Below, piece after piece: positions 1-59,920 of a DNA stretch of 59,920 nucleotides. Under the pieces are notes generated by a model that saw only the letters and a program-made list of their open reading frames with translations, made no database searches and was not told the DNA's origin. Origin of the DNA: a virus; IMG/VR virus record IMGVR_UViG_3300020220_000051, positions 1 to 59,920 of that record; one strand, 5' to 3'. Each line of letters begins with the position of its first letter. Position 1 is the stretch's first letter. The position numbers and the translations under genes were made by a program.

Positions 1-42
1 AGAAACCGATATGTTTGGCAAAAAATAAAAAATAGAATTAGT

Positions 43-480
43 ATGAAACACATACACACATTTGAAAGCTTCTTAAATGAAAACTCAGGAAAGAAACTGT
101 CAGTTAGTCTAGCCTCCAAAGCAGTTTCATCGTTCAAAAAGGACCTTGATGGCAATAAGATCCAATATGACCAGGTAAGGCCTACAGTTTTTGAGTTAGA
201 CGATACGCCAAAAAGTAGAATGGCTATACAATTGGCTAAAGAAAGATTTGGTATGCAATCGGTTCTAGTAAAAGAGAGCTTGAACGAAGATGAGCTTAAT
301 GAAGATGCAAGAACTACCGACCCTTCATTAAAGGATCATATAGGAAAGAAGATTAAAGCTATTCTTGAAGACGAAGATGGACAAAATTCTTATGTAAGAA
401 TAATGTTATCAGACGGTTCTCGAATAAGCATTACCGCTTATCCTACAGGAAGCGGTGGCGTTGAGATTGCAGTTGAATAA
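43..480 (+). CDS. Predicted internal head protein with capsid-targeting tag
   Basis: The 145-residue protein begins MKHIHTFESFLNE, a tag shared with at least five other proteins in this window. It resembles the capsid-targeting sequence of T4 internal proteins (MKTYQEFIAE). The tag ends in L11-N-E13, which fits the L/I-x-E cleavage rule of T4-type prohead proteases. Two further L-N-E sites at residues 80-82 and 85-87 precede a small beta-rich C-terminal domain (about 93-145), so the mature protein may be only the last ~58 residues. I recognise no enzymatic domain. The leader is A-rich without a clear Shine-Dalgarno. The next gene starts 13 nt after the stop and carries the same tag. Head localisation is inferred from the tag. 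Confidence 0.7.
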   Translation: MKHIHTFESFLNENSGKKLSVSLASKAVSSFKKDLDGNKIQYDQVRPTVFELDDTPKSRMAIQLAKERFGMQSVLVKESLNEDELNEDARTTDPSLKDHIGKKIKAILEDEDGQNSYVRIMLSDGSRISITAYPTGSGGVEIAVE

Positions 481-492
481 AACAAGTAAGAT

Positions 493-864
493 ATGAAACA
501 TCTACACACATTTGAAAGTTTCTTAAATGAAGGCAAGAAGCTTGTAGACATGAGTCGTATTGAACTCGGAGAAGTAGTAAACGGTCATGAAGTTTCTACT
601 ATAACTCTGTTAAACTATCGCGACCACTTAGAGATAGGAACAATTATGTTTGACGAAGCTGAGGAAATAGCAAAAGCCTTGAACTCTGCAGGATTTGATG
701 CAAAGGCAAAAAAACTTCCAACTTACTATAACGGTTCTGTGGAAATTCAGACACCACCAGCTGGTGATAAGACTAAGAAAATGGCAGAAGTAATTGAAGA
801 TGTTGTAGGACATCATTTAGTTGATGATGACGAAAAAAGAATACGCTTAACAGGAAAAATATAA
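493..864 (+). CDS. Predicted internal head protein with capsid-targeting tag
   Basis: This 123-residue protein starts MKHLHTFESFLNEGKK, nearly the same tag as the preceding gene, with a predicted cleavage L11-N-E13|G. The rest is alpha/beta with no family I recognise; it includes a helix rich in acidic and alanine residues around residues 55-70. It follows the previous tagged gene by 12 nt and is probably co-transcribed. The nucleotide sequence of the tag is almost identical to its neighbour while the cargo regions differ, which suggests the tag is a shared module. Function beyond probable packaging in the head is unknown. Confidence 0.68.
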   Translation: MKHLHTFESFLNEGKKLVDMSRIELGEVVNGHEVSTITLLNYRDHLEIGTIMFDEAEEIAKALNSAGFDAKAKKLPTYYNGSVEIQTPPAGDKTKKMAEVIEDVVGHHLVDDDEKRIRLTGKI

Positions 865-881
865 CTATAAAACAAACATAA

Positions 882-2648
882 ATGGCCGGAATAAAAAACA
901 TTCGGGACCTCTACAAAAAGGTCGGAGAAAAAGGTCTCCGTGAGGTACTGGAAGGAGAGATTAGAGTAACAGAAAAGTTCGACGCGTATCGATTCGCTTT
1001 TGAAAAGAACCCACATGATTACAAAATCTACTTCTACGGTAAGAACGGCAAAGCACCTTTATCAAAAATAGATCGCACAGTCAATGATCTATACGAGCAA
1101 GCAATCTCTTATATTGAGAATCTGCCTGCTGACATTAAGAAAGCAATACCACCTCGCCACAGGTTTGGTTTCTCTTGGTTTCCCAATAAAAAACCTCTTA
1201 ACACTGAGTATGATCGTCGCCCAAAGAATGGGTTAATGCTTACAGACATTACTGTTCGCAATCGTCAATGGGATGTTACCAATGAAGTTAAAGACAACAA
1301 GATCTTTGAACGCTGGGGCGGAATCTTTGGAGTTGAGTCAAACATGCCTGTCTTTGAAGGAAGACTTGATAGTGAAACGATTGATAGTTTAGTTAGAATG
1401 GCTAAGCATGAATATGAATTGGTTTCTCTTAATGAATCAAGTGTTTACACAAGCGGTAAACTCAATACACAAAGCAATAACATTGAAGCTCTTGTAATAG
1501 AATCAGGCTCTGAACTGTTTAAGATCGCTGATGTTATAGAAGAAGAAAGACGAGTTGAGAAACGCAGTCATCTTTTTGACATCTTATTGCTCGACATCTG
1601 CGAGCACATAAACTCAATGAGACTTGATGAACACAAGCCGGTTGCTCACCACCCCGATGAAGCATACATCGAGCTGGTTTCTGAGGTGTTTAACGAATTT
1701 GTTGACAGAAGAGGGCGTGACTTTCTAGAGTCTGACTTAGAGAGACCTAAATTCCTGGATAAGAGTGGATTGTTCAACGGTAAATGGGTTAAGAATCCAA
1801 AGACACGAGCAATCATTGAATCTAACGGCAAATATGAATATCTGTTTACCGTATTTTTAACGAATCTCAGGAAACCAAAGTATCCTAGCGGACTGCTAAG
1901 CGAAATGGTAGTTAATGAGTTTAACTCCAAGATAGAAGAAATTAATTCTATCATATCTGATGATTACAGCTTTTTGGAATTTAACACTATCTTGCGCGAA
2001 GCTGATGACAGTGAAAAACCCAAGAAGGAAGTTGATTATGAAAAAGCAGTTCTGTTGCTGCAGTCTTTCTTTGGTTCCCCGAGGAAAAATCCTAAAGGCA
2101 AGGAAGACGTTAACGTTATAGTTGTTGATTGTTCAAAACTCAATAACTCGGTTATTCTTGAAGCAGAAAGATTAATGAAACTTAACAAACATCGTTGCTT
2201 TTTAATACATGATGTATTTAGTGCTAATCGTGATTTTGTTTTGGAATTGCCAACAATTCGCAAGATCTTGTCAAAGTTTATTGAAGATTATCACGACTTA
2301 TTTATCGGCTACAAGATATCAACTCATCCTCTAATATCCAACATATATAAAGTTCTGTCTCAAGATTTTAACCCTTGCACAATTACTTACTTTGAGAGAG
2401 ATAAGAAATTTGTTGAGTTGGAACAAAATGCTATGCGAGCAATGTTTGGTGATGATGTCCCGGATATTGATATTACATATGCATCTTCAAAATCTTTTAA
2501 GAAGTTTATCCAAGCTGTTGAGAAAGATTCATATCATGAGTTTTGTAAGGAAGTTCCGGAGTGCGTTCAGCGCTTCTGGACTGAGATAAAGTCAGCATAT
2601 GACAAGCATGTTTATTATGACTTTATCCGTCTACCTTACACTACATAA
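882..2648 (+). CDS. Ligase-like nucleotidyltransferase fused to a C-terminal Rossmann-like domain
   Basis: A 588-residue protein. The N-terminal half has the signatures of the covalent nucleotidyltransferase (RNA/DNA ligase) superfamily: motif I KFDAYR with the candidate nucleotide-attached lysine K32, a middle segment RFGFSWFPN near residue 93, motif IV EALVIES near 202 and motif V-like LFKIAD near 213. The C-terminal ~200 residues contain VIVVDCS and a late ASSKSFKKFIQ segment resembling, loosely, the ISSTxxR end of cytidylyltransferase-like enzymes. A polynucleotide end-repair role is therefore possible, but the substrate cannot be read from sequence. It follows the tagged gene by 17 nt and has no tag. 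The ligase-fold call is moderate and the C-terminal call weak. Confidence 0.55.
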   Translation: MAGIKNIRDLYKKVGEKGLREVLEGEIRVTEKFDAYRFAFEKNPHDYKIYFYGKNGKAPLSKIDRTVNDLYEQAISYIENLPADIKKAIPPRHRFGFSWFPNKKPLNTEYDRRPKNGLMLTDITVRNRQWDVTNEVKDNKIFERWGGIFGVESNMPVFEGRLDSETIDSLVRMAKHEYELVSLNESSVYTSGKLNTQSNNIEALVIESGSELFKIADVIEEERRVEKRSHLFDILLLDICEHINSMRLDEHKPVAHHPDEAYIELVSEVFNEFVDRRGRDFLESDLERPKFLDKSGLFNGKWVKNPKTRAIIESNGKYEYLFTVFLTNLRKPKYPSGLLSEMVVNEFNSKIEEINSIISDDYSFLEFNTILREADDSEKPKKEVDYEKAVLLLQSFFGSPRKNPKGKEDVNVIVVDCSKLNNSVILEAERLMKLNKHRCFLIHDVFSANRDFVLELPTIRKILSKFIEDYHDLFIGYKISTHPLISNIYKVLSQDFNPCTITYFERDKKFVELEQNAMRAMFGDDVPDIDITYASSKSFKKFIQAVEKDSYHEFCKEVPECVQRFWTEIKSAYDKHVYYDFIRLPYTT

Positions 2649-2657
2649 GATATATAC
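2649..2657 (+). promoter_or_regulatory. Late promoter -10-like GATATATAC
   Basis: GATATATAC lies 31 nt upstream of the ATG at 2680. It is the first of at least eleven copies in this window at similar distances from late-type genes, comparable to the T4 late promoter box TATAAATA. Confidence 0.6.
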
Positions 2658-2679
2658 AAAACTAAAATAAGGACAGGAA

Positions 2680-3027
2680 ATGAACAAATACGTAAATAAC
2701 TTTACTGACTTCATGATAAATGAAGGGCGTGTTGTTATCAAGAGAAAATACACCGAGAAACATCCAGAATCTGCGGTTTCAGATAATGCTCCTATTCGTG
2801 AAAGAATCCTATCTTTCGTTAAAGAAAAGAAAAAAGTGACTCATACACAGTTGATGGAATTCATCAACAGTGTTAACGAAGAAACTGGCGGAAACACTAG
2901 TCGTAAATGGGTTAACAAAAATACTCGTTACTTTAATGTTGTTGAAAAGAATAACACCAAGTACTACACTTTATCTAAAATGGGAGAAAGAGTTCACGAG
3001 GCAATAATGAAACAAAAAACTACTTAA
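2680..3027 (+). CDS. Small tagged winged-helix-like protein
   Basis: A 115-residue basic protein. The N-terminus MNKYVNNFTDFMINEG is a divergent version of the tag, with a prohead-protease-like I13-N-E15|G site. Residues ~40-105 look like a small winged-helix fold: ERILSFVKEKKKVTHTQLMEF followed by a beta-hairpin ending in YYTLSKMGERV. This suggests a packaged DNA-binding protein, but no DNA target can be inferred. The start has a usable AGGA upstream and a late-type promoter at 2649. The next gene begins 3 nt downstream. Confidence 0.6.
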   Translation: MNKYVNNFTDFMINEGRVVIKRKYTEKHPESAVSDNAPIRERILSFVKEKKKVTHTQLMEFINSVNEETGGNTSRKWVNKNTRYFNVVEKNNTKYYTLSKMGERVHEAIMKQKTT

Positions 3028-3029
3028 TC

Positions 3030-3599
3030 ATGCCTGCGGTATCTCAAGCACAGCAAAAGCTAATGGGTATGGCATACGCTCTTAAAAAAGGTGATATGAA
3101 ACCCACGAAAGCTAGCAGAGAGGTACAAGATTTAGCTGACAGCATGACCCTTGATCAGCTAAAGGATTTTGCAGAAACTAAACACGAAGGGCTACCTAAA
3201 CACATAGAGGAAGGGAGTATATCCGGATTCCTAAGTACCGGCCCCTTGGTAAGATATAGTAAATACTCGGCAAACATTGGAGCTAGTCATATATTAGCTA
3301 CAAGAGACAAGCAAGATCCACTTATTCAATCATTTATTGACTTTATATCTGATAAGAAAGAAGACGACGAGAAAAAAAAGAATGAAGCAGTTGCGGCTAC
3401 TGTCCCTCCCGGGGTTGCGCAACCTCCTAACACACCTGGCATGGGTAATGTTTCACCACCAGCTAACGGAAACGTGGGTTCTGGTGATAAATTTGGAGAA
3501 GATGACGAAGATGACGTCAACACACGCATTGGAATTATGAGCTTCGACGATTACAAAAAATGGGTTAAGACATGGCAAGATCAAAAACGTCAGAAGTAA
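3030..3599 (+). CDS. DUF3008-like phage protein with extended C-terminus
   Basis: The 189-residue protein starts MPAVSQAQQKLMGMAYALKKG and contains ASREVQDLADSM and LKDFAETKHEGLPKHIEE within residues 1-63. This is the pattern of the small DUF3008 family common in large phages, which normally ends near KHxGLP. Here the family domain is followed by an extra ~120 residues: a low-complexity, Pro/Gly/Asn-rich acidic linker (about 115-165) and a short C-terminal segment MSFDDYKKWVKTW. An I-E-E|G site follows the DUF region near residue 63. Function is unknown. The last 28 nt overlap the next small gene. Confidence 0.65.
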   Translation: MPAVSQAQQKLMGMAYALKKGDMKPTKASREVQDLADSMTLDQLKDFAETKHEGLPKHIEEGSISGFLSTGPLVRYSKYSANIGASHILATRDKQDPLIQSFIDFISDKKEDDEKKKNEAVAATVPPGVAQPPNTPGMGNVSPPANGNVGSGDKFGEDDEDDVNTRIGIMSFDDYKKWVKTWQDQKRQK

Positions 3600-3715
3600 A
3601 GTCTTTTGTAAAAAGGCAAAAAGTAAAAAGACCAGGAATTCATTCAAAAAAGAGAGCATCTAAGCTTAAGAGTTCAAAAAACTACAAAAAGTCTTATAGG
3701 GGGCAAGGAAGATGA
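3572..3715 (+). CDS. 47-residue very basic conserved phage protein
   Basis: The ATG at 3572 opens a 47-codon frame starting MARSKTSEVKSFVKRQ and ending KSYRGQGR. It is dense in Lys/Arg/Ser with almost no acidic residues, so it is a likely nucleic-acid binder. From memory, similar short MARSKTSE-type proteins occur in other T4-like phages, which supports it as a real gene. It overlaps the preceding gene by 28 nt in another frame and ends in an ATGA overlap with the next gene. Function is unknown. Confidence 0.65.
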   Translation: MARSKTSEVKSFVKRQKVKRPGIHSKKRASKLKSSKNYKKSYRGQGR

Positions 3716-4332
3716 GCGAATCAGTTACAATATCTTTGATATCCGGTTTTACCTCGATAATGATTGCTATCATAACAGTTGTCGTTAAGAATTGGCTAGA
3801 TACTCGTGCAGCTATTAGGAAACAACATGCTGAAGAAGCAATCAAGCACGCGGACGTTGGTGAAATGGTCCATATAGCAGAATTCATTGAAAAGATTCGC
3901 GAAGAATATGAGTTCGATCGTGTAGCAATATCACAATTTCATAATGGTGGTAAATTCTTTAACGGCAGAAGTATGAAAAAATTCTCTATGACATATGAAG
4001 CCACTGCGCCTGGAATTGCTCGCATCAAAAGAGAATACCAAAATCTGCTCGTATCAGAATTTCCAAAACTGTTTAACATTCTTTTTGAAGAAGATATGGT
4101 TATAGTTGATGCTCATTGCTGTGATGAGTATCCTGTTATGGCTCGTGAAATGATAAACCAAGGAATCGTTCAAAATGTTGTAATTCCTATTCGCGGTCTT
4201 AAGGGAGATCTGATTGGTTTTATTAGCTGTCATAACATCGGAACTTCGGACGAAAGAATAAGCAAAAACCTAGTTAATGATTTCGTTGATTTTGCCAATC
4301 AACTTTCAGGGTACTTAATAGCAAAACCATGA
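3712..4332 (+). CDS. Membrane-anchored GAF-like domain protein
   Basis: The 206-residue protein opens with one hydrophobic segment (about residues 6-26, ending VVVKNW), then a charged coiled linker, then a ~150-residue alpha/beta domain. The segments FDRVAISQFHNGGKFFNG, VIPIRGLKGDLIGFISCHN and a final helix resemble a GAF/PAS-type sensor fold. I see no catalytic output domain. The topology suggests a single-pass inner-membrane protein with a cytoplasmic ligand-binding domain, possibly acting in host take-over or superinfection exclusion; that role is speculative. It is translationally coupled (ATGA) to the basic 47-residue gene. Confidence 0.5.
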   Translation: MSESVTISLISGFTSIMIAIITVVVKNWLDTRAAIRKQHAEEAIKHADVGEMVHIAEFIEKIREEYEFDRVAISQFHNGGKFFNGRSMKKFSMTYEATAPGIARIKREYQNLLVSEFPKLFNILFEEDMVIVDAHCCDEYPVMAREMINQGIVQNVVIPIRGLKGDLIGFISCHNIGTSDERISKNLVNDFVDFANQLSGYLIAKP

Positions 4333-4338
4333 AAAAAA

Positions 4339-4347
4339 GATATATAA
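4339..4347 (+). promoter_or_regulatory. Late promoter -10-like GATATATAA
   Basis: GATATATAA starts 30 nt upstream of the tagged gene at 4369, with the same sequence and spacing as the other late-type sites. Confidence 0.6.
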
Positions 4348-4368
4348 GAAATTAAACATACATAATAT

Positions 4369-4719
4369 ATGAAACGCATACACACATTTGAAAGCTTCTT
4401 ATACGAAAGCTATTTACTTGAAGCTGAAGACGATGACAAGCAATCAACTGACCGCGGCCCACTTGACAGCGAAGAATTAGAGACTGGTGTTAAGAACAAG
4501 GCAGAAGAGTCTGGCTGTCCAATAGGAATTATCCGTGCAGTATTCCGTCGAGGCATGGCTGCTTGGAAGTCTGGTCACCGCCCTGGTGCAGGCCAAGAGC
4601 AATGGGCATATGCTCGCGTAAACAGCTTCTTGACTGGCGGTGAAGGCACATGGGGTAAAGCTGATACCGACTTGGCAAAAGAAGCCCGAAAGGCCGGTTT
4701 CAATCCTAAAAAGAAATAA
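4369..4719 (+). CDS. Tagged protein with conserved phage RRGMAAWKSGHRPG domain
   Basis: This 116-residue protein starts MKRIHTFESFLYESYLLEAE, a variant of the tag with a protease-like L16-L-E18|A site. The cargo (about 30-116) contains RRGMAAWKSGHRPG and QWAYARVNSF, followed by a Gly/Trp-rich loop and a basic tail ending NPKKK. I recall this cargo pattern in many phage proteins of unknown function, usually without this tag. The stop overlaps the next start (TAATG). It is driven by the late-type site at 4339. Confidence 0.65.
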   Translation: MKRIHTFESFLYESYLLEAEDDDKQSTDRGPLDSEELETGVKNKAEESGCPIGIIRAVFRRGMAAWKSGHRPGAGQEQWAYARVNSFLTGGEGTWGKADTDLAKEARKAGFNPKKK

Positions 4720-4724
4720 TGGAT

Positions 4725-4967
4725 ATGAAACACATAAGCACATTTGAGACCTTCTTAACTGAGGCAGAAAAAGACGCTCCTTACTTTAAAGGGATTGGCA
4801 AAGGTACCATTGATAAGAAAAAGTCTCAAATGGCAAAGCAAGCAGATATGCCCGATGACGATCCCGATGCATACAAAGAGCTGCCTGGTGATACTAAAGG
4901 TAAGAAAATGCTAAAAGCATCTAAACATACAAAATCTTATCACGAATTGTACGGTGATAAGAAGTGA
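4725..4967 (+). CDS. Small tagged head protein
   Basis: An 80-residue protein. An ATG at 4719 would add two residues (MD), but the tag family starts MKH, so the ATG at 4725 (MKHISTFETFLTEAEKD) is preferred. The predicted cleavage is L11-T-E13|A. The remainder is short, charged and rich in Lys, Asp and Pro, ending HELYGDKK, and is probably poorly structured. It is coupled to the preceding tagged gene. Packaging in the head is inferred from the tag; no other function is visible. Confidence 0.6.
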   Translation: MKHISTFETFLTEAEKDAPYFKGIGKGTIDKKKSQMAKQADMPDDDPDAYKELPGDTKGKKMLKASKHTKSYHELYGDKK

Positions 4968-5101
4968 TAGAATATCTTCCAATTATTTTCATAATAATTC
5001 TAATTATTACTGGTATATCACCGGTAATAGTGTACGAAATTCATAGTAGAAGAGATAAGAAAAAAGAGGATGATAACAACCCTTCTGAATCAGATAACTA
5101 A
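4964..5101 (+). CDS. Small single-pass membrane protein, GTG start
   Basis: A GTG at 4964, overlapping the stop of the preceding gene (GTGA), opens a 45-residue frame. It has one strongly hydrophobic segment (EYLPIIFIIILIITGISPVI) followed by a basic stretch HSRRDKKK and an acidic tail ESDN. The topology would be N-out, C-in. The last 12 nt overlap the 3' end of the convergent Hsp20 gene. It could be an accessory holin or exclusion protein, but nothing in the sequence decides this. Confidence 0.4.
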   Translation: MIEYLPIIFIIILIITGISPVIVYEIHSRRDKKKEDDNNPSESDN

Positions 5102-5431
5102 GATAGTTTTCTTTTGCTTTTCAACTTTCTTGGCTACTGATAAAATTAACAGGCCGTTTTCTAATTTAGCAGAAATACTCTCAGAATCAACATCTGTTGC
5201 CTTAAAGGTTAAATTTTCTTTCTTGCTTATAAAACCCGGCAGTTCTCTATCAGTTTCAGCATTAACCTTGATGAAATCATTTTCAACCGTGACAGCTACT
5301 TCTTCTTTCGTAAAACCAGGAAGTAACACACTGATGTCATAACCGGTTTCAGTTTCTTTAAGTCCCCATCTTTGAGGTTTGTGTTTGCCAATCGCAATGT
5401 CGAAGGCTTCATCTAAAAATGTTTTGTACAT
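5090..5431 (-). CDS. Small heat-shock protein (Hsp20, alpha-crystallin domain)
   Basis: The reading frame extends upstream, but the preferred start is the ATG whose complement ends at 5431, giving a 113-residue protein MYKTFLDEAFDIAIG. The body is a short alpha-crystallin domain: GYDISVLLPGFTKEEVAVTV near residues 30-50, then LENGLLILSVAKK near the C-terminus, the G-x-L motif typical of Hsp20. It would act as an ATP-independent holdase. Hsp20 genes are known in T4-like cyanophages. This is the only gene on the minus strand in the window. Its N-terminus contains FLDEA, faintly like the head tag, which may be chance. Confidence 0.85.
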   Translation of the reverse strand: MYKTFLDEAFDIAIGKHKPQRWGLKETETGYDISVLLPGFTKEEVAVTVENDFIKVNAETDRELPGFISKKENLTFKATDVDSESISAKLENGLLILSVAKKVEKQKKTILVI

Positions 5432-5510
5432 ATGTAATTTGTTTTTGAGTTTACAATTAAATATACCCAAAATGTATGCCAGATCATAAAATGTGGTATT
5501 ACCCTGTAAG

Positions 5511-5550
5511 TTTGTCACAAGATGTCTTATCTTGTTGACAAATTGTCAAC
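5511..5550. promoter_or_regulatory. Operator-like cluster of TTGTCA/TGACAA half-sites
   Basis: TTTGTCACAAGAT (5511-5523) faces ATCTTGTTGACAAA (5529-5542) across a 5-nt loop. The second arm overlaps a perfect inverted repeat GTTGACAA-A-TTGTCAAC (5534-5550). Three half-sites thus sit in the 242-bp gap between divergent Hsp20 and dUTPase, where both promoters must lie. A repressor or activator site is the simplest reading; an RNA hairpin is also possible. Confidence 0.45.
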
Positions 5551-5673
5551 TATATAGGTAGACTCCCACCCAAACTCCGTTGATAGTTTTATTCAGTTTT
5601 TTTAGAAAGTTCTTAAATCCTAAGAAAACTATATAAAGGTTTATGAATAAAACTACTAAATATCCTTTACATT

Positions 5674-6165
5674 ATGAAATACACAAAAATTAAAGATGTT
5701 AAGTCTCCATCTCGAGGCACTTCTCAATCTGCGGGTATTGACTTTTTTATTCCTGATACTTGGAATGACGGAGAACCTTACTCAATACCGCCAGGCGGTC
5801 GAGTACTTATTCCTAGCGGAATTAAGGTTAACGTTCCAAGCGGTTATGCACTTATTGCTTTTAACAAAAGCGGTATTGCATCCAAAACAGGATTGATGGT
5901 CGGTGCTTGCGTGGTTGATGAAGATTACCAAGGAGAGGTTCACATTAACATGATTAACACAAATCACCCGTCAGAGGTTTGGGACATGGACGGTCATTAC
6001 GCAACTAACTCAGGACATGTAACCATTAACCCTGGCGATAAATTAGTTCAATTTATTCTACTTCCAATCAATTATTCAAACCCAGAGGAAACTACACTTG
6101 AAGAACTGTATACAAATACTACGGAACGCGGTGAAGGCGGATTCGGTTCAACAGGAATTATATGA
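5674..6165 (+). CDS. dut: dUTP diphosphatase (dUTPase)
   Basis: A 163-residue trimeric-type dUTPase, hydrolysing dUTP to dUMP and pyrophosphate and so keeping uracil out of phage DNA. The five conserved motifs are present: AGIDFF (about 22-27), NKSGIASKTGL (about 68-78), VVDEDYQGEVHINMIN (about 84-99) with the catalytic Asp, GDKLVQFILLPI (about 121-132) and the C-terminal RGEGGFGSTG. Length is usual for the family. It is the first gene of the rightward replication block and overlaps the polymerase start by 4 nt (ATGA). Confidence 0.92.
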   Translation: MKYTKIKDVKSPSRGTSQSAGIDFFIPDTWNDGEPYSIPPGGRVLIPSGIKVNVPSGYALIAFNKSGIASKTGLMVGACVVDEDYQGEVHINMINTNHPSEVWDMDGHYATNSGHVTINPGDKLVQFILLPINYSNPEETTLEELYTNTTERGEGGFGSTGII

Positions 6166-7538
6166 TAGACATCGAACAACAAGACGGTAGATTAAGAATT
6201 TCATATTTTGATGAAAACGGCGATATTGCCATTGATACTTTTGATATTCCGTCGGATCAGATGTATGAATGGGAATACGTTAACCCAGGAGAAAAAGCAG
6301 AGCCTGGTATGTTTTCTTGGGATGGGAAGCCTGTTCGCAAAAAACGAGCAAGATTTCTAAGTAAGTGGAGAATTGAAGATTACTTAAATTCCCTACCTGA
6401 AGAGAGAACCCGAAACATATATTCATCAAATGTTCCTAAAAAATTCTTTCTTGATATTGAAACCGAAGTTGGCGACGAGTGGCCTAAACCTGAAACAGCA
6501 AAGTTTCCAGTTACTGCAATAACTTTCTGTAATGGGAATCGTTTAATATCAATGGGCACGCGTCCTCTAACATCTGCGCAAATCTTAAACATTAAGAAAA
6601 GAATTACTGAACACCTAAAAGAAGATGTTGAGTATAACTATCTTTACTTTAAGAGTGAATACGATATGCTTGTAAGTTTCTTTTACAAAGCAGTTCAGAA
6701 AATGCCTCTTCTTACAGGCTGGAACTTCATAGCATTCGACTGGCTATACTTAATGAACAGATGTAAACGTCTTAATATAGATCCATCCCCCTGCTCGCCA
6801 TCACACAAACTTAGCGGCGACATGAAACTACCACAACATCGTCTTGTTGTTGACTACCTTGATGTATATAAGAAATGGGACCGTGTCATTGACATCAAAG
6901 AAAACAACACGCTTGATTTCGTAGGAAAGACTGCTTTAGGAATACCTAAAGTAAAATACAACGGGACTCTTCAAGACCTTTATGAAAATGACTTTGAGTC
7001 TTATATATTCTACAACGCAGTTGACACTAAACTGGTTGAAATGATAGACAAAAAGCTCAATACTCTTCAAACTTTCTTAACACTGGGTAACATAACACGC
7101 GTTGAAGCAAACCGCGCATACAGTCCAATATGGATGGCAGAAGCAGCCATGGCTCGTGAGTTTCAAACAAGAGGACGAGTTTTTCCTAAAATGGAAAAAC
7201 AGACTAAGAAAAGAGAAAAGTACGAAGGCGCATTTGTCGTAGAACCAAAAACGGGGCTTTATGAATGGGTGGTTTCTTTTGACTTCGCATCACTATATCC
7301 GTCTATCATGAGACAGTGGAACATATCACCTGAATCATATGTTAAAAATGTTACCAAAGAATCCGAGGTAAATCTTAACACTGAAATTGTGTGCTCGTCT
7401 GGCGCAGTTTTTCAAAAAGATACCGACAGTGCTTTTAGAACAATTCTGTCAGAATACTACGGAAAACGCAAAGTTGCCAAGAAAAACTACATGCAAATAG
7501 AAGAAGAAATTGAGCAACTTAAAAAATATATACAATGA
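6162..7538 (+). CDS. 43A: Family B DNA polymerase, N-terminal half (exonuclease + motif A)
   Basis: The 458 residues cover the N-terminal domain, the 3'-5' exonuclease and the first part of the palm and fingers of a T4-type polymerase. Exo I is DIETE (about 98-102), Exo II lies in NFIAFDW (about 188) and Exo III in YNAVDT (about 284). Polymerase motif A is DFASLYPS (about 373-380). The ORF then stops in a charged helix, YYGKRKVAKKNY to QLKKYIQ, corresponding to the first fingers helix. Motifs B and C are missing; they are encoded at 21842-23020. The two products (458 + 392) add up to a normal gp43. A two-subunit enzyme is inferred. Confidence 0.9.
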   Translation: MIDIEQQDGRLRISYFDENGDIAIDTFDIPSDQMYEWEYVNPGEKAEPGMFSWDGKPVRKKRARFLSKWRIEDYLNSLPEERTRNIYSSNVPKKFFLDIETEVGDEWPKPETAKFPVTAITFCNGNRLISMGTRPLTSAQILNIKKRITEHLKEDVEYNYLYFKSEYDMLVSFFYKAVQKMPLLTGWNFIAFDWLYLMNRCKRLNIDPSPCSPSHKLSGDMKLPQHRLVVDYLDVYKKWDRVIDIKENNTLDFVGKTALGIPKVKYNGTLQDLYENDFESYIFYNAVDTKLVEMIDKKLNTLQTFLTLGNITRVEANRAYSPIWMAEAAMAREFQTRGRVFPKMEKQTKKREKYEGAFVVEPKTGLYEWVVSFDFASLYPSIMRQWNISPESYVKNVTKESEVNLNTEIVCSSGAVFQKDTDSAFRTILSEYYGKRKVAKKNYMQIEEEIEQLKKYIQ

Positions 7539-7852
7539 AACCCATGAATATACACAATCAAATTATTGAGCGCTTACAGCAAAGCGTTGACCGGCCGTCA
7601 ATTTATAAGCACTTTCACTTCACAATGGAAGACTTACAGGACAACCCAGACCGCCTGAGGGAAATTGCTGATTATTTAAAGAAATACGCAGGCAATTATG
7701 AAGACTTTAGGATCCACACCTGGATTGATTCAGAAACGTTCCGGCCAATGATTATGTTAGAACTTATTCTTAACGAAGAATGGAGAAAGCACGTGAAACC
7801 TCTCAGTGGACTAATTCTAAAGTATTACAAACAAACACCCAAAAAAGATTAA
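7535..7852 (+). CDS. Hypothetical protein downstream of polymerase N-half
   Basis: A 105-residue protein coupled by an ATGA overlap to the polymerase N-terminal half. It is soluble and mostly helical, with acidic N-terminal and basic C-terminal parts (YKQTPKKD). I do not recognise a family. Its position between polymerase and ribonucleotide reductase suggests a role in DNA metabolism, but nothing in the sequence demonstrates one. Confidence 0.6.
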   Translation: MKPMNIHNQIIERLQQSVDRPSIYKHFHFTMEDLQDNPDRLREIADYLKKYAGNYEDFRIHTWIDSETFRPMIMLELILNEEWRKHVKPLSGLILKYYKQTPKKD

Positions 7853-7858
7853 AAAGCA

Positions 7859-9715
7859 ATGAAAGACAAGTCGATTGAGGTCCTTAGTGAAATAACGGTA
7901 TTCACTAAGTACGCTAAGTATTTACCGGGGAAAGAAAGACGAGAATCGTGGGCAGAGATCGTTGACCGCAACAAAGATATGCACAAGAAAAAATACCCAC
8001 AGCTCGCAGATGAGATTGAAAACGTTTACGAAAACTTCGTAAAAAACAAAAAGATTCTTCCTTCAATGAGATCCCTTCAATTTGGAGGTAAGCCTATTGA
8101 AATTTCACCAAACAGAGTTTACAACTGTGCTTATTTACCAATCGATGATTGGAGAGCTTTTGGAGAAGTTATGTTTCTTCTATTAGGAGGGACGGGTGTT
8201 GGTTATAGTGTACAATGTCACCACATCGAAAAATTACCAGAGATTAGCAAACCGCGAAAATCTCGCAGATATTTAATCAGTGATTCTATTGAAGGATGGG
8301 CTGATGCAGTTAAGTACTTGATGAAATCATATTTTTATGGAGGATATAAACCAGCATTTGACTTTTCAGATATACGCCACAAAGGTGCAAGACTTGTTAC
8401 CTCTGGTGGTAAGGCGCCGGGTCCTGAGCCTTTAAAGAGATGTCTTATGAACATAGAACTAATTCTTGAAAGAAAAGAAGACGGCGAGATGCTATCTCCG
8501 ATTGAAGTTCATGACATCGTTTGTCACATTGCCGATGCAGTTCTTGCTGGTGGTATTCGCAGAGCTGCTCTTATCTCTTTATTCTCGTTTGATGATGAAG
8601 ATATGCGTACTTGTAAGTTTGGAAACTGGTGGGAACTTAACCCACAACGCGGAAGAGCAAACAACAGCGCTGTGATTCTTCGCAACAAAATTGAGAAAGA
8701 AGATTTTGTTGATTTATGGAAAAAGATTGAAGCAAGTGGTTCAGGCGAACCGGGAATTTACTTTAATAACGATAAAGACTGGGGCACTAATCCTTGCTGT
8801 GAAATTGCTCTTCGTCCATTTCAATTCTGTAATTTAACAGAAGTTAATGTAGATGATGTAGATTCTCAAGAAGAATACGAGGCAAGATGTAAAGCTGCTG
8901 CTTTCGTTGGAACTCTTCAAGCAGGTTATACTGACTTCCACTACTTGCGTCCAGTATGGAAACGTAACACTGAGAAAGATGCACTTATTGGTGTGGGTAT
9001 GACAGGAATTGGTTCTGGCCGCGTTCTTAATCTTGATATGAAAGCTGCCGCTGAAGCAGTTAAAGAAGAAAACGCTAGAATTGCTTCTACTATCGGAATT
9101 AACAGAGCAGCTCGTACTACAACCGTTAAACCGTCTGGCACTTCATCTCTTGTTCTAGGCTGTTCTTCAGGAATTCATGCTTGGCATAACGACTATTACG
9201 TTCGTCGTATGCGAGTAGGAAAAAATGAAGCAATGTATTCGTTCTTGGCTATTAATCACCCAGAACTTGTTAAAGATGAGTTTTTCTCTCCTACAACTAC
9301 CGCAGTAATTGAAATTCCAATTAAAGCACCTGAAGGAGCAATCTTGAGAACAGAATCTTCCATGGACTTGCTTGAGCGTGTTAAACGTGTTTACCTTGAC
9401 TGGATAAAACCTGGTCACAGGACCGGTAACAATACGCATAATATATCTGCCACGATTAGCGTTAAGTCTGATGAATGGGATACTATAGGAGACTGGATGT
9501 GGAAAAACAAACACTGCTATAACGGACTTTCAGTTTTACCTTATGACGGTGGTACTTATACACAAGCACCGTTTGAAGATATCACAAAAGAACAGTTTGA
9601 TGAATTGTCTTATCACATTAAAGATATAAATCTAAAGAACGTGATAGAATTAGAGGACGCTACTGATCTTAAAAGTGAAGCAGCGTGTGCTGGTGGAGCT
9701 TGTGAAATAGTTTAA
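7859..9715 (+). CDS. nrdJ: Class II (B12-dependent) ribonucleotide reductase, monomeric type
   Basis: The 618-residue protein resembles adenosylcobalamin-dependent ribonucleoside-triphosphate reductase. Visible signatures are MRSLQFGG near residue 70, NRVYNCAY near 85 carrying a redox cysteine, GGTGVGYSVQ near 113, and NPCCEIALRPFQFCNLTEVN near 311 with the thiyl-radical cysteine and glutamate. A C-terminal CAGGAC pair would re-reduce the active site. It is shorter than the ~740-residue Lactobacillus enzyme, as is usual for phage copies. No nrdB-like radical subunit gene is seen in this window, consistent with class II. It would supply deoxynucleotides alongside dUTPase, using cobalamin from the host or environment. 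Confidence 0.85.
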   Translation: MKDKSIEVLSEITVFTKYAKYLPGKERRESWAEIVDRNKDMHKKKYPQLADEIENVYENFVKNKKILPSMRSLQFGGKPIEISPNRVYNCAYLPIDDWRAFGEVMFLLLGGTGVGYSVQCHHIEKLPEISKPRKSRRYLISDSIEGWADAVKYLMKSYFYGGYKPAFDFSDIRHKGARLVTSGGKAPGPEPLKRCLMNIELILERKEDGEMLSPIEVHDIVCHIADAVLAGGIRRAALISLFSFDDEDMRTCKFGNWWELNPQRGRANNSAVILRNKIEKEDFVDLWKKIEASGSGEPGIYFNNDKDWGTNPCCEIALRPFQFCNLTEVNVDDVDSQEEYEARCKAAAFVGTLQAGYTDFHYLRPVWKRNTEKDALIGVGMTGIGSGRVLNLDMKAAAEAVKEENARIASTIGINRAARTTTVKPSGTSSLVLGCSSGIHAWHNDYYVRRMRVGKNEAMYSFLAINHPELVKDEFFSPTTTAVIEIPIKAPEGAILRTESSMDLLERVKRVYLDWIKPGHRTGNNTHNISATISVKSDEWDTIGDWMWKNKHCYNGLSVLPYDGGTYTQAPFEDITKEQFDELSYHIKDINLKNVIELEDATDLKSEAACAGGACEIV

Positions 9716-9721
9716 TAAAGT

Positions 9722-10375
9722 ATGGCACTAAAAATCGGTTTAGACAATGTAGTAAAAATCATGAGACCTGAAGGTAGAAAGTTTAACCTACAGGATCTTA
9801 ATGATACAGTGGACGGTTTCATTGAACCTTTTAAGATCGGACCTGTTTGGGTTATGTACGACGAAAAAGCAAAGAAAAAAGGTGAACCGCTAAATACCAT
9901 AGCTTCTTTTTTCTTTCAGGTTGCTATGTACGGAACAGTGTTGGTAGTGCCTTCGCAGCAACTCCCTTCTGACTGGGAAGTAACAGACCCCGATGACTAT
10001 AAATTCACATCTGATGAAATAGACACCGGAGTTTTAATTTCTTTACAGAATGCACTCATGTATAACCGAGTTTTTGGTAATACAAGAGACCCTCTTGAAA
10101 CATTTGAACGCTATCTTCCTAAAGAAGAATGGGTATACAAACCTGATGATGAAAATTTTGATGATAACATAAAGGATTTCTATAGACAGGTATATAACTT
10201 TATTAGCAAAGATCCTGATTCTTTCAAGAAGAATATAATCATCGATGAAGAAAGTGTTACTGTAAGAGTTGAATCTCAACAAGATCGTGAAACTATCGTA
10301 AATCAAATGATAACATACTTTCTTGAAACCGAGGAATATGAAAAATGTGCCGTCCTTAAAAAAGTTCTAGAATAA
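9722..10375 (+). CDS. Hypothetical protein with UVR-like C-terminal helix pair
   Basis: A 217-residue acidic protein, 6 nt after nrdJ. The middle contains VMYDEKAKKKGEPLNTIAS and a hydrophobic stretch. The C-terminus (INQMITYFLETEEYEKCAV) has the spacing of the UvrB/UvrC-interaction helical hairpin (UVR motif), also seen in the small gene at 42439. I do not recognise the whole protein. A terminator follows, so it is probably the last gene of the dut-pol-nrdJ unit. Confidence 0.6.
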   Translation: MALKIGLDNVVKIMRPEGRKFNLQDLNDTVDGFIEPFKIGPVWVMYDEKAKKKGEPLNTIASFFFQVAMYGTVLVVPSQQLPSDWEVTDPDDYKFTSDEIDTGVLISLQNALMYNRVFGNTRDPLETFERYLPKEEWVYKPDDENFDDNIKDFYRQVYNFISKDPDSFKKNIIIDEESVTVRVESQQDRETIVNQMITYFLETEEYEKCAVLKKVLE

Positions 10376-10398
10376 TTCAAACAACACAAACGCAACAT

Positions 10399-10425
10399 GG
10401 CTCTGGGAACTCCAGAGCCTTTGTT
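10399..10425 (+). terminator. Rho-independent terminator
   Basis: GGCTCTGG (10399-10406) pairs with CCAGAGCC (10412-10419) around a 5-nt loop, followed by a short T-rich stretch. It lies 24 nt past the stop of the 217-residue gene. The U tract is weak (TTTGTT). Confidence 0.6.
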
Positions 10426-10524
10426 GTATATAAACTACATGGCAAATTTATTCTTTTGAGGAAATTGCTGGTATAATGAAAAGCAAACATGCGATGGCTG
10501 TAGATGACCATCAAATTAAATAAG

Positions 10525-10983
10525 ATGGAAAAAGATCCTACGCAAAAGGACGAGAACATGATGCCGGTATATCCCGGCTTACTTCCTTATGGGCATAACA
10601 TAAGTGCACCTGCATTCAGACCTACTGAAATGGGTGTTATCTTGAGCAAGTCAGCTGCCGCCATGAACGAGCAAGTTGAGATGCAAAAGAAACAAATTTT
10701 GGAGCAAGTTGAACTTCTTAAAAAGCAATACACAGAACTAGAAGAAAGAAGATTAGTCTCCCTCTTGGTGTATCGTGCAAAGTTTAACTTTAAACCAGAT
10801 GCCGGTGAAGTATATCATCTGTATACACGTGATGATAACACTCTTTTCTTGTCTCTTATTGCTCCACACGAGTGGAATAAACCCGGGATAGAATTTGTTG
10901 CGACTGTAGAGCAGCTGTATGATATGACGTGGCGAATACTTACGCGATCAGAAAACCTAGAAAGAATTGTTAATAACTTTTAG
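10525..10983 (+). CDS. Hypothetical coiled-coil protein
   Basis: The frame also has an ATG at 10504, but the ATG at 10525 (MEKDPTQKDENM) follows the A-rich leader typical here, so I prefer it: 152 residues. Residues ~50-80 form a short coiled coil (MNEQVEMQKKQILEQVELL). The C-terminal part is alpha/beta with LYTRDDNTLFLSLIAPHEW. I recognise no family. A TATAAT box at 10472 may be its promoter. Its last codons (IVNNF) are encoded by the 5' end of repeat element A. Confidence 0.6.
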   Translation: MEKDPTQKDENMMPVYPGLLPYGHNISAPAFRPTEMGVILSKSAAAMNEQVEMQKKQILEQVELLKKQYTELEERRLVSLLVYRAKFNFKPDAGEVYHLYTRDDNTLFLSLIAPHEWNKPGIEFVATVEQLYDMTWRILTRSENLERIVNNF

Positions 10984-11051
10984 AAAAAAGTTGCTTAAAA
11001 GTTTGCATTATATGATTATTTTGGTTAATTTTATTCTATAATTAAAAATCA
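10967..11051 (+). promoter_or_regulatory. Early-type promoter/operator repeat, copy A
   Basis: First of three ~88-bp elements (others at 37102 and 40576). It begins TTGTTAATAAC, continues with an inverted repeat AACTTTT-AGAA-AAAAGTT (10975-10992), then TTTGCAT, then TTTTGGTTAATTTTAT and CTATAATTAA, ending directly at the ATG of the NAD ligase. The conserved -10-like TATAAT and the operator-like palindrome suggest a regulated promoter for early or middle genes. Confidence 0.6.
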
Positions 11052-12878
11052 ATGAGTAATCGCTTCGAGTTAGAACAACTTTATTTTCAAGCCAAAGAGG
11101 CATACTATTCTGGTGAATCTGTTTTATCTGATGATGAATTTGACTCTCTTGAACAAGAACTAATCAGTATGGGTTCTGATGCTCCACATATCGTGGGTGC
11201 TGAGGATCGCAAAGCAAAGTATTCTCACCCATCACCAATGTTATCTCTTGCTAAGTATCAAGCAAGTTTATCAGGTGCAGCACCAGTAGAATCTGCTACA
11301 AACTGGATGAACAAGTTTGGCGCTACTTCCTTTGAGGTAACACCTAAATATGATGGAAATGCAGGTAACGCAATCTATCAAGACGGTAAACTTCTACAAG
11401 TACTGTCTCGCGGTAACGGAACTAAAGGGCGCGATATTACTGACAAGGTAAAACATAACATACCGGAGACTATAGATCTTAAAGGAATCGTTGAAGTACG
11501 CGGTGAAGTGGTAATTAAAGTATCTACATTCAATGAGAAATACGCAACTTTTAAGAATCCTCGTAACTATGTTGCTGGTGTTCTTAATCGCGATGACAAT
11601 TCGCCGTCAATACTTGCGGATCTTGACTTTATCCCTCTTGAGGTAAGGCAACATATTGATGAAGAGATTCGCTATATTGCCCCGAGAATTTCAGGGTTCA
11701 AACATACTGCTCATACTTTTTACTGCGGAATTGAAAACTTTCAATCAGCATATGATGATATGGTTGAGTATCGCAAAAACTCGGATTACCAACTTGACGG
11801 TTTTGTAATCAAAGCGCCTGAAGGCTTGCGATCTGCTTGGGGTGAAAACTCTCACGATCCTAACTGGGCGGTTGCCATCAAGTTTCCTCCTAAAGAAGCA
11901 ATCACAAAAATCAAGAGCATATCTTGGCAATACGGAAAGACTGGAGAGGTTACTCCAGTAGCTGTAATGGAACCTGTTGATCTTGATGGTTCTACGGTTT
12001 CTCGCGCTGCTCTATTTAACTTAGGCTATCTTAAAGAAAAAGGCGCCGTTCCTGGTGCTATGGTTGCTATCGCAAAATCTGGTGATATCATACCGCAGAT
12101 TACTCGAGTAGTAGTTGCTGGAGATACCGCAGGTTTTCAACACCCAGAATCTTGTAAGTGCGGAAGCAAACTTGTAGTAAAAGGAATCCACCTAATGTGT
12201 GAAAATGAGAATTGTGAAATCAAATCCTGGTATAAGTTTCATAACGGTGTTAATGTTTTAGGTCTTGACGGTGTTGGTGGTGCTATGACAAAGCTAATCT
12301 GGAAAGCAGGTATTAAGAATCCTGCTGACTTGCTAAACCCAACCAAGATGAGCAAAGAAACGCTTATAGGTTCAGGATTCTTTAAGGCAGGAAAAACACT
12401 AGATAACCTATTCAAAGAAATTGAGAAATGTTCTGAACTCAAACCGCGAGATCTTGTTATGCTTATGGGAGTTGACGGTATGGGTTGGACTACAGCAAAG
12501 CAAATTGGCAACTACCTCGCGGGTATTGATTACAGTTTCTCCGGTTTACAGAAAGATGTAATCGCGGGATTTGAATTAGGAGGTAAACGCCGCCAAGAAT
12601 ATAACATGATGGTTGAGAGCTTGTCCCCTTACATCAAGATAACTCTTCCTGAAAGGATTGCTGTTGACTCGATAGGCTGTGAATTCACAGGTTCACCGAA
12701 GTCAGCTGGATTCAAGACCAAAGAAGAATTCCTAATTTACGCTAAGTCCAAAGGCTATCATCACACAAGTTTAAATGAAGCTAAAGTATTGTTTACCGAT
12801 GATTTAGGATCAACAAGTTCTAAAATGAGAACTGCTCAATCCAAAGGTGTTAAAGTTCTTTTATACAGCGAAATATAA
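11052..12878 (+). CDS. ligA: NAD-dependent DNA ligase
   Basis: The 608-residue protein matches bacterial-type LigA: an N-terminal Ia-like domain (residues 1-60), adenylation domain with active-site lysine in KYDGNAG near residue 99 and GRDITDKVKHNIP downstream, and an OB-like region near 300. A four-cysteine zinc finger follows (CKCG...CENENC, about 368-390), then helix-hairpin-helix repeats and a C-terminal BRCT-like domain (about 540-608). It seals nicks using NAD+. T4 instead uses an ATP ligase (gp30), so this is a replacement. Promoter repeat A ends at its start codon. Confidence 0.92.
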   Translation: MSNRFELEQLYFQAKEAYYSGESVLSDDEFDSLEQELISMGSDAPHIVGAEDRKAKYSHPSPMLSLAKYQASLSGAAPVESATNWMNKFGATSFEVTPKYDGNAGNAIYQDGKLLQVLSRGNGTKGRDITDKVKHNIPETIDLKGIVEVRGEVVIKVSTFNEKYATFKNPRNYVAGVLNRDDNSPSILADLDFIPLEVRQHIDEEIRYIAPRISGFKHTAHTFYCGIENFQSAYDDMVEYRKNSDYQLDGFVIKAPEGLRSAWGENSHDPNWAVAIKFPPKEAITKIKSISWQYGKTGEVTPVAVMEPVDLDGSTVSRAALFNLGYLKEKGAVPGAMVAIAKSGDIIPQITRVVVAGDTAGFQHPESCKCGSKLVVKGIHLMCENENCEIKSWYKFHNGVNVLGLDGVGGAMTKLIWKAGIKNPADLLNPTKMSKETLIGSGFFKAGKTLDNLFKEIEKCSELKPRDLVMLMGVDGMGWTTAKQIGNYLAGIDYSFSGLQKDVIAGFELGGKRRQEYNMMVESLSPYIKITLPERIAVDSIGCEFTGSPKSAGFKTKEEFLIYAKSKGYHHTSLNEAKVLFTDDLGSTSSKMRTAQSKGVKVLLYSEI

Positions 12879-12971
12879 AAGAATAGTTAAGCTAATGACA
12901 TTCTAAGAACTTTAATCTTTACTGTAATATAATCTATACAATTAAAACTTAAAGACATCTAAAAGAAAATA

Positions 12972-14774
12972 ATGACAAAACAAAAATCTAACAAAGAAAT
13001 TGTAGCACTATCAGATTTTGAACATGTGACACACAGACCAACCATGTATATTGGTTCGGTTGAGAAATCTGAAGAAAGCGTACAGATCGTGGAGAATGGA
13101 AAACTTGTTGCAAAGAACAAGATCATATCTGTAGGATTCTATAAGATGTTTAATGAAATCGTTGACAATGCTTTTGATGAAGCAAAGAGAATGAAGGGCG
13201 TAATGCCTAAAATCATCGTTAAGATTAATTCAAAAAATAATGAAGTAGAAGTAACCGACACTGGTGGCGGATTCATTAACGCTGAAAAGGCAAACACAAA
13301 GACAGGGCAATCCAACGTTGAGACAGCAATGTCAATGTTAAGAGCTGGTTCAAACTTCTATAATGAAAACTCAAATGATTCTTTAATTGGTACTAATGGA
13401 GTGGGTGCTGCTCTTGTGAACATGCTTTCGGAAGAATTTGTTATTACCACAATTAACAATGAAATAGAGTACAACATTCAGTGGAACCGCTTTGAGAAAA
13501 AACGAGAAACCACTGACAAGAAAAAACGCAATTCACAAACGGGTACTACTGTAAGATACATTCCACGCACTGACATTTTCAAAGGATGTACTTGGGATAA
13601 AGAATACTTACACACCATGTTCATCTTTCGGGAGTTCTTAAAGAATCAAGACCCTGTTATCAGTAACTTGGAGATTGAGTTCTTCTTTGACAACACAAAA
13701 CTTGAACTTAACCAGTCATTCTTGCCAGAAGACGCGATTGTGTTTAAGGGCAAGATGGGAATGTTTGTGATATGGAATCGATACGAAAATGCAACATCTG
13801 CTTCATTCGTAAACGGCGCTATATGTACGGGTATTCACCAAAAGATTTTTACTGACTGGGTGAATGACATCTTTGACTATACATTAGCTCATCACTTTTA
13901 CGAGACTCTTCTTATTCTTAACTTTCCACCTAAGCTGGTTCGTTTTGCTGACCAAAACAAAACCAAGTACGCGGCAGGTCGTTGGGAAATACAGCACTTA
14001 CTGACTGACTTTAACAAAAAGATTAATCAGTCTCTCAAGAAAACTAAGTTTTACGAAACTGTTCGTAAACTGATTGATGAAAGAACTCAAACACAAGATC
14101 TTAAAAACATCAAGAACAAGAAGAAAGCTGCAAGCAAACGCATAAGCGATAAGTACTTTCCGCCTTCACAAAGCAAAGGATCTCTTTTCATAGTTGAAGG
14201 TTCTTCAGCTATGGGTTCAATCTTACAGAAACGAGATCCGCGGATTGATGCAGTGTATTCGTTAAAGGGCAAGATTAAGAACGCAAGAAACTTAAGTGAC
14301 TTGAGTTCTAATAATGAAATCATTGACTTGATGAACATTCTTAACCTTGAACCACGAGACGGAAGTAAATGTGCATTCTCAAACGTTGTCATCTCTACCG
14401 ATTGGGACCCTGATGGAATAGGTCACATCGCTTCGTTGGTGATTAACTTGTTCTATAAGTGGTTTCCACAAGTGATTGAAACTGGCAAACTTCATATCTT
14501 AATTACTCCGCTTGTTTCTGCTGAAGTTAAGAACAAAAGACAATACTTCTATTCTCTTCATGAGTGGGGCGAGTTTGAGAAAAGCGGAACTCCTTACAAA
14601 AATGTTCGTTATCTTAAAGGGTTAGGTTCATTGAGTATACAAGACTGGGAAATGGTTATGGCAGAACGCAAGATGTTTAAGATTCGCATAGATCGTTCAG
14701 CTGGCAAATACATGGAAATTGCCTTTGGAAATTCTGCTGACAAGAGAAAACGTTGGTTAGAAGGGAGGATCTAA
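12972..14774 (+). CDS. 39: Type II DNA topoisomerase large subunit
   Basis: The 600-residue protein has the GHKL ATPase of type II topoisomerases: RPTMYIGS near residue 19, EIVDNAFDEA near 62, DTGGGF near 96 and GTNGVGAAL near 138. The TOPRIM domain follows: FIVEGSSAMGS near 405 and STDWDPDGIGH near 473. It corresponds to T4 gp39 with the gp60 part fused, as in phages whose gene 60 is not separate. It acts with the gp52 subunit at 19006 to relax DNA ahead of replication. The 93-nt gap upstream contains a TATAAT-like box. Confidence 0.92.
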   Translation: MTKQKSNKEIVALSDFEHVTHRPTMYIGSVEKSEESVQIVENGKLVAKNKIISVGFYKMFNEIVDNAFDEAKRMKGVMPKIIVKINSKNNEVEVTDTGGGFINAEKANTKTGQSNVETAMSMLRAGSNFYNENSNDSLIGTNGVGAALVNMLSEEFVITTINNEIEYNIQWNRFEKKRETTDKKKRNSQTGTTVRYIPRTDIFKGCTWDKEYLHTMFIFREFLKNQDPVISNLEIEFFFDNTKLELNQSFLPEDAIVFKGKMGMFVIWNRYENATSASFVNGAICTGIHQKIFTDWVNDIFDYTLAHHFYETLLILNFPPKLVRFADQNKTKYAAGRWEIQHLLTDFNKKINQSLKKTKFYETVRKLIDERTQTQDLKNIKNKKKAASKRISDKYFPPSQSKGSLFIVEGSSAMGSILQKRDPRIDAVYSLKGKIKNARNLSDLSSNNEIIDLMNILNLEPRDGSKCAFSNVVISTDWDPDGIGHIASLVINLFYKWFPQVIETGKLHILITPLVSAEVKNKRQYFYSLHEWGEFEKSGTPYKNVRYLKGLGSLSIQDWEMVMAERKMFKIRIDRSAGKYMEIAFGNSADKRKRWLEGRI

Positions 14775-14779
14775 TCCCT

Positions 14780-14788
14780 GATATATAC
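14780..14788 (+). promoter_or_regulatory. Late promoter -10-like GATATATAC
   Basis: Located 34 nt upstream of the tagged gene at 14814. The leader that follows can form a small hairpin (CTCTG 14788-14792 with CAGAG 14806-14810) just before the ATG. Confidence 0.6.
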
Positions 14789-14813
14789 TCTGGTCAAAAA
14801 AAAATCAGAGACT

Positions 14814-15332
14814 ATGAAACACATATCATCATTTGAAAATTTCTTAAACGAGAATGCATTTCATGCTGCTTTGGCAAATGCAAAGAAGCAAGGTCTAAAA
14901 GAGTTTGAATTTCAGGGAAAGAAATACCATGTAAAAGAAGATGCACTTGAAGAAGGCGAAGACCTTAACGAGGCTGCTAAAGACAAGTACTATACAGTAG
15001 ACTGGGCACAAGAAAATGCAAAAGCCATCTACGATCGTAAAACAAAAATATACGCCTTTGCACAAAAAGCACTTGACGCTCTTCCAAAGATTCTTGAAGA
15101 CTGCTGTCCTGGCAAATTCGACCTTGACACATTAGGCTTTTCTGAGAAGGGAAATGCTTTCTTTATCTTTGCTAATCTAAATGACCCAAAAGACCGATTA
15201 GGATTTGACTACAGCTCTTTAGAAGATAATGCAGATTTTGCCAAGTTCTTTGACATGGCAGGTACAAACCTGGATATGCCATCTCAGAGAATGTACACAT
15301 CTTCTTTTAGACTAGATGACAGAAAAGCATAA
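14814..15332 (+). CDS. Predicted internal head protein with tag
   Basis: The 172-residue protein starts MKHISSFENFLNEN, a tag with L11-N-E13. Residues 15-42 (AFHAALANAKKQGLKEFEF to GKKYHV) form a short alpha-beta motif that I believe recurs in T4-like phage head proteins. It ends in two more protease-like sites, L45-E-E47|G and L51-N-E53|A. The remaining ~120 residues would be the mature cargo, an alpha/beta domain I do not recognise. It is first in a run of four tagged genes and has a late-type promoter. Confidence 0.68.
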   Translation: MKHISSFENFLNENAFHAALANAKKQGLKEFEFQGKKYHVKEDALEEGEDLNEAAKDKYYTVDWAQENAKAIYDRKTKIYAFAQKALDALPKILEDCCPGKFDLDTLGFSEKGNAFFIFANLNDPKDRLGFDYSSLEDNADFAKFFDMAGTNLDMPSQRMYTSSFRLDDRKA

Positions 15333-15346
15333 CAAAAACATCTATT

Positions 15347-15859
15347 ATGAAACACATACACACATTTGAAAGCTTCTTGAACGAAGGCAAAGCCAACCAA
15401 GACATTAAAGTTGGTGATACTGTAGGTAATGCGGTACAGGGATTCAACTTTGAGGTAAAGAAGATTAGTGGAGACAAAATGACCGTAAAGGACAAAAAGT
15501 CTGGAAAAGAATTTGAGACTTTTATTGAAAATATGTACAAGTCTTCAAATGAGTCTTTGTTAAATGAAGGAGTCATCACCCCTATGCAAATGGAGATGAA
15601 TGGCAAAAAACTCATTAACAAAATATCTGACGGTGCTAAATTTGAAGGCACGTTCCAAACCCGGCCAGAAACTTTTACAGTTGTCGGTTTTGGTGATAGC
15701 GCTAACGCTTTTAAGATATTTGAAGTAGAAGATTCTGCTGGAAAAAAATTATACTTAAAAGTATCCGTTATGTACGGCTGCAGTTATCAGGTAATGGACA
15801 ATCCTCGTGGAAACTGGGATAGCGCTCAAATGTTTAATCTTAAAAACATAATCATCTAA
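15347..15859 (+). CDS. Predicted internal head protein with tag
   Basis: A 170-residue protein starting MKHIHTFESFLNEGKA, the same 13-residue tag as the gene at 43; the DNA of the two tags is almost identical. Residues 18-65 look like a small beta-barrel (VGDTVGNAV, MTVKDKKSGKEFETFIENM). A second site, L72-N-E74|G, separates it from a ~95-residue C-terminal domain (GVITPMQM onward). If both sites are cut, only the latter remains in the mature head. No enzymatic motif is visible. The next tagged gene starts 1 nt after its stop. Confidence 0.68.
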   Translation: MKHIHTFESFLNEGKANQDIKVGDTVGNAVQGFNFEVKKISGDKMTVKDKKSGKEFETFIENMYKSSNESLLNEGVITPMQMEMNGKKLINKISDGAKFEGTFQTRPETFTVVGFGDSANAFKIFEVEDSAGKKLYLKVSVMYGCSYQVMDNPRGNWDSAQMFNLKNIII

Positions 15860-15860
15860 G

Positions 15861-16400
15861 ATGAAACACATAAAAAGCATTAACGAATACTTCTCAAACA
15901 TCAGTGAAGGTATTAACTACAATGAGGGCGTAGACGCTGACTTATGGGAAGTAGGCTCGTATATGTTAGACGGAACCGGCAAAAACTCCGATGAAATGGA
16001 AGAGAAAGAAGTAGAAGCTGTTGCCGTTGAGGCAATGAAGAAGGCTAAACCTGTTCCACTTACTGGAATTATTAAGAAAGACGTACCACCTTTTCTTAAG
16101 TATGTTGCTGATGCATTCAAAAGATGCGGTATAGAGCTTGACGTGGATAACACTGTTATTGACAGCTCTAACTTTGCTAATGAGTTGTATATTCCGGTTG
16201 CGGATACTGAATACAACCTTTTAACTATGTTAGACTACAGTGAACTTGCTTACAACGGTTCAGAGTTTGTAATTGGCGGTGTTTTTGCCAGCGATGACGA
16301 AGGTTCACTTGACTATGTAATCAGCGACCTCAGCGACCAAGGTGAAGTTATGAAAGCTTGCACAGAGTTTAAGAAATACCTAGAAAATACCAAGAAGTAG
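15861..16400 (+). CDS. Tagged protein, acidic, unknown function
   Basis: A 179-residue acidic protein starting MKHIKSINEYFSNISEGIN, a diverged tag with a protease-like I14-S-E16|G site. The first nine nucleotides of the tag (ATGAAACAC) and the following ATA are kept, then it diverges. The body is alpha/beta with no family I recognise. Its stop is immediately followed by the ATG of the next tagged gene. Confidence 0.6.
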   Translation: MKHIKSINEYFSNISEGINYNEGVDADLWEVGSYMLDGTGKNSDEMEEKEVEAVAVEAMKKAKPVPLTGIIKKDVPPFLKYVADAFKRCGIELDVDNTVIDSSNFANELYIPVADTEYNLLTMLDYSELAYNGSEFVIGGVFASDDEGSLDYVISDLSDQGEVMKACTEFKKYLENTKK

Positions 16401-16793
16401 ATGGTCAAATCCTACGAATCTTGGCTTAATGAAGGTGGTAGAGATTTAACTACTCCAATCAGCATTGAACTTGAAGCTGGTAAAGTTAAAGTGTATGCTG
16501 ATCCAGAAGCTGAAAATTGGTTAGGTGAGACTATAAGAATTGAGATTTATGAAAATCTTCTTAACAAGTTTAATAAAGCACTTGACGATAAAAACGACCA
16601 AGAATTACAGCTTCTTTTGAAAGATGCAAGAGAATTGCCTCTTTTTGGACAAGACAAATCAGCTGCTTGGAAGCAATCACAAGTAGATGGTGTTGAGCAG
16701 TTTAGAACAGGCGCTGAATATCGTCGCTGGTTAGCTAAGTATTGCATAGAAAAAATACAAGCTTTTATTGATTGGGCGCGAAATAACAAGTAA
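16401..16793 (+). CDS. Small tagged protein, unknown function
   Basis: A 130-residue protein whose N-terminus MVKSYESWLNEGGRD is a shortened tag with L9-N-E11|G. Residues 15-130 are helical with a beta-rich start and a Trp-rich C-terminus (AEYRRWLAKYCIEKIQAFI). No family is recognised. It directly follows the previous tagged gene without a gap. Packaging in the head is inferred from the tag. Confidence 0.55.
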   Translation: MVKSYESWLNEGGRDLTTPISIELEAGKVKVYADPEAENWLGETIRIEIYENLLNKFNKALDDKNDQELQLLLKDARELPLFGQDKSAAWKQSQVDGVEQFRTGAEYRRWLAKYCIEKIQAFIDWARNNK

Positions 16794-16797
16794 AAGA

Positions 16798-16818
16798 TGA
16801 AACACATAATTCGCTAAA
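16798..16818 (+). pseudogene. Truncated remnant of the head-tag coding sequence
   Basis: ATGAAACACATAATTCGCTAA encodes MKHII plus R and stops. The first 12 nt are identical to the start of the MKHI tag genes and it occupies the next slot in the tagged-gene row. It looks like a tag that lost its cargo, or a recombination scar. It could also be chance, since only about 12 nt match. Confidence 0.35.
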
Positions 16819-16819
16819 A

Positions 16820-16828
16820 GATAAATAC
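16820..16828 (+). promoter_or_regulatory. Late promoter -10-like GATAAATAC
   Basis: GATAAATAC lies 28 nt upstream of the ATG at 16848. It is closer to the T4 box TATAAATA than the GATATATA form, and the spacing matches the other sites. Confidence 0.5.
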
Positions 16829-16847
16829 AAAAACAATAAACATACAA

Positions 16848-17207
16848 ATGGAAAAAGAATTGTTAGCAAACATAATACAGATTCAGGGTCAATTAAGAAT
16901 TCTTCACTGGCAAACTGAATCTTACGCAGAACATAACGCCTTTGGGTTAATTTACGAAGACTTAAATGAAAGATTTGATAGATTAATAGAAGTTTATAGC
17001 GGTAAATACCAACGTCCTAAGTTTGGCGGGGTCAAGCAAATTACTTTTGCCGACTATGATAATCTTAAAATAGAAGCTTTTATTGAGACTATGGATGATT
17101 TCTTGACAGGTGCGTTCATTGCAGAACAAGATAGCGAAATTGCAAACATCCGTGATGAAGCGAGGGCTGACTTGATGAAACTTAAGTACCTTCTTACTCT
17201 TAAATAA
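16848..17207 (+). CDS. Dps/ferritin-like helical protein
   Basis: The 119-residue protein contains LRILHWQTESYAEHNAFG followed by YEDLNERFDRLIEVYSGKY. This HWQT helix pattern resembles the first helices of Dps/ferritin-like four-helix bundles and occurs in small proteins of other large phages. Only part of a di-iron or Dps ferroxidase site is visible (H and E/D residues), so metal binding is not shown. Length is shorter than Dps (~160). It sits after the tagged genes and before an ATP-grasp gene, 12 nt apart. Confidence 0.5.
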   Translation: MEKELLANIIQIQGQLRILHWQTESYAEHNAFGLIYEDLNERFDRLIEVYSGKYQRPKFGGVKQITFADYDNLKIEAFIETMDDFLTGAFIAEQDSEIANIRDEARADLMKLKYLLTLK

Positions 17208-17219
17208 GAAACTTCCTAA

Positions 17220-18269
17220 ATGAGAGTTGATCCTTTTGATCTCTTTGTTAAAGCATCTGCCACCGAACCTGTTGAGTTTGGTAAAGTTGTTATGTTTTCC
17301 ACGATGGACATGGAGCAAAAGCAAAATGTTCAAAAGAATATCGCAAAGATCTTCCAATTTTGTGACAGCCCTGATACATACTTAAGTGATGTTATTGAAC
17401 AAACGCTTCCTGTATTACTGTGGGACAAACAGTCATTAATCGAAAAGTACGGAATAAGCGATACTATAGGTCATGACTTGCTTACAGCTGATAAAGTTTA
17501 CAACGCCCCACACGGGATTGTAGTTAGTAAACTTGACACTCTTAAAATACTTAAGAAACTTGATTTTCCTTGGCTGCCTAAAACAGTTTTTACACCAGCT
17601 GAAGCAAAGAAAGAACTTAAGTTTCCCATTATTGCTAAAGCATCAAACACATATCAATCTCGTGGTGTAGAAAAAGTTTCTACAAAAACAGGATTAAACA
17701 AATTGGTTAAAGGTTTTGACATTTACCAAGAGCAAATTCAAATTGATCAGGAGTTTAGAATAGTTTTCTTTAGAGGAAAGAACACGGGTATCAGAATGCT
17801 TTCAGTTTTTCGTAGAGACCCGCTTAATGATAAAGCCAAGTCATTAAGAGTAAACGAAGCTGGAATGACTGAAGACAAACTCGATAACCGCGAAAAATCT
17901 AACTTTTCTTGGACGCAAGTAGAACCACAAGATGTTAAAGGTTTAAGCGTTAAAGAATGTTATCATATAGCAAAAGTTATTTTCGACATCAACCCAACTC
18001 TCAACATCGCCGGGCTTGACATTGCTATTGATAGAAACGGCAAACACTTCTTCATTGAGTCAAATTCTACACCGGGATTGTTCTCAAACATGGTCCCTCT
18101 TATCTATAAATGTATTTATGAAGACTATTACGGAATCATGAGTGAATATGCAGTTAAGAGACTAATTCAACTGTGTACATACTTTGTGTACCTTACCACA
18201 AAAGACGAGCCAACTTTTAGAACAGAAATGCATGTTTGTACAAATATGTTTGGCTACAAATACTTATGA
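17220..18269 (+). CDS. ATP-grasp ligase-like protein
   Basis: A 349-residue protein with an ATP-grasp fold. FPIIAKASNTYQSRGV near residue 140 carries the phosphate-binding lysine, IYQEQIQIDQEFRIVFF follows near 175, and the metal-binding segment is NIAGLDIAIDRNGKHFF then IESNSTPGL near 280. This resembles the RimK/glutathione-synthetase branch, which forms peptide or amide bonds using ATP through an acylphosphate. The substrate is unknown; it could modify a host or phage protein C-terminus, or act on a peptide-like small molecule. Its stop overlaps the PAP2 phosphatase start (ATGA). Confidence 0.75.
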   Translation: MRVDPFDLFVKASATEPVEFGKVVMFSTMDMEQKQNVQKNIAKIFQFCDSPDTYLSDVIEQTLPVLLWDKQSLIEKYGISDTIGHDLLTADKVYNAPHGIVVSKLDTLKILKKLDFPWLPKTVFTPAEAKKELKFPIIAKASNTYQSRGVEKVSTKTGLNKLVKGFDIYQEQIQIDQEFRIVFFRGKNTGIRMLSVFRRDPLNDKAKSLRVNEAGMTEDKLDNREKSNFSWTQVEPQDVKGLSVKECYHIAKVIFDINPTLNIAGLDIAIDRNGKHFFIESNSTPGLFSNMVPLIYKCIYEDYYGIMSEYAVKRLIQLCTYFVYLTTKDEPTFRTEMHVCTNMFGYKYL

Positions 18270-18952
18270 TAAAACTATACGAAGAATATAAAGACAGTTT
18301 GCCTGCTGATGAAATCAACGCAATTCAATTTGGCAATCCAACCCTTGAATTGTATAAAATAGCTAATGATGCAGATAATCATATTAAAAAGTTTTTTGTT
18401 GATAAAGGACTTGCCGAAAAAATTATAAAAGAAGCACCTACCAATTACAGCGAAATAACTCAGAATGACATACAGACCGTTATGTCAATGATGAAAACTG
18501 TAACGCCAGAAGATATAGTTTTTGCAAGACAGGCAGAAGAATCTTATGAGCAAGTCTTTTTAGACTTTTTTGCGGCTAAAGGCATAAAAGAAACTATGGG
18601 AGAACTGAAAGGCGTTGATTCACAAACTGAAGCTATTCTTTTTTATCTTAAGGAAGAAATTAATCGACCTAGACCTAATCAATTAGGTAAAGCATATCGC
18701 TTACCTCTTTTCCCAATTATACACACAGATGCAAATAGCGCATCTTACCCAAGTGGGCATGCAACGTCATCTTTTAATCTTGCTGAATACTACAGCCGAA
18801 AATACCCACTTTATCGCGGTGAACTAGAACACCTTGCTGAAAGAATAGCAGAAAGCAGGGTCAAGATGGGTATTCATTTCCCGTCTGATAGCGAAATTGC
18901 TAGATACATTGTTAAACTTATTTGGAAGTACGACCTAATTAGATACGAATAA
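18266..18952 (+). CDS. PAP2-family acid phosphatase-like protein
   Basis: The frame is open from 18236, but the ATG at 18266 overlaps the ATP-grasp stop (ATGA) and gives MIKLYEEYKDSLPADE, 228 residues. The PAP2 signature is complete: KEEINRPRP near residue 129 (K..RP), PSGHA near 162 and SRVKMGIHFPSD near 196 (SR.....H...D). These residues form the phosphohistidine active site. There are no clear multiple membrane segments, so it is closer to soluble bacterial class A acid phosphatases than to lipid phosphatases. No signal peptide is visible. Confidence 0.75.
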   Translation: MIKLYEEYKDSLPADEINAIQFGNPTLELYKIANDADNHIKKFFVDKGLAEKIIKEAPTNYSEITQNDIQTVMSMMKTVTPEDIVFARQAEESYEQVFLDFFAAKGIKETMGELKGVDSQTEAILFYLKEEINRPRPNQLGKAYRLPLFPIIHTDANSASYPSGHATSSFNLAEYYSRKYPLYRGELEHLAERIAESRVKMGIHFPSDSEIARYIVKLIWKYDLIRYE

Positions 18953-18971
18953 GAACTTGGTTGCCCTTTGT

Positions 18972-18980
18972 GTATATAAA
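18972..18980 (+). promoter_or_regulatory. Promoter-like GTATATAAA
   Basis: GTATATAAAAC lies 34 nt upstream of the preferred TTG start of gp52 (19006). Similar boxes precede RNase H (41309) and gp41 (25270). It falls inside the longest open frame, which argues that the true start is downstream. Confidence 0.4.
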
Positions 18981-19005
18981 ACACAAAATTAAAACCCTAA
19001 GTATC

Positions 19006-20418
19006 TTGAAGAAGAAAGCATATCCGCTAAACATTTCCCGGCAAATAGATACAAACTTTCGAAACTACGCATTGTATGTTTTAGAAAACCGAGGAATCCC
19101 ATCCTTTTACGATGGACTAACAAACGTACAGCGTTTCATAATGGTAAATGCTCCTGCAAACTTTAACAAAACCATATCACTCGTAGGATCTTGTATCAGT
19201 GACGGTTACCATCACGGTGACAAGTCTCTAACTGGTGCGATAAACAAACTTGCTCGACCATTTGGCAATAGTGAGCAATTACTGGTAGGCGACGGGTTCT
19301 TTGGAACCCCTATCAATCAGGAAGCATCTGCAGCAAGATATACCTCTGTTAAGATAAACCCTGCGATATCTGAGATGATTAGAAAGAGTGATTTCTTAAA
19401 TCACAAGAATGAAGAAGGATCTTGGAATCCTTTATGGGTAGATTTACCGATAGGTCTTACAAACACAATCGTAGGTATTGCGGTTGGTTACAAAACTACA
19501 GTCTTGCCGCGAGATCTTAAAGATATTCAAAAATTCCTAGACGGCAAAGCTAAAGAAGTACATCCCAAATTCAAAGGTTTCACTGGTAAAATTACTCGCT
19601 TTAAGGGTATGAACAAAACTTGGTTAATTGAAGGTGTACTTGAAAAGAACGAAAAAGAAAAGACTATCAGAGTTACTGAATTGCCTCCTCTTATGAGATA
19701 CGGTGCTTTCTTAAAGAAACTAGATAGCGTTCTTACAAGTTACCCAAGCGTTCGCTTAACCAACAACTCTTCAACTAACATTGACATATTACTTAAGTTT
19801 ACAGGCAACACTGCTGAGTGGGAATCTTTCTTAGACGCAGTTAACAAGTCGGTTAAAATGCTGGTAACTGAAACCCCAGTGTTTGTAAAAGACGGTCTTG
19901 TTCTTGAGTACGAAAGAGTTGAAGACTACATTACTGACTATCGTTACCGGCTGGCAGACTTGCGCGTTAAGCGACTAACGTACTTCTTTAATATCAACAC
20001 AGATGAACTTGAATTCTTAAAGAGAAAAGTACAATATCTTACATTCATGATTGAAAAGAAAAAAGAAATGTGGAATGAAAAAGAAATCGATGAATTTCTT
20101 AACAAAATAACCAAAGGTGTTCCTAACGCTGATACTATCAGGCGTCGATTAAATGCTATCTTATTGAGATCCCTCTCCGAGGATGAACTTACAAGAACCA
20201 ATAATAAGATTATAGAACTTACCACTGATATTGAAAAGCAAAGAATTGAACTCACAGAAGCAATTAAGGCTTACGAATCTATGGAAGATACTTCTATGAA
20301 AAGAGCTACACAAAACAGAACAAATTCAATAACTGACTTATTTTCCGAAGAAGAAGAAATCGACGGAATAGAAGTATTCTCAAACACAAATAACGATGAA
20401 GAAGACACCGATGAATAA
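19006..20418 (+). CDS. 52: Type II DNA topoisomerase medium subunit
   Basis: This corresponds to T4 gp52, the DNA breakage-reunion subunit. The frame is open from a TTG at 18961, but a promoter-like box lies inside that extension, so I prefer the TTG at 19006 (MKKKAYPLNISRQIDTNF), giving 470 residues. The catalytic tyrosine is in AARYTSV near residue 112, close to its position in T4 gp52. LVGDGFFGT and RYGAFLKKL are other conserved segments. The C-terminal ~60 residues are acidic (SEEEEIDG, NNDEEDTDE). It pairs with the gp39-like subunit at 12972. Confidence 0.9.
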   Translation: MKKKAYPLNISRQIDTNFRNYALYVLENRGIPSFYDGLTNVQRFIMVNAPANFNKTISLVGSCISDGYHHGDKSLTGAINKLARPFGNSEQLLVGDGFFGTPINQEASAARYTSVKINPAISEMIRKSDFLNHKNEEGSWNPLWVDLPIGLTNTIVGIAVGYKTTVLPRDLKDIQKFLDGKAKEVHPKFKGFTGKITRFKGMNKTWLIEGVLEKNEKEKTIRVTELPPLMRYGAFLKKLDSVLTSYPSVRLTNNSSTNIDILLKFTGNTAEWESFLDAVNKSVKMLVTETPVFVKDGLVLEYERVEDYITDYRYRLADLRVKRLTYFFNINTDELEFLKRKVQYLTFMIEKKKEMWNEKEIDEFLNKITKGVPNADTIRRRLNAILLRSLSEDELTRTNNKIIELTTDIEKQRIELTEAIKAYESMEDTSMKRATQNRTNSITDLFSEEEEIDGIEVFSNTNNDEEDTDE

Positions 20419-21028
20419 CAGAGGAATACCTGTTAAAAGAAGTGATGAAGACGAAGACGGCGAAAATTTATACAACTATCATGACATCAAAGTAGTTGGC
20501 GATCATATTTGGTTTTATGCGCCTATCACACCTGCATCAGCCTTGAAATTAAATGCAATACTACAAGACCTATCAATGCGTCTTGCGCCGACAGCATTCT
20601 CAAGCATGCATGAAGTTGGTCAACCCTCTCCTATTTGGTTACACATTAATTCTTATGGCGGAGAAGTCTTTTCAGCTTTTGCTATGGCTGATACGATACA
20701 AAGAATCAGCGCCATAGTACCAATCGTAACCATTGTTGAAGGCTGCGCTGCGTCAGGAGCCACTTTTGCTTCTATTGCAGGAACTAAACGCTTAATGCGA
20801 AAGAATGCTTTCATGCTTGTACATGAGCTAAGAAACGGTGGGTGGGGAAAATACTCCGAACTTAAAGAAGAAATGTCCAACAACGCAAACATTATGAAAT
20901 CCATAAAAGATTGGTACAAAGAAAACTCTAAAATACCAGAAAAGGAAATGGATAACATCTTATCAAAAGACATTTGGTGGAATGCAAAGACTTGCTTAAA
21001 GTATGGGTTAATTGACCAAATCATCTAA
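20396..21028 (+). CDS. ClpP-like serine protease
   Basis: The 210-residue protein (or 205 from the ATG at 20411, also overlapping the gp52 stop) has the ClpP/crotonase fold: IWLHINSYGGEVFSAFAMADTI near 80-100, CAASGATFASIAG near 117 with the nucleophilic serine, and MLVHE near 141 with the catalytic histidine. The acid of the triad would lie in the 165-185 region. In T4-like cyanophages a ClpP-like gene is also found among replication genes. No ClpX/ClpA gene is seen, so it may use host unfoldases or act alone; a virion-maturation role is less likely given its position. Confidence 0.8.
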   Translation: MKKTPMNNRGIPVKRSDEDEDGENLYNYHDIKVVGDHIWFYAPITPASALKLNAILQDLSMRLAPTAFSSMHEVGQPSPIWLHINSYGGEVFSAFAMADTIQRISAIVPIVTIVEGCAASGATFASIAGTKRLMRKNAFMLVHELRNGGWGKYSELKEEMSNNANIMKSIKDWYKENSKIPEKEMDNILSKDIWWNAKTCLKYGLIDQII

Positions 21029-21044
21029 AACTAATTATTAAGTA

Positions 21045-21058
21045 TTGAATATAAACCT
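21045..21058 (+). promoter_or_regulatory. Promoter-like TTGAATATAAACCT
   Basis: TTGAATATAAACCT precedes the clamp gene by about 30 nt. Very similar boxes occur at 38395 (before DUF4385) and 39105 (before gp44), suggesting a middle-type promoter class for replication genes. Confidence 0.4.
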
Positions 21059-21076
21059 TAAATAAACAATCAAAAA

Positions 21077-21841
21077 ATGGAAACATTAGAAAAAACAACT
21101 GCACAAAAGCTGGAACTCAAGTTAACATCAACAGCGGAACTAACTAACTTTCTTAAGCGATTCTCATCAATCTCAGGAAGTCTTCTAATCGAAATCGACA
21201 GCGAATACTTAAAAGCAAAAACTCACACGCCTGAAAGAAGTGTAGTCAAGTCTTCAAAAATCGAACTTAGCCGGGTATTCTCAAATCCTGAAGATGTAAC
21301 TTCTCCGGTTATCTTAGGTGTTTACTCACTTGACAAACTTATCAAATCTTTCTCTCACTTTGAAGGATCTGAAGTTACTTTTAATCTGTTTACAGAAAAA
21401 ACAGCAGACGGAACGGTTGGTACTGATATCATCTTAAAAAATGACTCACTTAAAATTAACTTTCAATGTGCAACTCTTCGTTTATTCACACACATTACAG
21501 ATGAAATGATGGATCGTATCGGTGATGTTGCTTCTGCTGAAGTAAACTTCGTTCTTACAAAAGAATTGCAATCTCAAGTAAATGCTCTATCAAGTATTGA
21601 CTCTGATCAAAAATTGCTTTCATTTAACCTTAAAGATGGCGAAGTTGCTGCAAGTGGAAAAAGCTTTAACAAGCACTTGCTTTCGGTTGAAAACAAAGAT
21701 ATCGAAGTAAACGTATCTGTTTACAAATCTCAGTTTGCATATCTTGACAAAGAAGACTTGATGGTATACATGAATGAAGACCGTCTTATATTCCACTCTA
21801 TTGAGTCTGAAACAAAAATGATTATAGGAAAAGCTGATTAG
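21077..21841 (+). CDS. 45: Sliding clamp (gp45-like)
   Basis: The 254-residue protein has the length and two-domain pattern of T4 gp45 (228 residues), the trimeric processivity clamp. Recognisable parts are TAELTNFLKRFSSISGSLLIE near 15-35 and GVYSLDKLIKSFSHF near 80. It encircles DNA, tethers polymerase, and in T4 also activates late transcription with gp55 and gp33. Its stop codon is directly followed by the ATG of the C-terminal polymerase half, so clamp and polymerase part are co-expressed. The gp55-like sigma is encoded at 33602. Confidence 0.82.
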   Translation: METLEKTTAQKLELKLTSTAELTNFLKRFSSISGSLLIEIDSEYLKAKTHTPERSVVKSSKIELSRVFSNPEDVTSPVILGVYSLDKLIKSFSHFEGSEVTFNLFTEKTADGTVGTDIILKNDSLKINFQCATLRLFTHITDEMMDRIGDVASAEVNFVLTKELQSQVNALSSIDSDQKLLSFNLKDGEVAASGKSFNKHLLSVENKDIEVNVSVYKSQFAYLDKEDLMVYMNEDRLIFHSIESETKMIIGKAD

Positions 21842-23020
21842 ATGAAGAACTGCAGAATTGATCCTAAGACCTCAAGTCGGGAAGAAATAATTGCAGAGAT
21901 AAATCGTTTGGAAGTTCTTATGAATCTCAAGAAAAATGAGGAACAAGCAATTAAGATTTTCATTAACTCAGTATACGGTGCAACTGCTTCTCCATACTTT
22001 ATCGGGTATAATGTAAAAGTAGCTGAAGCAATTACGCTGCAAGGACAAGAGGTAAGAGCATTTGCCGCACAGATCTTTAACCGTTACTTCCTTGAATTTT
22101 GGCATCGTGATAAAGAGCTTCATAAAATCATAGGTCTTAACCAAGTTAATAAAATAAACAAAGAAGTTTCCATCTACGGTGATACTGACTCTTGTTACAT
22201 TACTTTTGAAGATGTGGTTAGAGGCTGTGATTGGGAAGGCGACCCTCGCCAGTTACTTAAACTAATCTATAAGCATCGTATAAAAGAATACATCGAGAAA
22301 GCTTACAAGTCTTATGCTGAGAAAACTGGTACCGAAAACATTCAGGTTTTGGAAATGGAAACTATCTCTTACTCCGCAATCTTGTTAAAAAAGAAAAAGT
22401 ACTGTTTGGATCTTTCTTGGAAAGACGGCACAGGTGACGGTATATACTATGATTCTTTGCACAAAATCAAAGCGGTTGGAGTTGAAATTGTTCAATCTTC
22501 AACTCCTCTATTTGCTCGTAACAAACTTAAAGAACTTTTGAAAATAATCTTCAGAGAAAGAAACAAACTCAACATGAGAAAATTTGCTGATTTGCTGAAG
22601 CGAGAAAAAGAAGCCTTTATGCTTGATAACATTGAAAATATCTCTATGTCGGCCAGTGTTAATGATTATGAAAAAGCAATATCTGAAGACCGTAAACGGT
22701 TTATCATTAATGACCACTGTCCCATGCACGCTCGCGCAGCAGGATTCCACAATTACTTATTAAATAACAGCAAATGGAAAGGGAAGTATCAGCTAATTAA
22801 AAGCGGAGATAAGGTAAGATACTATTATGCAAAGAACAACGAAGGTGGTGAAAATGTATTTGCTTACTTACCTGGAAACTACCCGATAGAAATTGCTCCA
22901 CCTATTAACTATGACATACAATTTGCAAAATGTATCATTGACCCAATTAACCGATTCATTGCAGCAACTGGCTTACCAGCGCTTTCGCCGGAACTAATCG
23001 TCAAAACACAACTATTCTAA
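21842..23020 (+). CDS. 43B: Family B DNA polymerase, C-terminal half (motifs B, C, thumb)
   Basis: The 392 residues begin with a helix (SREEIIAEINRLEVLMNLKK) matching the second fingers helix, then motif B KIFINSVYGATASPYF near 38-53, motif C IYGDTDSCY near 111-119 with the catalytic aspartates, LLKKKKYCL near 182, and a thumb domain. N-terminal and exonuclease domains and motif A are absent; they are encoded 14.3 kb upstream (6162-7538). The C-terminus NPELIVKTQLF-like end (SPELIVKTQLF) could be the clamp-binding peptide. It directly follows the clamp gene. Confidence 0.9.
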   Translation: MKNCRIDPKTSSREEIIAEINRLEVLMNLKKNEEQAIKIFINSVYGATASPYFIGYNVKVAEAITLQGQEVRAFAAQIFNRYFLEFWHRDKELHKIIGLNQVNKINKEVSIYGDTDSCYITFEDVVRGCDWEGDPRQLLKLIYKHRIKEYIEKAYKSYAEKTGTENIQVLEMETISYSAILLKKKKYCLDLSWKDGTGDGIYYDSLHKIKAVGVEIVQSSTPLFARNKLKELLKIIFRERNKLNMRKFADLLKREKEAFMLDNIENISMSASVNDYEKAISEDRKRFIINDHCPMHARAAGFHNYLLNNSKWKGKYQLIKSGDKVRYYYAKNNEGGENVFAYLPGNYPIEIAPPINYDIQFAKCIIDPINRFIAATGLPALSPELIVKTQLF

Positions 23021-23031
23021 AAACAAAAACT

Positions 23032-23229
23032 ATGAAAAACAAACTAATTGAATTCTGGGGGCTCTATTACCCCGTCGTACTTGCCTTCATTTCTTTTCTC
23101 TACTCGGTTTCCCTTTGGTTCAGTGGGCAGAAACTAGAAGGTATATTTGTGGGAATTTGGGTTCCTTCAATACTGGCTTTTGCTATAGCCATCAGACAAC
23201 GTAGAAACGATCACCGTAAAAGAAAATAA
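23032..23229 (+). CDS. Small membrane protein, two transmembrane segments
   Basis: A 65-residue protein with two hydrophobic segments (about 9-29 and 37-54) and a very basic C-terminus QRRNDHRKRK, so both ends should be cytoplasmic. No family is recognised. It is immediately followed by another small membrane gene. Exclusion or lysis-regulation roles are possible but not shown. Confidence 0.5.
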   Translation: MKNKLIEFWGLYYPVVLAFISFLYSVSLWFSGQKLEGIFVGIWVPSILAFAIAIRQRRNDHRKRK

Positions 23230-23472
23230 ATGGAAAACACAGGAATGTTTATTGTGGGTACAATCATCTTTGTACTCTACATGGTAGGATATCTAATTAT
23301 GATAACCAAGATGAATAAGCTTCAAGACAAGCCGACTCGTGAAACGATTGCCAAGGTGAAGAGGATAAAAGTCCAATCTTCCGAGAGACTGGTTGATGTA
23401 GATGAAGATATAGCAGGTGAATGGGTCAAGCATGTTAGAAAGAATTCTAAAAAACTAAAAGAAGAAGTATGA
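23230..23472 (+). CDS. Small single-pass membrane protein
   Basis: An 80-residue protein with one N-terminal hydrophobic segment (about 6-25) and a charged cytoplasmic tail including ERLVDVDEDIAGEWVKHV. It begins directly after the stop of the preceding membrane gene. The two may act together. Function is unknown. Confidence 0.5.
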   Translation: MENTGMFIVGTIIFVLYMVGYLIMITKMNKLQDKPTRETIAKVKRIKVQSSERLVDVDEDIAGEWVKHVRKNSKKLKEEV

Positions 23473-23526
23473 AAATAATACGCACTATAAGTTTATTAGG
23501 CTAATCTTTTCTTAAATGTAAATATC

Positions 23527-23691
23527 ATGGCAAAGAAAAAAGAAGAAAATCTTTTAGACGGAATAGAAGGCAACATTCGGGCTGCTATTCTGTTGGCAAA
23601 AGCTGAATACGAAAAAAAACCGTCAAACCCGTTACACTCAGTAATCACTGATTTAGAACTAACTTTGACAGAACTTAAAAAAATCAAATAA
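23527..23691 (+). CDS. 54-residue hypothetical protein
   Basis: The ATG at 23527 opens a 54-codon frame (MAKKKEENLLDGIEGNIRAA) ending two bases before the uvsX ATG. It is helical and charged: Lys-rich at the start, then Ala/Leu helices. The tight packing, A-rich leader and start form like its neighbour (MAKK) support it as a real gene. No family is recognised. Confidence 0.5.
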   Translation: MAKKKEENLLDGIEGNIRAAILLAKAEYEKKPSNPLHSVITDLELTLTELKKIK

Positions 23692-23692
23692 C

Positions 23693-24955
23693 ATGGCAAA
23701 AAAAATTTCTTTCGCAGAATTAGATGCAGCACTTACTAAGATCAATCCTAAAGGCTCTATCATCACTCACAACACTTTCTCCAAAGTAGATGAATACATT
23801 CCAACAGGCAACTATCTATTTAACGCGCAATTAACAGGGTCACTTTTTGGTGGTATCCCAAACAGCAGATCTATTTGCTTCGCAGGGGAGTCAGGAACCG
23901 GAAAAACTTTCTTAACCCTGAATGCCTGCCGTGAAGCTCAGAGGATGGGATATCATATTATATACTGTGATTCCGAAGCTGCCGTAGACGAAGACACGAT
24001 GAAAAACTTTGGCATCGACCCAGAAGGCGTTCGTTACCAACCCGTAAGCACTTCACTTGAAGTACGTCACTTTGTTACAAACTTGTGTGACCAATTAAAG
24101 AAAGCAAAGGATAAAGGCACCGAACTTCCAAAGATCATGCTTGTCTTGGATTCACTGGGAAACCTCGCAACTACCAAAGAACGCGCTGATGCAGCTTCAG
24201 GTAGTGAAAAGAAAGATATGACGAAGCAGCAAGATCTTCGTTCTCTTTTCCGTGTAATTACTACAGACTTAGCTGAATTTAAGATACCTTTCATATTCAC
24301 TAACCACACTTATGCTTCCATAGGTTCGTTTATCCCAGGACAAACAATTTCTGGCGGAGGTGGTGCAATCTACAATGCTTCAATCATTGTTCAGTTATCT
24401 AAAGCTGGTCTTAAAGAAGGCGCTATTGGTGCAAACGGATTCGCTATGAAAACTGGTATCGTAGTAACTTCTAAACCAGCTAAGAATCGCTTTGCTCGCC
24501 CTCTTCCTGTTAAGTTTCATATTAGCTTCTATAAAGGTATGAATCCTTACGTTGGTTTAGAACAGTTCATTAACTGGGAAACTGCTGGCATTCAAAAAGG
24601 TAAGCTATTAACTGAAAAAGAAGTCGATAAGTGGTACGGTCCTGATGAACCAAATAACGAAAAGAGAACAGAAATCAACAAAACTCGCTTTGTTCATAAA
24701 GATGCCGCGGGTAACGAAAAAGTACTATTTTTTGAAGATAAACCAACCGCTCGCACGATTGCAGTTCGACACATTGGATGTACTGTTTCACCTAACGAAT
24801 TCTTTACTTCAAAAGTTATTACTGAAGAAGTGCTAAGAGATCTTGATGAGAACATAATTAAGAAAACATTCATGTTACCGAACATCACTTCGATAGATGA
24901 CTTAAGTGAAATATCTGATGACATAATGGATATCGGCGATGGCTCAGAAGATTAA
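23693..24955 (+). CDS. uvsX: UvsX-like RecA recombinase
   Basis: The 420-residue protein has Walker A GESGTGKT near 66-73, Walker B IMLVLDSLG near 150 and FIFTNHTYASIG near 205, with the flexible DNA-binding loop ISGGGGAIYN near 222. It forms filaments on ssDNA and drives strand exchange and recombination-dependent replication, as T4 UvsX (391 residues). The C-terminal ~100 residues are acidic at the end. The next gene overlaps its last 17 nt. uvsX, helicase and gp46/47 together form a recombination-replication operon. Confidence 0.9.
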   Translation: MAKKISFAELDAALTKINPKGSIITHNTFSKVDEYIPTGNYLFNAQLTGSLFGGIPNSRSICFAGESGTGKTFLTLNACREAQRMGYHIIYCDSEAAVDEDTMKNFGIDPEGVRYQPVSTSLEVRHFVTNLCDQLKKAKDKGTELPKIMLVLDSLGNLATTKERADAASGSEKKDMTKQQDLRSLFRVITTDLAEFKIPFIFTNHTYASIGSFIPGQTISGGGGAIYNASIIVQLSKAGLKEGAIGANGFAMKTGIVVTSKPAKNRFARPLPVKFHISFYKGMNPYVGLEQFINWETAGIQKGKLLTEKEVDKWYGPDEPNNEKRTEINKTRFVHKDAAGNEKVLFFEDKPTARTIAVRHIGCTVSPNEFFTSKVITEEVLRDLDENIIKKTFMLPNITSIDDLSEISDDIMDIGDGSED

Positions 24956-25253
24956 TCATAGAAAGCTTCCTGTAAAGTACGCACTTGAGATATACCAAGA
25001 TTTGAAAGGCTACCCAAGTCATCAGGATCTCGAGTATATCTTGGTGAGTACACTAGAGGACCAGGATATGCTGGAGAAAGATTTCACAGCAGAATCCATT
25101 TGGAAAAGAATGAAGATTGTGTTAGGCACTATTAAAGACCTAAGAGGTTTTCTCGACTACCTTTCCGAAGATAAAGAAACCGCAGACTTTAATGTAGACC
25201 TAATCAAATCTTCAGCAAACTCATATAAGCTGAATAGCCACCGTTGGGTATGA
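24939..25253 (+). CDS. Hypothetical protein between uvsX and helicase
   Basis: A 104-residue helical protein starting MAQKINHRKLPVKYALEIYQ, overlapping uvsX by 17 nt. I see no motif that fixes its role. Its position suggests a small recombination or helicase accessory protein (UvsY- or gp59-like role), but the sequence does not resemble those that I know. Confidence 0.55.
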   Translation: MAQKINHRKLPVKYALEIYQDLKGYPSHQDLEYILVSTLEDQDMLEKDFTAESIWKRMKIVLGTIKDLRGFLDYLSEDKETADFNVDLIKSSANSYKLNSHRWV

Positions 25254-25284
25254 ACTATTTATCCAAGATGTATATAACAACTAT

Positions 25285-26586
25285 ATGGTATCAACACATT
25301 TAGAAAAATTATTCTATCATTACTTGATGGACAAGAAAGAGCTTACAAACATTGTAAAGCCTCGCTTCTTTGAGTCAGAAGACATTAAAAAGATATATGA
25401 CTTATCAGTAGAATTTATTGGCAGGTACGGAAAAGCACCAACAAAAAATCAAGTAGTTGAAATTACTAAAACAAGAGGGCTGCAAGAAGACTTGACTGAG
25501 TCCAAAATTCATCTTCTTTTTGAAAATGACCTAAGCGAATATGATGAAGAATGGCTAAGAGAATCTTCAGAAGCTTGGATAGAATATAAGAATCTTGACC
25601 TATCGGTTTATGATCTTATTTCATACTTAAAGACTACTAGCATTAACGCTGAAAATGTTAAAGAAGTTGTACAAACCGCCAAGTCTCTAATTAATGACAG
25701 AAACAACATACAGTTTGGTTTTGATGAAGGCCTTGATTTCTTTAATCCTGACTCTCATAATCAGCCCACTACAGATACATTTAGCTCCGGTTTTCCTTAT
25801 GTTGACCTTGTACTTGGCGGTGGGTTTTACTCTAAAGCACTTTTTTGTTTTATCGGTGAAATGAAGATTGGTAAGTCAATCTGGCTTGCTAACATGGCTG
25901 CTAACAGCGTAAGATTAGGTTACAACACTGCCGTCTTGTCCCTTGAAATGAGAGATAGAAAAGTTGTAAAACGTCTTGGTGCAAACTTACTTGGTATCAC
26001 AATGAGAGAGTATGGTAAAAATGCTGAGGACTCTGTGGGCATGAAAAAGAAACTTACCAACGTAGGATATGATAGCTTACAGGTCCCAGGCAAACTTTAC
26101 GTTAAAGAATTTCCAACTTCAGCTGCAGGCGTTCCCGATATTGAAATGTGGCTTAAAAAAATGGAAGAGTTAAAAGGCTTTAAGTTTAAGGTAATTGTTC
26201 TTGATTATGTAAACATACTTAAGAACTGGAGAAATCCTAATACTGAGAATATGTACATGAAGATCAAACAAATTGCTGAAGATTTAAGAGCTATGGCAAT
26301 GAGAAATGATTGGGCAGTCATTACAGCCACACAGGTTAACCGTAGCGGTTTTGGAAGCACTGACTTAAATGCAACAAACATTTCAGAATCTTCTGCGCTC
26401 GGTCACACAGTGGACGCTATGTTTGGTATCATACAAGATGAAGTAATGCACGCAAACCGCGAGTACACATTAAAACTAATCGCAAACCGTGACGATGGTT
26501 ACAAAAACAGTAGAAAAAAGTTCTTAATTAATTATGACCTAATGAGAATAATCGAAGATCTGGACTCACAAATAATCAATGACTAA
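25285..26586 (+). CDS. 41: Replicative DNA helicase (gp41/DnaB-like)
   Basis: The 433-residue hexameric helicase has an N-terminal helical domain (1-150) and a RecA-like motor: FSSGFPYVDLVLGGG near 167, Walker A GEMKIGKS near 191, SLEMRDRKVVKRL near 220, FKVIVLDYVNIL near 303 (Walker B), TATQVNRSG near 347 and a lysine/arginine finger region near 410. It unwinds DNA ahead of the fork. Length agrees with T4 gp41 (475). A GTATATAAC box 15 nt upstream may be a promoter. The following gene is coupled by TAATG. Confidence 0.9.
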   Translation: MVSTHLEKLFYHYLMDKKELTNIVKPRFFESEDIKKIYDLSVEFIGRYGKAPTKNQVVEITKTRGLQEDLTESKIHLLFENDLSEYDEEWLRESSEAWIEYKNLDLSVYDLISYLKTTSINAENVKEVVQTAKSLINDRNNIQFGFDEGLDFFNPDSHNQPTTDTFSSGFPYVDLVLGGGFYSKALFCFIGEMKIGKSIWLANMAANSVRLGYNTAVLSLEMRDRKVVKRLGANLLGITMREYGKNAEDSVGMKKKLTNVGYDSLQVPGKLYVKEFPTSAAGVPDIEMWLKKMEELKGFKFKVIVLDYVNILKNWRNPNTENMYMKIKQIAEDLRAMAMRNDWAVITATQVNRSGFGSTDLNATNISESSALGHTVDAMFGIIQDEVMHANREYTLKLIANRDDGYKNSRKKFLINYDLMRIIEDLDSQIIND

Positions 26587-27011
26587 TGAAAGAAGACAAA
26601 ATCTTTAATAACAAATTCAACACAGGTGAGATTGAGTACGAAATCTTTGGTAAGATAAGTGCTAAGTCAGAATTTATTTCTAAAGACGCACATGACGAGT
26701 TTGTAGAAAATCAACTGCAAGAAGATATCTATCAGATATTCTTAACATCAGTATACTACGAAGAGTTCTCGAAGAGCAAGAAAGTTTCCAAGAGTGAGGC
26801 TGCCAACATTTACTATTACTTTGAAGAAAGACTTCCTGATAACGCTGACATATCGGCTATTGATAAATTCATTAACATAGCCGAGTTTATGAGCATTCCC
26901 TATGAGGTTCTCTATAATGAATTAGCGCCTGTTCATAAAGAAAGAATTCTAAGAGAACTTGATACCAAGTATCATATCTTTTCCAAACGAAAAATTAAAA
27001 GACTATTCTAA
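26586..27011 (+). CDS. Hypothetical protein between gp41 and gp47
   Basis: A 141-residue acidic-to-basic helical protein, coupled at both ends (TAATG overlaps). The C-terminal part (FINIAEFMSIPYEVLYNEL, then a basic end KRKIKRLF) is faintly like late-transcription co-activator gp33 in layout, but this is weak. No firm family. Confidence 0.55.
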   Translation: MKEDKIFNNKFNTGEIEYEIFGKISAKSEFISKDAHDEFVENQLQEDIYQIFLTSVYYEEFSKSKKVSKSEAANIYYYFEERLPDNADISAIDKFINIAEFMSIPYEVLYNELAPVHKERILRELDTKYHIFSKRKIKRLF

Positions 27012-28117
27012 TGGTAATCGATGCAAAAAGAGTATGGTTAGTGTCTGACACTCACTTTGGGGTTAGGTCTAACTCAAGAGAGTGGATGGATATCATGGAG
27101 AACTTCTTTATGAATCAATTCATACCACTTCTTAAAGAGCACGGTCGACCGGGCGATATCGTAGTACACTGTGGTGATACATTTGACTCAAGACAGTCAA
27201 TCAACCTTTATGTAATGAATAAAGCAATTCATATCATGGAGGCCATAACCAATATCATGCCCGTTTACACAATTGTGGGTAATCACGATATCTTTATGAA
27301 ATACTCAAACGAGATTAACTCCATGAAGATATTCAAACATATGTCAAATATAACCGTCTTTGAAGAACCTACTATGGTTGAAACGCTTAGCGGTAAGAAA
27401 ATGTTTTTCTTACCTTGGGTTGAAGATCACCACGATTTATCTGACATTGTTAAAGATCCTGCTAATTCTGCTGATGTAATGTTTTGTCACGCTGACGTGA
27501 AAGGTTTATCATTTAATCGTTACACTAAGATAGAAGAAGGTAATGATGTAGAGATATTTGTAGGTTACAACAGGGTTTATTCAGGTCACATTCACTTTTC
27601 ACAAAAACTTAAAAACTTGAGAATGCTTGGAACCCCCTATGAACTTACTCGTTCAGATATGGGTAATACTAAAGCAGTTTGGTTATATGATCTTGAGACA
27701 GACCAAGAACAATGCTGGGAAAATGTTGTTTCCCCCAAGTTTTTAAAGTACAGATTAGAATGGATCATGGAGAAAAGCATTGATGAGTTACAAGAGCTTT
27801 TTTACAATAACTTTGTTGATATCTTAATCACGCCTCATTGGTCCCTTAAGTTTCCGTTCTCATCATTTATTGAGAACTTTACAGGCTATAGAAGAATCAA
27901 TCATGTTATCATAACAGATGAAGAATCTGAATCTGTTGAAGAAATTGGCAATGACGGCTTATCACAAGAAATAAGTCTACTTACAATGATAGAAAATTAT
28001 GTAGATGTTTTGCCTTACACAGGACAGATTAAAGAAAAGCTAAAAGAAGTGAGCAACCGCTTGTATCATGAAGCTCTTATAGAAATGGAAGAAAAGAAAT
28101 CCTATGAAAATAACTAG
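27011..28117 (+). CDS. 47: SbcD/Mre11-like nuclease subunit (gp47)
   Basis: The 368-residue calcineurin-like phosphoesterase has all metal-binding signatures: SDTHFG near 12-17, CGDTFDS near 54, VGNHDIF near 91, FCHADV near 157 and SGHIHFS near 191. With gp46 it forms the Mre11-Rad50 type complex that resects DNA ends for recombination-dependent replication. Length matches T4 gp47 (339). It overlaps gene 46 by 14 nt, indicating translational coupling. Confidence 0.92.
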   Translation: MVIDAKRVWLVSDTHFGVRSNSREWMDIMENFFMNQFIPLLKEHGRPGDIVVHCGDTFDSRQSINLYVMNKAIHIMEAITNIMPVYTIVGNHDIFMKYSNEINSMKIFKHMSNITVFEEPTMVETLSGKKMFFLPWVEDHHDLSDIVKDPANSADVMFCHADVKGLSFNRYTKIEEGNDVEIFVGYNRVYSGHIHFSQKLKNLRMLGTPYELTRSDMGNTKAVWLYDLETDQEQCWENVVSPKFLKYRLEWIMEKSIDELQELFYNNFVDILITPHWSLKFPFSSFIENFTGYRRINHVIITDEESESVEEIGNDGLSQEISLLTMIENYVDVLPYTGQIKEKLKEVSNRLYHEALIEMEEKKSYENN

Positions 28118-29780
28118 TATAGAATGGAGAAACTTTGGATCTTATGGAAATAATACCCAGAAGATAACATTTGACGATCAGCAGGGTAACTTTTATCTGA
28201 TCGTTGGTTCTAATGGCGCAGGTAAAAGCACAATATCTGATGTAATTAAGTTTGGCCTTTACGGCAAACTTGATAACAAACATTTGCGTGACATACCAAA
28301 TCGTTTTAACGGAAATGCTTTTTGTAGAATCAATCTTGAAAAGAATCCAACTACATTGGTAACTATCGAGAGAGGCATAGCACCTAATGTATTCAAGCTG
28401 TTTGTAAACGGCATAGAATACGACCAAGCGGGTAAGAAAAACATGCAAGAATTTCTTGAAGATGAAATACTAGGAATACCGTTCTATGTTTTCAATAATA
28501 TGATAAGTCTTTCCATAAATGATTTCAAAAGTTTTATATCTATGCGGGTCCATGATAAACGTATGATCATAGACAGACTTTTTGGTTTGGAGATATTGGG
28601 CTCTATTAAATGGAAAGTAAGGTATCAGATAAAGGTTTTGAAAGAACAAGCTGAAAGCATCTTAACCGAACTTTCTGTCTTAGAAAGAACGATACAAAAT
28701 TCCCAAAATGAGCTTAAGAATCTCAATGAAAAGCTTAAAGAAGACGGCGAAGAAAAGAAAGCAGAACTAGAAGAAAAGATACGAAAGTTAGATTCTTATA
28801 TTCAAAAAGCATCTGAATATCTAACGAATGTCAATAAGAAAGATGAAGAGCTCCAAGAATCTCTTAATTCTTGGGACTCTCTTAAGTTATCCCTTGAGTA
28901 TGAATGTAAAGATAGACATAAAAAGATTAGTCTATATGAAGGTGGACAGTGTCCTACTTGCGAAAGCGATCTTACATCAGACTACCACAAGTCTCTTCTT
29001 GAGGAATATATTAAAAAGAATCGCGAGGCAGAGGAAGAAATTGAAAAAATTCGCACTGCACAGAGAGAAGTGTCAGAAAAGAGAGCAAAGCTACAAGAAA
29101 TGTATGATACCATGAATAAGAATAAGATCGTTGCTTCAACTCAAAGATCTTCTCTCTCGCAAGAACATAAAAACATTGACACATCGGTAATTGATGATAG
29201 TCAAACAGCTTCGCTTAATAACATCATCGATGACTCTAAGACAAAGAAAGATGAAGCAATTCATCGCAAAGATATCGAAGAAAAGAAAGCAAACTTTTAC
29301 AAAATCATTGAAGACATCTTTGGGGATAAAGGTGTTAAGTTAACTGCTATAAAAAGAATCTTGCCTTTGCTTAATTCAGAAATTCGTAAAGTATTACAGG
29401 ACTTAAACATGGACTACCGGGTTTCTTTTAATGAAGAATTTGAAGTTAGTATACAACATCTCGGCTTTAACGTATCTCCTGATCAATTAAGTACTGGTGA
29501 GAGAAAGAAAATTGACTTTACAGCTTTGCTCGCTCTTATTCGATTGATGAAAATGAAATTTGCTGGGGTAAACCTTATATTCCTCGATGAAATCTTTTCA
29601 TCTATAGATAGCGACGGTATTTACCATATTCTAAAAGTTTTGCATAAGACTTGTAGAGAACTTAACTTAAACATCTTTGTGATAAACCACAGTCAATTAC
29701 CCACAGAGATATTTGATTATCGTTTAGAAATCTCGAAGAATAACGGTTTTTCCAATGTCAAGCTAGAAAAGATTGAATGA
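28104..29780 (+). CDS. 46: SbcC/Rad50-like ATPase subunit (gp46)
   Basis: The 558-residue protein has Walker A VGSNGAGKST near 33, a long coiled coil (about 185-400) interrupted by a zinc hook CPTC near 283, then the ABC signature LSTGERKKIDF near 460 and Walker B LIFLDEIFSSID near 490. This is the Rad50 layout with short coils, like T4 gp46 (560). It works with gp47. A GATATATAC box begins 2 nt before its stop. Confidence 0.92.
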   Translation: MKITSIEWRNFGSYGNNTQKITFDDQQGNFYLIVGSNGAGKSTISDVIKFGLYGKLDNKHLRDIPNRFNGNAFCRINLEKNPTTLVTIERGIAPNVFKLFVNGIEYDQAGKKNMQEFLEDEILGIPFYVFNNMISLSINDFKSFISMRVHDKRMIIDRLFGLEILGSIKWKVRYQIKVLKEQAESILTELSVLERTIQNSQNELKNLNEKLKEDGEEKKAELEEKIRKLDSYIQKASEYLTNVNKKDEELQESLNSWDSLKLSLEYECKDRHKKISLYEGGQCPTCESDLTSDYHKSLLEEYIKKNREAEEEIEKIRTAQREVSEKRAKLQEMYDTMNKNKIVASTQRSSLSQEHKNIDTSVIDDSQTASLNNIIDDSKTKKDEAIHRKDIEEKKANFYKIIEDIFGDKGVKLTAIKRILPLLNSEIRKVLQDLNMDYRVSFNEEFEVSIQHLGFNVSPDQLSTGERKKIDFTALLALIRLMKMKFAGVNLIFLDEIFSSIDSDGIYHILKVLHKTCRELNLNIFVINHSQLPTEIFDYRLEISKNNGFSNVKLEKIE

Positions 29781-29787
29781 TATATAC
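29779..29787 (+). promoter_or_regulatory. Late promoter -10-like GATATATAC, very close to start
   Basis: GATATATAC overlaps the gp46 stop and begins only 13 nt before the ATG at 29792; other copies are 28-53 nt away. Transcripts from it would be leaderless or nearly so. Confidence 0.45.
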
Positions 29788-29791
29788 GTAA

Positions 29792-31333
29792 ATGGGAGAA
29801 TTTTTACATAAATACAACACCGATAACGTCCATTCACGAGCTGTCATAGTAGGGTTTGTTAACCTGCTTAACAGCAAAATCTTCTTTGATAACATCTTAT
29901 CAGATACTTCTATAGATACGGTATACGTTCCGTTCTTCTATAACATGGGTGGCGATGAAAGATTCTTACAAGACTACTTTTTAGAGTGGAATGATTGTAT
30001 TAACCCTCGTCACGCTGACGGAAACTATGATGTAATACCAAGAGGGATTGCAACAATGACAGCAAAGACCATCGACACAGCAAAAATGACTCACCGTTTT
30101 GTGAGAGGCAATTATGTTAAAGAAGTAAACGGTCAATTACAAACGTTTAGTGCTTACTTAAACTCTTTGCCTATCACAATGAACTTTGATGTAGAGGTAG
30201 AAGTAGACACCAACCTAGATGCTTTCAAGATTGAACAAGCAGTCATGGAAACATTCTATAAAGTACAAGTATTCTCGGTTAACTTTAGAGGATTAAGAAT
30301 ACCATGCCAAGCAAGCTTTTCTGAAGACTACACAGTAGACAAAACTTTTGAATTTACTTACCAGACAAATGCAAGAACAACTGTTAAGTTTGGTATAACT
30401 GTTGAAACTTATTACCCAGTCTTTGACTCAACAACAGAAAGAAGCAACTCAAACCGTGTGTCAGGGTTTAATCAACAAGATACTTCTTCTGAAAGATATG
30501 TAGCACCAAGATTTACAATTGAAACTCCTAACGCAAATGAAAAATACTTTTCAGATGGAATTCTTCCTATAACCTGGACAAACACTGGACCTATACAAAG
30601 AGTTAACCTATACTACAGACTTTTTGGATCTTCTACATGGGTCAAGTTTGCCAATAACATTAATAACAACGGAGCGTATGATTGGAAAATTCCATTCTTT
30701 GATATCAACGGAATAGAGATAGACAGCGAGCCGCAAAAACTTGCAGTTATTTCTGACACCGGCAGGGATGCAAAAATTAGAGCTATTACAAATGTATTTG
30801 GTTCAGTTGACTCAGTTGTTATATTAAACCAAGGCTTTTCATACACTAACGGCGATTCAATACAAATGTCGGTAATTGGACCGGTACCAAACCCAGTAAA
30901 CCCGCCGTCGCCGCCAGATATTCAGGCTGTAGTTCAAAGTGGAAGCGTTACCGGTGCAACTATAACTTTTTCAGGTGCCGACTTTTGGGTAACACCTCTT
31001 AATGAAATTGAGATTAAGATAGAAGATGCAAATACCGAACTGACTTTTGGCTATCTTCTAAATACTGTTACTTTTACCGGAGATGTTGACAATACATTAC
31101 CAACGCCTGCTAATAAGAGAATAACTAATGTGTTTCCGTCATTAGGCACCCTTTTACAAAATGGCGACTTGACGGGTAAAGTTGTGTCAGGACTGGGCAT
31201 ACCCGCCGGTTCTGTTATAGTTTCCTTTGATTTTGGACAAAATTACATTGAGATAAATAATATAGTTACTGGACAACACACAGGGACGCTTATTGAAGTA
31301 GAACCTGTCATTGGAAAAATTCAAATCCAATGA
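29792..31333 (+). CDS. gp15-like tail terminator / sheath-completion protein with C-terminal extension
   Basis: A 513-residue virion protein. The first ~210 residues follow the pattern of T4 gp15 (272 residues): MGEFLHKYNTDNV at the start, IDTVYVPFFYNMGGDERFL near 45, LPITMNFDVEVEVDTNLDAF near 125 and a final TVKFGITVETYYPVFD. The C-terminal ~290 residues are extra: an Ig-like domain (PITWTNTGPIQRVNLYY, GAYDWKIP) and beta-rich segments with a PNPVNPPSPP linker. gp15 caps the tail tube and sheath and joins tail to head. The assignment is by pattern only and of medium strength. Confidence 0.5.
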   Translation: MGEFLHKYNTDNVHSRAVIVGFVNLLNSKIFFDNILSDTSIDTVYVPFFYNMGGDERFLQDYFLEWNDCINPRHADGNYDVIPRGIATMTAKTIDTAKMTHRFVRGNYVKEVNGQLQTFSAYLNSLPITMNFDVEVEVDTNLDAFKIEQAVMETFYKVQVFSVNFRGLRIPCQASFSEDYTVDKTFEFTYQTNARTTVKFGITVETYYPVFDSTTERSNSNRVSGFNQQDTSSERYVAPRFTIETPNANEKYFSDGILPITWTNTGPIQRVNLYYRLFGSSTWVKFANNINNNGAYDWKIPFFDINGIEIDSEPQKLAVISDTGRDAKIRAITNVFGSVDSVVILNQGFSYTNGDSIQMSVIGPVPNPVNPPSPPDIQAVVQSGSVTGATITFSGADFWVTPLNEIEIKIEDANTELTFGYLLNTVTFTGDVDNTLPTPANKRITNVFPSLGTLLQNGDLTGKVVSGLGIPAGSVIVSFDFGQNYIEINNIVTGQHTGTLIEVEPVIGKIQIQ

Positions 31334-31354
31334 TAAAAATGCGGAACAAAACAA

Positions 31355-31363
31355 GATATATAC
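31355..31363 (+). promoter_or_regulatory. Late promoter -10-like GATATATAC
   Basis: Located 32 nt upstream of the ATG at 31387, in the usual late-promoter arrangement. Confidence 0.6.
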
Positions 31364-31386
31364 TACAAGAAAATAATCTTTGAAAA

Positions 31387-32970
31387 ATGTTAAAAATCAA
31401 AACAAGAATTGAGGGATTCATATCTAAATCTGGATCAACCGATGCTATCGCTGCTTGTAATGAAGCACTTAAGAAACATGCTGAGTATTCTTACCTTAAC
31501 CTTTCACATGCTGATGCGGCGAAAGCAGAGAACGCTATAGCAGAATCTCTAATCTCTGCATTGGAGAACATACAAGAATCAGAAGTAAGAGAATTCGTCG
31601 AGATTGAGAAGAGAATTCATGGAATGAATAACTTAGGAGTTAAGAAAGTATTAGAGGCAGCAGCTTCTTCTGACTTGTCTAAACACCCAAGTTTATTATA
31701 CATGCTTGAGAAATTAGGCAGCATGGCAAATCAGCCTGAGTGGTTGGTTGCTGAGAATTTAATCTCCGTTCTTTCACCGTATTCTTTTGAACCGGCTATT
31801 AAAGAAAGCTTAAATACTCTTACAGCTAACTGCGAGAAATACGCAGAAGATATTAAGATTTACAAAGCTGTTCACGAAGCAAAGAATAGCAGATCTAACT
31901 TTATCATGTCAAGTTTAGAAAAAGACATCGATACTTACTTAAACAGCAGAACTTCTACTAATCGTTCTAAGTTAATCGAAAGTTTAAGCAAACATGCTTA
32001 CGATCCAACAATCAAATCTTTATACAATGTGGTTGTTGAATCTGAAAGATCTTTCCAATTAAAAGGAAACATAAATAACGCTCACATCGGAAAAGTTTAT
32101 TCTCCGGTAATCGTTACCGAATCTGATGAAATCTTTGCTGTGAACGGTAAAGCTTATGTTAAGAGCGGTGAAAAAATGCGCCCTCTTGTTGAAGAAGAAT
32201 ACAAAAAGTTACCTGACTATTTTACTTTCTTATCAGCATTCATGAGCCAACCAAATGTTGAAGTTTCTGAGAATCGCATGAAAATCTTTTCAAAAGACAA
32301 AAAGGTAGAACTTGTTGAAGAATCTGAAGGATTAGGAATCTACATCAATAATAAAAAAGTAACTATCAATGAATTCCATGCGGTATACCTTAATTCTGGA
32401 ATCTTCCGCTTTGATGAAAAGGAAGTTATTACAGCGGTGGGTAAAATCGTTGAGAACTGGGACGCAATCTTTGAACTTGACTTTGTTAAGTCGGTTTATC
32501 CTAAGAGCAATCCTAATCGTCGAGCTGATATCTTTGTTCTTGGCGATAAGACATACATCAATACAGTAGATGTTGCTATGAAAGAAAGCAAATTCTATAA
32601 TGACTGTAACGCGGTTCAATCACGTAACTTAGTGTTGGAATTTGCTAATTTTGATTTAGGTTTAACTTTTGATACTTTTATCGTTAACGAAGAAGCAAAG
32701 ATTAACAAACTAAATGAAGAGAAAGGAGAATACCTTTCAGCTATCAAACATCTTGAAGAAAGAAAGCAACAAATCGAAAATATAGCTGATACTGAAATTC
32801 GTGAAAGCGATGAGATAAAAGAATTGGTTTCTGCTATCGATGAAGAGATTTCCAATCTTAAAGATGAGTATTACAAAATTCAGAAACAAGTTTCTGAGCT
32901 TACTCATGTAACTGAAGGATTAGGTGCTGGTGTTGGTGATGAAGTCGAGTACTTAAAAAAAAAGCAATAG
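31387..32970 (+). CDS. Virion-type protein, main frame (upstream of A9 slippery run)
   Basis: The 527-residue product is helical in the first ~230 residues, then alpha/beta, then a coiled coil near 445-505, and ends GDEVEYLKKKQ. The stop comes 3 codons after a run of nine A (32955-32963). The frame -1 to it is open from there to 33593, and the last residues VGDEVEYLK plus the -1 frame (AIVTGANQADKTLTIELEDG) read as one small beta-barrel. I therefore think the natural product is ~735 residues through a -1 shift, or that one A is missing. No family is recognised; a late promoter precedes it. Confidence 0.6.
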   Translation: MLKIKTRIEGFISKSGSTDAIAACNEALKKHAEYSYLNLSHADAAKAENAIAESLISALENIQESEVREFVEIEKRIHGMNNLGVKKVLEAAASSDLSKHPSLLYMLEKLGSMANQPEWLVAENLISVLSPYSFEPAIKESLNTLTANCEKYAEDIKIYKAVHEAKNSRSNFIMSSLEKDIDTYLNSRTSTNRSKLIESLSKHAYDPTIKSLYNVVVESERSFQLKGNINNAHIGKVYSPVIVTESDEIFAVNGKAYVKSGEKMRPLVEEEYKKLPDYFTFLSAFMSQPNVEVSENRMKIFSKDKKVELVEESEGLGIYINNKKVTINEFHAVYLNSGIFRFDEKEVITAVGKIVENWDAIFELDFVKSVYPKSNPNRRADIFVLGDKTYINTVDVAMKESKFYNDCNAVQSRNLVLEFANFDLGLTFDTFIVNEEAKINKLNEEKGEYLSAIKHLEERKQQIENIADTEIRESDEIKELVSAIDEEISNLKDEYYKIQKQVSELTHVTEGLGAGVGDEVEYLKKKQ

Positions 32971-33593
32971 TCACAGGGGCTAATCAAGCCGACAAAACTT
33001 TAACTATTGAGCTTGAAGACGGAACAACTAAAATAGTCATCCCTACTGATATAAAGGTTGTTAAGAGAAAATCTGAATCTCAACCGGGCAATGATCTGGA
33101 ATTAACGACTCAAGGCGACGGTGCCACCGTGGGCCTTAAAGAATCTGACGAATATGTAAAAGGAAAACTTACCAAGGATTTCCCTGGCGATGGCGCTGGG
33201 GAAGAAGTCCTTGTTAAAGCAATTGAATTTACCAGCGGTGGTGACCAAGATGAGGTTACTATCATGCTGGGAGGGTCAAAGAAATTCAAGGTACTTAAGA
33301 AATACATTGAGATCCCAAAACTAATTGAGTATGGTGTATATAATTCTGAGACCGATACCCAAACAAATCCTAAAACTGGTGAAAATAAACCCGACCAACT
33401 AACAGGATTTGTTTCAGGATTGTCTGACTCGGTTAAAGGCATCATTTCAGATATAGCTGAACTAAAGAAAACTGTTGAGGAAAACTCGGAACTTTCCTTT
33501 GATTCTTTAGATATCTGTGTTTCTGAACTAACGGCTTACTTAAAGAGTCTTGACGTTGAAACTGAAGTATCAGCCTCCGGAACCCCAAACTAA
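32961..33593 (+). CDS. C-terminal part in -1 frame of the virion-type protein
   Basis: This frame is open from 32943 to 33593 and fuses to the preceding gene at the slippery A-run (A AAA AAG, read LKKK then AIVTGANQ). Residues after the junction complete a beta-barrel (KTLTIELEDG, IVIPTDIKV), followed by an acidic linker, a second similar barrel (EEVLVKAIEFTSGGDQDEV) and a helical C-terminus. A GTG at 33129 could start a separate 154-residue protein, but that would cut off the completed barrel. Expression mode is inferred. Confidence 0.5.
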   Translation, partial: KAIVTGANQADKTLTIELEDGTTKIVIPTDIKVVKRKSESQPGNDLELTTQGDGATVGLKESDEYVKGKLTKDFPGDGAGEEVLVKAIEFTSGGDQDEVTIMLGGSKKFKVLKKYIEIPKLIEYGVYNSETDTQTNPKTGENKPDQLTGFVSGLSDSVKGIISDIAELKKTVEENSELSFDSLDICVSELTAYLKSLDVETEVSASGTPN

Positions 33594-33601
33594 TTAAATT
33601 T

Positions 33602-33946
33602 ATGGCAAATTATGTAAACCCTGAAGAGTTTAGAAAAGAAATTCTTCTATCTAAAGAAAAAAATGAATTGACACCAAGAGCTATTGAAATGCTTATGCTT
33701 ATGGCAGAAGGTGCTTCTAAAAAGCTAAGATATAAAGATGAAGAAGATCGTAAAGATTGTATTGCTTTTGCACTAATGGATGTTGTGAAATACTGGAGAA
33801 GTTACAACCCTGAAAAGTCAAAGTATCCGTTTGCTTACTATACACAAATCATAAAGAACGGCTTTGCTAAAGGCTGGAGAAAACTTCACCCTCTTAGTTC
33901 AACGGACCAGGTATCTTTAAGCAACGAAAATCTCTATAGTCTATAA
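33602..33946 (+). CDS. 55: gp55-like late sigma factor
   Basis: The 114-residue protein matches T4 gp55 in its core: YVNPEEFRKEILLSKEK at the start, RAIEMLMLMAEGASKKL near 28, FALMDVVKYWRSYNPEKSKYPFAYYTQIIKNGFAKGWRK near 60-98 (region-2-like). gp55 (185 residues) directs host RNA polymerase to late promoters; this copy is shorter and lacks the C-terminal clamp-binding tail seen in T4. The product would recognise the GATATATA sites seen before virion genes. A perfect 26-bp palindrome follows. Confidence 0.75.
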   Translation: MANYVNPEEFRKEILLSKEKNELTPRAIEMLMLMAEGASKKLRYKDEEDRKDCIAFALMDVVKYWRSYNPEKSKYPFAYYTQIIKNGFAKGWRKLHPLSSTDQVSLSNENLYSL

Positions 33947-33958
33947 TGTATAATAAAG

Positions 33959-33984
33959 TAATCATTATGGCGCCATAATGATTA
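33959..33984. repeat. Perfect 26-bp palindrome between genes 55 and 4
   Basis: TAATCATTATGGC is followed directly by its reverse complement GCCATAATGATTA. The first half and flank (AATAAAGTAATCATTATG) recur as a direct repeat at 33984-34001 (AATAAAGTATTCATTATG), which contains the gp4 start codon. No T tract follows, so it is not a standard terminator. It could be a protein-binding site or an RNA structure controlling gp4 translation. Confidence 0.6.
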
Positions 33985-33998
33985 ATAAAGTATTCATT

Positions 33999-34483
33999 AT
34001 GAGTGATATAAAATCAAACAAGCCTACGCACAGAGGCGGTTACAGAAAGGATATTACAAGTTAGAAAACCCTGATAAGTACATTGGTGATTTAAGTAAAA
34101 TCATTTATCGTTCTTCATGGGAGTTTAGGTTCTGCCGGTATTGTGATCTTAATGAAGAAGTTTTAAAGTGGTCTTCAGAGCCTCTTGGTATTAAATACAC
34201 AAGTCCCATCGACGGTAGAGAACATACTTATTATGTAGACTTTTATATGCGTGTTCAACGCGATGACTGCTTCGAAGATTTTATTGCTGAGGTTAAACCA
34301 GCAGCTTCTTTGGTTCAGCCAATTCTTGAAGGTAACATGACTACTAAGAAACTCAAAAACTATAATTATGCACTATCGACTTGGTTAACTAATCGAGCTA
34401 AGTTTGCTGCAGCTAAACAATATGCAGAAGGTAGAGGTTACAAATTCATTGTAGTAACTGAAGACTTCTTATTTAGAAAGTGA
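33999..34483 (+). CDS. 4: Head completion protein gp4, reading frame interrupted by a -1 shift
   Basis: The ATG at 33999 reads MSDIKSNKPTHRGGYRKDITS and stops at 34064. The frame -1 to it reads YKLENPDKYIG, YRSSWEFRFCRYC, EVLKWSSEP, YYVDFYMRV, EVKPAASL and runs to 34483, ending EGRGYKFIVVTEDFLFRK. Joined at AGA AAG (34044-34049) they give GGYRKGYYKLENPDKYIG, the N-terminal pattern of T4 gp4, which completes DNA-filled heads and has a nuclease-like fold. The total is about 161 residues, near T4 gp4 (150). Either a -1 frameshift is used or one A is missing (AGAAAGG for AGAAAAGG). Confidence 0.65.
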
Positions 34484-35211
34484 TGTTAGATAACGCGTTT
34501 ACAAGATACAACAACACAAAAGATAAAGACAAACTTCGCAAAGAAGCATATCCTTATCTAGAGAAGAAATACTTTAAGCAGCCGTTTAAAGTAGAGGAAC
34601 TCTTCGACCCAGGCGAACGTGTGTTAGCAAAGAAACTTAAGTTTTTTATACCCGGGCGCTTTTACACATTTAAGTATGATCCTTTGTACGCAAAGCAGTT
34701 GCCTTACTATGACAAGAGACCGTTTGTACTAGTTCACGGCCAGTCTACAACAGCTAACGGAAATCTGATAGTTCAGGGTCTTAACTTAAATTACTTTCCC
34801 GAATCTCAAAGATTTCAGCTTCTGTCAATTTATGAAGATGCATTTAAGAAAGACATGGATCAAGCTAAAGAACTTGTCTCTAAAGGCCAGGTAGGCTTAA
34901 TGAAAAATGCTATCCTAAATTTACAGAATTGGGACTTTATCTCCAAGATGTTCGACAGAGGTGGGCAGATTGGCTATAAGTGGGGATTTAGAAATTACCT
35001 TCTTCCTAGAATAATGGAGCCAGTTCTTATAGAATTTAGCGATTATGAAATGCTTCCGTACTTTATACCCAAAGAGTTTATAGGAATGCCGCCGGCTAAA
35101 GTGTGGACTGAATACACCAAGTTTAGATCAGAACAATTAAAGAACCCAAGAAAACCAGACCCAGAGGGTGCAAAGAAAATACAAAAGAGATTTACTAAAC
35201 CAGGAATGTAA
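34483..35211 (+). CDS. Conserved T4-like phage protein of unknown function
   Basis: The ATG at 34483 overlaps the gp4 stop (TGATG) and gives 242 residues. The conserved-looking core is PGRFYTFKYDP, LPYYDKRPFVLVHGQ and GLNLNYFPESQRFQLL, a pattern that I recall from structural or assembly proteins in other T4-like phages. The C-terminus is basic (KKIQKRFTKPGM). It lies between gp4 and the portal, so a head or neck assembly role is likely, but no exact assignment is possible. Confidence 0.55.
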   Translation: MLDNAFTRYNNTKDKDKLRKEAYPYLEKKYFKQPFKVEELFDPGERVLAKKLKFFIPGRFYTFKYDPLYAKQLPYYDKRPFVLVHGQSTTANGNLIVQGLNLNYFPESQRFQLLSIYEDAFKKDMDQAKELVSKGQVGLMKNAILNLQNWDFISKMFDRGGQIGYKWGFRNYLLPRIMEPVLIEFSDYEMLPYFIPKEFIGMPPAKVWTEYTKFRSEQLKNPRKPDPEGAKKIQKRFTKPGM

Positions 35212-35390
35212 ACACGGATTTATCCGGCAAAACTAATAAAGAACTCATGTATATAAACATTGGTAAAAGGTATACACCTGAAACAAAAAGAATATAAGAA
35301 AATAGCTTAAATGCAAACCTACGACTAGGAATAAGGCATATTGATAAAGTCTTTAGAGGGCGAAAGAAGTTAAGCAGGCGGTTTTAAGTG
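35212..35390 (+). other. Non-coding stretch before the portal promoter
   Basis: About 180 bp without a convincing ORF (the longest peptide from 35251 is 16 codons). It contains a GTATATAAAC box near 35253 and a small CGGATTTATCCG inverted repeat near 35214. There is no tRNA TPsiC-like GTTCGA and no cloverleaf that I can see. It may hold a leader or small RNA. Confidence 0.35.
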
Positions 35391-35399
35391 GATATATAC
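35391..35399 (+). promoter_or_regulatory. Late promoter -10-like GATATATAC
   Basis: Located 31 nt upstream of the portal ATG at 35422. Confidence 0.65.
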
Positions 35400-35421
35400 A
35401 AAATCAAAATAACAACTAAAT

Positions 35422-37038
35422 ATGGCTGGGTTCATTGATAGAATAGGCGTAAACCCAATTTTCGGGCAAATTTCCAAGAGTCTTAAGAACTTGGCAAACC
35501 TTGGCATGCGTTATGACGATATGGTGGTTAAGCAATCACGAGCAGTCGGTGTAACCGAAGCTGAATTTGGTAACCAGGGATATCTACCTGAAGAATTTTT
35601 ATATTCACTAGCACTTTCTGATGTAGGTCAGAAAAAGTTTATTGCATTCTTTGACAAAGACTACAAGGCTAGAAGAGATTACTTAAGAAAATTTTCGATG
35701 AACCCAGAAATTGAGTTTGTCGTTGATACTATCGCTGATGAAGCTATTGTATATGATGACTCAAACTACTTCTGTTCACCGGATATCAGCAAAGTACGAG
35801 AGATACTATCTCCTGAAACACAAAAAGAAGTTGTGGTAGAAATTAACCAACAGTTCAAAAAGATTTATTCCCACTTTCACTTTAGTGAAGGGCATGATGG
35901 GTGGTCTTATTTCAGACAATTACTTATCGACGGATTCATTGCCTTTGAAATCATCTTTGACCCGGACGGTAAAAACATTGTAGGTTTTAAGGAACTTGAC
36001 CCTATCTCATTAAGACCGGGCGTTGAGAAATCTAGCGATGGAGTTTACAAAAAGATTTGGGTGCAATATGAAGAGGTCCCTTCAATGAAAAGAGTTCTTC
36101 TTGATTCGCAGATTATTTACATCTCTTATGCAAAAGGTAACTTTACCGGTCGTGTATCATATGTGGAAAGAATGGTTCGTTCCTTTAACCTTCTTCGTAT
36201 TATGGAGAACTCTAAAGTTATCTGGAACATTATGAACTCATCATATCGTCTTAAGATGGTTGTACCGATTGGTACAAAGTCTCCACAAAAAGCAAAGGAG
36301 GCGCTTGCTGAAATGATTAACATCTATAAAGAAGATATTAACCTTGACCAAGATTCAGGTGAACTATCAATCAACGGTTCTCCTTCAATGCAGTTCTACA
36401 AGAACTACTTATTCCCATCTAAGAATGGTGAATCTCCAGATATATCGGTGATGGGTGGAGAAGGTTTTGACATGAATGACCCCGGAACACTCCAATACTT
36501 TAAAGATAAACTTATAGAAGACTCTAAGATACCGGCATCAAGATTTGATAAAGGTATGGGTGGAGGCGGTGGTGGTCAGTACGCTGCCGCTGCTGATGGA
36601 ATTGACCGAGAAGAAATACGCTTCTTTAAATTCATTACTCGTCTTCGTTCAATCTACCAAGAAATTCTTCTTAAACCGCTATTTATTCAAATGGGCATTA
36701 TATACCCCGAATTAGCTGAAGACGAGCTTTTTAAGTCTACACTAGCAGTTACATTTAACAAGGATAACGTCTTTGAAGAACTTAAGAATATGGATATCAT
36801 GCAGAAACGCGTTGACTTTGTTACCTCTATGATGGGAATCATGGATAAGAAGAAGGATGCTACTGGGATGGATGTTGATGTGCCTTACTTTACTCCTAAG
36901 TTCGTGGTCGAGAAATACTTAAAAATGTCTCAAGACGATATTGCTACTAATGAACGCATGATGAAAGATAAAGCGGAAACAGATCTTGAGGATATGAAAC
37001 TTGCTCAACAAATTCAGAATGCTGGAATGGGCATGTAA
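35422..37038 (+). CDS. 20: Portal protein (gp20-like)
   Basis: The 538-residue protein fits T4 gp20 (524): MNPEIEFVVDTIADEAIVYDD-type segment near 93, FRQLLIDGFIAFEIIFD near 170, GFKELDPISLRPG near 193, ERMVRSFNLLRIMENSKVIW near 250 and a glycine-rich DKGMGGGGGGQYAAAADGIDREEIRFFKF region near 375-405. It forms the dodecameric ring at the packaging vertex that binds terminase and neck proteins. Two terminators follow at once. Confidence 0.92.
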   Translation: MAGFIDRIGVNPIFGQISKSLKNLANLGMRYDDMVVKQSRAVGVTEAEFGNQGYLPEEFLYSLALSDVGQKKFIAFFDKDYKARRDYLRKFSMNPEIEFVVDTIADEAIVYDDSNYFCSPDISKVREILSPETQKEVVVEINQQFKKIYSHFHFSEGHDGWSYFRQLLIDGFIAFEIIFDPDGKNIVGFKELDPISLRPGVEKSSDGVYKKIWVQYEEVPSMKRVLLDSQIIYISYAKGNFTGRVSYVERMVRSFNLLRIMENSKVIWNIMNSSYRLKMVVPIGTKSPQKAKEALAEMINIYKEDINLDQDSGELSINGSPSMQFYKNYLFPSKNGESPDISVMGGEGFDMNDPGTLQYFKDKLIEDSKIPASRFDKGMGGGGGGQYAAAADGIDREEIRFFKFITRLRSIYQEILLKPLFIQMGIIYPELAEDELFKSTLAVTFNKDNVFEELKNMDIMQKRVDFVTSMMGIMDKKKDATGMDVDVPYFTPKFVVEKYLKMSQDDIATNERMMKDKAETDLEDMKLAQQIQNAGMGM

Positions 37039-37047
37039 AAAACACTT

Positions 37048-37076
37048 CTCAGTTCTATACCAGAATTGAGTTTTTT
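37048..37076 (+). terminator. Rho-independent terminator 1 after portal gene
   Basis: CTCAGTTCT (37048-37056) pairs with AGAATTGAG (37062-37070), one G-T wobble, 5-nt loop, then six T. It starts 9 nt after the portal stop. Confidence 0.75.
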
Positions 37077-37103
37077 CCAGGGGCCCGGACCCCTGGTTTT
37101 TTT
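37077..37103 (+). terminator. Rho-independent terminator 2, tandem
   Basis: CCAGGGG (37077-37083) pairs with CCCCTGG (37090-37096), then seven T. It directly follows terminator 1, giving a strong double stop before promoter repeat B. Confidence 0.85.
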
Positions 37104-37189
37104 GTTAATAACTTTATGAAAAAAGTTTCATAAAAATTTGCATATCACAAAACTTTTGGTTAATTTTATACTATAATTAATTAATCGAT
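37102..37189 (+). promoter_or_regulatory. Early-type promoter/operator repeat, copy B
   Basis: It has the same layout as copies A and C: TTGTTAATAAC, inverted repeat AACTTT-N6-AAAGTT (37110-37127), TTTGCAT, TTTTGGTTAATTTTATAC, TATAATTAATTAATCGAT and then ATGG at 37190. Copies B and C are near-identical through the start codon. Confidence 0.65.
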
Positions 37190-37489
37190 ATGGAAAAACA
37201 GATAACTTACTTTAATCGTCACGAGAACATGGATTCTAAAACACGTCATATGATTCTTGACGTAATCAATGATTTGCATGACTGCCCACTTGCCGTTTCC
37301 ACATCTATCATGGAAAACTGGCTATACGGTGCTTTTGACGGATATGACTATTCTGATGTTGCAATCTTTTCGCATGAACTTGCAGCAATCACTCATGTAG
37401 ACGTGGATCTTGCTTGCAGAATAACTGACATTTTTTCTATCATTGAAAAGTACCCAAGAACTACTAACCCAAACAATAACAACTTCTAA
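37190..37489 (+). CDS. Hypothetical early-type protein
   Basis: A 99-residue acidic helical protein directly behind promoter repeat B, with a low-complexity end (NPNNNNF). The leader is effectively part of the repeat. No family is recognised. By promoter type it is probably expressed early or in mid-infection. Confidence 0.55.
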   Translation: MEKQITYFNRHENMDSKTRHMILDVINDLHDCPLAVSTSIMENWLYGAFDGYDYSDVAIFSHELAAITHVDVDLACRITDIFSIIEKYPRTTNPNNNNF

Positions 37490-37500
37490 AACATAAAAAC

Positions 37501-37797
37501 ATGGCAAAATTTCAAAAGAAAACCCTAGATGTAATTGCACAACTTAAAGATGTGCTACAAACCAAAAAGTATTACCCTACCCTGGGGCACTTTTACCGCG
37601 AGATAGAAATCTTAAAGTTTCCGTACTTAAAAGATATTCCGATGGGTCGACGCTTAAACCCCGGACACGGTCGAAATGTTTATACGCAAAATCAATACGA
37701 GTCTATCGTTGAGCACTGCAAGACTAACAAGTGGGTGACTATTCTACCAAAGAATAACCGTGGATATCACGTAATTGTATCTAACGAAATCGCATGA
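37501..37797 (+). CDS. Hypothetical basic protein
   Basis: A 98-residue basic protein (MAKFQKKTLDVIAQLKDVLQ) with GRRLNPGHGRNVYTQNQYES in the middle and a beta-rich C-terminus. No family is recognised. It overlaps the oxygenase start (ATGATAG). Confidence 0.55.
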   Translation: MAKFQKKTLDVIAQLKDVLQTKKYYPTLGHFYREIEILKFPYLKDIPMGRRLNPGHGRNVYTQNQYESIVEHCKTNKWVTILPKNNRGYHVIVSNEIA

Positions 37798-38378
37798 TAG
37801 CAATAGGTCAAGCTCTTCACGAAGAAAAAGAAGTTTCACTGGTTTCACCAGGTGTGATTGAGTCTGCTCTTTCAGAAGAAGAGATTAATCGCATACTAGA
37901 GATTACTAACAAAATCGAACTTATTGATGCTACCGTTGACGGTGAGTATAACCCAGAAGTTCGTTCTTGTCGAGGCGGTTGGATAGATTACAACGACGAG
38001 TCAGCATGGTTGTACGGAAGACTTTATGATTTAATTAAAGTCTCCAATGATAAGATGTGGCAGTTTGATCCTATTGATATGGTTGAGCACATTATGTACT
38101 GTGAGTACCATGAAGGTGATCATTACGATTGGCACGTTGACATGGCGTCACCTCCGCCGTTTAGCGGAAGAAAGATTGCCGTATCAGTTCAGTTGAGTTC
38201 AAGTGATGACTATCGCGGAGGTAATCTCTATTTCATGGCTGGCGGTATACACACAGTTCCAAGAGCGTTAGGTTCTTTCATCGCTTACCCGACTTATATA
38301 CCTCACATGGTAGAAAAGGTATCAGCTGGGGTAAGAAAGTCTTTGGTATTTTGGGTTGGAGGTACACCCTTTAAGTAA
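37794..38378 (+). CDS. 2-oxoglutarate/Fe(II)-dependent oxygenase
   Basis: The 194-residue protein has a double-stranded beta-helix oxygenase core: YHEGDHYDWHVDM near 103-116 with the iron ligands HxD, RGGNLYFMAGG near 141, PHMVEKV near 170 with the distal histidine and RKSLVFWVGG with the 2-oxoglutarate-binding arginine. It resembles prolyl-4-hydroxylase-type PKHD enzymes, which are common in large phages; the target (protein or nucleic acid base) is unknown. It needs iron, O2 and 2-oxoglutarate, so host conditions are at least partly aerobic. Confidence 0.78.
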   Translation: MIAIGQALHEEKEVSLVSPGVIESALSEEEINRILEITNKIELIDATVDGEYNPEVRSCRGGWIDYNDESAWLYGRLYDLIKVSNDKMWQFDPIDMVEHIMYCEYHEGDHYDWHVDMASPPPFSGRKIAVSVQLSSSDDYRGGNLYFMAGGIHTVPRALGSFIAYPTYIPHMVEKVSAGVRKSLVFWVGGTPFK

Positions 38379-38394
38379 GAACCGTTATACAACA

Positions 38395-38408
38395 TTTGAA
38401 TATAAACC
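38395..38408 (+). promoter_or_regulatory. Promoter-like TTTGAATATAAACC
   Basis: Nearly identical to the box before the clamp gene (21045). It starts about 20 nt upstream of the ATG at 38418. Confidence 0.4.
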
Positions 38409-38417
38409 TAAAGATCT

Positions 38418-38882
38418 ATGATGGAAGACTACGCTTGGAAGCCAGGAACAGATTACGAAAAGAACCCACACCTCTACGAGATTGGTCGAGGCCAGCAAGG
38501 TGTGCTTATCTGTGAACCCTACAAGTCTAGGCTACACCCTATCTGGAGATTTAAGACCACTCGGGAAGCAGATATCTCACGCAAAGAAATCTATCAAGAG
38601 TTCTTAGGCTACTTGGAAATCGGTGACTTTGTAGGTGCTGATATGTGCAAGAAATACCTCCACATGGGATTCACTCGCGCACGAAGATATGCCAACCACA
38701 AAAGTGGAAAGAAGTATGACGTTGACGGAAGCATTCTCCCCCAAGAAATTGATTGGGCTACTAGCGAAAAAGCAAAGTCGGCCAAACTATTTTACGACTA
38801 TTGGGTAGAAGCAAGAACCAATGGTCTTTACTTAAAGCTTAAAGCAGAATTTATACACAAAAAGGCAACAATATGGAAATAG
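38418..38882 (+). CDS. DUF4385-family protein
   Basis: The 154-residue protein has YEIGRGQQGVLICEPYKS, HPIWRFKTTREA and FVGADMCKKYLHMGFTRARRYANHKSGKKY, the conserved blocks of the DUF4385 family found in bacteria and phages. Function of the family is unknown. A second ATG lies 3 nt downstream. It overlaps the next gene by 10 nt. Confidence 0.8.
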   Translation: MMEDYAWKPGTDYEKNPHLYEIGRGQQGVLICEPYKSRLHPIWRFKTTREADISRKEIYQEFLGYLEIGDFVGADMCKKYLHMGFTRARRYANHKSGKKYDVDGSILPQEIDWATSEKAKSAKLFYDYWVEARTNGLYLKLKAEFIHKKATIWK

Positions 38883-39088
38883 AAAACAAAGAAGATCTGC
38901 ACTGCCATTACAGTGATCTTCCATCTCCGATGGCATATTGCACAGACTATGATAGCATGGGAAATCACGGAAGGTTTCCCAAGAAGAAAGAAAAACCACA
39001 AACTATGAAAAGACTTATACGAAAGATTGCACTTTGGTTAGACGTGCGCAAAATGTTTAAGAGAAAGAAATCTATTTGGGACGTGTAA
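38873..39088 (+). CDS. Small basic hypothetical protein
   Basis: A 71-residue protein: acidic/His-rich first half (KEDLHCHYSDLPSP) and a very basic helix at the end (MKRLIRKIALWLDVRKMFKRKK). The C-terminal amphipathic helix could bind membranes or nucleic acid. Overlaps the DUF4385 gene. No family is recognised. Confidence 0.45.
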   Translation: MEIENKEDLHCHYSDLPSPMAYCTDYDSMGNHGRFPKKKEKPQTMKRLIRKIALWLDVRKMFKRKKSIWDV

Positions 39089-39104
39089 AAACTATAGTAT
39101 ACTT

Positions 39105-39116
39105 TTTGAATATAAC
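39105..39116 (+). promoter_or_regulatory. Promoter-like TTTGAATATAAC
   Basis: The same box type as before the clamp and DUF4385 genes, 27-30 nt upstream of the gp44 ATG at 39135. Confidence 0.4.
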
Positions 39117-39134
39117 TATCAAATCTAAAATTAA

Positions 39135-40088
39135 ATGATCCAAGAACTATTCACAGAAAAATTCCGCCCCAAAACGTTGGAGCAAATGATCCTTCCTGAA
39201 AGGATCCGCAAAAGCATAGGTAACGGTGAACTACAGCAAAACTACTTGTTTTACGGTTCTCCGGGTTTAGGCAAGACATCTCTTGCCAAAGTACTAGCAA
39301 GTAACTATCCTTACCTATACATAAACGTTTCTGATGAAAGTTCTGTTGATGTTATACGTGAAAAGATTACTAACTGGTGTTCAACTATTAGTTTACTTGA
39401 CGGCGCGGAGAAATACAAGGTAGTCATTCTTGATGAGATGGACGGTGCTTCTGACCAATTCTATAAAGCTCTTCGTGCTACTATAGAAAAGTTCGCAGCA
39501 ACCGCTCGTTTCATTGGTACTTGTAACTACATTAACAAAGTGCCGGACCCAGTACAATCACGGTTCACATGTGTATCTTTTGACTTTCTTAACAAAGAAG
39601 AAGAGAAAGAAGTTATGGTTGAGTTTATTAAGAGAACCTGGTCAATTCTTAAACAAGCAGGAATTGCTATCGAGAAAGACGCTGTCATTGAGTTCGTTAA
39701 GAGAAACTTTCCTGACATGCGATCTATCTTAAACAAGACGCAAAACTTTATCATACAAGGCGTAAAAGAAATCCGGGTTGAAGATATTAAGCAACTTAAC
39801 TACTCTTTCCGAGATATATTTGAACTTGTATGTGCTCCTAAACCCGACCCATCTGAAACTTACAAGTTTATGATGACAAATTACGGTGCTAAAGTTGATG
39901 AGGTTCTTGCTTCCCTTGGCGGAGAACTCCCAGAATACATTAAGGAAAATCAGCCTAATCTTGCAGGTAAGATACCGCAAGTTGTAATTAAGGCAGCACA
40001 CTACCAATCACAAAGAGTAACTGTGATTGATCCCGCGATCTCTATGGTTGCCGCAGTTTATGAATGTCAAATAATAATGAATAGCTAA
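39135..40088 (+). CDS. 44: Clamp loader large subunit (gp44-like AAA+ ATPase)
   Basis: The 317-residue protein is a replication-factor-C type ATPase: FRPKTLEQMILPE at the start, Walker A GSPGLGKTSLAK near 41, Walker B VVILDEMDGAS near 97, sensor 1 FIGTCNYINKV near 128 and the arginine-finger segment PVQSRFTCVSF near 143. It loads the gp45-type clamp onto primed DNA. Length is the same as T4 gp44 (319). The KTSC gene follows by 1 nt. Confidence 0.92.
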   Translation: MIQELFTEKFRPKTLEQMILPERIRKSIGNGELQQNYLFYGSPGLGKTSLAKVLASNYPYLYINVSDESSVDVIREKITNWCSTISLLDGAEKYKVVILDEMDGASDQFYKALRATIEKFAATARFIGTCNYINKVPDPVQSRFTCVSFDFLNKEEEKEVMVEFIKRTWSILKQAGIAIEKDAVIEFVKRNFPDMRSILNKTQNFIIQGVKEIRVEDIKQLNYSFRDIFELVCAPKPDPSETYKFMMTNYGAKVDEVLASLGGELPEYIKENQPNLAGKIPQVVIKAAHYQSQRVTVIDPAISMVAAVYECQIIMNS

Positions 40089-40089
40089 T

Positions 40090-40356
40090 ATGGAACTTGT
40101 AACAACAGAAGGGAGGATATGGAATTCTTCACTTATCACAGGATCACGATGGACTCCTGACTACAACGAATTGGTAATTGACTTTGTGTCAGGTGCTTCA
40201 TACAAATACGGAGAAGTTCCTGAAGATGTTTACAACTCTTTTTGCGAAGCAGAATCTCAAGGTTCTTACTTTAACAAAAACATCAAAGGGAAGTATCCGT
40301 TTACAAAAGTAGAAAAAACAGAGGAGGAAGAATATGGAGATCAAGAGAGTATCTGA
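40090..40356 (+). CDS. KTSC domain protein
   Basis: The 88-residue protein matches the KTSC domain: SSLITGSRWTPDYNELVIDF, GASYKYGEVPEDVYNSF and GSYFNKNIKGKYPFTKV. KTSC domains occur alone in phages and fused to lysyl-tRNA synthetases; the function is not established. It is coupled to gp44 and overlaps the next gene by 23 nt. Confidence 0.8.
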   Translation: MELVTTEGRIWNSSLITGSRWTPDYNELVIDFVSGASYKYGEVPEDVYNSFCEAESQGSYFNKNIKGKYPFTKVEKTEEEEYGDQESI

Positions 40357-40582
40357 TGTAAAGAAGTATATCAAGAGCAAGTACAGCAAACTTGATGAAA
40401 AGAAATTTGATATTGTTAAGATAGGTGCAAGATCTTATATGTACTTTGTTGACCGTGAAGGGAACCTACAACGAGAAATGGTTTTTCAGGGAAACATTCC
40501 AATGGTAAATGAACTACCTGTTTTGATGAGACAGTTTGAAGCAAACATCAAACGTATCATGGAGAAATGGAATTATTGTTAA
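40334..40582 (+). CDS. Small hypothetical protein
   Basis: An 82-residue basic alpha/beta protein (MEIKRVSDVKKYIKSKYSK, YFVDREGNLQREMVFQG). It overlaps the KTSC gene, and its last codons (NYC) overlap the start of promoter repeat C. No family is recognised. Confidence 0.5.
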   Translation: MEIKRVSDVKKYIKSKYSKLDEKKFDIVKIGARSYMYFVDREGNLQREMVFQGNIPMVNELPVLMRQFEANIKRIMEKWNYC

Positions 40583-40663
40583 TAACTTTTTGAAAAAAGT
40601 TTCACTAAAGTTTGCATTGTAAGTTTTTATTGGTTAATTTTATACTATAATTAATTAATCAAT
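40576..40663 (+). promoter_or_regulatory. Early-type promoter/operator repeat, copy C
   Basis: TTGTTAATAAC, a near-perfect palindrome AACTTTTT-GA-AAAAAGTT (40584-40601), TTTGCAT, TTGGTTAATTTTATAC, TATAATTAATTAATCAAT, then ATGG at 40664. The distance from the first motif to ATG is 88 bp, exactly as in copy B. Confidence 0.65.
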
Positions 40664-41017
40664 ATGGAAATTTCACAAATCATCGACAAAGAGAACCTTA
40701 CCGTTCTAGAGAAACAATCGCTTCAAGCAATCATTAATGGTTTATACGCAGAACCTGGTTTCTCTGACATGGATGTAAACGATCTTGTTCGTCCTGTAGG
40801 TAAATCGTCTAGAGTATTACGCGGTGTACTATCTTCGCTTATTAAAAAAGGTTACATCTACATTGATGATTCTTGTTCTTCCGGGAACTACCAACTCATC
40901 TATCTTTCAGAATCTTACTATCACTTGCATCCTGAATGGAAAAATGATTATCCTTGGTACGAAAATCCTGAAAAGAAAACTTATGAACAATTGTATTACG
41001 AATCTTTAAACGCTTAA
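40664..41017 (+). CDS. Winged-helix-like small protein
   Basis: The 117-residue protein shows a helix-turn-helix pattern (VNDLVRPVGKSSRVLRGVL followed by SLIKKGYIYIDD), typical of a small winged-helix DNA-binding domain, then a Trp/Tyr-rich tail. It is directly behind promoter repeat C, so it may be an early regulator; DNA binding is inferred only from the fold pattern. Confidence 0.5.
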   Translation: MEISQIIDKENLTVLEKQSLQAIINGLYAEPGFSDMDVNDLVRPVGKSSRVLRGVLSSLIKKGYIYIDDSCSSGNYQLIYLSESYYHLHPEWKNDYPWYENPEKKTYEQLYYESLNA

Positions 41018-41022
41018 TCACC

Positions 41023-41298
41023 ATGACACACGCAGAATACAAACTTATAGTCAAGAAAGATATCAAAGAAAGTTCTGGTAGGGAAGTCTATCCTGTGAAA
41101 TACAAAGTTGGAGATACTCTAGTAGTGGATGAACCAACATTCTTGAATCTACAATCAGGTGAAACTATCGAGAGATTTACACTAGAAGGCATCATTAGAT
41201 TTGACAAATACAATTTTGAAAACGAAGTTGCATACACAGAATTTACTGTTCAATACGGGACTAGAAAATTAGGGCAACGCAAGGCGAAAGAACTATAG
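41023..41298 (+). CDS. Hypothetical beta-rich protein
   Basis: A 91-residue protein dominated by beta-strands (YPVKYKVGDTLVV, IERFTLEGIIRF, YTEFTVQYGTRKL) that may form a small barrel. It starts 6 nt after the preceding gene. No family is recognised. Confidence 0.5.
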   Translation: MTHAEYKLIVKKDIKESSGREVYPVKYKVGDTLVVDEPTFLNLQSGETIERFTLEGIIRFDKYNFENEVAYTEFTVQYGTRKLGQRKAKEL

Positions 41299-41308
41299 TA
41301 CATTCGCG

Positions 41309-41318
41309 GTATATAAAA
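41309..41318 (+). promoter_or_regulatory. Promoter-like GTATATAAAA
   Basis: GTATATAAAAC lies 24 nt upstream of the RNase H ATG at 41333, like the box before gp52. Confidence 0.4.
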
Positions 41319-41332
41319 CTAAAGTAAATTAT

Positions 41333-42436
41333 ATGAATCTTATATTCGACGGGAACTACTTGTTCTATAAAACGCTTTTCATTTTTGGCAGCTACGCAAA
41401 GAAAGGTAAAGTATTAAGCACTGACACTGACCAAGAAATGTTCATTCGCAAAATCGCGACTGACATGACTCACGCTATTCGTTCGTTTGGCAATCCCAGC
41501 CGTATCATTTTTACCATTGACTCTAAGTCTTGGAGAAAAGAAGTTCTTATTGAAGAAGGTGGTTACAAAACCAATCGCGAGAAAGACGAGTCTGTTATTG
41601 ATTGGGACGCATTCTATAAATGCATGAATGAGTTTGGTGCTATCCTAAAGAAAAAAGGTATCATTGTTTCTAAAGAAGAACGCGCTGAAGGCGATGACTT
41701 GATGTACCTATGGGCAGAAAAACTTTTTCAACAAGGCGAAGATGCTATTATCATTACCGGTGACAAAGACTTGACTCAATGTATCAAATGTAATGGTAAA
41801 AACTTTATCGTTGTTTACAACCCAAACTCTAAGAGCCGCAAGATCGTGGCGCCTAAAGGTTTTTCTGAATGGCTCAAGAAAGAAGACTATGATCTATTTG
41901 ATGCTTCAACATTTATGAACCGCAGCAAAGACTTAATTGCCGAGGCTGCTTCTGCAATTCCTATAGAAGAAATTGACCCTGATTACATTATCTTTGAGAA
42001 AGTAATCATTGGTGACGCCGGAGATACTGTTCCGTCAATCTGGACATGGGAGAACAAGGGAAAAACCTATAGGGTTACACCATCCAAAGCTGCTCGTATC
42101 TATGAAGTGATGCAAATGGTTAAACCTATTACCGATGTGTATGACTTGCCAAACAGAGCACTTGAGATCTCTAACGGTATCAATTCAACATGTAAGCAAG
42201 TTGCTCCTACCGAGGCTGTTAAGAGCAGACTAGAGAGAAACTTACAGTTGGTCTTTCTTGATGAGCGGGTAATTCCTTCTGAGATTGTCGAGAAATTCAA
42301 AGCTGCTTATGAAAAAGAACATACTTTAATCTTAAGCGCTCACAATTACGACATGAACTTTATACTTGAAGGTACTCGCTTTATCAGCGGAACTCGTACC
42401 TTTGAGGCAGATATCTTCTCGCAATTCAAACTTTAA
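41333..42436 (+). CDS. rnh: RNase H / 5'-3' exonuclease (T4 Rnh-like)
   Basis: The 367-residue protein is a flap-type 5' nuclease. Metal-binding acids lie in MNLIFDGNYLFYK (D6), IIFTIDSKSW near 62, AEGDDLMYLWAEK near 118, ITGDKDLTQ near 142 and IIGDAGDTVPSI near 225. It removes RNA primers and flaps during lagging-strand synthesis and is expected to act with the NAD ligase. It is larger than T4 RNase H (305). Confidence 0.85.
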   Translation: MNLIFDGNYLFYKTLFIFGSYAKKGKVLSTDTDQEMFIRKIATDMTHAIRSFGNPSRIIFTIDSKSWRKEVLIEEGGYKTNREKDESVIDWDAFYKCMNEFGAILKKKGIIVSKEERAEGDDLMYLWAEKLFQQGEDAIIITGDKDLTQCIKCNGKNFIVVYNPNSKSRKIVAPKGFSEWLKKEDYDLFDASTFMNRSKDLIAEAASAIPIEEIDPDYIIFEKVIIGDAGDTVPSIWTWENKGKTYRVTPSKAARIYEVMQMVKPITDVYDLPNRALEISNGINSTCKQVAPTEAVKSRLERNLQLVFLDERVIPSEIVEKFKAAYEKEHTLILSAHNYDMNFILEGTRFISGTRTFEADIFSQFKL

Positions 42437-42438
42437 GA

Positions 42439-42771
42439 ATGAAACCTACGCGTGTGCATATAGAACAAGATGCTGACACTTTGGTAGAATGGTCAAGGGA
42501 AAACGAGAACATTCTTCATGAAACCGCTATGGACGCAACAGAAAAAATGTTAACTGACGCAACCATTGATGAACTTGTGGTTATAGAGTTTTATGAAAAC
42601 ACAAAATCACGGTACCCGTTTGCTGACATCACGATGCACCGAGAAGATATGATAGAAAGTTTAGACCTTGCGCAAGATTACTTTGTAAGCACTGAAGATT
42701 ATGAATTAGCGCTAAGAGCAAAGAACTTAAAAGATTTGGTGAATAAAATATCAAATAGGCAAACTGCATGA
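42439..42771 (+). CDS. Small acidic protein with UVR-like helix pair
   Basis: A 110-residue acidic protein. Its C-terminus (SLDLAQDYFVSTEDYELALRA) has the UVR-motif spacing, like the 217-residue gene at 9722. It starts 2 nt after the RNase H stop and overlaps the next gene. Role unknown. Confidence 0.5.
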   Translation: MKPTRVHIEQDADTLVEWSRENENILHETAMDATEKMLTDATIDELVVIEFYENTKSRYPFADITMHREDMIESLDLAQDYFVSTEDYELALRAKNLKDLVNKISNRQTA

Positions 42772-43181
42772 GCGATTTATTTGGATTCATAAATGACATG
42801 GTTGCTAAACCCGAAGAGTTTAGAAAAACAAAAATGCATGAACGAGGAAAACATGTCTTTATGATTAATCGTTTATGTAGTATTGGTTTTCCTATTCAAG
42901 CTTCTTACTTTAATCATATCAAGATTAACCCAGGACAAGCAGTAACTTTTTGGCAATCGCTCTTAAGCCAACGTTACAGCAGAACTCCACAGTGGATGTA
43001 TGTTAAAACTTCTAAGGCTAAGGCAGAAAAGAAAGCTGCACAACCTGTTGACGACGCTGTTATTCGCAAGTACTGTGAAATACACAAGATATCCCGAAGA
43101 GATGTAGATGACGCTCTTCTTATATTGGGGGAAGACTTCGCAAAAGAATTAAAGAATTTCGAACAACTAATTAAAGACTAA
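42768..43181 (+). CDS. 62: Probable clamp loader small subunit (gp62-like)
   Basis: The 137-residue helical protein has FINDMVAKPEEF, FMINRLCSIGFPIQASYF, a tryptophan/basic segment RYSRTPQWMYVKTSK and a final helix pair (DDALLILGEDFAKELKNFE). This layout follows T4 gp62 (187 residues), which has PECMPAVYAMN, GKRYGKWAKLV and a similar helical end. The match is by eye and weak at residue level, but a gp62 partner is needed for gp44. It is followed by a tiny ORF through TAATG. Confidence 0.45.
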   Translation: MSDLFGFINDMVAKPEEFRKTKMHERGKHVFMINRLCSIGFPIQASYFNHIKINPGQAVTFWQSLLSQRYSRTPQWMYVKTSKAKAEKKAAQPVDDAVIRKYCEIHKISRRDVDDALLILGEDFAKELKNFEQLIKD

Positions 43182-43246
43182 TGGCAGTAACGCTTCCCCA
43201 ACCTAAAGAAGTTCTTAAACTCAAGATTATTGATGAAGTAATCTAG
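43181..43246 (+). CDS. Tiny ORF, 21 residues
   Basis: The ATG overlapping the gp62-like stop opens MAVTLPQPKEVLKLKIIDEV plus one residue. It is coupled (TAATG) and ends 16 nt before a late-type box. It may be a real leader peptide or a remnant. Confidence 0.25.
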   Translation: MAVTLPQPKEVLKLKIIDEVI

Positions 43247-43261
43247 CCTCCCAGACCGGGT

Positions 43262-43270
43262 GATATATAA
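43262..43270 (+). promoter_or_regulatory. Late promoter -10-like GATATATAA
   Basis: Located 29 nt upstream of the TTG start at 43291. The typical spacing supports that unusual start codon. Confidence 0.6.
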
Positions 43271-43290
43271 AGAAAAGATATTCACCCATT

Positions 43291-45297
43291 TTGAGTTGCA
43301 TTGCTACACTTTCTAAGATTGGAGACTTCGCTGTCTTTTCGCAGAATCCTACTAAGCCATTTTACTATGTGAATAAACTTACTAAAGTAGTAGATGATAT
43401 CTCTGGTGCTGGTACTTTAAAAAAGGAGTTTAGGTGGAGTACTTCTAATAAACTAAAGACTTCTTGGATGGATGTTTCCGAATTAAGCGGAGCCATTCTT
43501 GATCCATGTAATGAATTGTATGTAGATTTTCGCTATACTTTAGTAGCTGGCTTTCCTGTTACTATTAATGACATATATGTTGAATTTACTCAGTGTGAAG
43601 ACGCTGACGATAAATTCTTAGGATATCGCCCCCCTTTAACTGTTTCCGAGCAAGGAAACATCAGCAATCTTACAAAGATTGAAAACTTTACATTCAAGCC
43701 TTACGCGGTAAATGCAGCAGTTGCTTTGTATAAAGAACTGGCGTATACGATAAACCAAATGTTTGGTCATGATGTAATGTACGCGAGAGCGAATCCTCTC
43801 TATAATGGACGAGACTTTACTCTTCATGAGTGGACCTTGTATGATGTTGAAGATCCCTGCTGTGTTAAGGTATTGGTGCCAGGGAACGAATTCCCTGATA
43901 GCAAGATATCATTTAACCCAATGGGTCTTGACTTTGAAATGCCTTTTGAAATACAAATAGTCAAAGACTATTACGAAAGTATTTTTGGGGTAGGGACGGG
44001 ACCACAGAAACGCGATATCATTTACTTCCCTATCGTTAATCGTATATATGAAATTGAGAGTTCTTACTTATGGAGAGACATCATGCAGCGAGAAGTTTAT
44101 TGGAAAGTTTCTCTTAAGAAGTATCAACCTAAGTCCAACCGATACGAACCTACTGACTTGCGTGAACAGTTTGATAACTTAACATGGGACGCCGAAGAAA
44201 GATTTGGAGAAGAAGTCAGGGAAGATGAAATTAAGACTACTAAGCCTAAGCAATATGATACTAAAATCGGCTCCCGTGATTATGACCCAGTTAGATTAAC
44301 TGTAAACGATGATCTTGTCATTTCACAAGGGGTTGTTCAAAACTACAGTATATACCTTTCAGAATCCCAATATGACTTAAGATCGATATTCGATATAGAT
44401 AAACCTATTAATGCTGTAGTTTACCGAGAAAAAGCTGTATTCCCTATTGATGCAACAGAAGAAAGATCTTTAACGGGGTGGTTTAATGAATTGAAGCCAA
44501 AGGTTATCATACCTAAAGATCCTATTAAAGGTATCATTATGATTCCTCCTATGACTCTTCCTAAGCAAATTACATTTAACATACCGGTACAAAATCGTGA
44601 CTATGAACCAGGAGATATAATCAAAATAACTCGGTACAATGGGTTTAGTTTATACGGAAAGTTTTTAAGTAAAGTTTCAACCATGAATGGTTTAACCATA
44701 ACTATGGAAGTTCCGCAAGCTGTCTTAGATTTTGTAGCAAGTACTTATTCAACATGGCACTTGCAATCAGGTTATACTGCTGAGAAGTCAAGCGAAACAG
44801 TTTTACTCGACGGTTATGATGAAGCTAGTAACTCAGGTTGGAAGTTCTCTTTGTATGCTAGCAGATATTTTGTATTTAAGTCACCCGCTGAAGAACATGT
44901 GTTTGCTCTCCCAAACAATGTTATAGAGGGTTCATGGTATGCATTCTTTTTGAATGTAAGTAATTACTATAATCAAATATCTTTGGATGTCTGGATAAGA
45001 AAGTGGAACGAGACTGAAGTTACCCCACAACAAACTACAGATCTGGAGAATATATACTCAAAGGCTATAGTTGCTCCTGCAAAACCTAGAACAGCAGGAA
45101 GCGGTGATTACAATTACAGGTTACCTGCTAGCAACTTGCTGTATACTAACATAAGACTATTTAACAAAACTGAAACCGATCTAATGAAACAGATGACAAT
45201 CTTAAATCAGACAATCGTACAAGATACGCATTATGCGATAATTATTGATAACGCTGTGCCGAGATTGCTGTTGCCGTGGAGCGGTAAAACTAAATAA
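43291..45297 (+). CDS. Virion structural protein (neck/tail region), TTG start
   Basis: A 668-residue protein starting with TTG (MSCIATLSKIGDFAVFSQNP), 29 nt after a late-type promoter. The first ~270 residues are beta-rich; a middle segment (GEEVREDEIKTTKPKQYDT) is charged and probably flexible; the C-terminal third (about 490-600) has a lectin-like beta pattern (GWKFSLYASRYFVF, GSWYAFFLNVSNYYNQISLDVWI). Its position upstream of the terminase genes is where T4 has neck genes (13-15), but I cannot match it to one. It contains no enzymatic motif. Confidence 0.6.
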   Translation: MSCIATLSKIGDFAVFSQNPTKPFYYVNKLTKVVDDISGAGTLKKEFRWSTSNKLKTSWMDVSELSGAILDPCNELYVDFRYTLVAGFPVTINDIYVEFTQCEDADDKFLGYRPPLTVSEQGNISNLTKIENFTFKPYAVNAAVALYKELAYTINQMFGHDVMYARANPLYNGRDFTLHEWTLYDVEDPCCVKVLVPGNEFPDSKISFNPMGLDFEMPFEIQIVKDYYESIFGVGTGPQKRDIIYFPIVNRIYEIESSYLWRDIMQREVYWKVSLKKYQPKSNRYEPTDLREQFDNLTWDAEERFGEEVREDEIKTTKPKQYDTKIGSRDYDPVRLTVNDDLVISQGVVQNYSIYLSESQYDLRSIFDIDKPINAVVYREKAVFPIDATEERSLTGWFNELKPKVIIPKDPIKGIIMIPPMTLPKQITFNIPVQNRDYEPGDIIKITRYNGFSLYGKFLSKVSTMNGLTITMEVPQAVLDFVASTYSTWHLQSGYTAEKSSETVLLDGYDEASNSGWKFSLYASRYFVFKSPAEEHVFALPNNVIEGSWYAFFLNVSNYYNQISLDVWIRKWNETEVTPQQTTDLENIYSKAIVAPAKPRTAGSGDYNYRLPASNLLYTNIRLFNKTETDLMKQMTILNQTIVQDTHYAIIIDNAVPRLLLPWSGKTK

Positions 45298-45298
45298 T

Positions 45299-45982
45299 AT
45301 GCCAAGAAAAGATACACCAGAGAGAAAGCGAGAACTTGACTTAAAAGACGAGCTCGAGCGATTAATCGCAATCGACACCACCGAGGTTCAAAACGCGGTC
45401 CAAGAAGCAAGAAGCATTCTTCCCTCAAGAACTGCGTCAGGGTTCCTCGATTACCACCGTGTGAAGGAAGAATCTGACAATACATCGACTAGCATAGTCG
45501 ATTCTATTGCTGAGTTTTATCTTGACCGAGATATCATATCAGAAATTCCGTATGTCAAGCAAAAGAATTCCGTGGATAAAATCACAGTTTCTAATTTGCT
45601 TTTTCAAATGAAGACGGCTGAACACGCTATCATTAAACTTCTTGAAGAAATTGACAACGGAAATACTCACCCACGAACTTTTGAAGTTCTTGCGTCATTA
45701 CAAAGGTCAAAGATGGAAATTGTAAAACATCTCGCCCAATTTATGGTAATCATGGAGCAAAACTACAAAAACTTAAAAGAAGACTACCGCATAAAGAAAT
45801 CGGAAGAACCTACTTCGTTATCAACCGGTGACTATTCTGTTGAGGTTGATAACGGCGGTGCACAGTTCAGAGGTGGTAAGCAACTAATGGAGATCTTAAG
45901 AGAAGCTGTACCAGAAAAGAAAGCAGAAGCAGTAATTAAAAGGGATAAAGATGTCGAAGACGGGCAAAGTTTGGAACAGTAA
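45299..45982 (+). CDS. 16: Small terminase subunit (gp16-like)
   Basis: The frame is open upstream, but the ATG at 45299 (MPRKDTPERKRELDLKDELERL), two bases after the preceding stop, is the natural start, giving 227 residues. The protein is mostly coiled coil (about 100-165: LLFQMKTAEHAIIKLLEEI, MEIVKHLAQFMVIMEQNYK), as in T4 gp16 (164). It recognises DNA and regulates the large subunit during packaging. The call rests on position and the coiled coil. It overlaps gene 17 by 32 nt. Confidence 0.7.
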   Translation: MPRKDTPERKRELDLKDELERLIAIDTTEVQNAVQEARSILPSRTASGFLDYHRVKEESDNTSTSIVDSIAEFYLDRDIISEIPYVKQKNSVDKITVSNLLFQMKTAEHAIIKLLEEIDNGNTHPRTFEVLASLQRSKMEIVKHLAQFMVIMEQNYKNLKEDYRIKKSEEPTSLSTGDYSVEVDNGGAQFRGGKQLMEILREAVPEKKAEAVIKRDKDVEDGQSLEQ

Positions 45983-47786
45983 GAAGATTAATGAAATGGT
46001 CGGAAGAATAGATAGCGGTCTTACCGCTGACTTCTCTCCTTTCTATGATCAAAACACTGCGTATCGTGCAGCTGATGTAGTTTTTGAGTATTCACAAGAA
46101 GAGTTACAAGAATTGGCTAAGTGTGCTGCTGATGTAGTTTACTTTGGTGAAAAGTATTGTTTCTCTATGACAGATGAAGGGGTTAGGAGAATAACACTTC
46201 GTGATTACCAAAAAGACATGCTCAAAGGATTCCAGGAAAATCGTTTTTCTGTCATGCTTGCATCACGCCAGATCGGTAAGACTGTGACATCTTCAATCTT
46301 TATTGCGTGGTACCTATGTTTTCACTACGATAGGAACTGCATGGTTGTGGCTAACAAGTTAGCCACAACTAACGAAATTGTTGATAAAATTAAAGTAATC
46401 TTAAAGAACTTGCCTTTCTTTATGAAGCCAGGCATCGTAAGTGGTGGTGTAACAGGTATGAGATTTGACAACGGTAATCGTCTATTCTCACAAGCAACTA
46501 CCAAAACAGCGGCTATTGGTTTTACCATTCACTTGTTATTCGCGGATGAGTTTGCTCACATTCACAGCAACTTCTTATTGCCTTTTTATCGTTCAATTTA
46601 TCCAACCTTATCATCTTCCCAAATATCCAGGATGATTATATGTTCTACTCCAAATGGTATGAATCTCTTTTACGAGATATACCAAGGAGCTTTACAAGGA
46701 AAAAATGCATTTCATCACATACGCGTCGATTGGTGGCAAGTACCAGGAAGAGATGAAGAGTGGAAAAAACGAGAAATTGCCAACCTTGGTAACGAAGAAT
46801 TATTTAACCAAGAATATGGAAATCAATTTCTTGCGTCATCAAGACTTCTCTTATCAAGCGCAACTCTAAACTTTATTAAAAGAATAGCAAAAAACTATAA
46901 ATACGTCGAGATCGATGATCTGATAGATTACCCAGATCTAGCTGAGGTTTTAAAGTGGCACCCTGAATACGACCCGACTGACCTTAGCGTCAAAGACGAT
47001 AAAATGATATTCGCTATAGACATTGGCGATGGGGTAGGTCGTGACTTCACAGTGATAAACATATTTAAGCTAGAACCTAAGTCACCTGCTATGATAAGGC
47101 AAACTCGAGACTGGGCTGATGAAACCAGCTTTTTTAGATTAAAGCAAGTTGGTATGTTTAGGTCAAACAAGTTATCCGTGGAAGAAATGGCTAAGTGTTT
47201 AGAAATACTTACGTTTAGCTTGTATAATCACGAGAACTGTAAGATTGTGATGGAGATTAATTTCAAGGGTAACTTGGTTTTCGAAAGACTATCAAGACAT
47301 CGAGAATTTTATCCTGAGATTTTCTTATATACCAAGCATTCTATCGCTAATGATCAAATGAAACTTGGGGTAAAGATTCAAAAAGACAATAAAGAATCAT
47401 ATTCTCGAGAACTTAGAAATTTCTTACATAACAAAAGGATTGTTTTAACAGAATCCAAAACATTTGAAGAGTTGTCAGCTTTTGGTATAAATAATGCAGG
47501 ACGGTACGAATCGCAAATGGGGCATGATGATGTTGCTATGACTTGCGTCAATCTTGTTACTTACTTTGACTCTATTGACTTTTATGAAATGGTAGAGGAC
47601 ATGTATGATAAAGTTGATGAAGCAACAAAAAAGGCTGTTGAATTGCGTATGTCAACAGAAGGAAGTGGTGAAGACGTCATGGATGTATTTCGTGTTATTA
47701 AAAACTTCGACCAGTCTTTTATCAGCGGGCAGAAATTTTCTTTTGGGGATAAGTTGAGAGGCAAAGGGCCAGGTAGAACTTATTAA
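45951..47786 (+). CDS. 17: Large terminase subunit (gp17-like)
   Basis: The 611-residue packaging motor has an ATPase with Walker A SRQIGKT near 104-110, Walker B LLFADEFAH near 195 and coupling motif STPNG near 230, and an RNase-H-like nuclease starting FAIDIGDGVGRDF near 352 with further acidic residues near 430 and 535. It hydrolyses ATP to translocate DNA through the portal and cuts the concatemer. Length is as T4 gp17 (610). The downstream leader of gp18 begins immediately. Confidence 0.93.
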   Translation: MSKTGKVWNSKKINEMVGRIDSGLTADFSPFYDQNTAYRAADVVFEYSQEELQELAKCAADVVYFGEKYCFSMTDEGVRRITLRDYQKDMLKGFQENRFSVMLASRQIGKTVTSSIFIAWYLCFHYDRNCMVVANKLATTNEIVDKIKVILKNLPFFMKPGIVSGGVTGMRFDNGNRLFSQATTKTAAIGFTIHLLFADEFAHIHSNFLLPFYRSIYPTLSSSQISRMIICSTPNGMNLFYEIYQGALQGKNAFHHIRVDWWQVPGRDEEWKKREIANLGNEELFNQEYGNQFLASSRLLLSSATLNFIKRIAKNYKYVEIDDLIDYPDLAEVLKWHPEYDPTDLSVKDDKMIFAIDIGDGVGRDFTVINIFKLEPKSPAMIRQTRDWADETSFFRLKQVGMFRSNKLSVEEMAKCLEILTFSLYNHENCKIVMEINFKGNLVFERLSRHREFYPEIFLYTKHSIANDQMKLGVKIQKDNKESYSRELRNFLHNKRIVLTESKTFEELSAFGINNAGRYESQMGHDDVAMTCVNLVTYFDSIDFYEMVEDMYDKVDEATKKAVELRMSTEGSGEDVMDVFRVIKNFDQSFISGQKFSFGDKLRGKGPGRTY

Positions 47787-47804
47787 AAAAATGAATAAAC
47801 ATAA

Positions 47805-47813
47805 GATATATAG
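47805..47813 (+). promoter_or_regulatory. Late promoter -10-like GATATATAG
   Basis: Located 53 nt upstream of the sheath ATG, a longer leader than usual. A 24-codon ORF (from 47791) overlaps this leader and ends at the sheath start. Confidence 0.55.
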
Positions 47814-47857
47814 AAAAAGGAATCATACAGGTTCGACAAAAAATAATAGTATAAAGA

Positions 47858-50800
47858 ATGGCTAAAATCACTCTTGATCTTAACAGATTCAAAGCATCTG
47901 GAATATACACAATCGAGTTCGATGCTTCTGAGTTTATCGTTGTATCAACTCAGACAATCCGCTTGGTCGTTGGGTTTTCACGAATTGGCCCTTTTAACTC
48001 TCCGGTGTTTTTGCGGGATATTCGCACAGCAAGAAGAGTTTTCGGTACAATAGACTCTTCACTTGAAGCTCGTGGATCTTTCTTCCATCGTGCAATTGAA
48101 ACTTCACTCGGAACAGGTCCAATCTTCGCATTAAACCTCTTACCACTAAACAATGTCCCAGTTAATGAAGGTGGAGACGCAGTAGATTATCGATCATTTG
48201 CACTTGCGGCAAATGAAAACAACGGTGACATTACTAGAGCACTCTACGCTTCTTTCTACAACAAAGAAAGATTCTTCTATCCAGACACAGATTACCTACA
48301 AGCAACTGTGGATAGCAAACCAGCTAACCGCGGTAGATTGTTTAACGTAGTAAACCTTGGTCAACAAGCGCAAAGCGTAATCATCAGAAAATCAACAAAT
48401 GCTAGTCAGTACAATGTTACTGCTCAAGACTATTTTGGTGCTGATGAAATACCAACATTCGTTTACAAGTCTGACTTTATGTCTGATTATTTCGTAGACG
48501 TATTCATTGTACGCGGCGACTGGACTAACTTGCCTCTACTTGCAAAAGATCCTCTTTACAGCAAGTTCTTTGACTTACGTGGTCTACGCGCTGATCGTCT
48601 TAACTCATTCTTGTCCCTTGATGGAATTACATTAACAGGTTCATTTACAGGTTGCATTATACCTGACTTCCTTGATAACAACGGAAGTAATCAATCTATC
48701 GATGTAATCGTTAATCAACAAGTTGCTACAACTGGTTTATTCCTAAACATCAACCAAGACGTTCTAGAAGATTACGCCAATTCAACTTACAAGGTTGATA
48801 TGATTGGTAATACTTTGATTAACACTACTGACGATATTCTTGACTTCTTGTCATACAACACTCCTATAAAGTCGGTTCTTTCCTTCACCGGTAAAGATGA
48901 CAACCTTTTATCACAAACGACTCTACAATCATTTGGCCCTCTTACAGGATCTGTTGAACCATACATACGCTCTGTTGCTACAGGCGGTGCTGCTGGTAAA
49001 TTTGGAAACGTTCTTGTATTACCTCGACCTATTCCAAGTGACATCATCTTCACACCTTCACAGTGGGACTATATTGCTTCTGTACTAAACACAAGATCTC
49101 TTGTTTTATCTAACGGTGCTTTAACAATTAACGACAGTGATACTCCTAATGACTACGTTAAAGTAAGTAACATTGTTGACACAGGAACCGACTTGTTGAT
49201 TTACTTGTCAAACCCTGTTCGTCAAGATAAAGATTACTACAGCGCTCTTTACGGAACTGGTCCTGAAAGTGATTACATCGAAGAAACTGTTGCTGCAGCA
49301 GTTCCTACCTTAGCTAACACTATCGACATAAAAAGCTTTAGTAACCTTACTCCTGTTATCACAGTCGGAGATGTGATCTTGGTTGAAGCTCCTGGGTATA
49401 CAAAGTACTTTGAAATTGCTTCTTACATACCATCCTTTTCTCCTGGTGTAGACCGAATCATCGTAAACACTTCATTAACAGTTGGCGGGCCTCTTTGGTT
49501 AAACAAATGGTGTGTAGCCGGTTTTGCTGCTGATGAATTCGCTGCTTACCAACAGCCTAGTGCTCTTAGAGTAACAGTTTGGGCTACAACAGAGGTAGGT
49601 GCTCAAGATTTGATTCCTAACCTGCAACAAGGTTTCGGTAATACTTTTGGTTACATTGCTGAATGTGCTTCTACTATCGCAAACGTTGAAGGTTTAGGAC
49701 AAACTACTAATGCCGCAGCAGAAAATAATGTAACAATTACCGACGCATCATCTGGAACTGTTTACGGTACAGCTCATATCTACGGTACTTTTGCTACTAC
49801 CGATGCTTACGATTTAGTTTTATCATCCCCTACTTATGGTGGAGTCAACATTCTTACTGCTGCTGGTCTAAACGCATTTACTGTATTAGGTGTTGCTGCT
49901 GCTGCACAAGTAATCATAACACTTCCCGGTGGTCAACAATTTACAGGATTCGCTGACCCAGCTGCTGTTGTCGGTGTTGATCCTACATTAACAGGTTCTA
50001 ACATTGCAACTATTTCGTACATCGAGTCTTATCCTGGTTCAAAATTGTCTAAAAACATTAACGGAAACCTTTTAGTTGACGGAGATCGTGTTAAGTACGG
50101 TTCTGGTGCTTCACAATACAACTACTTAAACGTAGATTCTATTTGGGGTAAAAATATCAATCAGTACTCAAAAGTTGCTTACGGCTTACCAGGAACAATC
50201 GTTCGCCAGTTCGCTGATACAGCTTTACAAAACCCTACTACAAACTTTGCTACTCTTGATAACACTTACATCGATACAACAATTCAGTTACCTGCTGCTC
50301 TTGGTGAAAATGTATTTGCTGCATATTCTTCGTTGGCTAAAAACATTCAGTCGAACATTGCGATTGAAACCCCAGGACTTTACGGCGGCGGTAAGAAATT
50401 CAAACTTAGCCAAACAAATTCTGTTAATCTAGAAGTTGGAGATTTCGTTGTGAATAATGACATCGTTTCTCCTAAACTTACAAGAGTTACTTCTAAAGTT
50501 AAGAAATTAGATCCTGCTACAGGATCTCCTTATTTTGAATATACTGTAATTGAAGTACCTGGTACTACAACTACTTCGGGTATTTCTTATATTACTAAGT
50601 TTACACCGATTCAGAAATTTGCTGATCGTTTCCAATTCACTCAGTTATCTGGGTTTAAGATGACAGATTATCATATACCTGGTACTCCTGCTCAACTTGA
50701 AAAAATACTTAGTGTTCTTGAGACTACAAACATTGGTGAAACTCTTGCTTCAAGAGACGTGATTCAATTCCGTTACATCATTGACACATTCAATGGTGGT

Positions 50801-51697
50801 CTTGAGCCAGGAATGGGCCCAAAACAATACTTGAGTCGATTAGCTAAGAATCGTCAACAGTGTCTAGCTTTATTGAACGCCCCTTCTATGGCTGAATTCC
50901 AAGCAAGCACTGACCCGCGATTCACTGAATTACCTGACGCTGCTTCAGGAAACCCTAAACCAGTGCTTAACACCGAGTACATTTCTACAGGTGGTAACTT
51001 AAGCCTTGGTCCAAGTTATACTTGGGGTTTACCTGATGAAGAGAACGGTGCTAAATTTATTGGGGTCTTCACACCTAACGTTATCCTTAGAGAAAACGGT
51101 AAGAACATCAGTATCCCACCTGCTGCTCACGTTTCTAACAACTTCGTTGCTAAATTCGTGAACGGAACCCCTTATGCTATCGTCGCTGGTCCAAGAAGAG
51201 GTGTTATTTCTGACCCTAAATTCGTAGGACTTGAATATGACTTCTTGTTGAAGGACCGTGAATATCTCGAACCAGCAGGTCTTAACCCCATCGTAGTTGT
51301 TCGCAACGTTGGTCCAATGATCTTCGCTAACCAGACTGCTTACCAAAGAACTTTATCAGCATTCAACAACTTACATGTTCGTGACTTGCTTATTACAGTT
51401 GAAGAAGGTGTTATTGAAATCTTACAAAACTACTTGTTTGAGTTTAACGATGCTGCTACACGTCTTGAAATACGCACAATCATTGAAACATATCTTGATG
51501 TTGTAAGAAACGCTGGAGGTATTCAAGCATTCTCGGTTATTATGGACGATACCAATAACACTAACGAAATCATTGACCAAAACTTTGGTATCATTGACAT
51601 CGGAATCGAGCCAACGAGAGGGCTACAGAAATTCGTTAACCGTATTACAGTTCTTAAGACTGGTGCAATCGCTTCAGGCGGATTTGCTGCAGTATAA
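47858..51697 (+). CDS. 18: Tail sheath protein (gp18-like), unusually long
   Basis: The 1279-residue protein is a contractile-tail sheath subunit: SEFIVVSTQTIRLVVGFSRIGP near the N-terminus and the conserved C-terminal domain with LQNYLFEFNDAATRLEIRTI near 1190 and KFVNRITVLKTGAIASGGF at the very end. It is about twice T4 gp18 (659). The extra ~600 residues lie in the middle, including an Ala/Gly/Thr-rich beta region near 620-720 (GVAAAAQVIITLPGG) likely displayed on the outside of the tail. It polymerises around the tube encoded next. Confidence 0.9.
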   Translation: MAKITLDLNRFKASGIYTIEFDASEFIVVSTQTIRLVVGFSRIGPFNSPVFLRDIRTARRVFGTIDSSLEARGSFFHRAIETSLGTGPIFALNLLPLNNVPVNEGGDAVDYRSFALAANENNGDITRALYASFYNKERFFYPDTDYLQATVDSKPANRGRLFNVVNLGQQAQSVIIRKSTNASQYNVTAQDYFGADEIPTFVYKSDFMSDYFVDVFIVRGDWTNLPLLAKDPLYSKFFDLRGLRADRLNSFLSLDGITLTGSFTGCIIPDFLDNNGSNQSIDVIVNQQVATTGLFLNINQDVLEDYANSTYKVDMIGNTLINTTDDILDFLSYNTPIKSVLSFTGKDDNLLSQTTLQSFGPLTGSVEPYIRSVATGGAAGKFGNVLVLPRPIPSDIIFTPSQWDYIASVLNTRSLVLSNGALTINDSDTPNDYVKVSNIVDTGTDLLIYLSNPVRQDKDYYSALYGTGPESDYIEETVAAAVPTLANTIDIKSFSNLTPVITVGDVILVEAPGYTKYFEIASYIPSFSPGVDRIIVNTSLTVGGPLWLNKWCVAGFAADEFAAYQQPSALRVTVWATTEVGAQDLIPNLQQGFGNTFGYIAECASTIANVEGLGQTTNAAAENNVTITDASSGTVYGTAHIYGTFATTDAYDLVLSSPTYGGVNILTAAGLNAFTVLGVAAAAQVIITLPGGQQFTGFADPAAVVGVDPTLTGSNIATISYIESYPGSKLSKNINGNLLVDGDRVKYGSGASQYNYLNVDSIWGKNINQYSKVAYGLPGTIVRQFADTALQNPTTNFATLDNTYIDTTIQLPAALGENVFAAYSSLAKNIQSNIAIETPGLYGGGKKFKLSQTNSVNLEVGDFVVNNDIVSPKLTRVTSKVKKLDPATGSPYFEYTVIEVPGTTTTSGISYITKFTPIQKFADRFQFTQLSGFKMTDYHIPGTPAQLEKILSVLETTNIGETLASRDVIQFRYIIDTFNGGLEPGMGPKQYLSRLAKNRQQCLALLNAPSMAEFQASTDPRFTELPDAASGNPKPVLNTEYISTGGNLSLGPSYTWGLPDEENGAKFIGVFTPNVILRENGKNISIPPAAHVSNNFVAKFVNGTPYAIVAGPRRGVISDPKFVGLEYDFLLKDREYLEPAGLNPIVVVRNVGPMIFANQTAYQRTLSAFNNLHVRDLLITVEEGVIEILQNYLFEFNDAATRLEIRTIIETYLDVVRNAGGIQAFSVIMDDTNNTNEIIDQNFGIIDIGIEPTRGLQKFVNRITVLKTGAIASGGFAAV

Positions 51698-51701
51698 GAA
51701 A

Positions 51702-51710
51702 GATATATAC
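51702..51710 (+). promoter_or_regulatory. Late promoter -10-like GATATATAC
   Basis: It starts 39 nt upstream of the tail tube ATG, 5 nt after the sheath stop. Confidence 0.6.
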
Positions 51711-51740
51711 ATTGAATAAATAAAAGAAAACTAAAATACT

Positions 51741-52298
51741 ATGGCAGGATTACCGCACTATAGAAATTCCAAAGCCGCCATGGCTCAGTACGAGCCGGTG
51801 TACTTGGCACAGTTTGAGGTTACACTACAGCCTCCTGCTGCTGTTACAGGCTGGACTCTAGTAATGGAAAACGTTCTTAAAGTTGGTGGAGTTGATGTTA
51901 ACCGTTCACCGGCAGTTGTTGAACAAAAATACAAATCAGCTAAACGTTCGTTTGCTGGTGGTATGGTAGATGCAACTACTTGCGATGTACAACTTGATTT
52001 CGAAGTCAACCTTGACGATGCAAACTCAATGTATTGCTACAAAGCACTTCGTAAATGGTGTGATCTTATCTATGATCCACTTACAGGAAGAATGGGATTG
52101 AAAAAGGACTACACTGGAGGACCGATGATCATCAACTACTTTAACAAGAATGGTGATATCTTCCGTCAGATTAAGTTCCCGATATGTTTCCCAACATCGC
52201 CTATCACTCCTATTGAAACAGATTTTGGTAGTAACGATATCTACAAAATCACCGGATTCACATTACGTTGTGATTACTGGGAAGAGACAATTCTCTAA
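51741..52298 (+). CDS. 19: Tail tube protein (gp19-like)
   Basis: The 185-residue protein has the tube-protein pattern: PVYLAQFEVTLQPP near 18, KYKSAKRSFAGGM near 63, DVQLDFEVNLDDANSMYCYKALRKW near 81 and the final ITGFTLRCDYWEETIL. It forms stacked hexamers that make the inner tail tube. Length is near T4 gp19 (163). It is placed just after the sheath gene, as in other contractile phages. A strong terminator follows. Confidence 0.9.
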   Translation: MAGLPHYRNSKAAMAQYEPVYLAQFEVTLQPPAAVTGWTLVMENVLKVGGVDVNRSPAVVEQKYKSAKRSFAGGMVDATTCDVQLDFEVNLDDANSMYCYKALRKWCDLIYDPLTGRMGLKKDYTGGPMIINYFNKNGDIFRQIKFPICFPTSPITPIETDFGSNDIYKITGFTLRCDYWEETIL

Positions 52299-52316
52299 TC
52301 TTAATCAAACTACTAC

Positions 52317-52342
52317 AAAGGGAGCTCTGGCTCCCTTTTTTT
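52317..52342 (+). terminator. Rho-independent terminator after tube gene
   Basis: GGGAGC (52320-52325) pairs with GCTCCC (52330-52335) around TCTG, extended by AAA/TTT, followed by seven T. Confidence 0.9.
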
Positions 52343-52383
52343 ATTCACAAATTTCCCAAAAATAAGAACTTTTCTTGCCAATG

Positions 52384-52392
52384 GATATATAA
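52384..52392 (+). promoter_or_regulatory. Late promoter -10-like GATATATAA
   Basis: Located 28 nt upstream of the ATG at 52412. Confidence 0.6.
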
Positions 52393-52411
52393 TTAAACAA
52401 AACCATTTTAT

Positions 52412-53425
52412 ATGTCAGAAGAACAAAACAACGACTTTAAAGAGCAGATTGAACGAGAAGCCAAATTACTTGCCCAGCAAGAAGAAGCTGCTGCTGCCGC
52501 TGCTGCTAAAAAAGTTGAAGTTGAAACTGTTGCAGAAGATCCCGTTCTGATTGCACAACCAACTTCACTTGGTAAAGCAGAGAAGTTCAAAATTTATGAG
52601 GAAGAAGATCCAATTGCTAATGAGCTTGGTTGGAAAACTGTTCCATTAGAAAACCTACCATCAGGGGGTATGTTTTACGAACCGGGGACACAAGTTGCTA
52701 TTCGTTCTGCATCAGTTGCTGAGATACGCCACTGGTCAACGATAGACGAAAATGACTTATTAGGTGTTGATGACATGCTTAACTTTATTGTTGATAAGTG
52801 TGCTCGCATTAAAGTGCCTGGTAAACCCGGTACATACAAAGATCTAAAGGAAATTGACCGTTTCTATCTAATCTTTGCTATTCGTGACTATACATTTAAG
52901 AACGGTGAAAATAAAATGTTTGTAACTGTTACTAATGATGAAGGTCTTGAAGAAAGAGTAGAAGTAACTAAAGATGTTATTGATTACTTTAATGCAGATG
53001 AGAGATTAATGAATTACTTTGATAACAACGATCGTTGCTTTGATATTCGTATGAAAAACGGTGAAAATTTCAAAATGTATTTACCGTCTCTTGGAACAAT
53101 GCTATTCATCAAGAATTACTTAAAGCAACGTCAACAAAGCGGTACAAACTTTGATAAATCTTTCGTTAAGTACGCACCTTTTCTTTTTCCGGATTGGAAA
53201 AGTGTTAATCAGAATGTGTATGATAAAGCTGTGCAAGAATCGTATACATGGTCATTGCAAAAGATCTCCGTTATGGATAAATTAGTTGACATGCTAGCAT
53301 CTTCGGTTAAACCGCAAGTTCGCTATCGTTCAATGAGTGGGACGGAGGCCACTGCTCCGCTTAACTTTCAGTCAGGAGTCAAGTCTATTTTCCTTATTTC
53401 AGATATCTTTGGAGAATTGGTTTGA
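52412..53425 (+). CDS. Tail assembly chaperone / gp26-like baseplate assembly protein
   Basis: The 337-residue protein has an Ala-rich charged N-terminus (QQEEAAAAAAAKK) and then WKTVPLENLPSGGMFYEPGTQVAIRSASVAEIRHWS near 75-110, the pattern of T4 gp26-type hub-assembly proteins, followed by an alpha/beta domain. It lies between tube and tape-measure-like gene, where tail chaperones normally sit. Its last ~20 codons overlap a second frame (+1) that continues a conserved-looking helix, suggesting a frameshifted longer form. Late promoter at 52384. Confidence 0.6.
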   Translation: MSEEQNNDFKEQIEREAKLLAQQEEAAAAAAAKKVEVETVAEDPVLIAQPTSLGKAEKFKIYEEEDPIANELGWKTVPLENLPSGGMFYEPGTQVAIRSASVAEIRHWSTIDENDLLGVDDMLNFIVDKCARIKVPGKPGTYKDLKEIDRFYLIFAIRDYTFKNGENKMFVTVTNDEGLEERVEVTKDVIDYFNADERLMNYFDNNDRCFDIRMKNGENFKMYLPSLGTMLFIKNYLKQRQQSGTNFDKSFVKYAPFLFPDWKSVNQNVYDKAVQESYTWSLQKISVMDKLVDMLASSVKPQVRYRSMSGTEATAPLNFQSGVKSIFLISDIFGELV

Positions 53426-53744
53426 GGTTGAGTTCCTCATGCTTAAAATTCTTCGTCTTCAACCGTCTGAGCTTGATCGCTTCGAATTTTGGAGAGCAGA
53501 AATGCTGATGGACAACCTTAAGAATTGGAACGAAAGGGAAAATGAATCCAGAAAGCAACAGGAAAAAGAACAGCAATCCACTAGCGGCATGGATGATGCT
53601 AGACGCGGAGCTGCTGATATGATGAGAAACGCTAACCAAGGTTTACCTTCATGGGCGCAATCATCAAGCTTTAACCCCGGAAGCTTTAAAATGCCAAGTA
53701 TGCCGAGTATGCCGAGTATGCCGAGTATGCCGAAGTTTTTCTAA
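53409..53744 (+). CDS. Tail chaperone C-terminal frame, overlapping; TTG start or +1 frameshift product
   Basis: In the +1 frame, ENWFEVEFLMLKILRLQPSE, LDRFEFWRAEMLMDNLKNW reads like the second part of tail assembly chaperones. It can start at TTG 53409 (111 residues), at ATG 53439 (101), or be fused to the preceding frame by a +1 shift near ATC TTT (53405-53410). The FEVEFLM segment lies upstream of the ATG, which argues against 53439. The C-terminus is a repeat (MPS five times, ending MPKFF) encoded by nine-base units at 53691-53735. Confidence 0.55.
   Translation: MENWFEVEFLMLKILRLQPSELDRFEFWRAEMLMDNLKNWNERENESRKQQEKEQQSTSGMDDARRGAADMMRNANQGLPSWAQSSSFNPGSFKMPSMPSMPSMPSMPKFF
53691..53735 (+). 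repeat. Five 9-bp tandem repeats (ATGCCGAGT)
   Basis: ATGCCAAGT, three copies of ATGCCGAGT and ATGCCGAAG encode Met-Pro-Ser repeats at the protein's C-terminus. Copy number could vary by slippage. Confidence 0.8.
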
Positions 53745-53762
53745 AAATATAGACTTTCGCCT

Positions 53763-53794
53763 AAGACCCGAGACCGTTGTGTCTCGGGTCTTTT
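53763..53794 (+). terminator. Rho-independent terminator abutting a late promoter
   Basis: AAGACCCGAGAC (53763-53774) pairs perfectly with GTCTCGGGTCTT (53781-53792) around CGTTGT, then a short T run. The late-type box GATATATAC begins at 53795, directly adjacent. Confidence 0.85.
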
Positions 53795-53803
53795 GATATA
53801 TAC
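53795..53803 (+). promoter_or_regulatory. Late promoter -10-like GATATATAC
   Basis: Located 35 nt upstream of the ATG of the giant tape-measure-like gene and touching the terminator upstream. Confidence 0.6.
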
Positions 53804-53829
53804 AAAAATCACAATAGACAAACCCATAG

Positions 53830-56800
53830 ATGGCGAATGCAGATGCACAGTATATAGGTCAACAACTCAATAAGCTTTTAGGCCCAGGTGCACCTATCAA
53901 CGCGATTCTTGAAAAAATTGAAAAGAATACAGGTGGCAAAGGTGGCAAGGATGACAAGGGTGATGACAAAGGCAAGGAAGAAAAAAAGGGAGAAAAAATC
54001 GATGCGGGTGATATTGCTTCATCAGCAAAAGCCTTGGCAGAACTTATTAAAGCACTTTCCGAGGCAGAATCTATAGATAAGAGTTTAGGGTCTAATGTTG
54101 CAATCGTTATCAACGATATCGTAACTGCATTAGATGAAGCCACCAAGGAAATGGATACTGAGAAGATGCAAGCAACAGCTGATCTTATGAACGCTATCCT
54201 TGGTAACGCAGGCACGTTTATGAAAGACATGGCTGCGATGTCTGTCTTGACACCTTTATCTATGGCGGGTGCTGCTGGTTTTGGGGCAACAGTTGCGATG
54301 ACTCTGCGTATTTTATCAGGGGTTCTTATGAACGCCACAATAAACATGGCCGCTGTTGTAGAACTTATGGGCGTAGCCGGAGGGGCAGCGCTATTCGGTC
54401 TTGCTATGGCTGCGTGGTTATTTTTAGCACCAATGGCTGCTTTAGGCGCATTGGTATTCTCTGTTGTAGTATTTGCCATGTTATCACTATTTAGTTTGCT
54501 AGCTGCGTCTGCGGTCACTAATGTAGCTGCAGTAGCAGAGCTTGTAGGTATAGGTGGCAGTGCTATTATGTTTGCATTGGGAATGACTATCATATCGCTA
54601 CTCATGGTCCCTTTTGCGAAAGGTGCATTGGTTTTTGCAATCGTTGTTGCTGCCATGCTTCTTATATTTGGATTGGTTGCAATGGCAGTGCCTCAGCTTG
54701 CAATAGCCACTGCTGGTATTGCTGCAATAGCTGGTACTGCGTTCCGTTTAACTTTAACATTCATTCTGATAGGATTTTTTGCTAAACAGTTTGCTATAGG
54801 TGCCTTGGTATTTGCTTTAACAGTAGGAGCTATGCTCCTTATATTTGGAGCAGTAGCCAAGCTATTTCCCGCAGTGCTCACTGCCGCTGAAGCAATCAGC
54901 ATAATTGCAGGTGTTGCATTTAGGTTAGGTTTAACATTCGTACTTATAGGTTTATTTGCTAAAACGTTCGCTATCGGTGCGCTTACCTTCATATTAGCGA
55001 TGGGGGTTCTTTTACTCGTGATGGGAGCAACCGCCGCTTTATTCCCTGAAATAACGCTGGCAGCAACTGCTATTAACAGTATGACTAAACCTATCCTGAG
55101 TCTCACTGTTGCATTACTTATCGCAGGGCTATTTCCGATGAAAGTTCTTTTGGGCGGTGTAGTAATTTCGGTAGCAATAGCTCTTCTTTCCGGTGCTTTT
55201 GCGCTTGCGGGACAGGTTGCGGTCTGGATTGACTTTGGTGCTCAAGCGGTTCAAAAGATGGTAAACCCTACCATGCTAATTGGCGCTGCTGCTCTGGTTG
55301 CTGGTTTCTTCGCACCGCAGATAATTTTGGGAGCTGGTGCGCTTGCCATTAGTATTGTACTATTAGGTGGTGCATTTGCTCTTGCGGGTATTCCTGTTAT
55401 TGCTGCAGCGATACATTTAGGGTCTTTTACTCTTGGCAAGGCAAGTTTCCCTTTAATGATATTTTCTGCCGTTCTTGCTATCTATTCTTTCCTCGACGCG
55501 CCGAGAGTAATCGCTGGCGCAGCAGCACTTGCTGGATCCATCATACTGCTAGCCGGCGCATTCGCGATATTTGGTATACCTCTTTTAGCTGCCCTTGTTA
55601 TTATTGGATCCATTGCTCTCGAAACGGCAGCTATACCTTTAATGGTATTTGCTGGCGTGGTTGCAGTAATTGGTTCGTTACCTGGAATAAACATGGATAA
55701 CATACATGCTCTCGCTGACTCTATTTCTGTATTAGGTCTTTCGGTAGCTTCTTTGGGCTTTCCTTTGATAGCTCTTTTTGTGATTCTTGGTGGTACGTCT
55801 TTGGTTTTTGCATCAGCGGGGATAATTGCTTTAACAGGAGCAGTCGCGGTATTTAATCAAGTCAAGTATGATAAGAAAACTGGTCAGCTGATGGGAGATA
55901 TGATAACTTCATTGGCTTACGCAATACTTGAAGGCTTTGCTATCATGGGCAATCCTATTTCAGCATATCTTATTATGTACGGTTCTATAGCAATGGCAAC
56001 CGCAAGCTATGCAATAACAACATTAGCGGAGGCTGTTGCTAAGATTGCCAATCTTGAAGTTACCTCAATGGTGGTAGCTAATCCTGGAACAGATAAAGCT
56101 CAACTTGTTTTAGGAGAAACTCGTAAACTCAAGAAAAGCGACTTTAAAGACGCTGCCAATAACATCAAGTTAATGATTACTACATTAACAGGCCCTTTAA
56201 TGGAGTTTGGTATGGCTGCTTCAGTTGGTAGTAGTTGGTTTACAAAAGGCATTATGCAGAAGGGTCTTGAGATGATGCCTATTATGGCGGACTCTATTGC
56301 TACGCTTGCTGAAGGTGTAGCTAAGATGGCTAACCTGGAAGTAATGACCAACGTTGTAATCAACCCTGGGACAGATAAAGCTAAACTTGTGATGGGCGAA
56401 GTTAGAAAACTTGATAAGTCTGACTTTAAAGAAGCTAGTAAAAACATCAAGTTAATTCTCACCAGCTTAACAGACCCTCTAATGGAATTTGGTAAAGCTG
56501 TTGACGAAGGCAGTGGTTGGTTTACAGCAGGTTACATTGAATCCGGTCTTGAAATGATGCCTAAACTTAGCGACTCTATGGTAGTTCTTGCTGAGGGTGT
56601 AGCTAAGATGGCTAACCTGGAAGTAATGACTAACGTTGTAATTAACCCGGGCACTAAGGACGCTAAACTTGTCATGGGTGATGTTAGAAAACTCGATAAG
56701 TCTGACTTTTCAGCAGCTGCCAAAAACATAAATGCTATTCTTAGCGCAATCACTTCGCCCCTTATGGAATTCGGTAAAGCTGTTGACGAAGGAAGTAGTT

Positions 56801-59800
56801 GGTTTAGCGATGGCTACATTGAAATGGGTTTAGATATGTTTGGCAAGCTTTCGAGTAGTATGGTTACTCTTGCTAAAGGTGTTCAGCAGATGGCTAGTCT
56901 TGAAGTCATTGAAAACGAAGTGATTAACAAGGGCACTAAGGACGCAATGATCGTACCTGGAAAAGTCATTAAATTAAATGAAGGGCACTTTACAGCTTCT
57001 GCTACAAACATAGGTGCTATACTTAGTAACATTACATCGCCTCTTATGGACTTCGGAAAAGCTCTTGATGAAGGAAGCGGTTGGTTTAGTGACGGGTACA
57101 TTGCTACTGGAGTTGAATACTTTGGCATTTTAACAGAATCTTTAACAACGCTTGCTACCGGTATTCAGGGGATGGCTAATCTTGAAGTCACTCAAAACAA
57201 AGTGATTAACAAGGGTACTAAGGAGGCAATGATCGTGCCTGATAAAGTGACAAAGCTCCAGGAAAGCGATTTCAAAGCTGCTGCTACTAACATAGGCACC
57301 CTTCTCTCTACGCTAACAGCACCACTTACTAATTTTGGTATTCAGCTTGAGGGTGGAACAGGCGGAGGCGGATTCTTTTCCTTTTTTGCAGATGCAATAA
57401 GTCCTAATTACATGCAGATCGGTCTTGAAGGCTTAGGCACTCTATCTGGCTCATTAACAGGCCTTGCTGAAGGGATGGCCAAGATGGCCAACATGGAGTT
57501 CATAACCCAAGAAATAGTTAATAAAGGGACACCTGACGCTAAACTCGTCCCCGGCAAAGTAATGAAAGTTACGCCGCAAATGATGGAACAAGCTGCATTA
57601 AGCGTAGGAGCGCTTCTTGCTGGTATGACTTCTCCGCTAACTGACTTTGGTATTGCACTTGAAGGCGGGACGGGAGGCGGCGGAGGGTTGCTTGACTTCT
57701 TTGCTGACCTAGTCAGCAAAGACTACATGAGAATAGGTCTTGAAGGAATCGGCACTTTATCTGGGTCTTTGGGAAGTCTTGCAGAAGGAATGGCCAAGAT
57801 GGCCAACATGGAATTCATTGAACAAACGATTGTAGGTAGAGGGACACCTGACGCTAAGGTAGTACCCGGCAAAATCAGACAGGTTACGGAGGGCATGATG
57901 ACCCAGGCTGGTAAGAACGTGGGTGCTCTTATCGTGTCATTGACAGAACCACTTACTAACTTTGGTAAGCAACTTGAAGGCGGTACAGGCGGATCAGGTA
58001 GCTGGTGGGACTTCTGGTCAGATTGGGTTAGTCCTGACTATATGAGAATTGGTCTTGAAGGTCTTGGAACTCTATCGGAATCTTTGGGAGGTCTTGCTGA
58101 AGGTATAGTAAAAATGGCTAACTTGGAAGTCGTTGTAAATAAAGTGATTGATGACGGAAAAGGCGGAACCAAGATAGTTCCAGATTACGTAAGAAAACTA
58201 TCTTGGGTCGACTTTGCTAATGCTGGATCAAATGTAGGAACTATACTTTCTTGGATAGCCACACCTCTTACAGACTTTGGTAAAGCTATGGAAGAAGGCA
58301 GCAGTTGGTTCTCTGGCGGGTATGTTGAAAAAGGACTTGAAGGTTTAGGTCTCCTTAGTGAATCTTTGGGTGGTCTTGCTGAAGGTGTTATCAAAATGGC
58401 ACAAATGCAAGTGATTACTCAAAAGGTAATTAACCCAGGAACTCCCAAAGCAAAGGTTGTTCCTGACCAAGTAATAACTCTTAACGAAGGGCACTTTGAG
58501 CTGGCAGCAGCGGGTATTGGAAAAATCTTAGACGGTTTAGCTGGCCCTCTTGGCGATTTTGGTAGAGCATACGCAGGAGGCGGTAGTTTCTTTGGTATAG
58601 TCTTTGGCGATGTTAAGTCAGGTATTGAAGCGATGGGTGAAGTAGCTGAACCAATTGGCGTACTAGCTGACGCAATCATCAAGATGGGAAGCGGGCAATT
58701 TGTTCAACAAGAGGTTGTTAAAGATAAGAAAGGAAATCCTAAATTGGTGCCAGGAAAGGTTATTAATTTCACTGACATGGTTGCTGACGCTAAAGTTAAC
58801 TTGTATGATATCTTAACATTTTTTCCAGGCGCATTATCAGAAGCTGGTCATTTGGCACACGCAAACTATGAAGGACTAACCCACATGATGTGGCATCTTG
58901 ATAATACGATAAACCCAACATTTGAATTGTTGATTGAAACTACTGAATTGTATTCTGAAGCTACCGCTGTGATTATGAAAGTTCGTGCAAAATATCCTGA
59001 AGTATATGGACTAGAATTTGCTGGAAATTCTCCTTTCATATGGCCAGTTAAACGTTACATATCCGGTGCTGAACTTATTTCAAAAAGTGTAGGTGTGTTG
59101 AAAGACGCCTTGTGGAATTTCCACACTTATATCAATCCTGGTTTACAAGAAAACGTTACGGCATCATTGCTTTATTACAGAGCAACTGATATATTTCAAA
59201 AGGCCAAGGACAAAAACATCCCGATGGATCAACTAATACTTTCCTTCGATGTAAGTATGTCAATACTTGGCAGGACTATGAAAAGAGACATGAACATACC
59301 TGCGCTGCAAAACCTATGGCACTTTACCAATCAGATGCAAAGACTTTCTAACATGGTCACACCATTTGAAAGATTCACAAAGGCGTTTACACAATTTGCT
59401 AAAGACATGGGTACATTCAGTCACAACTTCATGGTAATGACACCTGATGGTATAAATGCTTACAAAATTTGGACTGACGCTGTAGTTACAGTCGCAAACA
59501 CCGACTTTAGTCTTATTGAATCCAAAATACAAGCTATGCGTGATATTGCTGCTAGCATCTATAAGGCGGGCGATCCGGAGATTCCTGGAGCGGATTTGAC
59601 GCAAACCCTGGGAGAGAAATTAGGGGCTATAGGCAACACTGCACAAAACGTTGTATCTTCCCCGACCCCAGGTTCAATTGTCGGAGGCGGAGGCGGAGGC
59701 GGAGGCGGAGGCGGCGACGCCACCGCGATTGCACAAGCCGTTAAATCAGCGCTTTCTAACTTAACTGTACAAAAGTTAACCGTGAGTGAAATGTATACAT

Positions 59801-59920
59801 CTGACAGAAGATTAAAAGATAACATTAAACTTATAGGCGTTTCTCCGTCAGGCATTAACATATATGAATTTACATATGTATGGGATAGCAACACAAGATT
59901 CATAGGTGTCATGGCTCAGG
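53830..59920 (+). CDS. Giant tape-measure-like protein with peptidase-S74-like chaperone domain, partial
   Basis: From ATG 53830 the frame is open to the window end (2030 codons, no stop). Residues 1-60 have a Lys/Asp/Gly linker (GGKGGKDDKGDDKGKEE). About 130-700 is strongly hydrophobic with many membrane-like segments. About 735-1640 holds ten tandem repeats (unit hallmark KMANLEV, then GTxxAKLV, PLxxFGKA, GSxWF). A helical region follows, then an 11-glycine run (1952-1962) and SDRRLKDNIKLIG, IYEFTYVW, IGVMAQ, the start of an S74 intramolecular chaperone domain. Position after the tube and chaperone-like genes and hydrophobic helices suggest tape measure; S74 suggests a trimeric fibre-like end. 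Confidence 0.6.
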   Translation, partial: MANADAQYIGQQLNKLLGPGAPINAILEKIEKNTGGKGGKDDKGDDKGKEEKKGEKIDAGDIASSAKALAELIKALSEAESIDKSLGSNVAIVINDIVTALDEATKEMDTEKMQATADLMNAILGNAGTFMKDMAAMSVLTPLSMAGAAGFGATVAMTLRILSGVLMNATINMAAVVELMGVAGGAALFGLAMAAWLFLAPMAALGALVFSVVVFAMLSLFSLLAASAVTNVAAVAELVGIGGSAIMFALGMTIISLLMVPFAKGALVFAIVVAAMLLIFGLVAMAVPQLAIATAGIAAIAGTAFRLTLTFILIGFFAKQFAIGALVFALTVGAMLLIFGAVAKLFPAVLTAAEAISIIAGVAFRLGLTFVLIGLFAKTFAIGALTFILAMGVLLLVMGATAALFPEITLAATAINSMTKPILSLTVALLIAGLFPMKVLLGGVVISVAIALLSGAFALAGQVAVWIDFGAQAVQKMVNPTMLIGAAALVAGFFAPQIILGAGALAISIVLLGGAFALAGIPVIAAAIHLGSFTLGKASFPLMIFSAVLAIYSFLDAPRVIAGAAALAGSIILLAGAFAIFGIPLLAALVIIGSIALETAAIPLMVFAGVVAVIGSLPGINMDNIHALADSISVLGLSVASLGFPLIALFVILGGTSLVFASAGIIALTGAVAVFNQVKYDKKTGQLMGDMITSLAYAILEGFAIMGNPISAYLIMYGSIAMATASYAITTLAEAVAKIANLEVTSMVVANPGTDKAQLVLGETRKLKKSDFKDAANNIKLMITTLTGPLMEFGMAASVGSSWFTKGIMQKGLEMMPIMADSIATLAEGVAKMANLEVMTNVVINPGTDKAKLVMGEVRKLDKSDFKEASKNIKLILTSLTDPLMEFGKAVDEGSGWFTAGYIESGLEMMPKLSDSMVVLAEGVAKMANLEVMTNVVINPGTKDAKLVMGDVRKLDKSDFSAAAKNINAILSAITSPLMEFGKAVDEGSSWFSDGYIEMGLDMFGKLSSSMVTLAKGVQQMASLEVIENEVINKGTKDAMIVPGKVIKLNEGHFTASATNIGAILSNITSPLMDFGKALDEGSGWFSDGYIATGVEYFGILTESLTTLATGIQGMANLEVTQNKVINKGTKEAMIVPDKVTKLQESDFKAAATNIGTLLSTLTAPLTNFGIQLEGGTGGGGFFSFFADAISPNYMQIGLEGLGTLSGSLTGLAEGMAKMANMEFITQEIVNKGTPDAKLVPGKVMKVTPQMMEQAALSVGALLAGMTSPLTDFGIALEGGTGGGGGLLDFFADLVSKDYMRIGLEGIGTLSGSLGSLAEGMAKMANMEFIEQTIVGRGTPDAKVVPGKIRQVTEGMMTQAGKNVGALIVSLTEPLTNFGKQLEGGTGGSGSWWDFWSDWVSPDYMRIGLEGLGTLSESLGGLAEGIVKMANLEVVVNKVIDDGKGGTKIVPDYVRKLSWVDFANAGSNVGTILSWIATPLTDFGKAMEEGSSWFSGGYVEKGLEGLGLLSESLGGLAEGVIKMAQMQVITQKVINPGTPKAKVVPDQVITLNEGHFELAAAGIGKILDGLAGPLGDFGRAYAGGGSFFGIVFGDVKSGIEAMGEVAEPIGVLADAIIKMGSGQFVQQEVVKDKKGNPKLVPGKVINFTDMVADAKVNLYDILTFFPGALSEAGHLAHANYEGLTHMMWHLDNTINPTFELLIETTELYSEATAVIMKVRAKYPEVYGLEFAGNSPFIWPVKRYISGAELISKSVGVLKDALWNFHTYINPGLQENVTASLLYYRATDIFQKAKDKNIPMDQLILSFDVSMSILGRTMKRDMNIPALQNLWHFTNQMQRLSNMVTPFERFTKAFTQFAKDMGTFSHNFMVMTPDGINAYKIWTDAVVTVANTDFSLIESKIQAMRDIAASIYKAGDPEIPGADLTQTLGEKLGAIGNTAQNVVSSPTPGSIVGGGGGGGGGGGDATAIAQAVKSALSNLTVQKLTVSEMYTSDRRLKDNIKLIGVSPSGINIYEFTYVWDSNTRFIGVMAQ
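56041..58700 (+). repeat. Ten tandem coding repeats of 282-315 bp
   Basis: The codon for the residue before MANLEV (or its variants) occurs at 56041, 56323, 56605, 56887, 57169, 57481, 57796, 58111, 58393 and 58681. Spacings are 282 (four times), 312, 315, 315, 282 and 288 nt, all multiples of three. The longer units carry an inserted Gly-rich loop (EGGTGGGG). DNA of units 2 and 3 is the most alike. Confidence 0.85.
59683..59715 (+). repeat. GGAGGC microsatellite encoding 11 glycines
   Basis: Five GGAGGC units plus one GGC encode a flexible polyglycine linker just before the S74-like domain. A length-variable hinge is likely. Confidence 0.85.

Follow-up and report, generated by a model that had tools for sequence, protein, structure and literature searches.

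At least eight, and probably nine, unrelated proteins encoded in the DNA analysed here share a short N-terminal tag that closely matches the signal by which phage T4 loads proteins into its head and clips them there. We consider it very probable that this tag serves as a capsid-targeting propeptide like those of the T4 internal proteins, which the window's virus and its relatives would have expanded into a large, modular and lineage-specific system, with packaging, cleavage and ejection argued from T4. The original prediction had proposed such a capsid-targeting role from the letters of the window alone, and this reading is now supported, since every sequence-level prediction that we tested came out in its favour.

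Results

The window is the entire IMG/VR record IMGVR_UViG_3300020220_000051 (59,920 bases), an incomplete genome. The virus is a T4-like myovirus, judged by genes named from their position and likeness to T4-type genes, including the portal (35422), terminase (45951-47786), sheath (47858) and tube (51741). Its terminase shares about 39% identity with those of uncultured huge phages and about 32% with those of Tenacibaculum phage PTm1 and Sphingomonas phage PAU, and IMG/VR contains fragments with a 100% identical terminase as well as further relatives at 64-92%.

We searched for tags with a score built on a seven-column core, F-E-x-F-L-x-E, anchored at the gene start, trained on the window together with G001, a relative of 202 kb, and controlled with internal positions of genes. 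Above-threshold cores start 8 of the 65 window genes, for 0.00-0.14 expected from internal positions. Seven of these genes had been listed in the original prediction; the eighth, 34247, was set aside as probably a chance hit at what is likely the start of a broken head-completion-like gene. A motif-free comparison detected 14 pairs of similar N-termini and no internal pair in the window, and gave 89 N-terminal versus 8 internal pairs in G014, 155 versus 12 in LR756500 and 59 versus 1 in PAU. The question raised earlier of whether such genes abound elsewhere has a clear answer: at a score threshold of 12, relatives carry 16/208, 18/85, 17/104, 12/72 and 20/673 tagged genes, and at a threshold of 10 four more large records carry 27, 20, 22 and 12, so that the tag exceeds chance expectation by a wide margin in the window and nine relatives, with 12-27 tagged genes per relative. 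Contigs retrieved with gene 43-480 as query contain tandem runs of tagged genes, including eight within one 4.6-kb stretch (L436). As a counterpoint to the main reading, PTm1, pT24 and MA9V-2 (about 180 kb searched) possess gp21 and no expanded tag family.

Open reading frames with tag starts exist at all of the positions first proposed, the tag of 4725 beginning at the second ATG of a frame that opens at 4719. All lie on the plus strand (a slash marks the predicted cut). Gene 43-480 carries the tag MKHIHTFESFLNE/N (tag DNA 43-81), with LNE occurring twice more at residues 80-87, and its cargo family recurs in G013 and in phage PAU, there behind PAU's own tag. Gene 493-864 (MKHLHTFESFLNE/G, tag DNA 493-531) has a cargo without known family. 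Gene 4369-4719 (MKRIHTFESFLYE/S with a second site LLE/A, tag DNA 4369-4407) has a DUF5824 cargo, and the cargo of gene 4725-4967 (MKHISTFETFLTE/A, tag DNA 4725-4763) matches the middle part of a phage cytidyltransferase family. Further downstream, a second site follows the tag in both gene 14814-15332 (MKHISSFENFLNE/N, tag DNA 14814-14852; LNE/A at residues 51-53) and gene 15347-15859 (MKHIHTFESFLNE/G, tag DNA 15347-15385; LNE/G at residues 72-74). AlphaFold2 run without alignments gave mean pLDDT values of 39 for 43-480 and 48 for 14814-15332, and these models were set aside. The three starts that had been called diverged turned out to differ in strength. Gene 16401-16793 has a short but high-scoring tag (MVKSYESWLNE/G, tag DNA 16401-16433; score 18.8) and homologues tagged in G002 and G007. 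The spaced tag of 2680-3027 (MNKYVNNFTDFMINE/G, tag DNA 2680-2724), which ends in INE, scores below threshold, but its orthologues in G001, G003, G004, G012 and G013 bear recognised tags. The sub-threshold start of 15861-16400 (MKHIKSINEYFSNISEG; MKHIKSINEYFSNISE/G), within the tagged run, is weak and unproven.

For the T4 IPIII sequence MKTYQEFIAE, residues 4 and 7 are the main determinants of targeting, and residues 8 and 10 those of processing (PMC9026906); counted back from the cut, these four are P7, P4, P3 and P1. Asp at P1 of IPIII stops processing and leaves targeting intact. The clade tags end in [LI]-x-E with these four key residues spaced as in IPIII: of 186 tags, 182 have F or Y at P7, 184 an aromatic residue at P4, 181 L, I or V at P3 and 175 E at P1, counts which show matching spacing and are not independent of the collecting score, as that score favours these residues. 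We also considered the S/A-x-E motif of phiKZ-type phages for these tags and discarded it on the P3 count. Two features unused by the score provide independent evidence. Directly after the cut stands S in 40, A in 34 and G in 26 of the 186 tags (12.7, 9.4 and 11.0 expected), together 100 against about 33 expected, and a second [LI]NE within five residues after the tag is about 14-fold enriched. This enrichment is confined to [LI]NE right after the tag, any [LI]xE showing none over 30 residues in a yes/no count. In addition, L-x-E is rarer in tagged cargos than in untagged proteins (ratio 0.86, 95% interval 0.76-0.95), and L-x-D, L-x-K and L-x-N are not depleted (ratios 1.12-1.13), which is the pattern that exposure to an L-x-E protease would be expected to leave.

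When T4 genes were ranked by the score, which is blind to T4, IpIII came first, IpII second and gp61.1 third; IpIII and IpII are annotated internal head proteins of T4. T4 IpI, which starts MKTFKEFTSTTT, was missed. The statement that T4 internal proteins and Alt begin with MKTYQEFIAE needs narrowing, as it holds for IpII and IpIII only and Alt starts MELITELFDEDTT. A short amphipathic N-terminus could serve different purposes, and the tag might instead send proteins to another destination, such as a phage-made compartment or a membrane, its likeness to T4 being convergent. We judge this highly improbable, since it gives no reason for the L-x-E site, the S/A/G follower, the blind recovery of IpII and IpIII or the match to the capsid protein site described below.

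The original prediction calls for a gp21-like protease in the genome. The incomplete window record has none, and one stands beside gp23 in relatives. Pfam Peptidase_S77 has no match in the window, eleven close records or eight more tagged fragments, and gp23 was not found in the window record or in several tagged fragments, which counts against the main reading; for the window's virus, both genes presumably fall in the missing part of its genome. S77 proteases score above the Pfam cut-off in PTm1, LR756500, PAU, pT24 and others, and are also present in ten large relatives reached through gp23; the relatives place the gp21-type protease directly upstream of gp23. Among tag-bearing genomes, G012, G013, G014, G017, LR756500 and PAU, for example, encode a gp21-type protease above cut-off. 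The gp23 propeptide of relatives has L-N-E before the mature arm, for example KYAHYHSLNE/GFAYPQ, the cut position being inferred from T4, and the T4 gp23 site FGSFLTE/AE is close to FETFLTE/AE of window gene 4725.

The position of the tagged genes relative to gp21 varies. Some flank it on both sides in PAU, between neck, portal and capsid genes; a run of tagged genes begins beside it in G014; and one or two stand beside it in G012 and G013. Tagged genes of LR756500 are not near gp21, a further observation that runs counter to the main reading. The clustering around gp21 in PAU and G014, together with the cutting of the T4 core proteins gp22, gp67 and gp68 into fragments by gp21 (PMC9026906), would suit tagged proteins that are scaffold or core components, degraded or expelled at maturation and acting in head assembly rather than delivered to the host. 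We regard this as improbable: many cargos are enzymes, the L-x-E depletion suits cargo survival and not destruction, and the 195 tagged proteins represent 128 cargo families, of which 100 have a single member, most cargos being accessory and differing between close relatives.

This diversity bears out the claim that different cargos stand behind one tag, and the same cargo can occur tagged, untagged or with the tag of another lineage. One cREC_REC protein bears the tag in G003 and lacks it in G001, G012 and LR756500, and PAU has the cargo of G003 56151 behind the tag of its own lineage. In the window, 4369 and 4725 carry their cargos as separate tagged genes; the two cargos form one chain in G002, and in Pelagibacter phage HTVC008M they are parts of a single cytidyltransferase chain of 596 residues. 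Of 43 fused chains among the DUF5824 homologues, 20 have an [LI]xE site ahead of the domain, for 8.7 expected; the corresponding control on solo genes was discarded as invalid, since its null had no positions. Pfam identified cytidylyltransferase-like, LicD, ATP-grasp, PAP2, PGA_cap, cREC_REC, PNK3P and DUF285 domains and a DUF2201 metallopeptidase among tagged proteins of relatives, along with a 2'-5' RNA ligase-like protein with an Acb1 match just below cut-off. For the window cargos, Pfam, PHROGs and PADLOC returned only DUF5824 and the link to the phage cytidyltransferase family.

Genes 43 and 15347 had been noted to start alike over some 32 bases, and they share exactly 32 identical leading bases. 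The tag DNA is indeed more alike than the cargo DNA: when the tagged genes of a genome are compared with one another, mean pairwise identity is about 0.5-0.65 across the tag and drops to a background of 0.22-0.37 from base +39. In the window, tag codons for the same amino acid are 72% identical, versus 48% in simulations, none of 500 reaching the observed value. Compared with codon-usage simulations, excess identity is supported in the window and G002, weak in G003, G012 and G013, and not supported in G001, G004 and G014. The proposal that cargo is acquired by recombination behind one tag is accordingly narrowed: DNA-level copying of the tag is clearly supported only in the window genome and G002, and in most relatives, whose codon identity is as codon usage predicts, selection on the peptide is enough to explain the likeness. 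The codon-level excess in these two genomes, and an identity block that starts near the ribosome-binding site, could also be read as the copying of a translation-start region, or as a remnant of paralogy, retained because it favours strong translation and serving no purpose in the protein itself. Such an origin seems highly improbable to us, because most relatives conserve the peptide with codons that follow codon usage and so show selection acting on the peptide and not on the DNA, PAU's unrelated tag also has L-x-E, and the post-cut residues are constrained.

Late-type promoters had been reported before several tagged genes. The element that we found is GATATATA; the T4 late promoter TATAAATA precedes none of the tagged genes. 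The window contains 11 copies of GATATATA, always on the plus strand, where 2.0 would be expected and none of 100 shuffles reaches 11. They precede structural genes, among them portal, sheath and tube, and also tagged genes, at 2649-2656 (gene 2680), 4339-4346 (genes 4369 and 4725) and 14780-14787 (the run 14814-16793). In eleven genomes taken together, the element stands before 37 of 50 structural, 0 of 71 replication and 13 of 50 tagged leaders (tagged versus replication leaders, p=4e-6; tagged versus other genes, p=0.002). From this shared occurrence with structural genes we infer that GATATATA is a late-promoter element and, judged by this element only, that tagged genes are expressed with structural genes. 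That just 13 of the 50 tagged leaders have the exact element is a counterpoint to the main reading.

Discussion

A reasonable model based on T4 is that tagged proteins would be made late in infection from the promoter type used for virion structural proteins, that the aromatic residues of the tag would bind the prohead core and that a gp21-type protease would cut after [LI]-x-E, freeing the cargo within the head. DNA would then be packed around the freed cargo, which would enter the cell with the DNA at the next infection. Core binding, cleavage, packaging and ejection are all steps transferred from T4, and genes would turn into cargo by acquiring a tag at their 5' end. The function of the cargos is a more tentative matter. 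T4 Ip1-Ip3 inhibit GmrSD restriction enzymes (PMC12373910), so a counter-defence role for some cargos is a fair guess, and others might act in early takeover of the host.

The likeness to T4 extends over several features. T4 IpI-IpIII and the clade proteins have a short propeptide starting with MK, aromatic residues at P7 and P4 and [LI]-x-E at the cut (PMC9026906, PMC3012670, PMC12373910), and in both systems unrelated cargos stand behind one signal. T4 and tag-bearing relatives of the window's virus alike encode an S77 protease of the gp21 type and have the same kind of site in gp23. However, such proteins number three in T4 and at least ten across the T-even phages, whereas the clade has 12-27 per genome, with tandem runs. 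The clade tag is longer (11-16 residues), ends most often in LNE and precedes many enzymes; the predicted gp23 site of clade relatives is HSLNE/G or similar, in contrast to FLTE/A in T4; and our evidence for the clade comes from sequence. Sphingomonas phage PAU offers a parallel, with a large set of unrelated proteins, some of them homologous to clade cargos, behind a single L-x-E tag. This tag, MKTLxxLYE, is unlike that of the clade and occurs on 19 genes, many around gp21 and several around gp21, portal and gp23. The inner-body and ejection proteins of phiKZ and SPN3US are also numerous and head-packaged, and their propeptides are removed by a gp21-related protease (gp175/gp245), but the motif cut is S/A-x-E and not [LI]-x-E (PMC9026906).

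T4 already exemplifies the principle, and reviews have proposed that T4-like phages can use the signal to package a variety of proteins (PMC9026906, PMC3012670). New here are the extent of the signal in a distant clade, a second family in PAU that runs in parallel under another tag, the presence of enzymes among the cargos, and cargos that change between tagged, untagged and fused states. In the literature covered, which included few subscription journals, we found no paper describing a tag system for the clade and no earlier description of the PAU MKTLxxLYE proteins.

Based on these data, it is conceivable, though we stop short of calling it probable, that each lineage of these large T4-like phages has a delivery code in the form of a short tag peculiar to it and that gain of the tag switches a gene product from made in the cell to delivered with the DNA. 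About 4-24% of genes in tag-rich genomes would then form a virion-borne toolkit, including nucleotidyltransferases, enzymes of RNA-end repair and an Acb1-like enzyme directed against CBASS signalling. A route of cargo gain is suggested by the tandem tagged runs, by tagged and untagged versions of one cargo and by the cargos shared with PAU that wear PAU's tag. Almost nothing is known of the proteins that uncultured large phages inject. If the tag marks injected proteins, a start-anchored motif combined with a gp21/gp23 check would list candidate effectors, many without known family, from metagenomes, and our study suggests that tag-bearing genomes carry a large virion-delivered toolkit that may be read straight from sequence.

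The sequence GATATATA occurs on the (+) strand of the window at 2649, 4339, 14780, 29779, 31355, 35391, 43262, 47805, 51702, 52384 and 53795. Across eleven genomes, it precedes 37/50 structural leaders compared with 0/71 replication leaders, and we infer from this pattern that it is a late-promoter element of this clade. In G012, a relative of the window virus, three (–) strand ORFs (193043–193639, 208977–209519 and 216750–217238) have in common an upstream stretch that translates as MPKNFxxSxxxCIFVYKLK, which probably represents a promoter region present in several copies rather than coding sequence.

The window encodes ATP-grasp (17220–18269, +) and PAP2 (18236–18952, +) proteins, both without the N-terminal tag; their relatives in G001, another related virus, carry it, the PAP2 relative forming the terminal part of a tagged 601-residue chain. 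The ORF at 34247–34483 (+), which seems to be a broken head-completion-like gene, has a tag-like start, MRVQRDDCFEDFIAE, that we attribute to chance. Elsewhere in the window, two ORFs separated by ~14 kb (6162–7538 and 21842–23020, both +) look, from their translations, like putative halves of one family B DNA polymerase, and the gene for an Hsp20 small heat-shock protein (5090–5518, –) has all its neighbours on the other strand.

T4 gp61.1 (54 residues; AF158101, 18966–19130, –), ranked third among T4 genes by tag score, aligns with residues 57–93 of the major capsid protein gp23 at 46% identity (E 1e-8, two-sequence comparison). This segment comprises the cut site for the prohead protease gp21 and the start of mature gp23. 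By its sequence, T4 gp61.1 appears to be a miniature mimic of the processed arm of gp23.
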